Of a stretch of DNA of 49,785 nt, positions 1 through 49,785 are shown in pieces. Origin of the DNA: Terriglobia bacterium (GTDB taxonomy: Bacteria > Acidobacteriota > Terriglobia > Terriglobales > Acidobacteriaceae); the NCBI GenBank assembly GCA_032252755.1, contig JAVUPY010000016.1, forward strand, positions 1 through 49,785. The letters are read 5' to 3'. Position numbers and translations under genes: made by a program. How positions within the stretch are numbered: position 1 is the stretch's first letter; each line of letters starts with the position of its first letter. The notes below the pieces were generated by a model. That model did not search any database. It saw nothing but the letters and a program-made list of their open reading frames with translations, and was not told where the DNA came from.

Positions 1-2003
1 GCTTCGGCGGCAGCTGTGGCGCGCTCCTTCGCGGTGATCGGGGCCTTGGTCGCCTGCATATTCGGGAACAGCGCGATGATGGTTCCGATGAGCAGGATGT
101 GCGCGCCCAGCCAAACCCAGTACACCAGCGGATTCAGGTGCGCCTTGATGATTGGCCGCCCAGTGTCGGGATTCGTACCCGCGAAGACCAGGTAGAGATC
201 TTCTTTCGGAGTCGAGTGGTTTGCGACGATGGTCGACATCTGCTGGCTGGCCTTGTAGAAACGCTGCTCGGGATACATGGTCTCGAGCTTCTTGTTTCCC
301 TCGTAGACGTCGATCATCGCGATGTCGGACGAATAGTTGGGATTGTCTTCCTGCGTGTAGGACTTGTTGACCAGCGTGTAAGGGCCGATCTGCATCCGGT
401 CGTTGTAGCCGAGTTCCTTTTCGTTGGTCTGATTGAAGGCAAGCCCGGCGAAACCGATGATGGCAAAGACGACGCCCACGTGCACGATATATCCGCCGTA
501 GCGGCGCGTGTTGCGGCGCGTGAGTTGCACCATGCCGGCGAAAACGTTCGAGTTGTTGTGACGGGCAATGACCCGTCCGCCACGCCAGAACTCGGACATG
601 ACCGTCGCGACGACCAGGGCAGAGAGAGAAATGGCCATCAGCGAGTAGAGATACGACACGTCCTGCCATGGCTTGAGGCCGCCAATCATCAACGCGACTG
701 CCACGGCGATCGCGACGAGAGTGGGAATAAGGAAGTTACGCTTCAAGCTTTCGAGGGAGGTTTTGCGCCACGCCAGCAGCGGGCCGACAGCAGTCAGCAG
801 CAAAAGGAACATCGCAATCGGTACGTTGACCTTATTGAAGAATGGCGGACCGACCGTGATCTTGGTGCCCTCCACCCATTCGGAGAGGACCGGGAACAGA
901 GTTCCCCAGAGCACAGCGAATGCGGAAACGAGGAGCAGGACGTTGTTGAAAAGGAAACTGGATTCGCGCGAGACCAGCGATTCGAGGCGATGTTCGCTCT
1001 TCAGGTGATCGCGATTGCGGATGAAGAAGAACACGCACGTCGCGAAAATGATCGCGAGGAATGTTACGAACCACGGTCCGATACCCGACTGTGCAAATGC
1101 GTGTACCGATTGGACAACTCCGGAGCGCGTCAGGAATGTTCCGAAGATGCAGAGCAGGAACGTGCTGAAGATGAGCCACATGTTCCACATCTTCATCATG
1201 CCGCGTTTTTCCTGCATCATGACCGAGTGCAGGAAGGCGGTGCCGGTGAGCCAGGGAAGCAGGGAGGCGTTTTCTACCGGATCCCATCCCCAGTAGCCGC
1301 CCCAGCCGAGAACGGAGTAGGCCCAGTGCGCCCCAAGAAAGATGCCACAGGTCAGGAACAGCCACGCGACCATCGTCCACCGACGAGTAATGTGGATCCA
1401 TTTTTCGCCGGGGTATTTCGTGATCAAGGCGGCGAGGCCGAAGGCGAAGGGCACGGTCATTCCAACGTAGCCGAGATATAGCATGGGCGGGTGAATGACC
1501 ATTTCCGGATACTGCAGCAGAGGGTTTAGGCCGTTGCCGTCCGGCGGGATTGTGCCGCTGACGAGCGCGAACGGATGCGCGGCAAAGTTCACCAGCGAGA
1601 GGAAAAAGATCTGGACGCCGGTGACGATGACCGAGGCGTGAGCGACCAGCCAGGGATCTATCTTATGGCGAACGCGCAAAACCATGCCGTAGATCGAGAG
1701 CAGCCAAGTCCAGAAGAGCAGGGAGCCTTCCTGTCCGGACCAGAGCGCGGCGAACTTGTAGGCGATAGGCAGATTGCGATTGCTGTGGTGGAGGATGTAC
1801 GCCAGTCCGAAATCATTGCGGAAGGCAGCAATGACCAATGCCAGCGCGGCTGCTGTGGTGGTGACAAAAATGGCGATTCCGGCGCGGCGGGCGGTTTCGC
1901 CCAGACGCTCGTCTTTGCGAACAATGGCGACGATTCCGGCAACGAAGGCGTAGACGCTAAGCGCCAGGGCTAGAAGAAGAGTAAAGCTGCCAATTTGGGG
2001 CAT
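1..2003 (-). CDS. ccmF: Cytochrome c-type biogenesis protein CcmF (3' end outside window)
   Basis: This is a polytopic inner-membrane protein of the CcmF/CycK family, the heme-handling part of cytochrome c heme lyase that attaches heme to apocytochromes c in the periplasm. Read on the minus strand from ATG at 2003-2001, the frame stays open to base 1, about 667 codons. Diagnostic family motifs are visible: WSGQEGSLLFW near residue 80 and the tryptophan-rich heme-binding WWD-type motif GGYWGWDPVENASLLPWL encoded around 1255-1312. Hydrophobic segments occur throughout. Near base 1 the protein becomes a charged, alanine-rich tail, so the stop is probably close outside the window. It is divergent from imuA, with 284 bases between the two starts. 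The long plus-strand frame over the same DNA is a high-GC shadow. Family assignment is very secure; the partner ccm genes are not visible. Confidence 0.95.
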   Translation of the reverse strand, partial: MPQIGSFTLLLALALSVYAFVAGIVAIVRKDERLGETARRAGIAIFVTTTAAALALVIAAFRNDFGLAYILHHSNRNLPIAYKFAALWSGQEGSLLFWTWLLSIYGMVLRVRHKIDPWLVAHASVIVTGVQIFFLSLVNFAAHPFALVSGTIPPDGNGLNPLLQYPEMVIHPPMLYLGYVGMTVPFAFGLAALITKYPGEKWIHITRRWTMVAWLFLTCGIFLGAHWAYSVLGWGGYWGWDPVENASLLPWLTGTAFLHSVMMQEKRGMMKMWNMWLIFSTFLLCIFGTFLTRSGVVQSVHAFAQSGIGPWFVTFLAIIFATCVFFFIRNRDHLKSEHRLESLVSRESSFLFNNVLLLVSAFAVLWGTLFPVLSEWVEGTKITVGPPFFNKVNVPIAMFLLLLTAVGPLLAWRKTSLESLKRNFLIPTLVAIAVAVALMIGGLKPWQDVSYLYSLMAISLSALVVATVMSEFWRGGRVIARHNNSNVFAGMVQLTRRNTRRYGGYIVHVGVVFAIIGFAGLAFNQTNEKELGYNDRMQIGPYTLVNKSYTQEDNPNYSSDIAMIDVYEGNKKLETMYPEQRFYKASQQMSTIVANHSTPKEDLYLVFAGTNPDTGRPIIKAHLNPLVYWVWLGAHILLIGTIIALFPNMQATKAPITAKERATAAAE

Positions 2004-2152
2004 GGGTTAAAAAGGGGAGTGCCACCCTCGGGACATTATTCTTTCAGAAATGAACCGGAGCTACAACCACACCCAAGATGTAGATGCCGAGATTCTGCTT
2101 TTGGTGGAAAACTTTACGCAGATTATTGCGAATTAAGGTTTTCGTGCACATC

Positions 2153-2210
2153 TTGACAACCGACGGGCGGGGGCGCAGAATCCTATCCTTAGGCGAATAA
2201 AAAGCGAATA
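2153..2210 (+). promoter_or_regulatory. Candidate promoter and direct-repeat operator of the imuA-imuB-dnaE2 cassette
   Basis: TTGACA at 2153-2158 is followed after 17 bases by CAGAAT at 2176-2181, a plausible sigma-70 promoter. Just downstream, GCGAATA occurs twice, at 2193-2199 and 2204-2210, with an 11-base period, which is one helical turn. Direct repeats with an 11-base period resemble the geometry of the alphaproteobacterial LexA box (GTTC-N7-GTTC), although the bases differ. A repressor bound here would cover roughly +5 to +22. ImuABC cassettes are known SOS genes, so a LexA-type operator is a reasonable inference, but it is not proved. Confidence 0.4.
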
Positions 2211-2287
2211 TCAGACCGGCCCCAAGTACCTCCTCCTCGGCTGCTTCTGATCGCGCTCCTCGCCCCACTTCCTTCTCGAGGTGCCCC

Positions 2288-3220
2288 GTGTCGTCCATAC
2301 CTTTATATATACCCGTCTCTTCGAGCGCCGAATCTTTAGCGGAGCGGCTTAAGGCGATTCGCACCAGCCTTGGGGGACTTGGCGGACGCATGCTACCGGC
2401 TTCGGAACTTCCGGAGCGGGTTGCGCAATCGACGGTCTCGACAGGGATCGCTTCCGTCGATGCATTGGCGGGAGGACTGCCGTGCGGGGCGCTGACGGAA
2501 ATCTTCGGACCGCCGTCTTCGGGAAGAACCTCTTTGCTGTTTTCCGCGCTGGCCGGGCTCACGCAACAGGGACATGCGTGCGCGCTGGTGGACGTCAGCG
2601 ATAGCTTCGATCCGCTCTCGGCAGAAAAAGCCGGGATCGAATTGCGACAACTGCTATGGGTGCGATGCAACGGTGTTTTCGCGCGAAAAGAACCGACGCA
2701 CGTTACGCGATATGTCGAAAACGATTTTGGAGTGCATGAGGCGGTGGAGATTCGGACGGATGCGGCAGAGTCTCCGGCACGTGCGGCGAGGAAACTGGCG
2801 TTCCGGCGCTTGGAGCAGGGGCTGCGTACGGCAGATCTCTTGCTACAGAGCGGTGGGTTCAGCATGGTTGCCCTCGATGCGGCAGATGTCAAGGCGGAGA
2901 TTGCGCGAAAGGTGCCAATGACGACGTGGTATCGCTTTCGACGCGGCGTGGAAAATACGCCGACCGCATTCGTATTGCTCACGCGTGGCGCCGTCGCGAC
3001 CGGCTGCGCGTCGCTGAGCCTGCGCCTTGAACGAACATCGACGCGAAAAAAAATGGTGCAGAACGCGGTAGAGCGGGCATCGCATGCGGCGGTGCTCGAT
3101 GGAATGAATGTGGCGGTAGAAATGGTTCGAGGCGGGTCGGGGGAGAGCAGCCGCAAAAAAACTGTGCAGAGGGCGGAGTTTATCAGTACCCAGGATTCAG
3201 CAGCCAGCATTCAGTCATAG
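2288..3220 (+). CDS. imuA: ImuA-like RecA-fold protein of the mutasome
   Basis: This 310-residue protein matches the ImuA (SulA/RecA-like) family, which works with ImuB and DnaE2 in damage-induced mutagenesis. The Walker A region reads GPPSSGRTS at residues 74-82, where the usual lysine is arginine. Further RecA-like features are the ALVDVSDSFDP strand-loop at about residues 99-109 and a positively charged C-terminal part. The start is GTG at 2288; no better ATG lies near it, because the next methionine (residue 36) would remove the N-terminal helix. imuB follows after 12 bases, so the two are surely co-transcribed. No repeat insertions are seen here, unlike in its two partners. Family assignment rests on sequence features and the ImuB/DnaE2 neighbours. 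Confidence 0.85.
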   Translation: MSSIPLYIPVSSSAESLAERLKAIRTSLGGLGGRMLPASELPERVAQSTVSTGIASVDALAGGLPCGALTEIFGPPSSGRTSLLFSALAGLTQQGHACALVDVSDSFDPLSAEKAGIELRQLLWVRCNGVFARKEPTHVTRYVENDFGVHEAVEIRTDAAESPARAARKLAFRRLEQGLRTADLLLQSGGFSMVALDAADVKAEIARKVPMTTWYRFRRGVENTPTAFVLLTRGAVATGCASLSLRLERTSTRKKMVQNAVERASHAAVLDGMNVAVEMVRGGSGESSRKKTVQRAEFISTQDSAASIQS

Positions 3221-3232
3221 AGCGCGGGAACT

Positions 3233-5428
3233 ATGTTCGCTTGCATTTTCATTCCGGATTTCACGGTTGAGGCGGTGCTTCGCGCCGAACCGATGCTGCG
3301 CGGGCGGCCGGTTGCGGTGCTTGAAGGCAAGCCTCCGCTGAGCTACGTGGTGGGTGCGACGGAAGCGGCACGGCGGCTTGGTGTCGAGATCGGGATGACG
3401 AAGCTGCTGGCAGAAACGTTGAAGTCAACCGAAGAACCGAAGATCGGGAGAACCGAAGGACAACTGAAGAACCGAAGATCGGGAGAGCCGAAGAATAAAA
3501 CCGCAGAAAATAATAACGAAGGGCAGAACTTCACCCCGAATTGTTTTCCGCATGATAACGAACGCGAAGAGCGGACGCGGCGGCCGCATGCGCAGGGGAC
3601 GTACGAGGCGACGTATGGGCGGATGAATACGCGCTTTGGGCTGTATCGAACGAAGATCGACGCGGACGAGTTGAATGAGAATTGTGAAGAGGTCGAGAGT
3701 CGCGAAGAAGAAGTAGTAACGAAGAACGAAGGACGAAGGACGAAGGACGGAGAGCTTATTCTGCGCAACCGTTCCGCTGCCGCAGAAAGCTCCGCGCATG
3801 CTGCGCTTCTCGACGCGGCACATGCGGTTTCGCCGCGCGTGGAGGATTCGGCTGTGGATACGGTGGTTCTTGATATCAGCGGACTCGATCGGCTGTTCGG
3901 GACCTCGCAGCAGGTGGCGCAGGAACTGGTGCGGCGAGTAACAGATGTCGGCTTGGTTGCGAACGTTGCGGTTGCAGAAAATCCCGATGCCGCGGAGCAT
4001 GCAGCACGTGGTTATCCCGGAGTAACGATTATTCCTGCGGGACAGGAAGCGCAACGGCTCGGGACCCTGCCGCTGCAGGTTCTTTTTTCGGCGGAACGAA
4101 GCTCTTTGACGCGCTCGGCTCGACGGTGCGAGGAACAGCGCAAGGCGAGCGAGCGTTTTGCGGCGATGCAGGCGACGCTCGATCGCTGGGGAATACGCAA
4201 GTTTCGCGCGCTCGCGGCATTGCCTGCAGTTTCTCTTTCCGAGCGGCTTGGGACCGATGGCGTACGACTTCAAAAGCTGGCGTCCGGTGTGGCGGCGAGA
4301 GAACTTGTGCTCAGCGAACCGGTCCAGAGGTTCGAAGAGACGATCGAGTTGGAATATCCGGTAGATGTTTTGGAACCACTCGCATTTCTTTTGGCGCGGA
4401 TGCTGGACGGTTTATGTGCGCGGCTTGCAGCACGGGCGCTTGCGACAAATGAGTTGCAATTGCGTATGAAGCTCGAATACCGAACGGCGGATGAAGTTGC
4501 GAAATCGGAAGCGGAGTTGGCAGGGGAGCCTGTCGTCGAGCGGAAACTCGCGCTGCCTGTACCGATGAACGATGCGCGACTGTTTTTGAAACTGCTGCAA
4601 CTGGAACTCTCGGCTTCGCCGCCGGGAGCGCCGGTCACGCAGTTGTGGCTTATTGCGGAGCCAGCGAGGCCTCGCACTGGACAGGCCGGATTGTTTCAGC
4701 CACTCGCGCCGGAGGCGGAGAAACTGGAACTTACGCTGGCACGGCTGCACAAACTCCTCGGCGTAAGAGAGCAGATACGGGCAGGGTGCGCCGAGATCGT
4801 GGATACACATCAGGCGGATCAGTTTGTGGTGAAGAGATTTCAGCCGGAGAAACAGTGTTCTCCGTTCTTCGTTCCTCGTTCTTCGTTGAATAGTTCCCGG
4901 TTCCCAGTTTCCAATTCCGAGTTCTCAGCAAAACGATTCGCTGGGGAAGCGGAGGCGTCCGCATGTTTTTCATTGCGACGATTTCGTCCGCCCCTTGCCG
5001 CTGAGGTTGAAGTGCGCGACGGCGAACCGGTTCGCGTGAGTTGCGTGGAACTGGGTGCGCGGGATCCGTTGCACGAGAACGTAGTTTGGGCGGCGGGGCC
5101 GTGGAGAAGTTCGGGGAACTGGTGGGAAAAAGCAACCGAAAAACCGAAGATCGGGAAAACCGAGGAACAACCGAAGAACCGAAGATCGAGTGAACCGAGT
5201 AACAACAACGACGAACGACGAACGACGAACGACGAACCAACTGGGAACCGGGAACTGGGAACTGAGACCCGTAGTGTCGTGAAATGGGATTCGGAAGAGT
5301 GGGATATTGCGCTGGCGCTGACTCGGCGCGGTGCTTCGCGGCGTGAACGAGCGACAGAGATCGGGCTGTATCGCTTGGTGCGCGATCGTACAGCGGAGCG
5401 CTGGAGCGTGGACGGGGTCTATGACTGA
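3233..5428 (+). CDS. imuB: ImuB, Y-family polymerase-like mutasome subunit with repeat-derived insertions
   Basis: ImuB is a Y-family DNA polymerase homologue thought to act as a non-catalytic adaptor between ImuA, DnaE2 and the sliding clamp. The start MFACIFIPDF occupies the place of the catalytic motif of active polymerases and lacks its metal-binding acidic pair, as is usual for ImuB. Recognisable family blocks are residues 20-62, 178-286 (SAAAESSAHAALLD, VVLDISGLDRLFG), 312-540 and 580-632. QAGLF at 484-488 could be the clamp-binding motif. At 731 residues it is far longer than the roughly 500 usual for the family. The excess lies in four low-complexity charged stretches at about 64-177, 287-308, 540-578 and 633-684. 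Three of these coincide with repetitive DNA, and all keep the frame open. dnaE2 starts 94 bases downstream. Confidence 0.9.
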   Translation: MFACIFIPDFTVEAVLRAEPMLRGRPVAVLEGKPPLSYVVGATEAARRLGVEIGMTKLLAETLKSTEEPKIGRTEGQLKNRRSGEPKNKTAENNNEGQNFTPNCFPHDNEREERTRRPHAQGTYEATYGRMNTRFGLYRTKIDADELNENCEEVESREEEVVTKNEGRRTKDGELILRNRSAAAESSAHAALLDAAHAVSPRVEDSAVDTVVLDISGLDRLFGTSQQVAQELVRRVTDVGLVANVAVAENPDAAEHAARGYPGVTIIPAGQEAQRLGTLPLQVLFSAERSSLTRSARRCEEQRKASERFAAMQATLDRWGIRKFRALAALPAVSLSERLGTDGVRLQKLASGVAARELVLSEPVQRFEETIELEYPVDVLEPLAFLLARMLDGLCARLAARALATNELQLRMKLEYRTADEVAKSEAELAGEPVVERKLALPVPMNDARLFLKLLQLELSASPPGAPVTQLWLIAEPARPRTGQAGLFQPLAPEAEKLELTLARLHKLLGVREQIRAGCAEIVDTHQADQFVVKRFQPEKQCSPFFVPRSSLNSSRFPVSNSEFSAKRFAGEAEASACFSLRRFRPPLAAEVEVRDGEPVRVSCVELGARDPLHENVVWAAGPWRSSGNWWEKATEKPKIGKTEEQPKNRRSSEPSNNNDERRTTNDEPTGNRELGTETRSVVKWDSEEWDIALALTRRGASRRERATEIGLYRLVRDRTAERWSVDGVYD
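3424..3751 (+). repeat. In-frame repeat insertion 1 in imuB
   Basis: Two repeat types sit inside the coding frame. At about 3429-3498 the unit GAAGAACCGAAGATCGGGAG occurs twice in tandem with an intervening GAACAACTGAAG-like spacer. At about 3716-3751 there is a short-period run built from GAACGAAGGAC. Related ACCGAAGATCGGGA copies recur near 5144-5195. The DNA is translated as a Lys/Glu/Asn/Arg-rich loop between conserved ImuB blocks. The DNA between the two runs is also not recognisable as ImuB, so the whole stretch may be one composite insertion. Confidence 0.75.
4857..4926 (+). repeat. In-frame repeat insertion 2 in imuB
   Basis: The stretch starts with TTCTTCGTTCCTCGTTCTTC-type repeats and continues with AGTTCCCGGTTCCCAGTTTC-type repeats. 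The same two modules occur inverted at 5208-5268 and again in dnaE2 at 8046-8105. It is translated in frame as residues of about 540-567, just before the conserved SLRRFRPPLAAEVEV block. Confidence 0.75.
5138..5268 (+). repeat. In-frame repeat insertion 3 in imuB
   Basis: The first half carries ACCGAAGATCGGGA units like those at 3424-3498. The second half carries GACGAACGACGAAC tandem units followed by GGGAACCGGGAACTGGGAAC, the reverse complement of the modules at 4857-4926. The frame stays open and encodes a polar Asn/Glu/Arg-rich linker between GPWRSSGNWW and EEWDIALALTRRG. Confidence 0.75.
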
Positions 5429-5448
5429 GTGCACGAGTGAAGAAGAAC

Positions 5449-5503
5449 AAAAGGTGCTTCGACTCCGCCGCGCAACAAACGCGCGGCGCCGCTCAGGATG
5501 ACA
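5449..5503 (+). repeat. Hairpin-bearing intergenic repeat between imuB and dnaE2
   Basis: GGTGCTTCGACTC leads into a perfect 8-bp stem, CGCCGCGC (5466-5473) with GCGCGGCG (5481-5488) around a 7-base loop, and then GCTCAGGATGACA. The flanks and central hairpin match, from memory, a dispersed bacterial repeat often seen in intergenic DNA (TTCGACTC...CTCAGGATGACA). It lies inside the operon, so it may affect mRNA stability or processing between imuB and dnaE2. It has no T-tract, so it is unlikely to be a strong terminator. Confidence 0.6.
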
Positions 5504-5522
5504 CGGCAATTCGTAACGGACC

Positions 5523-8500
5523 ATGTATACGGAACTTCATGCGCGTTCGGCATTCAGCTTTCTGGAAGGCGCTTGCTTGCCGGAAGAACTTGCGGCAGTT
5601 GCGGCCGAGTATGGAATGGGAGCTGTCGCAATTGTGGATCGCGATGGTGTGTATGGTGCTCCGCGATTTCATGCGGAGGCACAGAAAAGAAAGATCAAGG
5701 CGCATATAGGGGCGGAGATAACGCTCAGAGGTAATTCACCAGATAAAACCAATTCACCACAGAGACACAGAGACACAGAGAAGAAGAGTTCAAAAAGCAA
5801 AGATATAGAGAACTCTGTGCCTCGTTGTCTCGGTGGCGAATCGCGTCTTCCGGTAATCGTGGCATCGCGGGACGGGTACCAGAACCTTTGCCGGCTGGTT
5901 ACGCAGATGAAGTTGCGCGTGCCGAAGAATGATCCGTGCTTCACATGGGAAGAGGAGGTCGCGAAATACGCGAAGGGGCTCATCTGCCTCACGGGGGATG
6001 ACGATGGGCTATTGGCGCGTGCTCTGGAAGATGGCGGAGTCGCCGAAGGGCGCCGCACGGTCGAGCATCTGACGGAGATCTTTGGTCGCGAAAATGTTTA
6101 TGTCGAATTGCAACGGCATTATGTGCGCGAAGAAGAGGCGCGCAACCAGGCCACGGTCGAGATCGCACGCTCGCTGAAACTCCCCCTTGTGGCCACGAAT
6201 GGCGTGCGTTATGCATACCCCAGGCAGCGCGAGGTGCTCGATTTCTTCACTGCTATTCACAATCACCGCACCCTTGCGAATGCCGGGAGACTGCTTTCAC
6301 GAAATTCGGAGCGCTACATGAAATCGCCGGCAGAGATGGCGCGACTGTTCGCCGACCTGCCGGAGGCGATTGCGAACACGCAGGAGGTTTCATCTCGCCT
6401 GGAGTTCACGCTAAGAGATCTTGGCTACGAGTTTCCGAGGTACCCGGTGCCGGATGGCGAGACGATGGCCTCGTTTCTGCGCAAGCGCACGGCGGAGGGA
6501 GAACGCGAACGCTACGGCAGGCGCGACCGTGAGTTTCGGGAACGCGCGCACCGGCAGATCGAACGCGAACTCGCGCTGATCGAGAGGCTCAGGCTAGAAG
6601 GCTACTTCCTGATCGTGTGGGACATTGTGCGCTACTGCCGCGAGCAGGGGTTCCTGGTGCAGGGGCGAGGTTCGGCGGCGAACAGCGCTGTCTGCTACTC
6701 GCTCGGAATTACGGCAGTTGATCCGGTGGGGATGGATCTGCTCTTCGAGCGTTTTCTTTCGGAAGAGCGAGGCGAGTGGCCCGACATCGATCTCGATCTT
6801 CCCAGCGGCGACGAACGCGAGAGCGTGATTCAGCATGTCTATGAGCAATATGGAAGGCTTGGGGCCGCGATGACAGCCAATGTCATTACGTATCGCGGGC
6901 GGTCGGCGGCGCGCGAGGTTGGCAAGGCGCTGGAGTTCGACGAAGACACGCTGCAGCGCGTTTCGAGGCTGGTGGGTACGTGGGAGTACAAGGCGCCGGA
7001 GGATACATTGCAGGCACAGTTCCGGCAGGCGGGTTGCGATCTCGAGCATCCGCGCATGCGCAAGTATTTGGAACTGTGCATGGCAATCCAGGATATGCCG
7101 CGACACCTGGGACAGCATTCGGGGGGAATGGTGATTTGCCAGGGGCAACTCGATTCCGTCGTGCCGCTGGAGCCGGCGTCTATGCCGGGACGCGTGGTGG
7201 TGCAGTGGGACAAGGAAGATTGCGCGGACATGGGCATCGTGAAGGTCGACCTGCTCGGGCTTGGCATGATGGCAGTGCTGAAAGATTGCCTCGGGCTGAT
7301 TCGCGATCACTATGGAGAAAATGTTGAACTTGCGCATATCCCGGCTGACGATCGCAAGACCTATGCGGCCATTCAGAAGGCGGATACCGTTGGCATGTTC
7401 CAGATTGAGAGCCGAGCGCAGATGGCTTCACTGCCGAGACTGCGGCCGGAGCGTTTTTACGATGTCGTGATCCAGGTCGCGTTGATCCGCCCGGGGCCAA
7501 TCGTCGGTGAGATGGTGAATCCATACATCAAGCGCCGGCAGGGGCGTGCGCCGGTCGAGTATCCGCATCCCTCGCTGGAGCCGATTTTGGAACGAACGCT
7601 GGGCGTGCCGTTGTTCCAGGAGCAACTGCTGCGAATGGCGATGGTTGCGGCTAATTTTACGGGTGGAGAGGCGGAGGAGTTGCGGCGCGCGCTGGGGAAG
7701 ACACGCTCGTACATGGATCGGCGGATGCAAGAGATCGAGGTGAAACTGCGCGCGGGAATGACCGCGAATGGTCTGGCGAAAAAAGCGCAGGACGAGATCA
7801 TTCAGTCGATTGTTTCGTTTGCGCTGTATGGCTTTCCGGAATCGCACGCCGCGAGTTTCGCGCTGATTGCATATGCCAGTGCTTATTTGAAGACGCATTA
7901 TCTTGCCGCGTTCACCGCTGCCATCCTCAACAATCAGCCTATGGGTTTCTACCACTCGTCTACGCTCATCAAGGATGCACAGCGACACGGGTTGCGAGTG
8001 CTTCCGGTGGACGTGGTGAAGTCGGAGTGGCAGTGTACGCTGGAGAAGTTCCCAGTTCCCGGTTCTCAGTTCTCGGTTGGTTCCTCGTTCTTCGTTCCTC
8101 GTTCTGCGGAAATCGAAAAGCGTGAATCGTGGATTGTGGATCGTGGATCGGAAGTCAACGACCGGGCGATGCCACACTACAACGAAGAACGAGGGACGAA
8201 TAACGAAGGACTCTGTCTCCGTCTTGGTTTTCGTTATGTTCGCGGCATGCGGGAAGAGGCGGCGCGGGCAGTGGTGCGCGAGCGAGAGCGTGCTCCGTTC
8301 GCGTCGATTGCTGACCTTGCGCAGCGTGTGCCCGAGCTTCGCAAGAATGAACTGGTCACGTTGGCGGATATAGGTGCACTCAATTCTCTAGGCAAAATCA
8401 CGCAAGAGGGATTGCCAGGAGTCATGACTGCGCCCCAAACGAAGATTCCGGTTGGGAAGCGGGGAAGGAGAGTTCCGCAATTCCATCGGCGGGACGCGTT

Positions 8501-9002
8501 ATGGCAGGCCGAGGCTGCCGCACAAGCGGTCGGCCCGTTGCTCGAAAATGTTCCGAAGCCGGATCATGCGTCGCCGCTGGCGGCAATGACGCCTACGGAA
8601 CGCATGGTGGCCGATTTTCGCGGAACGGGAGTAACCGTTGGGGCGCACCCCATGACATACCATCGCACGCGACTGAGAAAGCTAGGGGCACTCACCGCAG
8701 TTGAGTTGACAGAGGTCCCGAACGGGCGTCGCGTGCGGGTTGGCGGGACTGTCATTGTGCGTCAGCGGCCGGGAACGGCGCGTGGATTCGTATTTCTGAG
8801 CCTCGAAGACGAGAGCGGGATTGCGAACGTAATTATTACCCCGGACTTGTTTCAGAAGAACCGTTTGCTCCTGGTGAGCGAGCGGTTTCTGCTGGTTGAA
8901 GGTTTGTTGCAGAATGTGGATCGAGTGGTATCGGTGAAGGCGGACAAGGTATTGCCGCTGCGGGGCACAGAAGTCGCGCTGGAATCCCACGATTTCCACT
9001 AG
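5523..9002 (+). CDS. dnaE2: Error-prone DNA polymerase DnaE2 (ImuC)
   Basis: This C-family polymerase performs translesion synthesis with ImuA and ImuB. Domain order is PHP at the N-terminus (MYTELHARSAFSFLEGA, residues 1-75), the palm with the catalytic acidic motif WPDIDLDLPSGDERE (Asp421, Asp423, Asp425), the fingers (about 560-840, including HLGQHSGGM), then a helix-hairpin-helix and OB-fold C-terminus (VRVGGTVIVRQRPGTARGF). It is 1159 residues long, against about 1050-1080 for typical DnaE2. The excess is two in-frame repeat-derived insertions, at residues 77-106 and 842-897, neither of which hits the palm. It starts at ATG 5523, the only start that keeps the conserved N-terminus. Together with imuA and imuB it forms the canonical three-gene mutasome cassette. 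Confidence 0.95.
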   Translation: MYTELHARSAFSFLEGACLPEELAAVAAEYGMGAVAIVDRDGVYGAPRFHAEAQKRKIKAHIGAEITLRGNSPDKTNSPQRHRDTEKKSSKSKDIENSVPRCLGGESRLPVIVASRDGYQNLCRLVTQMKLRVPKNDPCFTWEEEVAKYAKGLICLTGDDDGLLARALEDGGVAEGRRTVEHLTEIFGRENVYVELQRHYVREEEARNQATVEIARSLKLPLVATNGVRYAYPRQREVLDFFTAIHNHRTLANAGRLLSRNSERYMKSPAEMARLFADLPEAIANTQEVSSRLEFTLRDLGYEFPRYPVPDGETMASFLRKRTAEGERERYGRRDREFRERAHRQIERELALIERLRLEGYFLIVWDIVRYCREQGFLVQGRGSAANSAVCYSLGITAVDPVGMDLLFERFLSEERGEWPDIDLDLPSGDERESVIQHVYEQYGRLGAAMTANVITYRGRSAAREVGKALEFDEDTLQRVSRLVGTWEYKAPEDTLQAQFRQAGCDLEHPRMRKYLELCMAIQDMPRHLGQHSGGMVICQGQLDSVVPLEPASMPGRVVVQWDKEDCADMGIVKVDLLGLGMMAVLKDCLGLIRDHYGENVELAHIPADDRKTYAAIQKADTVGMFQIESRAQMASLPRLRPERFYDVVIQVALIRPGPIVGEMVNPYIKRRQGRAPVEYPHPSLEPILERTLGVPLFQEQLLRMAMVAANFTGGEAEELRRALGKTRSYMDRRMQEIEVKLRAGMTANGLAKKAQDEIIQSIVSFALYGFPESHAASFALIAYASAYLKTHYLAAFTAAILNNQPMGFYHSSTLIKDAQRHGLRVLPVDVVKSEWQCTLEKFPVPGSQFSVGSSFFVPRSAEIEKRESWIVDRGSEVNDRAMPHYNEERGTNNEGLCLRLGFRYVRGMREEAARAVVRERERAPFASIADLAQRVPELRKNELVTLADIGALNSLGKITQEGLPGVMTAPQTKIPVGKRGRRVPQFHRRDALWQAEAAAQAVGPLLENVPKPDHASPLAAMTPTERMVADFRGTGVTVGAHPMTYHRTRLRKLGALTAVELTEVPNGRRVRVGGTVIVRQRPGTARGFVFLSLEDESGIANVIITPDLFQKNRLLLVSERFLLVEGLLQNVDRVVSVKADKVLPLRGTEVALESHDFH
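5753..5840 (+). repeat. Palindromic repeat element inserted in frame in dnaE2
   Basis: A 28-base left arm (5753-5780) built on CACAGAGACACAGAGACACA faces a 28-base right arm (5813-5840). The arms match as an inverted repeat at 23 of 28 positions. The arms flank an A-rich centre. AATTCACC is also directly repeated at 5733-5740 and 5751-5758. The CACAGAGACACAGAG unit is, from memory, a dispersed palindromic repeat seen in several bacterial phyla. Here it is translated as residues 77-106, between IGAEITLRG and RLPVIVASRDGYQNL, which are adjacent in ordinary DnaE2. Confidence 0.8.
8046..8213 (+). repeat. Composite repeat element inserted in frame in dnaE2
   Basis: The stretch opens with GTTCCCAGTTCCCGGTTCTC and TCCTCGTTCTTCGTTCCTCG modules, shared with imuB 4857-4926 and, inverted, 5208-5268. 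It then has GTGGATTGTGGATCGTGGAT units, and closes with AACGAAGAACGAGGGACGAA, an imperfect inverted copy of the opening module. It is translated in frame as residues 842-897, between DVVKSEWQCTLE and LRLGFRYVRGMREEAARA. Confidence 0.75.
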
Positions 9003-9196
9003 CGTGAAAAGATTTGCACTACCCAAAAAGTGAATGCTTCGCAAGTTCCTGCAACGAAAGCGCCATCTGCTACCCCGGATTTTGACCTTACTCCGCTCAA
9101 TTCACAGGCGATTGGAGTTACTATTGAAGAGGGAGCCGGCACGGCGGATTTCATTTGGCTCCCGGCATTCTTAAGAAATCGAGGAGTTTTAGGGCA

Positions 9197-9466
9197 ATGG
9201 CGAAAGAGAAGAAAGCGACCGGCGAAGTACCCAGGAAGCGCACATCGCGCAAGACTCCGGTTGCAGTTGCGCAGGAAACGGCGCAGCAGGTTCCGGAGAA
9301 TGGAAACGTCCAGGCGATGCAGGCGTCCGGCAGCCAGCGCAACGGTTCTGACGAACTGATTCGCCAGCGGGCATATGAGCTTTGGGAACAGCGTGGGCGT
9401 CAGCATGGGCGAGACGCCGACGACTGGTACCGGGCGGAGTCGGAACTCCGTGGCAAGTCAGCCTAA
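9197..9466 (+). CDS. DUF2934 domain protein
   Basis: A small basic protein of 89 residues. The C-terminal half carries the pattern IRQRAYELWEQRGRQHGRD...DWYRAESEL, typical of the DUF2934 family, whose function is unknown. The N-terminal half is Lys/Arg/Gln-rich and low in complexity. ATG at 9197 is preferred to the in-frame ATG at 9155 because conserved residues begin well downstream and GGAGTTTTAGGGC lies just before it. The receiver-domain gene begins 16 bases after its stop. Such proteins are common in acidobacteria and proteobacteria, but nothing here shows what it does. Confidence 0.75.
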   Translation: MAKEKKATGEVPRKRTSRKTPVAVAQETAQQVPENGNVQAMQASGSQRNGSDELIRQRAYELWEQRGRQHGRDADDWYRAESELRGKSA

Positions 9467-9482
9467 GCTGGAACTCATCGCT

Positions 9483-9839
9483 GTGAGTCAGGTCCTCCTG
9501 ATTGACGACAACCCGCTACAACTGCGCGTTCGCGAGACAATACTGCGTGGCGCAGGGTTCCAGGTATCGATAGCGACTACCGCGGAGAGCGCGTTATCGC
9601 TGTTGCGGGTTGCGACAAATAAATTCGGCGTCATCGTTACAGACCACGTACTTCCGGGTGCCAGTGGCGCCGAATTCGTACGCGAACTGCGCAGAGTAGA
9701 CGCCACTACGCCTGTTGTGGTCGTTAGCGGCATGCCGGATGTCGCCGAGGAATACGACGGACTCAATGCGGTTGTACGCCAAAAACCCTTACCGCCGCAG
9801 GAACTGATTCAACTGGTTCGCGAGCGAATGCCCGACTAG
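9483..9839 (+). CDS. Stand-alone response-regulator receiver domain
   Basis: A single CheY-like receiver of about 118 residues. The acidic pair is in VLLIDDNP near the start, the phosphoacceptor Asp in VIVTDHVLPG, the conserved Ser in VVVVSGMPD, and the Lys in VRQKPLPPQEL. No output domain follows, so it would act by protein contact or as a phosphate relay. GTG at 9483 places VSQVLLIDDN at the normal receiver start. The frame is open upstream to an ATG at 9375, but that would overlap the DUF2934 gene by 92 bases and add an unstructured leader. No histidine kinase lies in the window. Confidence 0.85.
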   Translation: MSQVLLIDDNPLQLRVRETILRGAGFQVSIATTAESALSLLRVATNKFGVIVTDHVLPGASGAEFVRELRRVDATTPVVVVSGMPDVAEEYDGLNAVVRQKPLPPQELIQLVRERMPD

Positions 9840-9965
9840 CGCTCCTGCAGAGTTGGCGCGGCATCAAGGGTTTGTTATAGTTTTAGAGTACCCGCACGAC
9901 TCTCCTGCGCGGGCTGCCGGGTAGCCCGGCGCTGCGCGAGTTGCCGGGCCGGTCGGCACGAGAGT

Positions 9966-10040
9966 GGCGCTATCGTCTAGGGGTTAGGACGGAAGATTCT
10001 CAATCTTCAAACCCGGGTTCGATTCCCGGTAGCGCTACCA
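9966..10040 (+). tRNA. tRNA-Glu (CTC)
   Basis: A full cloverleaf is present. The acceptor stem is GGCGCTA (9966-9972) with TAGCGCT (10030-10036), including one G-U pair at position 1:72. The D arm is GTCTAGGGGTTAGGAC. The anticodon stem is GAAGA/TCTTC around loop TTCTCAA, giving anticodon CTC. The T arm is CGGGTTCGATTCCCG, with an encoded CCA end at 10038-10040. The D arm and anticodon identify glutamate. A GC-rich hairpin (GCCGGGTAGCCCGGC) lies about 40 bases upstream. Confidence 0.93.
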
Positions 10041-10383
10041 AGACTTTCCGAAGTTGTTGATTCCAAAAAGATACTTGGTTCTCTCTGGTCCATGTGCCTA
10101 TTCGTGTGCCTATTTTTGAGCTCATAAATAATGTCAGCAATGCTCAAAAAGCTAGCTGCGAGACGGTATTACATGGGGGAGTAATCCCAGCTGCTGGCGC
10201 AGAGCGAAGGTGTCGCGGTAGTGACGGCCTGCCGGGGAAAGTCATTGGCGGAAAGGGAACTCCCCGGAAGTTTTCAACCTGCAGCAACGGTCGAATCGTC
10301 AGATGGTCAGCGTATCTGTTGGTACAAAAATGAGATCGGAGGGGCACTCCTACTCAGGAACAACTCAACATTTGGGTGCACAG
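10041..10383. other. Gene-poor stretch after tRNA-Glu with a short direct repeat
   Basis: No convincing gene is seen. TGTGCCTATT is repeated at 10093-10102 and 10105-10114 with two bases between the copies. A short tandem like this beside a tRNA 3' end could be a leftover of integration, but there is no integrase and no copy of the tRNA 3' end. The rest may hold the promoter of the BNR gene that follows. A longer in-frame start for that gene exists at 10303. Confidence 0.35.
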
Positions 10384-12384
10384 ATGGATGGAAACACCTT
10401 CTACTCTCACACGATCGATTCGAAATCACCCCTTGCTTCAATAGGTTTGTGGATCTGTTTACTTGTTCTCCCCGGGTGGTCTCAGAACAATGCGATTCAA
10501 ATTGGTTCGGCCGTCCAGGTGAGCAAAGCGCAGGAGAAGTACCTGATGCGGGAGGTGCTCGTTTCGGCGGACCCACAAAATCCAAACCATCTTCTCGGAT
10601 GCGGGATTGCCTACGACGAGTCGCGAAATCGCGAGTGGACGGTAGTCTACGTTTCCAAAGATGGAGGCAATAGCTGGAAGCCCACGTTGTCGACGGACAA
10701 CTTTGAAATGTCGGGAGACCCGGCCTGCGCGTTGGGAAGGGGCGGGCTCGCAACCCATATGGCTATGGCATTTGAGAAGTTTCCACCGGAGAACAACAAG
10801 TACGTTCTTCGAGTTTATCGTTCGACCGATGGCGGCGAGACTTGGCCCTCGTACACCGATTTGCCGATGAAATTTCAGGGTATCGATCGAGAGTCTGTGA
10901 CGATCGATACGAGCGAGAGTAAGTACAAGAATCAGATTTATGTTTCCGGAACGACTCACGTGCGCGATTTTGACGGCGGAACGAAGGGTGGCTTGGCAGT
11001 ATGGACCTCCGCCGATGGTGGCAAGAGCTTCCTCGGCCCAGCTAAGCGTGCAGACTCCGGCGAACACTACGTCCTTGATACAGGGAACAGTGCGGTGTTG
11101 TCGGACGGCACGCTCGTGACCGTTTTTGGGGACCTGAAGAAATCAGACGGACTATCGGTAGCCGAAAGCAAGCCGGGAGAGCCAAACGCAACTTTGCTCG
11201 CGGTTCGGACAACCGACGGTGGGGAGTCTTTATCGCAAGCCGTCAAAGTGGACGACTTCTATATGATCAATATCTGGAATCGGCGCGGGGAGCCACCCGC
11301 TCATTCCGGACCCATGCTCGCCGTCGACAGTACTAAAGGCCCATTCAAAGACCGCCTTTACGCCATTTGGTCCGACAATCGGGACGGGCGAGGGGCTATC
11401 CGCCTGTCATATTCAACCAGCAAGGGGAAGACGTGGTCGAAGTCCGTGGTGATCGATGACGTACCAGGCCCAGTTGTCGAGAACAGTGGGCCTGATAATT
11501 TTCAACCGACGGTTGCGGTCAACAAGGATGGAGTTGTGTTGGTCTGCTGGTATGACCGGCGCGACAATCCCGACGGCCTGAGTTGGTACGTTCGAGCAAG
11601 AGCTTCACTCGACGGTGGTGAAACATGGTTACCGAGCGTGCGTGTATCTACGGAGCCAAATGTGTTTTCCGCGTCAACGAAGATGTTCGTGTGGGCCAAT
11701 GCAGAACAGCCAAAAGCCGTGTCAACGTGGAAAGACGACGACAGCAGTTCTTCCGATGCTTCCATTCCAAAGCCGGTTGAAGGCAATCCTGCGCGGATGA
11801 CTGTAGCCTTTAGTCCACGCCAGTTCTTCGCCGGTGACTATGCCGGGTTGACGGCAGATGCGGCTGGTACTTTCCACGCTTTCTGGATTGATAACCGAAC
11901 CGGGTTGCCGCAGATATGGACAGCTCCAATCCGGGTGTTCGGAAAAGCCGTGATGAACGGGGACCCCTCTCTTTCCGCCTTCAAAGATGTTTCCAGCGAT
12001 GTGCGGATAAAAATTGTTGGAAACAGCTATGACCGTGTCTCAAACACACTCACGATTGCTGTTCAGCTTGAGAACAATTCGAAGGAAGTGATTCGGGGAC
12101 CGATAAAGCTGCGGCTCGTCAGTTTAAGCTCACCCCTGGGGAACCCGTCTGTGGCGAACGCCGACAACGATATTTCCAATCCGGGTGCGGTCTGGGACTT
12201 TACACCGACATTGAAGAACAATGAGCTTCAAGAAAAGGAAGACTCGGCTACCAAAGACCTCATCTTCAAGGTGGATCATCCCCTCCCGCTCTTGGATAAC
12301 GGGCTGGTCCGACCGGATCTAATTGTTGGAGACATCCGCGTATTGGCCTCGGGATCACAAGTGAATAAGGGAGAGAGACCGTAG
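10384..12384 (+). CDS. Secreted BNR/Asp-box six-bladed propeller protein 1
   Basis: An exported protein of about 666 residues with a signal peptide (core LASIGLWICLLVLPG) and six Asp-box motifs, among them SKDGGNSWKP, STDGGETWPS, SADGGKSFLG, TTDGGESLSQ and SLDGGETWLP. This is the sialidase-type six-bladed beta-propeller. The last blade has FHAFWIDNRTGLPQIWTA, shared with the protein encoded at 36019. After the propeller comes a separate beta-rich domain of about 125 residues with NADNDISNPGAVWDF. The Asp-box fold is common to sialidases and many non-enzymatic proteins. I see no clear sialidase catalytic set, so enzyme activity should not be assumed. Start choice is uncertain: ATG 10384 places the hydrophobic core best, but 10303 and 10330 are possible and none has a good ribosome site. 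Confidence 0.8.
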   Translation: MDGNTFYSHTIDSKSPLASIGLWICLLVLPGWSQNNAIQIGSAVQVSKAQEKYLMREVLVSADPQNPNHLLGCGIAYDESRNREWTVVYVSKDGGNSWKPTLSTDNFEMSGDPACALGRGGLATHMAMAFEKFPPENNKYVLRVYRSTDGGETWPSYTDLPMKFQGIDRESVTIDTSESKYKNQIYVSGTTHVRDFDGGTKGGLAVWTSADGGKSFLGPAKRADSGEHYVLDTGNSAVLSDGTLVTVFGDLKKSDGLSVAESKPGEPNATLLAVRTTDGGESLSQAVKVDDFYMINIWNRRGEPPAHSGPMLAVDSTKGPFKDRLYAIWSDNRDGRGAIRLSYSTSKGKTWSKSVVIDDVPGPVVENSGPDNFQPTVAVNKDGVVLVCWYDRRDNPDGLSWYVRARASLDGGETWLPSVRVSTEPNVFSASTKMFVWANAEQPKAVSTWKDDDSSSSDASIPKPVEGNPARMTVAFSPRQFFAGDYAGLTADAAGTFHAFWIDNRTGLPQIWTAPIRVFGKAVMNGDPSLSAFKDVSSDVRIKIVGNSYDRVSNTLTIAVQLENNSKEVIRGPIKLRLVSLSSPLGNPSVANADNDISNPGAVWDFTPTLKNNELQEKEDSATKDLIFKVDHPLPLLDNGLVRPDLIVGDIRVLASGSQVNKGERP

Positions 12385-12421
12385 GAGCAAAATAGGGGAC
12401 AAATCCCTCCCCGGCTCGCGC

Positions 12422-12465
12422 CCGCAACCGTTGGAGCTCCCCCCTGGGGGAATTCACGGTTGCGG
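12422..12465. terminator. Long near-perfect hairpin after BNR gene 1, probable terminator
   Basis: CCGCAACCGT (12422-12431) pairs perfectly with ACGGTTGCGG (12456-12465). Inside, GAG and TCCCCC pair with GGGGGA and TTC, so nearly the whole 44 bases fold into one hairpin with a tiny loop. It starts 38 bases after the stop of the BNR gene and is followed by TACATTTTCACTT, a weak T-tract. Termination is the simplest reading; a protein- or RNA-level processing site is possible. Confidence 0.6.
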
Positions 12466-12655
12466 TACATTTTCACTTCGGGGGCAACTCTTCATCTTCG
12501 CCTTGGTGAAGGTGCTGCGAGCATGCGGCTCAATTCCAGAAATCCTCGAAACAGCATAGGACAGACGTCCAAAAACTCATCTGGTACAGCGCAGCAGAAC
12601 GGCGGGCAAACCTTCTTGTGGCGCTTCTTCTGACAGGCAAACAAAAGAAAGGTGA

Positions 12656-14614
12656 ATGATGAGACATTTCCACTCCCTGTGGTTGGCCTGCATTTTTGTA
12701 AGCATAGCGGGTTTGACGTTTACGCGGAATTCGCAGGCTGCTGAGCAGCACCTCATTGCCAAGTACCACCTCGATGAGGGGAGCGGGGCCTCCATCGCTG
12801 ATTCGTCCGGGAACAAGCACGACGGCTTCATTGTGGGCAATGTGAGCTGGACACAAGGAATACACGGTAAAGCCATCGTGCTGGATGGCTTGGATCGTCT
12901 TCAAGTGCCCGCCTCCGTGGCCTTCAATATCGGAAATCAGGTCTCCGTCTCTGCCTGGATACGAGGCCACGCGAGCAAATTCCGCATGGTCGGGCTTCCC
13001 TCAACCTACTCTTCGTTGCGGGGGCCCTATTTTCAGGTATGCGGAGACACCATCTATTTCACCGCGAATTCCGATCATGCCTCCGCTGACAATCCAACTC
13101 TTTCGCAGGATCCGGTTCTGAAGAAACTTCCAGCGTTTCCCTGGAACGACTGGCACCTCTGGACCGGAACCACAGATATCAACTTGACGCACTACCATGA
13201 CACACGCAGGACCTTCTCGCCCCATACCGCAGTAGAGCCCAAACTCCAGGTAGCGGGTAAACGGATCTACTACGAGTACTTCGGCGAGGACGAAAACCAC
13301 GCGTGGCAAATTTATACCGCGCAATCCAATCTTGATGGTTCCGGCTGGAAGTCCACCCAGCGCACTTTCGAACCGGATGGTTACAGGACCGAGCAGGAAG
13401 GCAATCTGCAAGTCGCAGGCAAGCGCGTGTACAACGCTTGGCCGGAGAAAGATGGAAAGGGTGATTGGCAGTTATGGACTTCAATCTCAAATCTGGATGG
13501 TTCCCATTTTAAGCCCACTAAACGGACAGTAAATGGAGGATGGATTCCCAACCTGCAGGTGGTTGGAAATCAAGTGTTTTATATGTATCCCACCATTCGC
13601 GAATTGGCCAGGAAGAAGTTCGCGGGCACTTCCGATGAAGATCAATATTTTGCTGTTTCCGATCGAGATGGTAATCACTGGCGGGTCATTCACGCCATCA
13701 ACCACATTGCATATATGCCTAGTGGTTGGGGTTCGTTCCAGGTGCACGACGGAAAAATCTACTTCGAATACAGCCAGGACATCGGCGAACGTGGGGGCTA
13801 TCTGTTCACAGGCTCGATGGACCTGGACGGCGGTAATTTCCACTCCATCCAAAGAACCAGTGGCGATGACCTGGCAGGCCCCACCTTTAACAGCATTCAG
13901 ATACTGGGCAACAAAGTCTATTACACCTATAACCTGAGGCACACCTCGAACACCATCTCGGAGCTGGCCAAAGAGGCCATGGGGATGACGAACCTTGGCC
14001 GCGAAGGACTGCAAATCTGGACGGCCGAGTCCAATCTTGATGGATCCGGTTGGAAAGCTACCCAACGAACCGATGGTTCCAAGGACATTGTTGCGGGATA
14101 CCGCGGAATCGAACTGGTTGGCGGAAAACTCTATTTGGCGGCGATGGAGTTCCCACATTTTCGCGAAGACCCGGTGCGCATGTATCCCATGATGGCGACC
14201 GCCGGAGCGAACATCGTGAGCAAAGGCAGCGCTTTCGGAATTGGCCTAACGGAAAACAATGAGGCGCGGGCCTTTGTAAACGGCGGTCTTGATTACCTGG
14301 CTACTGCACAAGCACCCACCAGTACGGGAGGGGCAACCGCCGATTTCGCGGTTGACGGCGCCTGGCATTTCCTGACCATGACGTACGATGCCTCCATTTT
14401 GAAGTTGTACGTTGACGGTCGGCTTAGAACCTCAGCGCCCTATAAAGAGAAAGTCATCACGAACCCATTCCCCCTGATCATTGGAGATGGGTTCCAAGGC
14501 GAAATTGACGAGGTTTCTGTTTACGACCGTGCTTTGAGCGCCAGCCAAGTGCGAGACCGATACGAGAAATTCCGTCAGGGTTCAACGGCAGGAAATGCCC
14601 CAGTCAGCCACTGA
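12656..14614 (+). CDS. Secreted LamG protein with an inserted six-repeat domain
   Basis: An exported protein of 652 residues (signal core WLACIFVSIAGLTF, cleavage near SQAAEQ). Residues of about 35-103 are the first half of a LamG/concanavalin-like domain (YHLDEGSGASIADSSGNKHD ... VSVSAWIRGH). Residues of about 518-640 are the second half (IVSKGSAFGIGL, WHFLTMTYDASILKLYVDG, GEIDEVSVYDRALSASQVRD). Between them lie about 410 residues of a different repeat, roughly six copies of a unit combining SNLDGSGWKSTQRT with LQVAGKRVYY, which looks like a beta-propeller. The start is a double ATG (12656, 12659) with AAAGGTGA close by; the second ATG has the better spacing. Function is not known; a carbohydrate- or protein-binding role is likely for LamG. 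Confidence 0.75.
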   Translation: MMRHFHSLWLACIFVSIAGLTFTRNSQAAEQHLIAKYHLDEGSGASIADSSGNKHDGFIVGNVSWTQGIHGKAIVLDGLDRLQVPASVAFNIGNQVSVSAWIRGHASKFRMVGLPSTYSSLRGPYFQVCGDTIYFTANSDHASADNPTLSQDPVLKKLPAFPWNDWHLWTGTTDINLTHYHDTRRTFSPHTAVEPKLQVAGKRIYYEYFGEDENHAWQIYTAQSNLDGSGWKSTQRTFEPDGYRTEQEGNLQVAGKRVYNAWPEKDGKGDWQLWTSISNLDGSHFKPTKRTVNGGWIPNLQVVGNQVFYMYPTIRELARKKFAGTSDEDQYFAVSDRDGNHWRVIHAINHIAYMPSGWGSFQVHDGKIYFEYSQDIGERGGYLFTGSMDLDGGNFHSIQRTSGDDLAGPTFNSIQILGNKVYYTYNLRHTSNTISELAKEAMGMTNLGREGLQIWTAESNLDGSGWKATQRTDGSKDIVAGYRGIELVGGKLYLAAMEFPHFREDPVRMYPMMATAGANIVSKGSAFGIGLTENNEARAFVNGGLDYLATAQAPTSTGGATADFAVDGAWHFLTMTYDASILKLYVDGRLRTSAPYKEKVITNPFPLIIGDGFQGEIDEVSVYDRALSASQVRDRYEKFRQGSTAGNAPVSH

Positions 14615-14706
14615 TTTCGGCGGCCTGGATCGTAGTGCAACTGATGAGTACGAGGCTGACTGGCTGGCAGCAATCTTCGTTATTTCAAGTCTGCGAGGGA
14701 ACTGAG

Positions 14707-15254
14707 ATGTCCCGAATCGTGGCAGTGTGTCTGCTGGCTTCCGTTGTTGCGATCGCAATCAACGCCAATGCGCAACCGCAGCATCGTTTCAGCGTCGATG
14801 ACCTCCTTAGGTTGGAGAGCGTAGGCGCTGCAAAGGTGGATCCTACTGGGCATTGGCTGGTATACGAGCGAGCGCCGCGTTATGACCAGCTTCCCGATTA
14901 CAGTGTCGGTCGAATCGGTACCTGGAACTCTACCGGGGGATGGCTGATGATCGTCGACCTGACCGCGGCAGAACCTTCTCCCAAGCTCCTGTTTAAACCC
15001 GATCCGAAGAAGATGTATTGGATCGACAGCTTCTCGCCTGACGGACAGTCGCTCGCGTTCTATGCGGCGGAAACAAAGAGGCTAAGTACCTTCGTTTCTG
15101 GGGCGAAGGGCACTCGCCGTCGAGTCCGGCCAATATCCGATACATGTGGCAGCAAATCTTCCAGTGGTATGCGAAATATCTTAACGAAGGACCACAAGCA
15201 ACAAGCGCAACCAGAGCGAAAGCGCCAGTTGCAAGGTCGCGCGCAGCAAACTAA
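14707..15254 (+). pseudogene. Remnant of a secreted S9 prolyl-oligopeptidase-type peptidase (internal deletion)
   Basis: The N-terminal part is intact: a signal peptide from ATG 14707 (MSRIVAVCLLASVVAIAINA) followed by a TolB/DPP4-like start (HRFSVDDLLRLESVGAAKVD, SFSPDGQSLAFYAAE). At about 15063-15080 the homology stops. In another frame the extreme C-terminus of an S9 peptidase appears (KEAKYLRFWGEGHSPSSPAN, then IRYMWQQIFQWYAKYL), ending at TAA 15252-15254. It contains the GEGH motif with the catalytic histidine. The middle of the protein, probably over 400 residues including the Ser and Asp, is missing, and the join shifts frame. In the N-terminal frame translation would run out of homology and stop near 15378. 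It shows the same peptidase class as three intact genes downstream. Confidence 0.8.
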
Positions 15255-15469
15255 CGATGAAATAGAGAAATGCGGGTTATTGGGGACAGGGAAGGCCTTG
15301 ACGACAAAGGCTGACGATTCATGTCCGAGAATTTCTTCCCTTGCGGTACAGATCCCTACTCCAAGGGGCAATCTCTAAAGACAACTCTTGGCTGGCAAAT
15401 TCGCATGGGTGATCCTCGCACGGTTGCTGCCGCCTGCCGTCGAGCGATTCGCCGCAATGGGGATCTCAC

Positions 15470-17314
15470 ATGACCATCCTGGAACGACGGTTTCTCTTTC
15501 TCGTGTTGTTTATGGCGCTGTGTCATGCAGGTTTTGGTCAGGACATCACGGTTGGCCCTTCAGTAACTGTTTCAGCAGATGCCCCCACCGATCCACACGG
15601 TGAGTCTTTCTACGCGATCAATCCCAAGAATTCCAACGATCAGATTGCAGCTTCGTGTCGCATCAGTGACGACGGCGCCGGGGTGAGCGGGTACGTAACA
15701 CACGATGGCGGGAAGACCTGGGGCCGGATTCCGTTGCCCAAGGACCTTTCACACGGTTGGGATGTAATCACGTACTTCGATGGCTCTGGCAATGCCTATT
15801 TCGCTGCAAACGACCGAAACGGCCTTTGGATAATCCGATCGTCGGATGCCGGCCGAACGTGGTCTGACGAGACACTGCTCCAGGGGATAAAAGGTTTCGA
15901 TCGACAACAGATGGCGTTCGATCGTGGCGGAAGATACGCCGGGAGGATCTACGCGGGAGCAACCGGAACATCCGTTGGCCTCGACGGAAAAGACAGAGGT
16001 GTTCAGGCAATCGCATTCTCTAACGATGGAGGAAAGACATACAGCCAGCCGCGACTGATCACCGGTTCCGATAAGGAACAGATGTTCGCGATGTCGAACA
16101 TCCTGGTCGGTCCGGATGGAACGGTCATTGTGCCCTTCTGGACTTTCGAGGAACTTCCTTCGGACATGCCGACGTTATTTGATGGAAACGCACCGGACCG
16201 GGAAATCCGCAATCGTCGATACTTGCGCGTCGCGATCTCGGGTGATGGCGGGAACACATACTCCGTCACCAATCCGGTTTTCCAGACGAGTTGGGTATTT
16301 CGAACAAACGCCGGTTTCAAACTCGACAAAATCCAGGGTAATGGCTTCGCCGCGGTGGACCTCTCACAAGGACCGTTTCGCGGGCGCGTGTACGTGGTGT
16401 GGGTAGAGACTGCCGGGGATCGTCACGACATTCGGGTAATCCACTCGTCCGACGACGGCCGGACCTGGTCGAAACCGGTTTCGGTTCCGGATGATCACGG
16501 GCCTGTCGACGACGCGAATCCGACGATTGCCGTCAACGACCGCGGCATCGTCGGGGTTACATGGAATGACCGTCGTGCTCACAAGGACGCTTGTTATGAG
16601 TTGTATTTTTCCGCTTCCCTCGATGGCGGCGAAACGTTTTTGCCGAATGTGACGACGGGAAGGAAGCCGACCTGTCCACTGGCTCCCGGTAATTGGAAGC
16701 CCAGCGCCGGGATCAGTGCCTATCCGAAAACGGATGCTGGCGTGTCGGTCGAAGGACAAGGACTCAATGTCCTGATGATATCGACGCGATTTCCGGGTGG
16801 CGGCGATACACAAGGCCTCGATGCAGATTCCAACGGTGTCTTTCATGCTGGTTGGATCGATGGATCTTCCGGCGTAATGCAAATTGCGGAGACATCATTT
16901 TCTGTCGCCGGCGATGTTCACCAACCTGTAGCGCAGAAGAGGGATGTCAGCATCCAGGTGAAACTCGTTGCAAAGAACTGCGGATTTGACTGGAAGTCCG
17001 ACAATTTCACCTGTCGCATGCACCTCGAGAACAAATCGCCTTTGCCTGTTACTGGACCTTTCTCGGTGGAACTGCAGACTGTTCGGGTCAATTTGAAGGA
17101 CTTCCAGGCTGACAATGCCGACAACCACCAGGGGGCGGTAGGGGCAGCGTGGGACTTCGGGTCCGAACAGTTGAAACCCGGGGAGGCTTCGCAAGAGCGC
17201 GAATTTGTTTGGCATTTCAGCGGCATTCCGACCGAGCCGGAATACCCCTTCATGATGTTCAAAGTAGTCAGCGACACGACTGACAACAATGAACGAGCTG
17301 CGAACGCGAAATAA
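15470..17314 (+). CDS. Secreted BNR/Asp-box propeller protein 2
   Basis: A 614-residue exported protein (signal core FLFLVLFMALCHAGFG). Six Asp boxes mark a six-bladed propeller: THDGGKTWGR, SSDAGRTWSD, SNDGGKTYSQ, SGDGGNTYSV, SSDDGRTWSK and SLDGGETFLP. The last blade has FHAGWIDGSSGVMQIAET. The C-terminal domain carries NADNHQGAVGAAWDF, the same signature as in the other three paralogues. ATG at 15470 directly precedes the signal peptide. BNR gene 3 starts only 18 bases after its stop, so the two are probably in one operon with the peptidase genes that follow. It is often annotated as exo-alpha-sialidase, but substrate and activity cannot be read from the sequence. Confidence 0.82.
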   Translation: MTILERRFLFLVLFMALCHAGFGQDITVGPSVTVSADAPTDPHGESFYAINPKNSNDQIAASCRISDDGAGVSGYVTHDGGKTWGRIPLPKDLSHGWDVITYFDGSGNAYFAANDRNGLWIIRSSDAGRTWSDETLLQGIKGFDRQQMAFDRGGRYAGRIYAGATGTSVGLDGKDRGVQAIAFSNDGGKTYSQPRLITGSDKEQMFAMSNILVGPDGTVIVPFWTFEELPSDMPTLFDGNAPDREIRNRRYLRVAISGDGGNTYSVTNPVFQTSWVFRTNAGFKLDKIQGNGFAAVDLSQGPFRGRVYVVWVETAGDRHDIRVIHSSDDGRTWSKPVSVPDDHGPVDDANPTIAVNDRGIVGVTWNDRRAHKDACYELYFSASLDGGETFLPNVTTGRKPTCPLAPGNWKPSAGISAYPKTDAGVSVEGQGLNVLMISTRFPGGGDTQGLDADSNGVFHAGWIDGSSGVMQIAETSFSVAGDVHQPVAQKRDVSIQVKLVAKNCGFDWKSDNFTCRMHLENKSPLPVTGPFSVELQTVRVNLKDFQADNADNHQGAVGAAWDFGSEQLKPGEASQEREFVWHFSGIPTEPEYPFMMFKVVSDTTDNNERAANAK

Positions 17315-17332
17315 GCGGGAAGTACGGGAGGC

Positions 17333-19246
17333 ATGGTGAAGAAACTTCGCTTCGGCCAATGTTCAGTGCTGGTACTGATTCTCAGCTTCTTGGGCGGCAA
17401 TTTGTGCTTTGCGGGCGACACTAACTCGCGAACAGCACCGGTGATTACTGTCGGTCCAAACATGCTGGTCAGCCGGGACGGAGACTTCCCACATATGGAA
17501 CTTTCCGTTGCCTCGAACCCGCTTTCGGCGAAGAACCTGGTTGGTGGCGCGATCACGACCGAGCGCGATGAAGGCGGATTTGCGTGCAAGGCTTACGCAT
17601 CAGCCGACGGCGGAAGCACGTGGGTGGCGTCCGCGTTTCCGGAGGAAATCGAGTGGGGCGGCGGCGATCCACAGGTCGGATTCGGCTTGCACGGGACTGC
17701 TTATTTCAGTGCCCTGGCATTTGTGAAGGACGACAACGGCAACATGCGGGGCGGCCTCTTTTTCTATCGCTCGGAAGACGGCGGAAAGACATGGGGAAAA
17801 GCTGCCAATCTCGGATATTCCTACGATCACGAAGTTCTCGCGGTGGATCACACGGTGGGACGCTACGCCGGGCGTGTCTACCTGTCGGTGCTGTATGGGT
17901 ACCCCGTATATAGGCTGGGAGTCTTTCGTTCGGATGACGATGGCCGTACCTTCACCGGTCGGGTTCAGGCAGCGAGTGGAAAAGGAATTGTCGGCATTAA
18001 TACCGTCGGAAACATCCTGCTGCTGAGCGATGGCACGCTCGTCCTTCCCTATGATGATTTCCAATTCGATCCCGCGAAGAGGAAAACATCGCATTCCGGC
18101 AACATTTGGCTGGTGACATCGTCGGATGGGGCCGTGACATTTTCAGAGCCTCTTAAAGTAGGCACACAGGAGTTTCAGCCGGACAGGAACGCTCCGAGTT
18201 TGCAGACTTTCGCTGCAGCTGCAGTGGATCGGTCCGAAAAATACAAAGACCGGATCTATGTAGCTTGGACCGATTATCGCGAAGGCGCTTATCGCGTCGT
18301 GTTCACGTATTCGGCCGATCGAGGAAAGACCTGGTCCATGCCCAAAGTGGTTGTAAATGACGGACCAACGTGGTCGAGCCAATATCAACCGGAGATAGCA
18401 GTTAGCAAGCAGGGAGTTGTAGGTCTCACGTGGTTTGATACCCGGAATTCCACGTCCCACGACGACAAACAATATGACCAGTATTTCGCGGCATCTCTGG
18501 ATGGCGGCGAGTCTTTTTCGGCCCCGGTTCGCGTATCGGACAAAACGTCGTTGCGTCTCGGCAAAGGTAACCTGACCATGCAGCCGATGTTCTCGGAGTC
18601 GGCGCTGTACAAGGGCGGCCCCGAAACAAGAGTTTCCTTTATTTCAGGAGTGTCGCGCTGGCCTGCCGGCGGCGACTACATGGGGTTGGACGTCGACAAC
18701 AACGGCGTTTTCCATCCCTTCTGGGCGGACGCCAGGACAGGCACGTATCAGATTCAGACGGCGACTGTCAGGGTCATGACACCGGAAGAGAGCCAAAAAG
18801 GCGGGCTGACAAACACTTCCTTGGCAGAATCTGGCAACGCGGGCGAGCGGACAGCACAAGCAACTCCGACGTCTCTCTATGGAAAAGTCGAACTCGTGTT
18901 CGATGCTACGTCGTTTGATCCGGCCACAGGAGTGTTAAACGTTCCTACAAGACTTCGCAACGTTTCGTCGCGGCCAATTCATGCGCCGATTTCGCTCGAA
19001 GTTGAGAAGTTTGGCAGCGGACTTAATGACAGCCTGAAAGAATTCGCGCCAACAATTTTGAATTCAGATAACGGCAAGCCAGGAGACGGCGCGGTGTTCG
19101 ACTACTCAAATGTCCTGGGAACAGAGAAGGTTCTCCAACCAGGAGCCCTGTCTGGTCAAGTGGTGTGGCACCTCAAGGTGAAGGATCCACTGCGGATTCC
19201 GGATCTCCATATTTCATTTTCAGGTGTGATCCCGGACACGAAGTGA
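17333..19246 (+). CDS. Secreted BNR/Asp-box propeller protein 3
   Basis: A 637-residue exported protein with signal core VLVLILSFLGGNLCFAG. Asp boxes are SADGGSTWVA, SEDGGKTWGK, SDDDGRTFTG, SSDGAVTFSE, SADRGKTWSM and SLDGGESFSA. The last blade has FHPFWADARTGTYQIQTA. The C-terminal beta-rich domain is the same type as in its neighbours, with LNSDNGKPGDGAVFDY in place of the usual GA-WDF. GGGAGG-like bases precede ATG 17333. It lies 18 bases after BNR gene 2 and 45 bases before the subtilase gene. As with its paralogues, the fold is clear and the biochemical role is not. Confidence 0.82.
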   Translation: MVKKLRFGQCSVLVLILSFLGGNLCFAGDTNSRTAPVITVGPNMLVSRDGDFPHMELSVASNPLSAKNLVGGAITTERDEGGFACKAYASADGGSTWVASAFPEEIEWGGGDPQVGFGLHGTAYFSALAFVKDDNGNMRGGLFFYRSEDGGKTWGKAANLGYSYDHEVLAVDHTVGRYAGRVYLSVLYGYPVYRLGVFRSDDDGRTFTGRVQAASGKGIVGINTVGNILLLSDGTLVLPYDDFQFDPAKRKTSHSGNIWLVTSSDGAVTFSEPLKVGTQEFQPDRNAPSLQTFAAAAVDRSEKYKDRIYVAWTDYREGAYRVVFTYSADRGKTWSMPKVVVNDGPTWSSQYQPEIAVSKQGVVGLTWFDTRNSTSHDDKQYDQYFAASLDGGESFSAPVRVSDKTSLRLGKGNLTMQPMFSESALYKGGPETRVSFISGVSRWPAGGDYMGLDVDNNGVFHPFWADARTGTYQIQTATVRVMTPEESQKGGLTNTSLAESGNAGERTAQATPTSLYGKVELVFDATSFDPATGVLNVPTRLRNVSSRPIHAPISLEVEKFGSGLNDSLKEFAPTILNSDNGKPGDGAVFDYSNVLGTEKVLQPGALSGQVVWHLKVKDPLRIPDLHISFSGVIPDTK

Positions 19247-19291
19247 GCGGATTGCGCGGTTATTAACTGCCAAGCATTGTAAGGGGGTGAG

Positions 19292-22200
19292 ATGCAACGT
19301 CTGCGATATGGTCTTTGTCTGTCCGTTTTGATGCTGATACCGGCGATCATAAGTCCTGCTCTGGGACAAGCACACCCAAGCGCTGCTCCTCAGCGAAAGC
19401 TCTTTAAGAACCACCATATCCTGATGGCGCTGGCGGCGGCTCGCGGCGACAAAGACCTGGTCGTGCTGATTGCCTCCCGTCCGGGGGAGAATGCCCGTGT
19501 TGCTGACGAGGTCACACGCCTGGGTGGAGAGATACATTTCCGCGAAGATGCAGTCGACTACCTTCGGGCAAGGGTTCCGCTGGCTTCAATGGAGAAACTG
19601 GCAGCATTCCAGGACGTACAGAGCCTCGATATCGACCTGGATGTCGATAAATGGAATCCCAGTTTTGATGATTGGTTCACTCCCGAAAAAGAGCAGCCCT
19701 CAAATAACCCGCCCGATCCTGACACGCCGCTGAGTCATCCCTACCTTCCTGAGAAGGACATGGATATTCTGCGGCTTTCGGAAGACAACCCGACCTACGA
19801 CGGTCGTGGAACCGGGGTAGCAATTCTCGACGCGACGCCGGATTTCCTGGCCCCCGAACTGCAGACCGCAACTTCGATTGACGGCAAACCGATTCGCAAG
19901 ATCGCCGAAGCTCTCGCGGCGAGCGATCCCCGGGATGACGACGATCCCATGTGGGTGAAGATGGACACCATCGTAAATGTCGAACATGGAAAGTTCTCTT
20001 ATAAAGGGGAGACTTATTCCGCGCCGGAAGATGGGCAATACCGTTTGGGCTTTTTCAACGAGCGCGCGCTTCACCAGCCTGCCTACATATATAAGGATGT
20101 AAATTTTGACGGGAATCCGCCCGGAAGCAGCGGCCTGTTCGGTGTTCTCTGGAACGAACAGAAGAACCTCGTCTGGGTGGACACAAATCAGGATCACAGC
20201 TTTTCTGACGAGAAGGCCATGACGGACTATTCCCGCCATAAGGACCTGGGCATCTTTGGATCCAATATTCCCGCGGGTCATCATCGCCGGAGTGTTGCGT
20301 TCGCCATCCAGACGGATCCCCAGAAGAAGTACGTTCGGCTCACGCTGGGAGTATGGCAACACGTCACCGAAGTATCGGGCGCCTCGTTAGGCAAAGGCTT
20401 TTACGGAGGCAGCTATGACGGAGTTGCTCCGGGAGCGCAGTTAATCTCGGTCTATAACTCTGCCAGTGAGGTTTATCGATTCGTTGAGAGCGCAATTATT
20501 GCAGCCAAGCTGCCGAATGTGGATGTCATTTGCCTGGAGCCAACGATTGTTGAAGAGACGATCAATCCTCTGCACGATGGCCGCGCTGTGGCAGCAATCA
20601 TCTTCGATCGCATCGTCGAAAAATACAAGAAGCCTATCCTTTCGCCCGCCAATAACGAGCCCGGACTGAATACAGTGCTCGACGAGGTATCAGGAAAGTA
20701 CGCTATTGCGGTTGGAGCGTATCAGGCTGGTGATGCCTACCGCATCAACGACGGAGCGACAGTTAAGCACCACGACAATCTCCACATTGTCGGATCCTAC
20801 GGGCCGGCGGGAGATGGCGGTCTTAAGCCAGAAATACTGAGTCCTTCGGAACTCGTAAGCACAGATGTAGGTTACAAGCCACCGCTAAAGAGAAAGGGCG
20901 TTTTCGAACTCCCAGCCGGTTATTCAATCGCAGGCGGGACTTCGACAGCCGGTCCCACGGCGAGCGCAGCCGTAGCATTGCTGATCAGCGCCGCGAAGCA
21001 GGCCGGAGTTAAGTACGATGCGGCGAGAATTCGAACCGCGCTGCTCTCCAGTGCACGCTTCATACCATCCATTCCAGCATATAAGCAGGGTAATGGACTG
21101 ATACAAGTGGATGCCGCCTGGAACATGCTGAAGCTGATGGACAAGCAGTATGATCCGGTCTCAATTGAAAGCCGTGCACCGGTAAAGACGGTTATTTCCG
21201 CCGATCTTGCTACTCCGAACCAAGGTCGCGGAATCTACGAACGGGAAGGCTGGTCCTCGGGAGAAAAAGGAACAAGGACGATCACGTTCGTACGCACCTC
21301 CGGCCCGACTGAATCGATGAAGTTCGATTTGAGTTGGGTTGGAGACGACGGCAGCTTCACATCGGCCGACTCAATTGAACTGCCATTGAATACCCCCGTA
21401 CAGTTGCCTGTCTCAATTTCAATCCAGGGCATTGGTGTGCACAGCGCAATCCTGGATCTCAAGCGTCCCGGCGAGTCGTGGATCTCCTACCAGGTTTTGA
21501 ACACGATCGTTGCCCCGCAGGACTTCACCCCGGCTAATCATTATCAGGTTGTCGATGACGAGCCTGTTAAACGGCCGGGAAGCACGAGTTACTTCCTGCG
21601 CGTACCGCCAAACAGTACCGCGCTGCACATCGATATCGATACTCCATTGGAGGCAAAGGCGACGTTAAGAGCATCGGTCATTGCTCCTGACCACAGTACC
21701 AGTGTTCCCCTTTTCGGAATTCTCGGTAACACGGAACATGGCCACCTTGGAACGACCATCAGGAATCCCGCCGCGGGGGTTTGGGAACTCGTATTGTATG
21801 GGAATAATTTCGTCTTCTACACCGAACAAATCGATTCCAATCCCCTGTCGGCCGTTCCGACGAAGGTGACTGCGTCACTCGTCAAGGTGGCGGCAAGTCC
21901 GTTCTCATGCCAGTTCAGCGGGACAGGAGTCAAGGGTTGTTCAACAGAGGTCACTTTCACCAATCGGTTCGCCGAATTTCACGGTGGAGCTATGACCTCG
22001 GCACTTGGAAGTGCGCGACGACTGCGCGACAAGCTGAGCGCAGGCGAGAGGAAAATGTACGAAATCGATGTTCCACCAGGAGCACAGGAGGTGAGCGTTG
22101 CGATCAGCCATCTATCAGATTCCAGTGCGGACCTCGATCTGTACCTATTCCAGGATGTGAAGGGACTGGCTGTCCTTCGTGACAGCAGCTCGGGGCAACT

Positions 22201-22567
22201 CGGTTCCAAGAGCGTGGCGGTGTTTGCACCTGCACCCGGACGCTGGAAGGTCGTCGTCGACGCTTATGACATCCCATCCGGTTCGACAACCTTTGATTAT
22301 GTCGATGCGTTCACTCATGCCGCGTTGGGAACCATCACTGTAGACGATGTCGCCGCAAACCACGCGCCCGACACCGAATGGCAAGTTCATCCGACGGTGA
22401 AGCTCGGAGCTGTGCCAACGGGCGGTCGCGTGCTTGTCGGCTACATTCCCGTCCAAGTGGAGGAGCCGCAGGATTCGAATGCGGCAACGTTCACAGCGTT
22501 TGAGAAGGATATAAGGAAGAAAGCAGCAGGCGTTGCAGTTGGAAAAGCGACTCTCGGTCTGAGGTAG
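19292..22567 (+). CDS. Secreted subtilisin-like serine peptidase, tripeptidyl-peptidase-II-like, with PPC-type C-terminal domain
   Basis: An exported S8 peptidase of 1091 residues. The signal core is LCLSVLMLIPAIISPALG and a propeptide-like segment follows to about residue 120. The catalytic triad reads Asp180 in GVAILDATPDF, His357 in HVTEVSGASLG, and Ser551 in GGTSTAGPTASAAVALL. An oxyanion Asn lies in SPANNEPGLN (454-455). The 177-residue gap between Asp and His, with extra beta-rich sequence, is like tripeptidyl-peptidase II rather than subtilisin. The His motif departs from HGTHVAG but keeps the first His. Near residues 910-1010 is a PPC-type beta-sandwich (SADLDLYLFQD, GRWKVVVDAYD). AGGGGGTGAG before ATG 19292 is a strong ribosome site. 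It sits between the BNR genes and the S9 peptidases, consistent with joint protein degradation outside the cytoplasm. Confidence 0.87.
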   Translation: MQRLRYGLCLSVLMLIPAIISPALGQAHPSAAPQRKLFKNHHILMALAAARGDKDLVVLIASRPGENARVADEVTRLGGEIHFREDAVDYLRARVPLASMEKLAAFQDVQSLDIDLDVDKWNPSFDDWFTPEKEQPSNNPPDPDTPLSHPYLPEKDMDILRLSEDNPTYDGRGTGVAILDATPDFLAPELQTATSIDGKPIRKIAEALAASDPRDDDDPMWVKMDTIVNVEHGKFSYKGETYSAPEDGQYRLGFFNERALHQPAYIYKDVNFDGNPPGSSGLFGVLWNEQKNLVWVDTNQDHSFSDEKAMTDYSRHKDLGIFGSNIPAGHHRRSVAFAIQTDPQKKYVRLTLGVWQHVTEVSGASLGKGFYGGSYDGVAPGAQLISVYNSASEVYRFVESAIIAAKLPNVDVICLEPTIVEETINPLHDGRAVAAIIFDRIVEKYKKPILSPANNEPGLNTVLDEVSGKYAIAVGAYQAGDAYRINDGATVKHHDNLHIVGSYGPAGDGGLKPEILSPSELVSTDVGYKPPLKRKGVFELPAGYSIAGGTSTAGPTASAAVALLISAAKQAGVKYDAARIRTALLSSARFIPSIPAYKQGNGLIQVDAAWNMLKLMDKQYDPVSIESRAPVKTVISADLATPNQGRGIYEREGWSSGEKGTRTITFVRTSGPTESMKFDLSWVGDDGSFTSADSIELPLNTPVQLPVSISIQGIGVHSAILDLKRPGESWISYQVLNTIVAPQDFTPANHYQVVDDEPVKRPGSTSYFLRVPPNSTALHIDIDTPLEAKATLRASVIAPDHSTSVPLFGILGNTEHGHLGTTIRNPAAGVWELVLYGNNFVFYTEQIDSNPLSAVPTKVTASLVKVAASPFSCQFSGTGVKGCSTEVTFTNRFAEFHGGAMTSALGSARRLRDKLSAGERKMYEIDVPPGAQEVSVAISHLSDSSADLDLYLFQDVKGLAVLRDSSSGQLGSKSVAVFAPAPGRWKVVVDAYDIPSGSTTFDYVDAFTHAALGTITVDDVAANHAPDTEWQVHPTVKLGAVPTGGRVLVGYIPVQVEEPQDSNAATFTAFEKDIRKKAAGVAVGKATLGLR

Positions 22568-22650
22568 CTGTTCGGCTCTTGAACGTCGGCGGGCGAATGA
22601 CCAACGCGCGTTCGTCGCGCTGATGTGACGAATGCTGTTTCGAGGTAGCG

Positions 22651-24921
22651 ATGAAGAGACCGTTAATTCTTTGTGTCGGATTTCTATTTTGTTGCGTCGC
22701 GTTGTCCGTCGCAGGACAAACGCAAAACGCTGCGGATGGCATTCCTCAGATCAACATCAGCGGCATTGAACAAGCAGCGCAGGGGAAGCACCCGATCACC
22801 CTGGATGAGATTGTTTCTTTCCGCGAGGTGAAGGAACCGCATCGTTCCCCAGATGGTTCCAGGGTTGCGTTCCTTGTAAAGCAGGCTTTTCGAAGCTGCG
22901 ACTGCTATCGCACCGCTTTGTATGTCGTGAATACAAATCCGGGAAATGCACCGGACAAGTTGCTGGAAGAGTCGTCGCTGTCATCGATACGCTGGAGTCC
23001 GGGCGGAAAATACATATCCTACTTATCGTCGAAGAGCGGCTCCCAACAGTTGTGGCGGATTGATCCGGATACAAAGGTTGCAGAACAAGTCTTCAACCAC
23101 ACGCCAGGCGCGGATCAAACCATAAGCAGGATCGGCTACCACCCAAGCGACACCACTTCGGTTGGAGTGTTCACCTACGAGTGGTCTCCCGACGGCCAAG
23201 AAGTTGCATTCACAACCTCGCCGCCTATCGATAATGCCGAGTTGGAGCAACGGAAGAAAAATGGAATTCTCTTCGGCGAGAACATGGATCTCACCACGTT
23301 AATGTTCGGACAGTGGATTCACGTTCCGGGCCAAGTGTGGGTATACAACCTCAAGACTAAGTCGGAAAGACTGCTTTGGGAAAACCGTACTCAACTGTTT
23401 GGGGGAGAGATTTCGTCGGTTGCATGGTCGCCCGATTCACATCGAATTGCAGTTGCATATGCTGCTCCGCCAAAGCTGAAGGAATCGAGGGTCTACTTCA
23501 ATCAGGATGTCGGCATTGTGGACGTTGAGACCGGAAAGTTTACGGTTGTTGCAAACGGTGAAGCTGTCGAGACGCTGCCACAGTGGTCTCCCGATGGGAA
23601 ATTTCTCGCCTATTGTTCAGTGCAGGGTTACACGAACTCTCCCCTCGTCGTCTATGAACTGGCAACTGGAACGAAACGGGAGTTCGCACCCGATTCGAAT
23701 GCTCGCCAGTATTGGTGGGCAGACGACGGCAGCGCCTTGATCTACCAGTCAAGCCTGCTCGGCAAAAGACGTTCGCGTAACGGCCTATACCGGGTTCCGC
23801 TGGATGGACATGAACGCACCCGCATCACATCCGAAGAAATCCGTGTCGATGATTGTGATGGAGTCAGCAAGGGCGTAGCAGCGTGTGTGTGGCAGTCGTC
23901 TAACATTCCGCCGAGCCCCGCCCTAGTGGATATCGCCTCGGGAAAGCCTCGTGGACTTGCAGATATAAACCCAGAGATGCGGAACATTACCGTCGGTTAC
24001 GTGAGCGAACTGCGTTGGACTAACAAGTATGGCGCGGAGACCACCGGATACCTAATCAAGCCATTTCAGTACACCCCAGGAAAGCGCTATCCCTTGCTCA
24101 TCATTCTCTACGGATTTGAGGGCGAGTTCGTTACGCAGGCCGAATGGCTGTCGAGTTATCCGGCGCAGGCGTTTGCGCGAGACGGATTCGCCGTTCTGAT
24201 GACGAATTATCCGCCGTACGACGATTGGAATGGCAAGGACTTCGCGAAGGGTACTGTCGCTGAGGGCTACAGTCCTCTCGCAAGCATCGAAGCCGGGGTC
24301 AACATGCTCGTGAAAGATGGACTTGCCGATAGTCACAGGGTTGGAATTATGGGTATTAGTTATGGCGGGTTTCTCACTGAATTCGCCATTACGCAGTCCC
24401 ACATGTTCAAGGTTTCGTCGCTGGTGGATGGCGGCGGATACGGTAATGCCGCCTATGCGCTAGAGGGGCACAACGGTCATGAGAACGACGAGAAGATCCT
24501 TGGCGGACCGCCCTACGGGAGCACTCTGAAGAACTGGCTTTCGTTTTCTCCACCGTTGAATGCAGACCGCATCAACGGCCCTGTGCTGATGGGCTTCAAC
24601 GACCACGAGGCCATTTACGGCCTGGAGATGCGATCAGCACTGGCTCATGCGGGCGTCCCGTTCGAGTTCTGGGTTTATCCGGGCGACGGTCACATTTTCA
24701 CTGAACCGGAGCACCGTTACGTCTCGATGGAACGGAACGTTGACTGGTTCAATTTCTGGTTACAACACAAGGAAGATCCTTCACCTGGGAAGCATTCCCA
24801 GTACGAGCGTTGGCATGAGCTGAGAAAACAGGAAGCCGCACATTTAGAGAAGATGCATGAATCCGAGCGTGCAGCGTCGGCTTTGAATTCTCACCAGCCC
24901 GCAGCATCCGCCAGCAGATGA
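22651..24921 (+). CDS. Secreted S9 family peptidase (prolyl oligopeptidase/DPP4-like) 1
   Basis: A 756-residue exported serine peptidase. The signal core is LILCVGFLFCCVALSVAG. A seven-bladed N-terminal propeller follows with TolB-like SPDG motifs (HRSPDGSRVAF, EWSPDGQEVAF, AWSPDSHRIAV, QWSPDGKFLAY). The C-terminal alpha/beta-hydrolase carries Ser570 in GISYGGF, Asp651 in GFNDHEA and His681 in GDGHIF, so the triad is complete. Family members release di- or tripeptides or cut short peptides. It begins 83 bases after the subtilase and is followed after 16 bases by a very small gene. The C-terminal tail is charged and Ala/Ser-rich. Confidence 0.9.
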   Translation: MKRPLILCVGFLFCCVALSVAGQTQNAADGIPQINISGIEQAAQGKHPITLDEIVSFREVKEPHRSPDGSRVAFLVKQAFRSCDCYRTALYVVNTNPGNAPDKLLEESSLSSIRWSPGGKYISYLSSKSGSQQLWRIDPDTKVAEQVFNHTPGADQTISRIGYHPSDTTSVGVFTYEWSPDGQEVAFTTSPPIDNAELEQRKKNGILFGENMDLTTLMFGQWIHVPGQVWVYNLKTKSERLLWENRTQLFGGEISSVAWSPDSHRIAVAYAAPPKLKESRVYFNQDVGIVDVETGKFTVVANGEAVETLPQWSPDGKFLAYCSVQGYTNSPLVVYELATGTKREFAPDSNARQYWWADDGSALIYQSSLLGKRRSRNGLYRVPLDGHERTRITSEEIRVDDCDGVSKGVAACVWQSSNIPPSPALVDIASGKPRGLADINPEMRNITVGYVSELRWTNKYGAETTGYLIKPFQYTPGKRYPLLIILYGFEGEFVTQAEWLSSYPAQAFARDGFAVLMTNYPPYDDWNGKDFAKGTVAEGYSPLASIEAGVNMLVKDGLADSHRVGIMGISYGGFLTEFAITQSHMFKVSSLVDGGGYGNAAYALEGHNGHENDEKILGGPPYGSTLKNWLSFSPPLNADRINGPVLMGFNDHEAIYGLEMRSALAHAGVPFEFWVYPGDGHIFTEPEHRYVSMERNVDWFNFWLQHKEDPSPGKHSQYERWHELRKQEAAHLEKMHESERAASALNSHQPAASASR

Positions 24922-24937
24922 TCCTTTGAGGGAAACG

Positions 24938-25078
24938 ATGATTCGATCAAGCCGTACTCGTGCTTTGGCTATTGTTTCGCTTCTCACAATGGTCTTCTCC
25001 ATTCTTGGCGTCGCATTGAATACTCCGTTGTCGCCGAGCGAACAGCATGAGTCCGGCGACTCGAGCAAAGTTAAGTAG
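24938..25078 (+). CDS. Tiny single-span membrane or signal-peptide protein (46 aa)
   Basis: A short frame of 46 residues that would be missed by most length cut-offs. It begins at ATG 24938 after GAGGGAAACG, a good ribosome site. It has a basic start (MIRSSRTRA), one hydrophobic stretch (LAIVSLLTMVFSILGVAL) and a polar tail (SPSEQHESGDSSKVK). It could be a single-span membrane protein or a secreted peptide. It lies between two S9 peptidase genes on the same strand with 16- and 18-base gaps. I do not recognise a family. Confidence 0.5.
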   Translation: MIRSSRTRALAIVSLLTMVFSILGVALNTPLSPSEQHESGDSSKVK

Positions 25079-25096
25079 CTTGATCCTGAGGACAAA

Positions 25097-25315
25097 ATGG
25101 AAGCTATTAGTGTTGGGACAGTTTGGCCGTTCTTCCTCGTGCATGGGCAGCAAGCCTACGTGATGATTCTCTTCGCGATCTTCGCAATCGCTGTCCTGTT
25201 TGGAGTAATGCTTGTTCTTTTGATTACAGAAACCGTGGCCTTCTGGGTGGGCGCTCAATCCAGATCCACGCCCCGCTCAAATTTCCGAATGCATCGTTGC
25301 CGTATCAGAAGGTGA
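25097..25315 (+). CDS. Small hydrophobic membrane protein (72 aa)
   Basis: A 72-residue protein with a ribosome site (GAGGAC) before ATG 25097. A strongly hydrophobic stretch at about residues 20-50 (VMILFAIFAIAVLFGVMLVL, then LITETVAFWVG) would give one or two membrane spans, followed by an Arg-rich tail (RMHRCRIRR). It starts 18 bases after the 46-residue gene and ends 21 bases before the next S9 peptidase, so it is part of the same operon. No known family is recognised. A structural or helper role for the neighbouring exported peptidases is only a guess. Confidence 0.5.
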   Translation: MEAISVGTVWPFFLVHGQQAYVMILFAIFAIAVLFGVMLVLLITETVAFWVGAQSRSTPRSNFRMHRCRIRR

Positions 25316-25336
25316 CCTTACCGGGAGATTATCCGA

Positions 25337-27709
25337 ATGAATCTACGACGCCCATGCGTTTCTGTATATGCGGTTGCCTATTTTCTTTGTGTGTTGCTTC
25401 TGGTTCCCGCCGGGAGCGCCCAGGCGACCAAGCCCTTTGATGTCCGCGGTGCTCTCGGAGTCCTTTCTTTTTCCAATCGCATGCCGATCAGCCTTTCACC
25501 AGATGGCGAATGGGTCGCCTATACAGTGGAAGATGATCGGAAAGTGAGCGGTACCAAGGACGAGCGATACATGTTTTACACGCCAACTGGTGCATTCACG
25601 GAGGCGATCGGTTGCGACGTTTTGGTCACGAATACTCGGACTGGAGAGACTCGCAATCTCACGCAAGGAAAGGGAACCAGCTCCAGTGCTGTTTGGTCGC
25701 CGGACGGAAAGTTGCTCGCTTTCTATTCCGATCGTACGGGGACGGAGCGCTTGTGGATATGGAATAGAGCTACAGGAGAGATGAGACAGCTCTCGGACGC
25801 AATTCCGCGTCCTTTCTTCAACTTTCAGGTGCCGCGCTGGTCCCCCGACGGGCGCTCCCTTCTCGTAAAGATACTGCCGGCGGGAATGACCGTAGAACAG
25901 GCAGCCGACCTCATCCGCCCGTCGCCTACACCGAAAACTGAGACTAAGCACAATGGAGTAACAGTCACCGTATTTAAGTCAGAACCAGCTGCCGCAGTTC
26001 AGAGCACAACTGAACCAACCAGGAGAGTTACTGACGAACGATGGATGAATCGTTATGACGGCGACCTCGCGCTGATCGATGTCGCAACCGGCAAAATTAA
26101 TCGAATCGCAACGGGAATACGCCCACTTGGATATTGGTTTTCGCCAAATGGAGAATCCATCGTGTACACCGACTGGAAGGGAATGGAGGAAAATTCCCAA
26201 CAACCGGTCTATGACATCGACATCTTCTCGATGTCCAGTCGAACGTCGCGGATTTTGGTACCCAAAACCGAGGAAGATTACGGACAGTCCGTCAGTTGGT
26301 CGCCGGATGGCAGATCACTAGCATATCTGACTAGTAAAGGTGACTGCTTCATCGTCTCCCTGAACGGCGGCGACCCTACCAATGTGACCGCGGGAAAGCC
26401 CCATCCCAAGTTCAATGATGATCACCGGGCGCCTCTGTGGGATTCGAGCGGCCGAAGGATCTACCTCCTCAGCAGCGAACAATACGGACGGTCCGGCACA
26501 GATAAAATCTGGGCGGCTGATCTTGACCAGCACTCCCTCAAAGTTGTGGCAGAAATACCAGGCACGGTGATTCTGGAAGTGGCTGCCCCGCGCGGGGGCG
26601 GCCGCTTGTGGGAGCCGATGCCACATTCGATGCTCGTACTCGCGCGAAACGAAGCGACGAAAGATACCGGATTTTACAAAATCGATCTGCAGACCGGGGC
26701 TGTGTCGAAGATCTTCTCAGAACCACGATATTTTGGGCGGGATTCTATTTTCACAACAGATGTCAGCAGCGACGGCAAGACCATCGCATACGTCGCGCAG
26801 GACGCGCAACACCCTGAAGAGGTATGGGTCGCCGGGCCCGATCTTCAGAATCGCCATCAGCTCACGCATATCAATCCACAACTCGATGGATGTTCGTTTG
26901 GCAGTGCGCGAATCATCGATTACCGGAGCATTGACGGTCAGCAACTTCATGGTGCTCTGCTGCTCCCGGCGGCTTATCAACCGGGAAAGCGATACCCGTT
27001 AATCGTAGACGTCTATGGTGGGTCGCTACGCTCTGACACTTTGAATCGTTTTGGGCTATCGGGCTCCGGAGTGGAGAACCTGCAGATTCTAGCGACGCGT
27101 GGTTATGCAGTTCTCCTGCCGGATACACCGCTGCACAAGAAGACGCCGATGCAGGACCTCCTGAAAACGGTTATGCCTGCCGTGGATCGTGCTGTGGACC
27201 TCGGCATCGCCGACCCAGATCGCTTGGGCGCAATGGGTCACAGCTATGGTGGGTATTCCACGCTCTCCTTGATTGTGCAAACTACGCGATTCCGGGCCGC
27301 TGTCGACAGCGCGGGCCCAGCCGATCTCATCAGCGCTTACGGAGAAATGGATAAAGATGGGTCAGCATTTGGAATCGGCTGGTCCGAAACGGGCCAAGGA
27401 GGGATGGAAGGAACACCTTGGCAGGTTCGGGACCGCTACATTGAAAACTCACCGCTCTTCTATCTGGACCGCGTGGTCACACCGCTGCTGATAATTCAAG
27501 GCGAACTCGACCACACGGTTCCTCATGCTCAGGCCGAGGAGGTTTTCGTTGGACTTCGACGGTTAGGCAAAGAAGTCGAGTATGCAAGGTACGCAGGAGA
27601 AGAGCACTGGGAAGGAACATGGAGCGCGGCGAACGCAGAGGACTATTGGAACAGAGTGATTGAGTGGTTCGACGAGCATCTGGATCGAGGAAATGAGGGA
27701 ACACGATGA
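25337..27709 (+). CDS. Secreted S9 family peptidase 2
   Basis: A 790-residue exported peptidase with signal core VYAVAYFLCVLLLVPAGSAQA. The propeller part shows repeated SPDG motifs (LSPDGEWVAY, WSPDGKLLAF, WSPDGRSLLV, WSPDGRSLAY). The hydrolase domain has Ser636 in GHSYGGY, Asp725 in GELDHTV and His757 in GEEHWEG, a complete triad in family spacing. It overlaps the next peptidase gene by four bases (ATGA, 27706-27709), so translation of the two is likely coupled. Substrate is unknown; dipeptidyl-peptidase or acylaminoacyl-peptidase type activity is typical. Confidence 0.9.
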   Translation: MNLRRPCVSVYAVAYFLCVLLLVPAGSAQATKPFDVRGALGVLSFSNRMPISLSPDGEWVAYTVEDDRKVSGTKDERYMFYTPTGAFTEAIGCDVLVTNTRTGETRNLTQGKGTSSSAVWSPDGKLLAFYSDRTGTERLWIWNRATGEMRQLSDAIPRPFFNFQVPRWSPDGRSLLVKILPAGMTVEQAADLIRPSPTPKTETKHNGVTVTVFKSEPAAAVQSTTEPTRRVTDERWMNRYDGDLALIDVATGKINRIATGIRPLGYWFSPNGESIVYTDWKGMEENSQQPVYDIDIFSMSSRTSRILVPKTEEDYGQSVSWSPDGRSLAYLTSKGDCFIVSLNGGDPTNVTAGKPHPKFNDDHRAPLWDSSGRRIYLLSSEQYGRSGTDKIWAADLDQHSLKVVAEIPGTVILEVAAPRGGGRLWEPMPHSMLVLARNEATKDTGFYKIDLQTGAVSKIFSEPRYFGRDSIFTTDVSSDGKTIAYVAQDAQHPEEVWVAGPDLQNRHQLTHINPQLDGCSFGSARIIDYRSIDGQQLHGALLLPAAYQPGKRYPLIVDVYGGSLRSDTLNRFGLSGSGVENLQILATRGYAVLLPDTPLHKKTPMQDLLKTVMPAVDRAVDLGIADPDRLGAMGHSYGGYSTLSLIVQTTRFRAAVDSAGPADLISAYGEMDKDGSAFGIGWSETGQGGMEGTPWQVRDRYIENSPLFYLDRVVTPLLIIQGELDHTVPHAQAEEVFVGLRRLGKEVEYARYAGEEHWEGTWSAANAEDYWNRVIEWFDEHLDRGNEGTR

Positions 27710-30186
27710 GAGTAGATCGCCGAGTCTTTGTGAAATCCATTGCCACCGCAGCGGTTTCGAGCGGCACATTGCTGACATCAAGGAAAGGGTGGTGCAACGA
27801 CGGTCAGCGTATGTTCAGCTGGGAGGACGCTTACAACCGCTGGCAAGTTAGTCGTTTGGCTATGGCGGGCGACGGTGTAGCGTTCGCGCTGGAAGTTACT
27901 CGACCGTTGAGCGCCGGCGGTCCATTCTTCGGGGGAAACTGGAATCTCGACCTGCGCGGAGATCTCTGGGTCTTAAATGGCGACTTAGAGACTCCAAGAC
28001 AGATGGATGTCTTAGCGGGAGGGACGTGGTCCAGTAGCTTCTCCCCTGACGGCAAGCGGCTGTCCGCGCTGACCTTGATCGAGCCCGGCAAAGTCGGTCT
28101 TGTCGTGTGGGAATTCGACAGCGGAAAGCATCAAGTATTCTCTGAGTGCAATGTCGAGATCTTTCTTTCGACATTCAGAACTGCCGGTTCAGCGTATGCG
28201 GCACCGACCAGGTTCATCCAGATGCCGCACCGTTATATTTGGCTAGATAACGCATCAATTCTCTATGTTGATTGCGGAGATGTGCGGCAGCAGAACCTGC
28301 TTGCGATTTCAAGTGTCTCGCCCACGCTACAAGCATTTCGTAAGCGCACGGAACAAGGTCAACCTTCGGTGCGCGAATGGAGCGATCATTCACCGACGTG
28401 CGGGGCCGGAAGTCGGCTCGTGAGAATCGCGTGCGATACCGGTAAAGTCGAGACGCTTTATGAGGGAGACGTTCGGGGAGTTTCTCTCTCCGCTGACCGA
28501 CGGTGGCTTGCTGTGCTCGTCGCCAGCGGCAATGTCCCTCCGGTTCCTGACAAGCCGATGACGTGGCCGCTGCAGGCTACAGTTTCAAATGAGAATCCCA
28601 TGGTTGACTTGAAGCTTGCCCTCGTCGATCTGTCGCACCCTAGTGTTGTTCATGAAATCCGAGGTGTTGCTGGTGTCGGCGATGTTGCTCCGAGTCGATT
28701 GCCGCGTTGGAGCGATGATAACGAACGAATTGCCGTCCCGGTAAGGGCGACCTATTCAGATGAGCCGTCGACAGGTAATGACGCCGTCTGGGAGGTTACA
28801 GTGAGTACGGGCGAGGCTCGCAAATGGGGGGCTTCGTCCGCACTCGATGCTGAACTGCTCGCAGCTCTGTTGACTACCGATGGACTAAACACGAAGCGGG
28901 TGATAGATGCTCGACCACAGAAGGTCAGAGCCGAAAATTATGGCAGTGGCGGTCAGATCAACGGCGGCGCATGGCGCTGTGCTCGCGGGCAGGTGATGTT
29001 CTGGGATGCCCCGGTGCTCACTGTCATCAGTCCTGACAAGACAATTGTGATTTCGGACAACTTCTCTTCGGTGCAGCCAGCGGTTGTTAGCGACACTGTA
29101 GCCCGAACCATCGCTATGAGGAAGAACGGCGGCACCTCGATAATTACAACGGGCGAAGATCGTTATAGGATCGATGATCTCCCAACAAAACCAGGGTGGA
29201 GTCTGCTTGGCGTGCGTCCTCAGGACGCGGCGGTCGTCTACAGTGAGGACTCCGATGATGGCACGTTCCTCATAATCGCAAAACACGGGACCCAGCCGCG
29301 TACTTCTCCCCTCTCCTTCAACACGTATTTTCGCGATGTAGCAAAGCCAACGCGCAGAATGCTGGATTGCTCATTTCCCGACGGTACCGTGAGGAAAGGT
29401 ACTTTCGTCCTTCCGGTCAGTCACAAGGCAGGCGAGCGACATCCGGTCGTCGTTTGGGCCTATCCCAATTCAATTCCGTCGCTCAATGACAGCTTCACAA
29501 GTCTGAATAGTTACATCAATGTTGTGTATCCGGTTCAATATCTGCTTAGCCGTGGGTTCGCCTTTTTCCAGGCACCGTTTCCTATTGGAAAGCCCAGCGA
29601 CGTAAGCAACATTGACCCCATGCAGGCGGCAGCCAATGCGGTCCTTCCCTGGCTTGACGTTTTAGATCGACAGCCCGAAGTCCTCTCCGGCGAGTATGGA
29701 TTCTTCGGACATTCCAATGCGGGTTATGTCGCGCTCTCCCTGGAAGCTTTGACGCGCCGGTTCAAGGCAATTGTGGCGTGGGATACATTCCCGGACCTCG
29801 GCTTAGCGCCGCACAGTTGGGCCGGTGACCTTGCCCTCGACTGTGGAGGCAATGTAATTCAAACCGACAGGATGTACTATGAAGACCCGAAACAACCCTA
29901 TGCCCCGCAGCCGGCGCCGCCTTGGACGAGTCCAGTCAAATACATCCAGAACACTCCACTTTTCAACCTCAATCGGGCATCCACCCCTCTGCTGCTGGTT
30001 GAGGGTGAGTTCGATAGTGATCCTGAGGAGATGGAAGAGGTGTACTCGACGCTCTATGGTCGCGGCGTACCGGTCGAGCTCGCCTACTATTGGGGTGAAG
30101 ACCATGTCTTTGCGAGCCCGGGGAATATGCACGACAGCTGGCTTCGAACTGAGCGATTCTTCAAGAAGTATCTCCGGGTGACTTGA
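27706..30186 (+). CDS. S9 family peptidase 3 with Tat-like signal
   Basis: An 826-residue peptidase whose N-terminus, MRVDRRVFVKSIATAAVSSG, has a twin-arginine pattern (DRRVFVKS) instead of the Sec-type signals of its neighbours, suggesting folded export. A long beta-propeller region is followed by an alpha/beta-hydrolase with Ser670 in GHSNAGY, Asp770 in EGEFDSD and His800 in GEDHVFA. The nucleophile elbow GHSNAG differs from the usual GxSYGG, with Asn after Ser, which may alter substrate choice. The ATGA overlap with the preceding gene supports a shared mRNA. It is the last gene of the peptidase run; the ECF sigma factor follows after 223 bases. Confidence 0.85.
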   Translation: MRVDRRVFVKSIATAAVSSGTLLTSRKGWCNDGQRMFSWEDAYNRWQVSRLAMAGDGVAFALEVTRPLSAGGPFFGGNWNLDLRGDLWVLNGDLETPRQMDVLAGGTWSSSFSPDGKRLSALTLIEPGKVGLVVWEFDSGKHQVFSECNVEIFLSTFRTAGSAYAAPTRFIQMPHRYIWLDNASILYVDCGDVRQQNLLAISSVSPTLQAFRKRTEQGQPSVREWSDHSPTCGAGSRLVRIACDTGKVETLYEGDVRGVSLSADRRWLAVLVASGNVPPVPDKPMTWPLQATVSNENPMVDLKLALVDLSHPSVVHEIRGVAGVGDVAPSRLPRWSDDNERIAVPVRATYSDEPSTGNDAVWEVTVSTGEARKWGASSALDAELLAALLTTDGLNTKRVIDARPQKVRAENYGSGGQINGGAWRCARGQVMFWDAPVLTVISPDKTIVISDNFSSVQPAVVSDTVARTIAMRKNGGTSIITTGEDRYRIDDLPTKPGWSLLGVRPQDAAVVYSEDSDDGTFLIIAKHGTQPRTSPLSFNTYFRDVAKPTRRMLDCSFPDGTVRKGTFVLPVSHKAGERHPVVVWAYPNSIPSLNDSFTSLNSYINVVYPVQYLLSRGFAFFQAPFPIGKPSDVSNIDPMQAAANAVLPWLDVLDRQPEVLSGEYGFFGHSNAGYVALSLEALTRRFKAIVAWDTFPDLGLAPHSWAGDLALDCGGNVIQTDRMYYEDPKQPYAPQPAPPWTSPVKYIQNTPLFNLNRASTPLLLVEGEFDSDPEEMEEVYSTLYGRGVPVELAYYWGEDHVFASPGNMHDSWLRTERFFKKYLRVT

Positions 30187-30338
30187 TTTTCTCGACTTAT
30201 TAAGAGTCGCAGGGTGGGGACTGTAGGCCAAGCGGCGGCGGGAACGCCAGAGTGAAATCAGCGGCAATCGCGAGTATGCCCGCCAATACGTGTCTCTGTA
30301 CCAGTGAAGAAAAATAAATAATAAGGCAAGAATCTGGA

Positions 30339-30402
30339 TTGTACTCTCCGGGTCTAATGATAGTATTTCCCACACTTTCAGGTTCGGAGAAGCCTGAAGG
30401 GA
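30339..30402 (+). promoter_or_regulatory. Promoter and leader hairpin of the ECF sigma gene
   Basis: TTGTAC (30339-30344) and TAGTAT (30361-30366) with a 16-base spacer look like a promoter. At its expected start point an imperfect hairpin begins: TTCAGG-TTC (30377-30385) with GAA-G-CCTGAA (30389-30398), nine pairs with one bulge. Its 3' arm overlaps the ribosome site AAGGGA (30397-30402) of the gene at 30410, so it could limit translation. This is an inference from base pairing. Confidence 0.4.
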
Positions 30403-30409
30403 CCGCCTA

Positions 30410-31093
30410 ATGTTCAACAAAAAATCCAACGAGAGCCTCGAGCCTTGCGGTTTGGGAATTTCCCAGCTACGGAACCTCTCGGACGAAACAATAATGGCAC
30501 ATCTGAAGCAGGGGCACGATGATGCGCTAGCAGTCCTGTTCGAGCGCTATCACCGTCTGGTCTTCAGCATAGCCGTCAAGATCTTGCACGACGAAGGGGA
30601 GGCCGAGGACGTTACGCAGAACGTCTTCCTGGAAGTTTTCCGAAATGCGGTACAGTTTGATCCGCAGAAGGGCAGTACTAAGGCATGGTTGCTGCAATAT
30701 GCCTATCACCGTAGCTTCAACCGGTTGCGGTACCTGAAAGTTCGGGGCCTGCAACGCGATTTTGACGTTGCGACCGAACTCGAGCGCCAGGTCGAAGATG
30801 CATTTCTAGTTGCCACGAAGACCTTGGACACTGTGGACCGCGCCCGAATGGTGCGCCAGGCGTTCCGGGTTTTAACGGGTGCCCAGAGTAATACTCTGAA
30901 GTTGGCTTTTTTTGAAGGACTGTCCCTGAAAGAGATTAGTGAACGTACGGGAGAGCCTTTAGGGAATGTGCGTCATCATTACTATCGGGGCCTAGATCGG
31001 ATGCGAAGCCATCTTGAAAGCCGGACAGCGGATGAAAGTGTAGCGGGACAAGTAGCCGGCGCAACTGACAGCGTTCGAACCGGGAGTCTTTGA
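30410..31093 (+). CDS. ECF-type RNA polymerase sigma factor
   Basis: A 227-residue sigma-70 family protein with only regions 2 and 4. Region 2 spans about residues 38-105 (FERYHRLVFSIAVKIL, EAEDVTQNVFLEVFR, STKAWLLQYAYHRSFNRLR). Region 4 spans about 147-204 (LKLAFFEGLSLKEISERTGE, then GNVRHHYYRGLDRMR). The stop overlaps the ATG of the anti-sigma gene by one base (TGATG), a classic coupled pair. The neighbours are the peptidase run upstream and the TonB receptor downstream, so these are its most likely regulon. The ATG at 30410 has AAGGGA eight bases upstream. Confidence 0.92.
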   Translation: MFNKKSNESLEPCGLGISQLRNLSDETIMAHLKQGHDDALAVLFERYHRLVFSIAVKILHDEGEAEDVTQNVFLEVFRNAVQFDPQKGSTKAWLLQYAYHRSFNRLRYLKVRGLQRDFDVATELERQVEDAFLVATKTLDTVDRARMVRQAFRVLTGAQSNTLKLAFFEGLSLKEISERTGEPLGNVRHHYYRGLDRMRSHLESRTADESVAGQVAGATDSVRTGSL

Positions 31094-32334
31094 TGTGGAG
31101 CCATGATCGATTTGAGGAGCTTGCGGCGCTTGCCGCGGCGGGACAGATTACGGGTCGCGAACTCGAGGAGTTTCTGGACCATGTGGAGTACTGTGGTCAA
31201 TGCAAAGACGCATTTGCGTATTTTGTTCAGCTCCATGAACAAGGGTTACCGCTTGTAAACGGCCAAAAATCATTCTTCACAAAGACAACGCCCGTACCGT
31301 ATGGAATGACGGAGCGCTTCCTGTCCAGGGCTCGCGAAGAAGGAATTCGATTCTCCGAAGAACCCGATGCCCACCATTTTTATTCCACTTTCTCTCGGTT
31401 CTTCGCTTGGGGTAATTACCAAAAATTATTGGCGGGAGCCGCTCTGATTGGGCTTGTTGCCATTGGTATGCGCGAATATGAATCTCGCAAGCCCAAGGTC
31501 GTGGCGCAGATCGAGGCACCGGTTCAGATTGCGACTGTGCAGAAACCCGCGAATGAAACCGATCTCACAAATCAGATTCGAATCCTGACTGCCTCTAACC
31601 AGCGCATGCAGGATGAAGTCGCCCGACTGAAAAGAGAGCACGATCAGGACTCAGCAAACGTCGACGACCTCCAATCGAAGCTACGCAGCGCGCAATTGGC
31701 AAGCCAGAATTGGCAATCAGCCTTCAGTAAACATTTAGCCGACGAACAGGCTTCGCTCCGTCAGAAAGATGATCAACTGATCAGAGCGCAAGCGGAACTT
31801 CAGAACGCGCAGAACACCAGTGCGCGGAACGACGCGGACGTTATCGCTTTGCGCGCCAAGGTCCAGGATCTCACCGAGCAAGTGCGAGTAGAACACGAGG
31901 CGGCCGAACGTGAACGCGAACTTATTTCGGCAGACAGCGACATTCGCGATCTGATGGGAGCCCGCAATTTGCATATCGTCGACGTGATTGACGCTGACCC
32001 CAGTGGCAAACAGACGAGAGCATTCGGGCGAGTGTTCTACACTGAAGGCAAGTCGTTAATCTTTTATGCATATGATTTGAGCGAGGCCAAACTCAAAGAT
32101 GCCAGCTATTCGTTTCAGGTGTGGGGGCAAAGAGAATCTGGCTCGGTGAAGAAGCTGGGAGTGTTGTTCCAGGATGACCAACACCAGCGGCGATGGGTGC
32201 TGAAGGTCAACGACCCGGTTGTCCTCCATAACATCAGCAGTGTATTTGTCACAATCGGCCCACACGGGACGCAAGAACCCGAAGGTAAGGAACTGCTCTA
32301 CGCGTTCCTGGATATGAAGCCCAACCACCCGTAA
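31093..32334 (+). CDS. Membrane anti-sigma factor (ZAS-type zinc finger, coiled coil, RskA-like domain)
   Basis: A 413-residue anti-sigma factor. The N-terminus has the zinc-binding pattern H-x3-C-x2-C (FLDHVEYCGQCKDAF; His30, Cys34, Cys37), which holds the sigma factor. A membrane span (about 110-127, LLAGAALIGLVAIGM) is followed by a long coiled coil of about 120 residues (Asn/Gln/Leu heptads, about 150-275). The C-terminal domain, from about 285, resembles RskA/anti-sigma-K (GRVFYTEGKSLIFYAYDL, YSFQVWGQRESGSVKKLG). The coiled coil is an unusual spacer between span and sensor domain. ATG 31093 is chosen over TTG 31090 because of the TGATG overlap with the sigma gene. Signal release is probably by regulated proteolysis, as in this family. 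Confidence 0.85.
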   Translation: MWSHDRFEELAALAAAGQITGRELEEFLDHVEYCGQCKDAFAYFVQLHEQGLPLVNGQKSFFTKTTPVPYGMTERFLSRAREEGIRFSEEPDAHHFYSTFSRFFAWGNYQKLLAGAALIGLVAIGMREYESRKPKVVAQIEAPVQIATVQKPANETDLTNQIRILTASNQRMQDEVARLKREHDQDSANVDDLQSKLRSAQLASQNWQSAFSKHLADEQASLRQKDDQLIRAQAELQNAQNTSARNDADVIALRAKVQDLTEQVRVEHEAAERERELISADSDIRDLMGARNLHIVDVIDADPSGKQTRAFGRVFYTEGKSLIFYAYDLSEAKLKDASYSFQVWGQRESGSVKKLGVLFQDDQHQRRWVLKVNDPVVLHNISSVFVTIGPHGTQEPEGKELLYAFLDMKPNHP

Positions 32335-32571
32335 AGACGGTTGCAAGGTCTGCTCAGATTGCAGTCCGGGCAGAAAATAAAGTTCCAATTCATTGGTGAT
32401 TGGAGAATCGCCAGGAGTGTATATTTTCGGCTCATCACGTACGACTCGTCGACTTGAAGTTCCTCTGGCGTCGAGATTCCTGGGTCAACTTCTTCTTATC
32501 CAGAAAAATACCACTGTATTGGTACAGATGTTCTACGAACCGGGCACTCTCTCAAAAAGGAGTGAGCGATT

Positions 32572-35500
32572 ATGACCCTTCACCGTTGTCTCACCTCAAT
32601 CGTCGTCTTGCTGGCGATTCTATGTCTTGCGGTTGGCGCGCAGGCACAGACGGAACGAGCAACTCTCTCCGGTCGCGTTGTCGATCCGGCTGGAGCTGCG
32701 ATTCCCGGCGTCCGGGTTACTGTTATGAGCCTGGGAACCAGTGCCATCATTGAGGCAAAGACGAACAGTGAAGGTTTATTTATTGTTCCGAATCTTCGTC
32801 CGGGGCACTACCGCATCAAGGTGGAGAAAGAAGGTTTCAAGTCGCTTCTCCGACCCGACATCGAATTGCACGTACAGGACGTGATTGCGCTCAACTTCTC
32901 AATGAATATCGGCTCAAGAATTGAGACGGTCACCGTGAACGGCCAAGCTCCGCTGGTGAACAGCGAATCTGCAGCGGTCAGCACAGTTGTGGATAGGAAG
33001 TTCATCGATAGCCTTCCCTTAAACGGTCGCAGCTTCCAGTCCCTGCTACTGCTTACTCCCGGCGTGGTAATGCAGACCGTACAGAGTGGCAACCTCGGTC
33101 AATTCAGCGTGAACGGGCAGCGTGCTGATTCGAACTACGTTACGGTCGATGGCGTAAGTGCCAACTTCGGGATGAGCACCTCCTACATGATGTCTGAGTC
33201 ATTGGGTGGAGCAATTCCGGCGACCAACGTCTTGGGTGGGTATAACAGCCTCGCTTCGGCAGACGCGCTGCAGGAGTTCCGCGTGCAAACCTCGACCTAT
33301 GCCCCCGAGTACGGCCGGCAGCCCGGCGGCCAGGTCTCCATCGTCACACGCTCTGGTACGAATGAGTTTCATGGCACTCTCTTCGATTATTTGAGGAACG
33401 ACATCTTCGACGCACGCGATTACTTCAATACTCCGCCTGAAGCAAAACCAGCGCTGCGTCAGAACGATTTTGGCGGCGTGTTCGGTGGGCCGATCGTCAA
33501 GGACAAGGCATTCTTCTTCGTTTCGTACGAGGGACTGCGCCTGAGGAAGCCCAGCAACAGTACCTATTCGGTACCGAGTTTGGCGCTCCGAGCTTCGGCT
33601 CCGACAGATGTTCAGCCTATCTTGAACATGTTCCCGTTGCCGGCGCCTGGAGCACCCGTCAACCCTGACGGGTCGTCCAACGGAAGCGCATCCTGGTCGG
33701 ATCCCGGGACCGTGAATGCGTTTAGCGGTCGGGTCGATGTAAATTTGCGGAACAACCTGACATTGTTTGGGCGTTATAACTATTCACCTTCTGAAATCGA
33801 CGCTCGAGGTGGCGGCCCGAACGGCACATCGGCGCTGAGCGAAATCGATTCGAACCAGATGAAGATCCAAACTCTAACAGTAGGCTTGACATGGCTGATG
33901 AGCACAACGGCGGCCAATGACATTCGCGTCAATTACAGCCGCGACAAGGCGGATGGAATCAACTATCTCGATAACTTTGGTGGAGCTGTTGTACCGGATA
34001 GCTCGTATTTCTTTCCGTCGGGCAATGGGTACAGCCTGAAGAACGGCCAGTTTGCGCTCTGTGTCATCGCTGGTTGCGATTATGCCAATCGCCAGTTCTT
34101 CCAGGTTGGAAGAGGGAACAACAGCCTCAACCAGGAGTACAACATTGTTGACACACAGACGCTCACGAAAGGTACGCATAACCTTAAGTTCGGAGTCGAT
34201 CTTCGCCGCAACTCGATGTTCTTCTGGCCATTCTCGTATCTGAGCGAACCCCTTCCCCTTGATTTCAACTCTTTGGCCGCTGGCCAAGTACTCGAGTATC
34301 AGATTCTCCAATCCCTTCCGAGCTCCGTGCGCGATTTCAATATAGGAGCGTTCGCCCAGGACACTTGGAAGGCGACACAGCGTCTGACTTTAACTTATGG
34401 CGTGCGCTGGGATGTCGAGACTCCAATGATGCGCAATGGCGGACTTCCCCAGGTTACAGCTACCGGTTTGAATCAACCCGACCCCTCGCAAGTCACGTTC
34501 GAGCTAACAAAGGACCACCCGTATCCAACACAGTGGGCAAATTTCGGACCACGCATTGGGGTCGCCTACCAGTTGCTCGGTAGTCAGGGACACGAGATGG
34601 TGCTCCGCGGCGGCTACGGTATCTTCTATAACCTGATCGCCCAATCATCCGGCGAGTTGATCTACGGCTGGACCGGATATCCAATCTCTGCGAGCAAATT
34701 CGGATTCGGCACAACGTGGCCGTTTCCCTCGGATGTGGCCGCCCCACCACCTATCGCGTGGGATCCGACTAAGGGCGGGGAGATCTATAACCCGAACATG
34801 AAGCAACCGTACACTCATGAGTTCAACCTGGCTATCGATCAAGCACTCGGGAACAACAATTCTCTGAGTTTGACGTACGTCGGAGCTTTGGGTAGAAACC
34901 TGGCACTTCAGATAACAGCGTACGGACTCGGATCGAACCCAGGCAGCTACACCACAATCAGCGGTGTGAACTCGGGGCATTCCAGCTACAACGCCTTCCA
35001 GGCACAGTTCAAGCACCAGTCGAAGTCCTTGGAGGTTCTGGCGTCCTACAACTGGTCCCACTCGCTTGATAACGGTTCGCAGAACTCCTTCGGGTATGGC
35101 TCCGACAACGGTATTTACGGGCAAAACAATGCCGATATCAACTATGGTCCTTCAGTCTTTGATATGAGGCAGTCAGCTTCTGCGGCGATCACCTACAACA
35201 TCCCAACCCTAAGCGCAAACCGCTTCACGGAAGCACTCCTCGGCAATTGGTCGGTCGAGAACGTGTTCATGGCCCGCACAGCGCTTCCTTCCGATATTGG
35301 GGGTTCGATCTATGGATCGTTATTCGGAACGCAAGCTACTTTCTTTGAGCGTCCCGACCGAGTGCCCGGCGTTCCCATGTATCTGTACGGTTCACAATAT
35401 CCGGGTGGCAAGGCCGTCAATCTTGCTGCCTTCGCGGTTCCGCCGGCTGATCCCGTTCTTTCCGCGGGTGGCAGATACTTCCCGGCCCGGCAGGGGAATT

Positions 35501-35871
35501 TCGAGCGCTATGGTTTACGCAATTTCGGCGCCTGGCAATCGGACCTAGGAGTTCATCGGACATTCAAGGTAACCGAGCGGACGAACTTGCAGTTCCGTTT
35601 TGAGGCTTTCAACTTATTCAACCATCCGAACATGGGATTCTTCGGAGGGGGAAACAGCGGAACCCAGCAAGTCGCGCTCAATGTTATCCCGAATGGATCG
35701 GGTGGCTGGATGTTCACCCCCGGTTACGGACAGACGACTTCCGGTCCAAGTGCAGTCGTCGTGAACAAGACTTTGGCGGGTGCACTGCAGGGGGCCTACG
35801 GCGGCGTCAATCCGCTGTACTCCATCGGCGGCAATCGCTCGATGCAGATCGCACTCAAACTAACGTTCTGA
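32572..35871 (+). CDS. Oar-like TonB-dependent outer-membrane receptor
   Basis: A 1099-residue outer-membrane protein. The signal peptide is MTLHRCLTSIVVLLAILCLA. An N-terminal carboxypeptidase-regulatory-like domain (RATLSGRVVDPAGAAIPGVR, about 29-110) is followed by a plug domain (about 115-300, with LPLNGRSFQSLLLLTPGV and YVTVDGVSANFG) and a beta-barrel ending in ALKLTF, the usual aromatic C-terminus. This is the architecture of acidobacterial Oar-type receptors. It may import peptides or glycans released by the secreted enzymes encoded upstream, but no ligand can be named. AAAAAGGAGTGAGC precedes ATG 32572. The gap of 237 bases after the anti-sigma gene should contain its own promoter. 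Confidence 0.88.
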   Translation: MTLHRCLTSIVVLLAILCLAVGAQAQTERATLSGRVVDPAGAAIPGVRVTVMSLGTSAIIEAKTNSEGLFIVPNLRPGHYRIKVEKEGFKSLLRPDIELHVQDVIALNFSMNIGSRIETVTVNGQAPLVNSESAAVSTVVDRKFIDSLPLNGRSFQSLLLLTPGVVMQTVQSGNLGQFSVNGQRADSNYVTVDGVSANFGMSTSYMMSESLGGAIPATNVLGGYNSLASADALQEFRVQTSTYAPEYGRQPGGQVSIVTRSGTNEFHGTLFDYLRNDIFDARDYFNTPPEAKPALRQNDFGGVFGGPIVKDKAFFFVSYEGLRLRKPSNSTYSVPSLALRASAPTDVQPILNMFPLPAPGAPVNPDGSSNGSASWSDPGTVNAFSGRVDVNLRNNLTLFGRYNYSPSEIDARGGGPNGTSALSEIDSNQMKIQTLTVGLTWLMSTTAANDIRVNYSRDKADGINYLDNFGGAVVPDSSYFFPSGNGYSLKNGQFALCVIAGCDYANRQFFQVGRGNNSLNQEYNIVDTQTLTKGTHNLKFGVDLRRNSMFFWPFSYLSEPLPLDFNSLAAGQVLEYQILQSLPSSVRDFNIGAFAQDTWKATQRLTLTYGVRWDVETPMMRNGGLPQVTATGLNQPDPSQVTFELTKDHPYPTQWANFGPRIGVAYQLLGSQGHEMVLRGGYGIFYNLIAQSSGELIYGWTGYPISASKFGFGTTWPFPSDVAAPPPIAWDPTKGGEIYNPNMKQPYTHEFNLAIDQALGNNNSLSLTYVGALGRNLALQITAYGLGSNPGSYTTISGVNSGHSSYNAFQAQFKHQSKSLEVLASYNWSHSLDNGSQNSFGYGSDNGIYGQNNADINYGPSVFDMRQSASAAITYNIPTLSANRFTEALLGNWSVENVFMARTALPSDIGGSIYGSLFGTQATFFERPDRVPGVPMYLYGSQYPGGKAVNLAAFAVPPADPVLSAGGRYFPARQGNFERYGLRNFGAWQSDLGVHRTFKVTERTNLQFRFEAFNLFNHPNMGFFGGGNSGTQQVALNVIPNGSGGWMFTPGYGQTTSGPSAVVVNKTLAGALQGAYGGVNPLYSIGGNRSMQIALKLTF

Positions 35872-35883
35872 CCCCGCTCCGCG

Positions 35884-35920
35884 CGAGATGGCCGCCCCCC
35901 ACGAAAAGGTGGCCATCTCG
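35884..35920 (+). terminator. Hairpin after the TonB receptor gene, probable terminator
   Basis: CGAGATGGCC (35884-35893) pairs perfectly with GGCCATCTCG (35911-35920), extended inward by three more pairs, with a loop of about 11 bases. It starts 13 bases after the stop of the receptor gene. There is no immediate T-run, though TTCTGCTTCCTCCTTT follows within 35 bases. Confidence 0.65.
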
Positions 35921-36018
35921 ATGGCGGGATGGCTTCTGCTTCCTCCTTTAACAACGGCAACTCACGTTCGCGCTGACCCAAACTCGGGCCGGAAAACTGA
36001 CTTGGAGGACATAGTGCA

Positions 36019-37977
36019 ATGCTGAGCCGAAAGCGCTACTTCGTCGCTATAATCACGTTACTAATCGCTAGCTTGGCCTTAGCCCAATCACCACGAATCA
36101 CAGTCGGCACGAACGTACAGGTGAGCGTTGCGAATGCAAAATTGGACCACGGTGAAGTGCTGGTCGCGGCCGACCCTGAAGATCCGAATAAACTCATTGG
36201 GTGTTCGATGATCTTTCCGGACCCTCTGACGCGCCGAATCTCCGATGGAATTACCTACGTATCGAGTGATGGAGGAGCGACTTGGGTCCAGACACTCTAT
36301 ATCGGTAGCGGTCCAATGGGATCGGGTGATCCAGCTTGCACATTTGGGCCGCACGGGAATGCCTACTCAGTGATTCTCCAACCCGCCGTGAAGCCGGAAA
36401 TGGACGATGTGCTGGTCTACCGCTCTCCTGACGGTGGAAAGACCTGGGAGAACCCTTCGCACATTGACTGGATCGACAGAGAATACGTGACCGCCGACAC
36501 AACCGGCGGAAAATATAGCGGGCGGCTTTATATCAATGGCACAGGATCTGCCGCACTCCTGGAGCATAATCTCGCTGACCCGGACTCGGGTGCGATGCAG
36601 ATAGGAATTTCCGTTCAGAGATCGCTGAATGGTGGCGTCTCGTTCAGGCCGCCTTATAAGAGATTTTCCGCGTCACCTCGCTGGGTATTGGGAATGGGCA
36701 ATGGTGTTGTTCTCTCGGACGGGACTTATGTCGCGGTGTTTGGCGAACAGAAAGATCGGACGAAACTCGGTAGGAAACCACCTTATCAGTCCGCCAATTC
36801 ATTGTTGAAGATGATCTCTTCTTCTGACGGCGGAGAGACCTATAGCACGGCCCGAACGATCAGCGATTGGTATATGGACTACGCGGACGTCCTGGGACCA
36901 TCGAGTGTTGTGCCTGTGATTGCAGTGGACAAGAGCCACGGTCCTTTCCGCGACAGGCTCTATGTCGTATGGCCTGATTTTCGCTCAGGACGAGGGAAAG
37001 TTCTGCTGAGCTATTCCTCTGACAAAGGCAAAACCTGGTCCAAGCCTCACGTTGTGAACGACGACCGAGCATGGCCGGCACCGGAGATTGGGCCCGATGA
37101 TGATATGCCGGTAGTCGACGTGAACAAGAATGGCGTGGTTGGAGTGATGTGGTATGACCGCCGCGATAATCCACACAATTACGGATGGTGGGTTCGGTTT
37201 GCCGTATCAGACGACGGCGGAGAAACCTTTGGTCCAAGTGTTCGCGTATCGAGCGCTCCCGCAACCGTCGCCTTTCAGAACGACATTAAGCTGCGGGGAA
37301 GCAGCACCGGAGGCGGCAAACCGGAGAGTCGCCAAAAGGGCGGCAACCTTCAAGCAAGAATCGGGTTCGGCACTCTGTTCTCTTTCAATGGTGGGCACAC
37401 GGCAGGGATGGCAGCCGACGCCGCCGGCAAATTCCATCCGTTTTGGATCGACAATCGCACTGGCATAGAACAGATTTGGACTGCGGCAGTTACCGTGGAT
37501 GGTTCAGCAGTTGTGAATGGTGCCCCTCAACTTGCGCGACTTGCCGATGTAACCGACGATGTGACGCTCGATTTTAAGGATGCTAAGTACGATAGGCAGA
37601 CTGGTGAACTCTCGGTCGATGCTTACTTGGGGAACACTTCAGACAAAGCCCTGAAACCCCCGCTGTACATTCGAGTACTTTCACTCGATTCGAAGATCGG
37701 CGCCCCAACCATCAAAAATGCTTCGAACAATCAGACTCGGGAAGGGGCCGTTTGGGATTTCAGTTCAGAATTGCCGAACAAGAACAGCGGATTGCCGCCA
37801 GGGAAGGTCTGCTCTCCGAAGCGCCTGGTGTTTCATCTTGCCGATGTTCACTGGGGCGACGATCCACCGTCTATCTCCAATCTCGATGACTTCCTGACAT
37901 TTGAAGGCAAAGCCCTTGCCCCGGAGACAAACTCAGGTAAGAGCAGTTCGGATGCCGCGGTTGGGACTTCACGATAA
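36019..37977 (+). CDS. Secreted BNR/Asp-box propeller protein 4
   Basis: A 652-residue exported protein (signal core VAIITLLIASLALA). Six Asp boxes are seen: SSDGGATWVQ, SPDGGKTWEN, SLNGGVSFRP, SSDGGETYST, SSDKGKTWSK and SDDGGETFGP. The last blade FHPFWIDNRTGIEQIWTA is nearly identical to that of propeller protein 1, as is the start of both mature proteins (KLDHGEVLVAADPEDPNKLI against KYLMREVLVSADPQNPNHLL), so these two are the closest pair. The C-terminal domain carries NASNNQTREGAVWDF. GGAGGAC lies upstream of ATG 36019. It stands alone after the receptor gene terminator but belongs to the same paralogue family. Confidence 0.82.
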   Translation: MLSRKRYFVAIITLLIASLALAQSPRITVGTNVQVSVANAKLDHGEVLVAADPEDPNKLIGCSMIFPDPLTRRISDGITYVSSDGGATWVQTLYIGSGPMGSGDPACTFGPHGNAYSVILQPAVKPEMDDVLVYRSPDGGKTWENPSHIDWIDREYVTADTTGGKYSGRLYINGTGSAALLEHNLADPDSGAMQIGISVQRSLNGGVSFRPPYKRFSASPRWVLGMGNGVVLSDGTYVAVFGEQKDRTKLGRKPPYQSANSLLKMISSSDGGETYSTARTISDWYMDYADVLGPSSVVPVIAVDKSHGPFRDRLYVVWPDFRSGRGKVLLSYSSDKGKTWSKPHVVNDDRAWPAPEIGPDDDMPVVDVNKNGVVGVMWYDRRDNPHNYGWWVRFAVSDDGGETFGPSVRVSSAPATVAFQNDIKLRGSSTGGGKPESRQKGGNLQARIGFGTLFSFNGGHTAGMAADAAGKFHPFWIDNRTGIEQIWTAAVTVDGSAVVNGAPQLARLADVTDDVTLDFKDAKYDRQTGELSVDAYLGNTSDKALKPPLYIRVLSLDSKIGAPTIKNASNNQTREGAVWDFSSELPNKNSGLPPGKVCSPKRLVFHLADVHWGDDPPSISNLDDFLTFEGKALAPETNSGKSSSDAAVGTSR

Positions 37978-38538
37978 CCAGGAACGGGCTGCTGCAAATC
38001 CACTGCGCGGCACCTCACACCACACTTGATCTTCGCCCGGAGAATGAAATGAGCCGAGCAGATTACGACGAGTTGCTTCTTATATTGGTTACGCGGTTCT
38101 ATTACCGAGCATGCCTCTGGTGAAGGAGGGTTTGACGCCTGCCCGCGCACTGCGGGTTTCTCGAAGGAAGGAGACCTAAAGTGGGTAAGCCTGCTGATGC
38201 CCGTCTTCAATCCATTTTTCTATGCCGTATAGCCGGCCGGATCGACATAAATCGAGCAGCTGTTTCGTTTTGGACAGAGTCAGGGTTTCCGGCCTGAATT
38301 TATGATAGTGTGTCCCGGGAAGCGGGAGCAGATGACCGCCTGGAGCTTAATCGTGGTGCTTCAACCGGCGTCGCTAGGCAGGCTTTCGCCTCATTTGTAC
38401 AGAGTTGTACCAAGGTCGCTGAGCTACTCGCGATGGCTTACGATTGTCCGTTACCAGGAAATGATATGGTGGCGGAAGGTCTGATTGATGAAAAGGGTCG
38501 TTTGGAAAAGCATGTAGTTATGCGAAGATGAGCGCCTC
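37978..38538. other. Gene-poor stretch before fdhE
   Basis: About 560 bases with no gene I can support. A short stem CCCGC (38142-38146)/GCGGG (38152-38156) followed by TTTCTC could be a weak terminator for the propeller gene. A GTG-started frame of 73 codons at 38310-38531 has no ribosome site and no recognisable family. The region may hold the fdh control sequences, but no known operator pattern stands out. Confidence 0.35.
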
Positions 38539-39354
38539 TTGAACTCTGTCCCAAAGCTCGCATCAGAAGACAGCGGAAGACGATGGACAGACCGCATTCA
38601 GCGGGCGTGTGAGTTAGAACAATCCTATCCTGAGGCGGCAGTCCTCCTGCATTTCTATGGAAATGTCCTGACGTTTCAACGCGGCATCGCTCGCGCGAGC
38701 CGTTGCCAGGTGAATCCAAGGCTGCCACTGCGCGAGCAGATCGATTTCGATGGGGCGCTGGAAGCGCTGCCGGAGCTACTCACCTTGGCCCTTCAATGCG
38801 GGCCGGAATTGTTGGCTGCAAAAGCGGAGACGCTGCGACAGATGGACCGTGATGATCGGTATGAATTATTCAGGTCAGCCCTATTCCCGTCTGATTCGCT
38901 GAATGATGGAGGTGGAACTTTCTTCGCTAGAACTTGTCTTCAGCCGATCGCGGAAAATCTCCAAATGCAGTTGCCGGGAGAAGCAAACTACTTCAAGAGC
39001 AGTTGTCCGGCATGCGGCGGGTATCCACAATTGGCGATTCTGCGTTCTGAGGGCGATGGTGGGCGGCGATCGTTGCTGTGCTCATTTTGCCTGCATGAAT
39101 GGGTGTTCCGAAGAATTGTCTGCCCTTGTTGCGGCGAAGAGGACAAGGAGAAACTGCCTTATTACTCCACCGAAACCTGCAAGCATGTTCGCGTTCAGGG
39201 TTGTGACACCTGCCACCGCTATCTCAAAGTGGTGGACATGACCGTCGACGGGCATGCGGTTCCTCTCGTCGATGAAGCGGCCTTGGCTGTCCTGGATGTT
39301 TGGGCCAACGATCACGGCTACGCCAAAATAACCAGAAATCTGATAGGCCTTTAG
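38539..39354 (+). CDS. fdhE: Formate dehydrogenase accessory protein FdhE
   Basis: A 271-residue cytoplasmic protein needed for maturation or quality control of respiratory formate dehydrogenases before Tat export. Four CxxC pairs form the rubredoxin-like iron sites of the family: Cys156/159 (CPACGGYP), Cys181/184 (CSFC), Cys195/198 (CPCC) and Cys222/225 (CDTC). The C-terminus KVVDMTVDGHAVPLVDEAAL is typical. The frame opens after a TAG at 38515, and the only early start is TTG at 38539, so that start is likely but not certain. It precedes the formate dehydrogenase subunit genes by 141 bases. Confidence 0.88.
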   Translation: MNSVPKLASEDSGRRWTDRIQRACELEQSYPEAAVLLHFYGNVLTFQRGIARASRCQVNPRLPLREQIDFDGALEALPELLTLALQCGPELLAAKAETLRQMDRDDRYELFRSALFPSDSLNDGGGTFFARTCLQPIAENLQMQLPGEANYFKSSCPACGGYPQLAILRSEGDGGRRSLLCSFCLHEWVFRRIVCPCCGEEDKEKLPYYSTETCKHVRVQGCDTCHRYLKVVDMTVDGHAVPLVDEAALAVLDVWANDHGYAKITRNLIGL

Positions 39355-39383
39355 CACATTTCGACAGCAGTCGACCGATTCTG

Positions 39384-39413
39384 TTGACAACCGATTTGCA
39401 GCGGGTGTACTTT
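39384..39413 (+). promoter_or_regulatory. Candidate promoter of the formate dehydrogenase operon
   Basis: TTGACA at 39384-39389 is followed after 18 bases by TACTTT at 39408-39413 (or GTACTT with a 17-base spacer). It lies 30 bases after fdhE and about 80 bases before the alpha-subunit ATG, so the structural genes may be transcribed independently of fdhE. Confidence 0.45.
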
Positions 39414-39495
39414 TTCGGCGTTTCGGGAATTGCGCGGCAAGATTTGCGCGTAATTGTTGTCTGATTTGGGGCTGCGTAACTGACCGGAGGTATTC

Positions 39496-42400
39496 ATGGA
39501 CCTCTCGCGACGCTCCTTTCTCAAGACAGGCGTGGCAGGCGCAGTTGGAATTTCCGTCCTTGGCTTCGATCTCCAGCCGCTTTATGCGCAATCAGCAGCT
39601 TTGAAAATAGCGCGTACAACCGAGACCCGCAGCACCTGTCCGTATTGCTCTGTCAGTTGTGGAGTCATCATCCACACAATCGGTGATCGCGCAAAGAATG
39701 TGACCTCCCAGGTGGTGCATGTGGAGGGCGATCCCGACCATCCAATCAATCGCGGCACGCTGTGTCCGAAAGGGTCTTCGCTACTGCAGGACATCGTGAA
39801 CGACCGGCGGCTGTTGAAACCGCAGGTGCGTCGTCCAGGATCGGATCATTGGGAGGATATCTCCTGGGATCAGGCTATCGATGAAATCGCCACCTGGACG
39901 AAGAAGACTCGTGATGCAACTTTCATTGAGAAAGACGCAAGCGGAAAGACCGTGAACCGCCTGGAGACCCTGGCCTTCGCCGGTGGTTGCACGGACACGA
40001 ATGAATTCAACTTCCTGGTTGTGAAGGCCATGCGTGCGATGGGGGTGACGTGCCTGGAAAACCAGGCACGTGTTTGACACGGACCCACGGTCTCAAGTTT
40101 GGGACCAACTTTCGGACGCGGTGCGATGACCAACGGCTGGATCGACATCAAGAACACCGACATGATGTTGATCATGGGCGGTAATCCAGCTGAAAACCAT
40201 CCGTGTGGTTTCAAGTGGGTGGTGGAAGCGAAGCGCGAGCGCAACGCCAAGGTCATCGTCGTGGATCCACGCTTCACGCGTACAGCCTCCCAGGCTGATC
40301 AGTTTCTCCAGATTCGGGTCGGATCCGACATCGCCTTCCTCGGCGGGATGATCAACTACGCGATCGAGAATAATCGCTTCAATCGCGACTATCTCGTCAA
40401 CTATACGAACGCGGCGTTCATCATTAAGGAAGGCTTCCAGCTTCCCGAGGACGGCCTCTACTCAGGCTACTACGCCAACGCCAGGACCTACGATAAATCT
40501 ACTTGGAACTATGAAAGCGGCGGACGCGTTATGGGAGTCGGGGTCCCCGCCCAAGGTCTGGCCGCCACGAAGGGGATAGGCGGTGGACCATTACCGCCGC
40601 CGGCATTGCCTCCTGATGTCGCTTACGACCCATCGTTACAGCACTCACGCTGTGTCTTCCAGTTGTTAAAGAAGCAATACTCGCGCTACACACCAGAAAT
40701 GGTCGAGCGCATTACTGGTATCCCGAAAGACCAGGCCATCAAGGCTTGGGATACCTATACCTCGATCCGCAAAGACGGCGACATGAAGAAAGTCGGAACC
40801 GTCATCTACGCGGTCGGCTGGACACAACATTCATCGGGGACACAGACAATTCGAACGGCCGCAATGATCCAACTGCTCCTGGGCAACGTTGGCCGAGCTG
40901 GTGGTGGAGTCAATGCATTGCGCGGGCACTCGAACATACAGGGCGCAACCGATATGGCCGGTATCTTCGATATCCTGCCCGGTTATCTGAAGATGCCAAC
41001 ACCCGCCGACACGGACTTGAAGGCCTACTTGGCACGCACAACTCCGAAGCCGTCCAAACCGAAGGAGTGGGATTCGTTCAATTACTGGTCCAATACCCCA
41101 GCTTTCATGGTCTCATTCTTGAAAGCGATGTACGGAGATGCTGCGTCCAAGCAGAACGACTTCTGCTTCAACTGGCTTCCCAAGATCGACCGCGGGTATT
41201 CATGGGCCCAGATCTGGGATGACATGTACAACGGCAAGGTGAAGGGCATGATGTCATTCGGCATGAATGGTGTCATGATTGGCCCGAACGCTAAGAAGAA
41301 TATTGCGGCCCTGAAGAAGGCCGACTTCCTCGTTGTCTGCGAGATCTATCCCGACGAAACCAGCGAATTCTGGCGAGCCCCAGGGACCACGCCGGAGGAG
41401 ATAAAGAAGATCAACACGACTGTGTACCGAGTGCCGGGCGCCGGGTTCGCCGAGAAAGACGGCACCTTCGTGAACTCGGCCCGCTGGCTGCAGTGGAAAT
41501 ACGCGGCCGTTTCGCCGCCGGGCGACTGCAAGCTGGACCAGGAAGTTCTGGCGAGAATCTTCCTGAAGGTCCGCGAGAAGTATCAAAAAGAAGGCGGGAG
41601 GTTCCCTGATCCTATCCTGAAGATGTCTTGGACCTACACCAACCCTAATAATCCTTCCCTGGCCGAAGTTGCGAAGGAGATCAACGGCAGGGCCCTGTCA
41701 GACGTTACCGACAAGAAGACGAATGCAACCATCAAGGCCGGCCAGCAACTGCCGGGCTTCGCCTTCTTGCGCGATGACGGTAGTACGATGTCCGGAAATT
41801 GGCTGTATTGCGGATCGTGGACGGAGGCGGGGCCGATGTCACAGCGTCGCGGAATGGAAGACCCCTCCGGTCTGGGAATTTACCCGAACTGGGCGTGGTC
41901 GTGGCCGATGAACCGCCGTGTGCTCTACAACCGCGCCTCCTGCGATCTGGATGGTAAGCCCTGGGATACTGATCGCAAACAAGTCTGGTGGAACGAATCA
42001 CAAGAGAAATGGGTCGGAAATGACGTCCCGGACTTCAAGCCAGATTCGAAGCCCAAGGACCACATGGGCCCGTTCATCATGAATCCGGAAGGCGTCGGCC
42101 GAATATTCGTCCCCATTGGCGCAGTTGCCGATGGTCCCTTCCCGGAGCACTACGAACCAGTCGAAAGCCCGATTGCGAACCCATTGCACCCGAACCAGTC
42201 CAGGAATCCGGTGGCGAAGACATTCAAATCGGGCATGGACAAGTATGGAACCGTGAATGAGGGTTTCAACATCATCTGCACGACGTACCGCCTCACTGAG
42301 CACTATCACTACTGGACGAAGAACAATCCGATGAACGTCGAACTGGTTCCGGAGCCATTCATCGAGATACCAGCCGAGCTTGCTGACCAGTTGGGCATTC

Positions 42401-42666
42401 GTGGCGGCGAGAAGATGAAGGTGACCAGCGCTCGAGCCGAATACATCGCCAAGGCCATGGTGACCAGGCGCATCAAGCCGATGATGATCGATGGTAAGAA
42501 GACATACCAAATCGGAATCCCGATTCACTGGGGTTACCGCGGCATCGCAGAGGACGAGGGAAAGACGGCGAAGACACCGGCAAACTTGCTTTCACCCGCT
42601 GTAATCGATCCGAATGCATATACGCCAGAATTCAAGGGCTTCCTTGTGAAGCTCGAGAAAGCGTAA
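39496..42666 (+). CDS. fdnG: Respiratory formate dehydrogenase alpha subunit, selenocysteine-containing
   Basis: This is the molybdenum or tungsten catalytic subunit that oxidises formate to CO2 in the periplasm. The N-terminus MDLSRRSFLKTGVAGAVGIS is a Tat signal. A 4Fe-4S site is formed by Cys48, Cys51, Cys55 (CPYCSVSC) and Cys90 (GTLCPKG). The frame is interrupted by one TGA at 40075-40077, exactly where FdnG/FdoG/FdhF have selenocysteine: NQARV-U-HGPTVSSLGPTFGRG, residue 194. A hairpin directly downstream supports UGA recoding, and homology is continuous on both sides. I therefore read it as one selenoprotein of 1056 residues. ACCGGAGG before ATG 39496 is a good ribosome site. The genes for beta and gamma subunits follow at 12 and 0 bases. 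No selA, selB, selC or selD lies in the window. Confidence 0.93.
40075..40106 (+). promoter_or_regulatory. UGA selenocysteine codon and bacterial SECIS-like hairpin
   Basis: After the in-frame TGA (40075-40077), GGTCTC (40089-40094) pairs with GGGACC (40101-40106), five Watson-Crick pairs plus one G-U, around the loop AAGTTT (40095-40100). The loop starts 17 bases after the UGA, within the 16-37 base range known for bacterial SECIS elements, and its G and U residues fit SelB loops. The bases also code for protein in the readthrough frame. Confidence 0.8.
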
Positions 42667-42678
42667 AGGAGGCCTGAG

Positions 42679-43593
42679 ATGAGCGATCGTGAGACGCTGC
42701 AAGTTCAAAGGATCTCGGGCCACCCCGGCCCGGTTCCCGGTGCTGGAACACAACGTGGGGAGAGGGTCTGCAAACTGATCGACACGACAACCTGCATCGG
42801 ATGTAAAGCTTGCGAGGTCGCGTGCGTCGAGTGGAACGACATGCCGTTCCAACCAACGATGTTCGACAACACCTACCAGACGATGCCGGATACCCACTGG
42901 AATTATTGGAACCTCATCAAGTTCAATGAGGTGAGCAATAGCGACGGTTCGTTCCAGTGGCTGATGCGCAAGCACCAGTGCATGCACTGTGCCGACCCCG
43001 GTTGCATGGCCGCGTGTCCCGCTGACGGGGCGATCGTCCAATACCAGAATGGCATCGTCGATTTTCGGCAGGACAACTGCATCGGTTGCCAGTTTTGCGT
43101 TTCCGGCTGTCCGTTCAACGTCCCGAAATTCAACACTTCCACGAAAAAGGTCTACAAATGCACGCTCTGCTCGGATCGTGTAGGTCAGGGCCTCGAACCA
43201 GCCTGCATCAAGGCATGCCCTACTGGATGCCTCCACTTCGGAACGAAAGAAGACATGCTCATGCTCGCTAACAGGCGCGTGAAGCAACTGCAGGAGCATT
43301 CGGACTTCAAAGATGCGGGCGTCTACGATCCCCAGACTATTGGCGGCACCTCCGTCGTCTACGTGCTCCACGACGCCAAGAACCCGGAAAAGTATGGCGG
43401 CCTCCCTTCGAATCCGAGTATTCCACCGAGCTTTACGATTTGGAAAGACTGGTTCAAGCCCCTTGGTCTGATCGCGTCGATGGCGGTTTTCGCTGGTGTC
43501 ATTCTCCATTACGTAACGGAAGGCCCGCGTCGAGTCCAACCGCAACCTCCGGTGAAGGAAATCGATGGCGGTGACGCGAGGAAGGAGAACTAG
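42679..43593 (+). CDS. fdnH: Formate dehydrogenase beta subunit (4Fe-4S ferredoxin type)
   Basis: A 304-residue electron-transfer subunit. Four 4Fe-4S cysteine sets are visible: CIGCKACEVACVEWND, CMHCADPGCMAACP, CIGCQFCVSGCPFNVP and CTLCSDR...ACIKACPTG. Near the C-terminus a single span (LGLIASMAVFAGVILHYV) anchors it in the membrane, as in FdnH/FdxH. It moves electrons from the alpha subunit to the cytochrome b subunit. AAAGGAGGCCTGAG precedes ATG 42679, 12 bases after the alpha stop. The gamma subunit starts directly at its stop. Confidence 0.94.
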   Translation: MSDRETLQVQRISGHPGPVPGAGTQRGERVCKLIDTTTCIGCKACEVACVEWNDMPFQPTMFDNTYQTMPDTHWNYWNLIKFNEVSNSDGSFQWLMRKHQCMHCADPGCMAACPADGAIVQYQNGIVDFRQDNCIGCQFCVSGCPFNVPKFNTSTKKVYKCTLCSDRVGQGLEPACIKACPTGCLHFGTKEDMLMLANRRVKQLQEHSDFKDAGVYDPQTIGGTSVVYVLHDAKNPEKYGGLPSNPSIPPSFTIWKDWFKPLGLIASMAVFAGVILHYVTEGPRRVQPQPPVKEIDGGDARKEN

Positions 43594-44334
43594 GTGGCGA
43601 CACGAGCGCAGAACCTCAATCGCAAGCCGGACCACTTAATCAACCGCATTGGCGTGACTGTTGTCTACCAGGGCGAGCTGCTGCGCCATCGCGCCTACAC
43701 TCGCTTCCTGCATTGGGGTTATGGGATTTTCTTCTTCCTGGCGTTGTTGTCGGGATTTGGCATTTACATGCCGTGGATATTCCGATGGTTCACCCCGCTG
43801 TTTGGCGGAGGTGCCATGACCCGCCTGTTGCATCCCTGGTTTGGACTGGGCTTTGTCTTCTTTTTTGGCCTTCAGGCACTCAACTGGGCTTCGGCAATGA
43901 AGTGGGGCGCGGGCGACACTCACTGGATACGACAACTAAGTGCCTATATAACTCATCGCGACGCCGTCGAGCCACCTGACGTGGGTTTCTTCAACGCCGG
44001 ACAAAAGGTTCAGTTCTGGGAGATTGTCGGCGGGTCCATAGCCTATCTGGTCACTGGGATAATCATGTGGTTCCCCGAGATCTTCGGCCGTATCTTAGTC
44101 GCGATCAGTTATGTGATTCATGACATCTCTGCCCTGATCATGCTTGCAGGCATATTTGTCCATATCTATCTAAGCACTTTCGGCGAGCCGGGCACGATTC
44201 AGGCGATGACCCGCGGCACGGTGAGTGAACCGTGGGCATGGACTCATCATCCAGCTTGGTACAAAGATGTAACCGGACGAGAACCGAAGGAAGCCCTCGA
44301 AGAAGCGCGCCGTCAAATTGAGAGCCAGCGTTGA
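43594..44334 (+). CDS. fdnI: Formate dehydrogenase gamma subunit (cytochrome b)
   Basis: A 246-residue membrane protein of the FdnI/FdoI family, which carries two b hemes and passes electrons to quinone. Hydrophobic spans are at about 47-67 (FFFLALLSGFGIYMPW), 85-103 (WFGLGFVFFFGLQAL), 148-168 (GGSIAYLVTGIIMWF) and 175-200. Candidate heme ligands are His in HRAYTRFLHWGYG, LLHPWFG, VIHDISALIML and FVHIYLSTFGEPG. It starts with GTG at 43594, immediately after the beta stop TAG, with GGAAGGAGAAC as ribosome site. Downstream lies a convergent gene, so the operon ends here. Confidence 0.93.
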   Translation: MATRAQNLNRKPDHLINRIGVTVVYQGELLRHRAYTRFLHWGYGIFFFLALLSGFGIYMPWIFRWFTPLFGGGAMTRLLHPWFGLGFVFFFGLQALNWASAMKWGAGDTHWIRQLSAYITHRDAVEPPDVGFFNAGQKVQFWEIVGGSIAYLVTGIIMWFPEIFGRILVAISYVIHDISALIMLAGIFVHIYLSTFGEPGTIQAMTRGTVSEPWAWTHHPAWYKDVTGREPKEALEEARRQIESQR

Positions 44335-44412
44335 CTCTCGCCAATCGACAGTCCCTCTGAGACCGGGCGCCTGCCGAACCCTGATCCCAGTGAGCTGTTT
44401 GAAGCGATTGAA

Positions 44413-47123
44413 CTATGGGCGGGTCTGGTTGATAGGGGCCAAAGCTTCATGGGATGCTTTGCGCGAAATCAGCCCAAAGCCTTTGGCTCTCGCTGATTTC
44501 TGCAGAGCACGCAGCTCCATTTGGGACTGGGTGCCACGTTTTGTTCTATTCGCAAATTCTGCTAAAGCAAGTTCGTCCGCAAACTCGACACCGACAAATT
44601 GATAGCGGTGTGCATCACTGGCTACATGGCGAAACAGCGGGCCTGCCGCTTCTGGATGGTCGGAGCCCAGGAGGACGCGTCCGGAAGCTAATTCGAACTC
44701 TAAGCGAAGCAATCGGTTTTGACTCTCCTTCCCGAGCCGTTGAGCTGCTTCTATTTCCCTTTGAGCTTCGCCTTCCTTGCCTTGAGCAAGTAACGCGTCG
44801 ACGAGCACGGTTGTGGCATTAAGTTCGTCGTCAGCTTGTCGATCCTCATGAAATTGTTCTCTGCACGCGCGCACCGCTGCTTCGGCGTTCTGAGCCTGAC
44901 CTTCCTCAATGGCGAGTTTAGCCAGCGAGACGCGACTTTCGGCTGCATTCTGTTTTCTCCCGCTTGAGTCCTGAGCGCGAGTGCTTCTTCGTATCGCTTC
45001 CGTGCCAACGTAAGATCACCCCGATCCAAAGCGAGATCCCCCATTCCGCTTAGCACATATGCGGTTGCATCCTTATCTTCGATTTTCCGCGCAATAACTT
45101 CCGCTTGCTGGTACGCTGCCTCCGCTTTGTCGAGTTCGCCATTTTGTCGCCAGATGTCTCCCAGGCTGTCAAGGTTAAGTACCACACCTTCCTTGTCATC
45201 GACAGCTTGATATTCCGGAATGGACTCCTCCAACAGTTTTTTCGCTTCCATCAGATCGCCTTGGGAAATCCGATTATCAGCGAAATCACTGAGGGCGGTT
45301 GCAACGCCGTCCCTATTGCCAACCTGGCGGAATTTCTTCACCGCTTGCTGAAACATTTGTGCAGATTCTGCGAGATTGCCCTGCGCAAAATAGAGGGCCG
45401 CCAGATCGGTGCGCATCATGGCTTCGCCATTGGGATCCTTGGCTGCAAGCGAGCCTTTAAGGGCACTTCGACAGATTTCGATCGCTTCGGTGGATGCACC
45501 TACAGCGGGCTCCTGCTGACAGAGAATGCCGTACGTCCGACTGACAATCACCGGCGATCCTTGTGCGGTCGCCTTTTCGATGGCCAGATTCGCTGCGGCA
45601 CGGGCCTTTGTAAAGTCTCTATTGATCCATGCGGAAGCCTCTGTCATATCAATTCGCGCATCGTCGCCCAGGGGCGGTGGAAGGTGTCGCAAAGCTGCTA
45701 ACGTCTGCAGCGAGTCCGCCGCACTGAGATGCATCTGAGCCGAGGCGAATAAGAGACCATAATCCAGATTGTCTGGGAAAAGCCGGAACAGAGAGCGATA
45801 CGTCTCAACAGCTTCTGGCCATTCTTCGATGGTCCTCTGATATTGTCCTTCGACCAGAAGCTGCTGTTCTTGTGACAGATGATTCGAGAGTTCCAGCGCC
45901 CGTCGAGCCTCCACACGAGCTTTGGCATCATAGCCGATGTGCCACCACACATCGGATAGAGCGGCGTGGGCAAGCGGGAAATCCGGGTCCGCAGCGATTG
46001 CTTTATTAAGTAAATCGCGTGCCGCAAAGTAATCGTATGCCCATAATCTTGCTCGACCTTCGGCATAGAGGCGGGCTGCCTTTTCGTTGGATGGAAGAGC
46101 TGCCCTCGTGGCAATTTCGATTCCCTCGGACGGTGCAGCTTCACCGAGACTTCGCCGTAGTTTGCCACCCAAATCAGCAACCAGGTTGAAGAGGTCGTTT
46201 TCGTCACCCGATACGGATTCCTCCGCGATAGTTTGCCCGCGAGCGGTGTCTTGAACGCGAACGTCAAGACGAATCCTCCGCTTGGGGTCGGCCGGAATCA
46301 TCGTGTAGGAACCGACCACGACCACATCGGCGCCCGGATTGATCCGCAACTTCTGCCAAGTGGATTTGCTAAGTGAATCTTCGATACTGAGCGGCAGATC
46401 ACTTTGGACCCGCGCCACATCCTCTCCCGGGACCATGCGGAGTTCTCCGCCTGCGGCCAGTTCTGTATTCAGCATTTCGCAGAAGGCCGAGGAGAGCCAG
46501 TTGTCCTCTGGACGGCCGGGCAAATTGCGGAAGCCAAGCACCGCGACCGAACGACGTACATGTATTCGCGGAATTGTGGTTCCGGCCCGGGCGGCGGTGG
46601 GAAGCGAAGCTCCATGCCGCGGGCGGACAGCATATAACACCATGCCAACCAGGAACAATATTAGAGCGGCTATGAACACCGAGTGCGTTGCCCGGTATGG
46701 ATTGGGTTGGGATGCCGACACAGCTGGTGTCAGCGGAGTTGAGGTCGGGGAACCTGCTACGTGCGAGGTCTCGGCTTTGACGGGCGCAATGAACCGGTAG
46801 CCGCGCCGAGGAATTGTTTCGATGAATCTGGGATTGCTCGCATCGTCCCCGAGAGCTTCCCGTACCTTGAGTACCGCAACTCCCAAACTCTTATCGAATT
46901 CGACAAAGGTGTTCTGCACCCAAAGTCGCTTGCGAATCTCCTCTCGCGAAACGATCTGGCCCGCTCGTTCCACGAGCAATAGCAAGAGCTGGAAAGGTTG
47001 TTCTTGCACGCGCACGCGCACCGAATCACGCATCAGTGTGCCATCGCCCGGGTCAAGCACGTACAGGCCAAAACTGTAGCTGATTTCCGGGCTGGAAAAA
47101 TCGTGTGTAGCCGGTGTCTTCAT
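44413..47123 (-). CDS. Winged-helix/TM/TPR regulator with a one-base frameshift
   Basis: A membrane-bound regulator of the CadC/ToxR-like kind. An OmpR-type DNA-binding winged helix comes first (VQEQPFQLLLLLVERAGQIV, LWVQNTFVEFDKSLGVAVLK, ETIPRRGYRFIAPV). Then come one membrane span (FIAALILFLVGMVLYAV), a TolB-like domain (RRSVAVLGFRN) and many TPR units. The frame breaks near 44953-44956. A run of four T (A on the coding strand) seems to have lost one base: GEKQNAAESRVSLAKLAIEE would be expected, but the frame reads GENRMQPK and runs on to a stop at 44751. In the other frame the TPR homology continues (AVRACREQFHEDRQADD) to TAG at 44415-44413. So only the last TPRs are affected. ATG 47123 is preferred to GTG 47159. 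A sequencing error in the homopolymer is possible. Confidence 0.8.
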
Positions 47124-47322
47124 ACGCCAGGCGAGAATTTTGAGCGTCGAGTTTAGCACGAAAACGGGCTAAGACGAGTTAGTCGGGGCCTGTAAGCCCC
47201 CAGAAAACAGAGAATTAGCGGTTAACGCACAATTCGTCCACAGTTGGTTTGCCAAATCTTCCAGTCGCGGGCCAAATACCTTCCGTTGCACCCTATCGAC
47301 CGTTTAATCCTGAGGGGCAGAA

Positions 47323-47838
47323 ATGAGTGCTTGCCAATCTTGCGGTGCCGTTTTAGCCGAGGGCACTCGCTTCTGTCAGACCTGTGGGTCACCGACAGAG
47401 CCCAAGACAGGTATCTCCACGTCTGCACTCGAGAGGCCGGCTACGGTCGCCGTCATGCCTCGGGACACGAGATCAAAGACGATGGATACGAATGTGGTGG
47501 GAACACTCACCTACCTCGCCGGCCTCGTGACGGGCATTGTCTTTCTCGTTCTGGAACCGTATAAGTCAAACTCTTTCGTTCGCTTTCACGCTTTCCAGTC
47601 GATCTTCTTCAACGTCGCTTGGGTCGCTTTTTGGATTGTCTGGATGATTCTCTCGGCTGTGCTAACACCTCTGACGGCCGGAGTCTTTAGCTTAATTGCT
47701 CTACCGCTGATGTTGATTTTCACGCTCGCAGGCTTTGGACTGTGGGTCTTCCTGATGTATCAGGCCTACCAGCAAAAACTTTTCAGGCTGCCGATCGTGG
47801 GCAGGTTCGCCGCAGAGTACGCCGGCGTAAGGCTGTGA
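47323..47838 (+). CDS. Zinc-ribbon DUF4870-like membrane protein
   Basis: A 171-residue protein. The first 25 residues form a zinc ribbon (CQSCGAVLAEGTRFCQTCG, two CxxC pairs). A flexible linker leads to three membrane spans (LTYLAGLVTGIVFLVLE, FFNVAWVAFWIVWMILSAVL, LIALPLMLIFTLAGFGLWVF), with the RFHAFQSIFF signature seen in DUF4870-type proteins. The function of the family is unknown. ATG 47323 has GAGGGGCAG just upstream. It is divergent from the winged-helix/TPR gene, with about 200 bases between the starts that must hold both promoters. Confidence 0.8.
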   Translation: MSACQSCGAVLAEGTRFCQTCGSPTEPKTGISTSALERPATVAVMPRDTRSKTMDTNVVGTLTYLAGLVTGIVFLVLEPYKSNSFVRFHAFQSIFFNVAWVAFWIVWMILSAVLTPLTAGVFSLIALPLMLIFTLAGFGLWVFLMYQAYQQKLFRLPIVGRFAAEYAGVRL

Positions 47839-47902
47839 TGTCAGGTTGCTCGCGGCGAACGCGCCCACTGCGATGCCAATTCTCGACGCACAGCAAAGGG
47901 GT

Positions 47903-48865
47903 ATGAACTTGAGCACGGTCAGTGCACCACCACGTTCGCTTGCAAACGCCCGCATCAGCTCGGAGCGGTCGTTCTTCTTCTCGATCACGGTGCTGATCTG
48001 CGCTGCCGTGTTCTACGGATTCGGTTCGGAATATGTGCGATTTCGAGCAGATTATTTTCCGTTTCCCAGTTTGCTTGTCTATATCCACGCAGCGCTCTTC
48101 TTCTCCTGGATACTACTTCTGTTGACGCAAGCGACTCTCGTTTCCGCAGGACAAGTAGCTTGGCATCGCCGTCTGGGGGTCGCGGGATTTTTTCTTCTCT
48201 GCTGCATGCCGATTGTCGCCGCGTTGACCGCCACGGCGGCCGTGGCGCATAACCGCGTGCCACCCGGATTCGGTGGCCCGTGGGTTTTCTACTACGACGC
48301 CATGGCATCGGTTTTGCTCGCGTTCCCAGGGCTCGCGTACTTCGCGCTTCGTTATCGGAATTCACCACAAACACACAAGCGACTCATCCTTCTCGCGACT
48401 CTGATTATCGGCGAGGCCGGTATTTTTCGTTGGCCTCTGCGCTGGATTCATGAGACGCCCTATCACGTCACGATGGTCATCTACTGCTTTCTCCTCTTGA
48501 TTATCGTCTACGACTTCTTTTCTCGAAGACAAATTCATCCTGCAACCTTGTGGGGAGGCTTGTTTCTGATTCTTTACGAGGAGACGCAGAGCTTAATTGG
48601 CCATTCTCGAGTTTGGCACGGCGTTGCCTCTTGGATACTGACCTCGGCCTATGCCGAATTCGCCGAAAAAGACAAAGGCAGCCTTGAGCCGGGAAAGCTC
48701 GCCGACCTCGCCGTGCTTTCGCAGGACATCTTCACCGTGCCAGTGGGGGAATTACCCAAGACTGTCTCTGTTCTGACCATGGTGGGTGGACGTGTGGTGT
48801 ACGATTCCGGTGCTTTGAACTGGGCCGAGAAAGAGTCTTTGCCGAAAGTGGGAGAGAAGGAATGA
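47903..48865 (+). CDS. Chimera: polytopic membrane protein fused to an amidohydrolase C-terminal tail
   Basis: The first 240 residues or so form a membrane protein with about seven hydrophobic spans and the motif HAALFFSWILLLLTQATLVS-x6-HRRLG, an uncharacterised family. The last 70 residues are different: TSAYAEFAEKDKGSLEPGKL, then ADLAVLSQDIFTVP and TMVGGRVVY, which is the usual C-terminal end of YtcJ-like amidohydrolases. The metal-binding core of such an enzyme is absent. The join is near 48635-48645 and is in frame. The simplest explanation is a deletion that fused two neighbouring genes. ATG 47903 with AAAGGGG is preferred to TTG 47846. The next gene overlaps by four bases (ATGA). Confidence 0.7.
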   Translation: MNLSTVSAPPRSLANARISSERSFFFSITVLICAAVFYGFGSEYVRFRADYFPFPSLLVYIHAALFFSWILLLLTQATLVSAGQVAWHRRLGVAGFFLLCCMPIVAALTATAAVAHNRVPPGFGGPWVFYYDAMASVLLAFPGLAYFALRYRNSPQTHKRLILLATLIIGEAGIFRWPLRWIHETPYHVTMVIYCFLLLIIVYDFFSRRQIHPATLWGGLFLILYEETQSLIGHSRVWHGVASWILTSAYAEFAEKDKGSLEPGKLADLAVLSQDIFTVPVGELPKTVSVLTMVGGRVVYDSGALNWAEKESLPKVGEKE

Positions 48866-49785
48866 GAAGAGTGCGATTTGGTCGAACACGGAGCCGGTTT
48901 CTTGCAGGCGCCGCCATGCTGCTCTGTTTGCTGGAAATCAGCCTGTTGGTCTCAGCGAGTCCGCAGTCCAGTGACCAGGTTGGTCCCGGCTATGACATTG
49001 AGATGAGCCGCATGATCCCGATGCGAGACGGCGTCGAGCTTGAGGCGTGGATATTCAAACCCTCGCATCTCAAGACCAAGGCGCCGGCGGTACTGGAATT
49101 CACGCAATACGACATTGACGGCGGCCGGCAGCGTGACTTTGAGGAGTTTGCGCGGCGCGGTTATGTGTTTGTGCAGGTTTATGTGCGCGGCCGTGGCCGT
49201 TCGGGTGGGTTCAAGAGCGACAATCTTGGCCTGCAGGTCGGGCGTGACGGGCACGACACGGTCGAGTGGATCGCGCAGCAGCCGTGGAGTGATGGTCGCG
49301 TTGTCATGTACGGCGGATCCTTTTTGGGCATGACGCAGTGGCGTACAGCTGCTCAAAACCCTCCTCATCTCACCGCAATCGCCCCTTATGTTCCGATTTA
49401 TCCCGGATGGGACGTACCCAACACGAACGGGATTCCACAAGCCTGGTCGGCAGTGATCATGGGGTACGTGTCCGGCCGTGCGCTCAACACCGATTTTGTC
49501 GCCAACGCTGCGTACTGGCAAGGAAAAATGCTCGAGCAGTACGCCGCTTATCGCCCATTTGCTGAATTGGATGAAGCTATCGGCATCGCGCAGGACGACT
49601 GGTGGATGACAGACGAACAAGGCCACAAGCTCTCCTTCATGAAGACGTGGCTCAACCATGTGGGCGACGAGGCTTTCAATCTGGCGGCCGAACCAAAACC
49701 GCGGGACTATGCGCGGATGAACTTCCCCGTTCTTACAGCGACGGGCTATTTCGATGATGACCAGCCGGGGGCGCTTCGCTATTAC
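48862..49785 (+). CDS. CocE/NonD family hydrolase (partial, runs off the right edge)
   Basis: The first 308 residues of an exported alpha/beta-hydrolase. The N-terminus has a basic start and a hydrophobic core (FLAGAAMLLCLLEISLLVSA). Then come family motifs MIPMRDGVELEAWIFKP, QVYVRGRGRSGG, and the nucleophile elbow GGSFLG with Ser153 (49318-49320). Members include X-Pro dipeptidyl-peptidases (S15) and cocaine-esterase-like acylases. The catalytic Asp may be within FPVLTATGYFDDDQPG at the window edge; the His lies outside. It starts at ATG 48862, overlapping the chimeric gene by four bases. Confidence 0.88.
   Translation, partial: MRRVRFGRTRSRFLAGAAMLLCLLEISLLVSASPQSSDQVGPGYDIEMSRMIPMRDGVELEAWIFKPSHLKTKAPAVLEFTQYDIDGGRQRDFEEFARRGYVFVQVYVRGRGRSGGFKSDNLGLQVGRDGHDTVEWIAQQPWSDGRVVMYGGSFLGMTQWRTAAQNPPHLTAIAPYVPIYPGWDVPNTNGIPQAWSAVIMGYVSGRALNTDFVANAAYWQGKMLEQYAAYRPFAELDEAIGIAQDDWWMTDEQGHKLSFMKTWLNHVGDEAFNLAAEPKPRDYARMNFPVLTATGYFDDDQPGALRYY

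Follow-up and report, generated by a model that had tools for sequence, protein, structure and literature searches.

In Bacteroidetes, TonB-dependent (SusCD) utilisation loci are often regulated by sigma/anti-sigma pairs. The acidobacterial locus described here similarly places hydrolases and a TonB receptor next to a sigma switch, but neither SusD nor STN was matched among the open reading frames of the window (the whole stretch of 49,785 nucleotides that was analysed) scanned with Pfam. Closer in organization are the isopeptidase-type lasso peptide clusters, such as those for astexin, sphingopyxin and benenodin. Their arrangement of sigma factor, anti-sigma factor, TonB receptor and isopeptidase is known, and the function of their peptides is called enigmatic, in the relevant part of a review (PMC9266682). 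An Asticcacaulis plasmid, for example, carries a sigma factor, FecR, a TonB receptor and an isopeptidase of the AtxE2 family, with the lasso C and B2 genes in convergent orientation to them. In Myxococcus, Oar is needed for the secretion of the subtilisin-like PopC, which is reported to lack a signal peptide; a sigma pair and a propeller are not described in the pertinent sections of that paper (PMC6434023).

The present 27-kb locus, from a soil acidobacterium, is controlled from a promoter of its own and combines an outer-membrane transporter with peptidases and secreted propeller proteins. It shares the order of sigma factor, anti-sigma factor and TonB receptor with the lasso clusters. However, those clusters use a FecR anti-sigma factor, whereas the acidobacterial modules have an RskA_C-like coiled-coil anti-sigma factor and an Oar-type receptor, and their fourth position (slot 4, the gene after Oar) may also hold a BNR, LamG-propeller or canonical S9 protein. 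Furthermore, the window lacks lasso B2 and C. With the Myxococcus system it has in common an Oar-type receptor and a subtilisin-like protease, to which it adds the sigma pair and the propellers. The initial annotation was aware of no described system of this composition. This holds only in part, as the order of the sigma, anti-sigma, TonB receptor and isopeptidase genes is known for lasso clusters (PMC9266682, in part; Asticcacaulis plasmid). A sigma/Oar module beside acidobacterial lasso genes is not described in the sections covered of the open-access papers PMC9266682, PMC13352647, PMC6434023, PMC10368454, PMC9064862, PMC11006600, PMC11520301, PMC3174227, PMC9318849, PMC7074687 and PMC11220033.

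Results

Gene content

The locus is real and coherent, with the following features.

10321..10346, +, sigma promoter site preceding BNR1
10384..12384, +, BNR1, secreted propeller protein (BNR_2 7.4e-10; 40% to BNR4)
12583..12608, +, sigma promoter site before the LamG-propeller gene
12656..14614, +, LamG domain that seems to be interrupted by a propeller insertion of about seven repeats by eye (Laminin_G_3 1.2e-19)
14635..15378, +, probable S9 remnant (PD40 0.0041, under cut-off; catalytic domain unmatched)
15345..15370, +, sigma promoter site before BNR2, inside the remnant
15470..17314, +, BNR2 (BNR_2 1.2e-10)
17333..19246, +, BNR3 (BNR_2 4.6e-12)
19292..22567, +, S8 subtilase with PPC domain (Pfam 2.2e-13; D, H and S align with 3lxu)
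22651..24921, +, S9a, AtxE2-family-like isopeptidase/peptidase (5jrk 1.4e-41, AtxE2 4.1e-37)
25337..27709, +, peptidase S9b with a canonical triad (slot-4 gene of lasso-linked L034 57% identical over 788 aa)
27706..30186, +, S9c peptidase, RRxFxK Tat-like N-terminus, read directly (Peptidase_S9 1.8e-9)
30277..30302, -, divergent sigma promoter site upstream of the ECF gene
30410..31093, +, ECF sigma factor (Sigma70_r2 2.8e-15, r4_2 6e-9)
30649..30674, +, promoter pattern match within the ECF coding region
31090..32334, +, anti-sigma factor with HxxxCxxC zinc motif, TM and coiled coil (RskA_C weak, 0.0066)
32521..32546, +, sigma promoter site before Oar-BNR4, recovered with the window left out
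32572..35871, +, Oar-type TonB-dependent receptor (OMP_b-brl_4 5e-141, CarboxypepD_reg, Plug)
36019..37977, +, BNR4, slot-4 propeller with C-terminal beta domain (BNR 9.4e-9; model pLDDT 77.2, pTM 0.81)

Pfam bears out the four BNR proteins of the initial annotation (all above the BNR_2 or BNR cut-off), as well as its LamG protein, S8 and three S9 peptidases, ECF sigma factor and Oar-type receptor, all genes lying on the + strand as claimed. For the anti-sigma factor the Pfam match is weak, while the zinc motif and the place beside the ECF gene are conserved. The claim that gaps between 15470 and 30186 do not exceed some 83 bases was wrong, as S9a and S9b are 415 bases apart. The supposed dead S9 is probably a remnant, with a sub-threshold PD40 match (E=0.004) and an empty BLAST search of the ORFs of the compared loci.

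BNR1 more likely starts at 10384 than at 10303, because the sigma site ends 37 bases before 10384. The four BNR proteins are paralogues (28-40% identity). In a whole-model fold search, which hardly probed the C-terminal domain, the BNR4 model came close to lectin and sialidase propellers. A sialidase (GH33) would conserve a catalytic Arg triad, Tyr/Glu and Asp; by sequence, R313 is the one invariant Arg across 10 BNRs, which would make sialidase catalysis unlikely. The BNR family is tied to the ECF/anti-sigma/Oar module: of six homologues outside the window in 61 genomes, four occupy slot 4, one lies near a core-type Oar and its S9, and one beside an S9.

In the LamG protein, the C-terminal half of the domain (518-632, Pfam) and an N-terminal half at about 34-105 flank seven propeller-like repeats (by eye), and the domain looks split around the propeller. 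The predicted fold was a poor model (pLDDT 47.9, two sequences), and the split is read from the sequence. The protein was found in one of the 61 genomes, and it is 42% identical over 644 aa to the slot-4 gene of a locus (L042) with lasso B2 and C.

The best PDB matches of S9a are lasso isopeptidases. Its triad (S570, E659, H681) is present when aligned with the module S9s and with 5jrk, which we take to be SpI-IsoP, and it carries the C-terminal DPxPxKxxQYxRW signature of the AtxE2/SpI-IsoP lasso isopeptidases. A profile of 13 slot-4 S9s plus S9a matches AtxE2 at E=2e-70. On the lasso isopeptidase family NF033523, however, S9a scores 311 bits where the cut-off is 400, and it has GISYGG as nucleophile motif in place of the GFSRT of many slot-4 relatives, which speaks against a lasso reading. 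Taken together, these comparisons establish S9a, at the sequence level, as akin to lasso isopeptidases. S9b scores similarly on NF033523 (147 bits) and on the dipeptidyl-peptidase Dpp5 (139), both under cut-off, and S9c has 20 bits on NF033523. The nearest solved relative of S8 is tripeptidyl-peptidase 2; S8 did not recur among the compared loci.

Sigma switch and promoter

The ECF sigma factor is 54% and 59% identical to its two best relatives. In the anti-sigma factor, H31/C35/C38 and N412/H413/P414 are invariant in an 18-sequence alignment that leaves out the more distant L014, and the conserved, RskA_C-like outer domain ends in NHP. FecI-FecR-type signalling is not indicated, STN and FecR both being unmatched (Pfam, E 0.01).

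A promoter motif was first discovered in homologous loci, and its GGTACA type precedes Oar in 65 of the 81 regions on which the matrix was itself fitted. The pattern GGTACA-N15-GGGCA occurs at 8 sites in the 5.39-Mb genome, 6 of them in the locus and 1 before another Oar; the reversed pattern, as control, has 1 site genome-wide. The GGGCA half was picked after the window sites had been seen. A matrix trained without the window is free of that choice, and its five best window matches lie before BNR1, Oar, ECF (divergent), BNR2 and LamG. The promoter marks the locus near-exclusively. Of the three places proposed for a motif search, 15470 and 32572 are preceded by a site and 36019 is not.

Several further leads were rejected. 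A small gene behind the divergent promoter had no consistent ORF in loci with the anchor motif, and the promoter showed no link to a divergent upstream gene, such genes being divergent in 14 cases and on the same strand in 14. No repeat of the tRNA-Glu end of at least 12 bases was found outside the tRNA itself. Ten loci share a conserved AAGACTGAGTC element ahead of the ECF gene, which Rfam did not match in the four scanned.

A conserved acidobacterial module

Loci for comparison were chosen by anti-sigma similarity (best 80 of 139, 78 distinct, several from one genome). The clustering exceeds chance, since 64 of 81 anti-sigma loci carry both ECF upstream and Oar downstream. ECF sigma factor, zinc-motif anti-sigma factor, Oar-type receptor and secreted slot-4 propeller are the core of a conserved acidobacterial module, and the window has them in this order on one strand. 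Where a window-like Oar and a following gene are present, slot 4 is S9, BNR or LamG-propeller in 38 of 43 modules. Within this genome, an S9 or BNR comes next after all three sigma-linked Oars (window, C43, C64), and on the same strand after none of the 36 other Oar genes at E 1e-8 (two with loose cut-offs). With loose cut-offs, the gene next to Oar is also an S9 in L118 and, at 20 bits, weakly BNR-like in L122; in L137 a BNR-like gene lies on the opposite strand, and in L112 an S9 follows at a greater distance. Oligopeptidase-type S9s (L052, L118) escape the S9 profile. Of the co-occurrence proposed initially, the ECF, Oar and BNR/S9 genes are found as a group, along with the anti-sigma gene, elsewhere in Acidobacteria. 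Among the compared loci S8 did not recur, and the LamG protein did so once (L042).

Lasso B2 or C lies within 10 kb of 28 of 82 modules, including both others of this genome, in counts that omit seven named loci duplicating others and loci without Oar. Most compared loci reach less than 7 kb past Oar, and absence of lasso genes refers to that stretch. B2 (PF13471) matched C43 and C64 only in the whole genome, and not the window's contig. Neither B2 nor C profiles, which would mark a lasso biosynthetic cluster, matched a window ORF. In the stretches examined, none of the eight window-like BNR modules had lasso genes. Six genomes have the module without B2 and seven B2 without the module, with B2 within 11 kb of only 4 of 20 modules. 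Sister modules such as L069 and L067 show the same order and convergence as the Asticcacaulis plasmid cluster. A lasso ligand for the window locus is a plausible candidate.

Discussion

Our leading explanation, to which we give close to an even chance, is that the locus is an orphan, expanded copy of an acidobacterial peptide-reception module, its producer genes not having been found. It builds on the gene order, the near-exclusive promoter, the kinship of S9a to lasso isopeptidases, and the fact that S9a, S9b and the LamG protein have slot-4 genes of lasso-linked modules as their nearest relatives among the compared loci. The Oar receptor would import a knotted or otherwise modified peptide, whether other cells make it or the cell's own lasso clusters do. 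The BNR and LamG-propeller proteins may take over and bind the peptide in the periplasm, where S9a would open or cut it and S9b, S9c and S8 could carry out its degradation. Ligand or transport would be sensed by the anti-sigma factor through its outer domain, and it would then release the ECF factor, which, acting at the GGTACA-N15-GGGCA promoters, would switch on BNR1, LamG-BNR2-...-S9c, Oar-BNR4 and one further Oar gene. S8 is unexplained by peptide reception and lies outside the conserved module. Also weighing against this explanation are the missing B2 and C genes, the BNR modules free of lasso genes in the stretches examined, the genomes in which module and B2 occur apart, the score of S9a under its cut-off, and the near-equal scores of S9b and of the S9 of L008 on Dpp5 and on the lasso model.

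The initial annotation, partly confirmed in its observations, proposed general protein or glycoprotein utilisation, an interpretation that is partly supported. The two checks it suggested, on co-occurrence and on promoter motifs, come out in its favour for the core. Here S8 and S9 would digest protein, either outside the cell or periplasmically, with BNR and LamG as glycan binders, Oar as the importer of oligopeptides and ECF as the switch; lasso clusters would have co-opted the module later. We consider this possible, if doubtful. It would account for S8 together with S9b and S9c, and for BNR modules without lasso genes, also in B2-less genomes. Modules whose examined stretch shows no lasso genes branch off first in the Oar tree, and the S9s of two lasso-free modules (L008, L100) score slightly higher on Dpp5 than on the lasso model (218 against 215 for the S9 after BNR in L008). 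The likeness of the BNR4 model to lectin and sialidase propellers may point the same way, but the single invariant Arg does not. Utilisation is not the best lead, because the nearest relatives of S9a, S9b and LamG occupy slot 4 of lasso-linked modules; nor does it fit the top matches of S9a or the position of S8 outside the module.

Export is improbable. The Oar receptor would secrete the slot-4 propellers or S8, as in Myxococcus, where PopC is the precedent (PMC6434023, in part), and Oar is indeed directly followed by slot 4 in a locus with an S8 protease. However, window proteins start with signal-peptide-like or Tat-like segments (by eye), unlike PopC, alpha-proteobacterial counterparts pair the TonB receptor with an isopeptidase, and the nine BNR/S9 swaps of slot 4 along the Oar tree would be odd for cognate cargo. 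That unrelated genes for secreted proteins came to lie next to a sigma/receptor pair by chance is very improbable: the Oar-rich genome makes some adjacency likely, and neither S8 nor S9c keeps a conserved position beside a partner, but the ECF gene shares its promoter type with four other genes or operons, and the module is conserved across acidobacterial loci.

A more specific form of peptide reception, which we regard as rather unlikely, is a receiver-only locus through which the cell listens in on its neighbours' lasso or other knotted peptides, or lives on them. Alongside the receptor, the private sigma switch and several catalytic S9 propellers, its BNR and split-LamG propellers would bind peptides without catalysis and could stand in for the isopeptidase. 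If true, this would be a non-enzymatic solution to the isopeptidase slot. With its swapped slot and producer-less copies, the acidobacterial branch lets uptake and dismantling of peptides in general be tested against a function for the own lasso peptide, and through the near-exclusive promoter both the regulon and its inducer can readily be assayed.

Composition of the locus

The locus (10384-37977, + strand) holds four BNR proteins (BNR1 to BNR4), a LamG-propeller protein, a probable S9 remnant, an S8 peptidase, three S9 peptidases (S9a to S9c), an ECF sigma factor, an anti-sigma factor and an Oar-type TonB receptor. These gene identities, as listed in the initial annotation, were borne out by Pfam, with a weak match for the anti-sigma factor. 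Intergenic gaps of at most about 83 bases between 15470 and 30186, also claimed there, are contradicted by 415 bases between S9a and S9b. BNR1 probably starts at 10384. The four BNR proteins are paralogues of one another, and the LamG domain, read by eye and with a poor structure model, seems to be interrupted by about seven propeller-like repeats. By fold, the BNR4 model (pLDDT 77) is similar to the CylK propeller at Z 31.7, to PLL lectins at Z of about 28-29 and to sialidases at about 25. Because only a single arginine is invariant among ten BNRs, we think, from sequence, that BNR4 may be a binder rather than a cutter. In an alignment of 18 anti-sigma factors, excluding the more distant one of locus L014, the HxxxCxxC motif is invariant and the outer domain, with NHP at its end, is strongly conserved.

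A tRNA-Glu(CTC) (9966-10040) lies directly ahead of the locus, at a fall in GC (about 0.58 to 0.54); a search of the window gave no repeat of the tRNA's end. Further upstream, consecutive RecA-like, ImuB-like (IMS) and DNA polymerase III alpha genes (2288-9002) resemble an imuA-imuB-dnaE2 SOS mutagenesis cassette. The formate dehydrogenase alpha subunit (39496-42666) has an in-frame TGA at codon 194 (V-TGA-HGPT), followed by a predicted hairpin. This codon likely encodes selenocysteine; in the genome, a tRNA-Sec scored above the cut-off.

Conservation of the module

An ECF factor match was present in 40 of 61 genomes, many being distant ECFs. Twenty stretches were fetched, 19 of them centred on distinct ECF genes; ECF, anti-sigma and Oar occurred together in 16/19, followed after Oar by an S9 (8/16) or a BNR (4/16). 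An anti-sigma profile search yielded 78 named distinct loci, from the best 80 of 139, with record titles from Acidobacteriota save one Acidimicrobiia (L046). Their 81 anti-sigma genes are accompanied by ECF in 72, Oar in 70 and both in 64 cases. A window-like Oar was found in 47 loci, and in the 43 with a next gene this fourth slot held an S9 (31), a BNR (5), a LamG-propeller homologue (1), another same-strand gene (5) or an opposite-strand gene (1). Among the five others, L083 encodes a TPR-redoxin protein and L052 an S9 by Pfam, which brings S9, BNR and LamG-propeller proteins to 38/43. Slot 4 of three more distant modules scanned held an FG-GAP propeller (L103), an SBBP propeller (L026) and a phosphodiesterase (L085). 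The co-occurrence proposed in the initial annotation thus recurs in other acidobacterial loci for the core, that is ECF, anti-sigma and Oar with a BNR or S9 next.

As a control, we used the 38 other Oar genes of the same genome (>700 residues; next gene present for 36). None of the 36 had an S9 or BNR as same-strand next gene at E 1e-8; loose cut-offs gained two, an oligopeptidase-type S9 in L118, where the Oar is itself a member of the core subfamily, and a gene in L122 with weak BNR similarity. In the genome's two other ECF-anti-sigma-Oar modules, on contigs C43 and C64, an S9 is next after Oar. BNR4 homologues (E up to 1e-20) amount to ten genes in 5/61 genomes. The window holds four of them; of the other six, four occupy module slot 4, one is near the Oar of contig C15 and its S9, and one is near an S9 in another genome (G037). 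The C15 locus (L118, 5326-14195) carries a core-type Oar without sigma pair, then the oligopeptidase-type S9, with the BNR homologue one gene on.

A shared promoter

A two-box motif, TTGGTACAAAT and CGTA about 17 bases later, lies upstream of Oar in 65/81 regions. It scored above the 95% point of shuffles in 83% on the coding strand vs 13% on the other (78 regions long enough to scan), with a matrix fitted on those very regions. The five top matches on both window strands of a matrix rebuilt without the window (64 sites) are:

10318, +, before BNR1, score 20.6
32518, +, before Oar, score 19.2
30305, minus, before ECF, divergent, score 18.7
15342, +, before BNR2, score 14.9
12580, +, before the LamG gene, score 14.3

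The BNR2 and LamG sites rest on position and the common GGGCA, because similar scores are reached by shuffled windows (best match per strand 14.9 on average, and at most 19.4 among 20) and by the next-ranked matches, at 5121 (14.2) and 21417 minus (14.1). Exact matches to the window form, GGTACA-N15-GGGCA, number six in the window (0.02 expected; one of them lies within the ECF gene) and two elsewhere in the 5.39 Mb genome, one of which (L134 5465, contig C29) is 59 bases upstream of another Oar gene; the reversed-pattern control gave one match genome-wide. Of the three places where the initial annotation proposed to look for an ECF promoter motif, those before 15470 and 32572 have one, and the one before 36019 does not; pattern and matrix scans of the window gave no site upstream of BNR4, which can be transcribed by read-through from Oar.

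The divergent copy upstream of ECF spans 30277-30302 (-), and such copies occur in 31/80 loci, irrespective of the upstream gene's strand. L030 and nine other loci have a conserved AAGACTGAGTC element about 160-240 bases upstream of ECF, for which Rfam scans of four loci gave no match.

Relation to lasso peptide systems

The best matches of S9a were 5jrk (E=1.4e-41), labelled peptidase-like protein in the database and which we take to be the sphingopyxin isopeptidase, and the lasso isopeptidase AtxE2 (4.1e-37). With a profile of 13 slot-4 S9s plus S9a, E was 2e-70 for AtxE2, 2.7e-41 for 5jrk and 2.5e-23 for the next S9; a single slot-4 S9 (L069) gave 1.5e-27 for AtxE2 and 3.8e-24 for 5jrk. On the NCBIfam AtxE2-family model (NF033523), S9a reached 311 bits, under the cut-off of 400, and five slot-4 S9s near lasso genes scored less (four at 145-216, one at 282). 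Against a lasso kinship, S9b is undecided, at 147 bits vs 139 on the dipeptidyl-peptidase model Dpp5, which slightly outscores the AtxE2-family model for the S9s of the lasso-free L008 and L100. Compared with slot-4 proteins, S9b shares 57% identity (788 residues) with the S9 of lasso-linked L034, S9a 39% (322 residues) with that of C43, and the LamG protein 42% (644 residues) with the protein of lasso-linked L042.

Lasso B2 protease or C cyclase genes lie within 10 kb of 28/82 modules (deduplicated, Oar-bearing, window included). By slot 4, these are 25/37 with S9, 2/10 with BNR, 1/25 with another gene (a LamG homologue) and 0/10 with no gene after Oar. For modules covered for 4.4 kb or more beyond Oar, the difference between S9 (24/34) and BNR (2/10) gives Fisher p=0.008, which is optimistic because the loci share ancestry. 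Of the 61 whole genomes, 13 carry modules (20 in all) and 14 carry B2 genes above the cut-off (17 in all); 7 have both, 6 the module alone and 7 B2 alone, and 4/20 modules are within 11 kb of B2 on the same contig. The window's own genome has two B2 genes, one in the neighbourhood of the C43 module and one in that of C64, at 8-10 kb from the anti-sigma gene; next to C64 there are C, S9, kinase, PqqD and ABC genes. The window contains no B2 or C gene. Counting its own, there are eight window-like BNR modules, none with a lasso gene in the stretch covered.

In an Oar tree, built by a fast method and showing long branches, the window Oar groups with L118 (support 97); this pair stands next to a 20-row clade with 15 lasso-linked members, and outside it. 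The earliest branches show no lasso genes in the stretch covered. The tree has nine exchanges between BNR and S9, which argues that slot 4 is interchangeable. On an Asticcacaulis plasmid, genes for sigma, FecR, a TonB receptor and an AtxE2-family isopeptidase converge with those for C and B2; this is the layout of the acidobacterial modules, with other regulators and another receptor. The existence of the module and its private switch is well supported; in contrast, the identity of the ligand of the locus is not. We group the locus with the sigma/TonB/isopeptidase systems, as a new form that is an orphan in this window.
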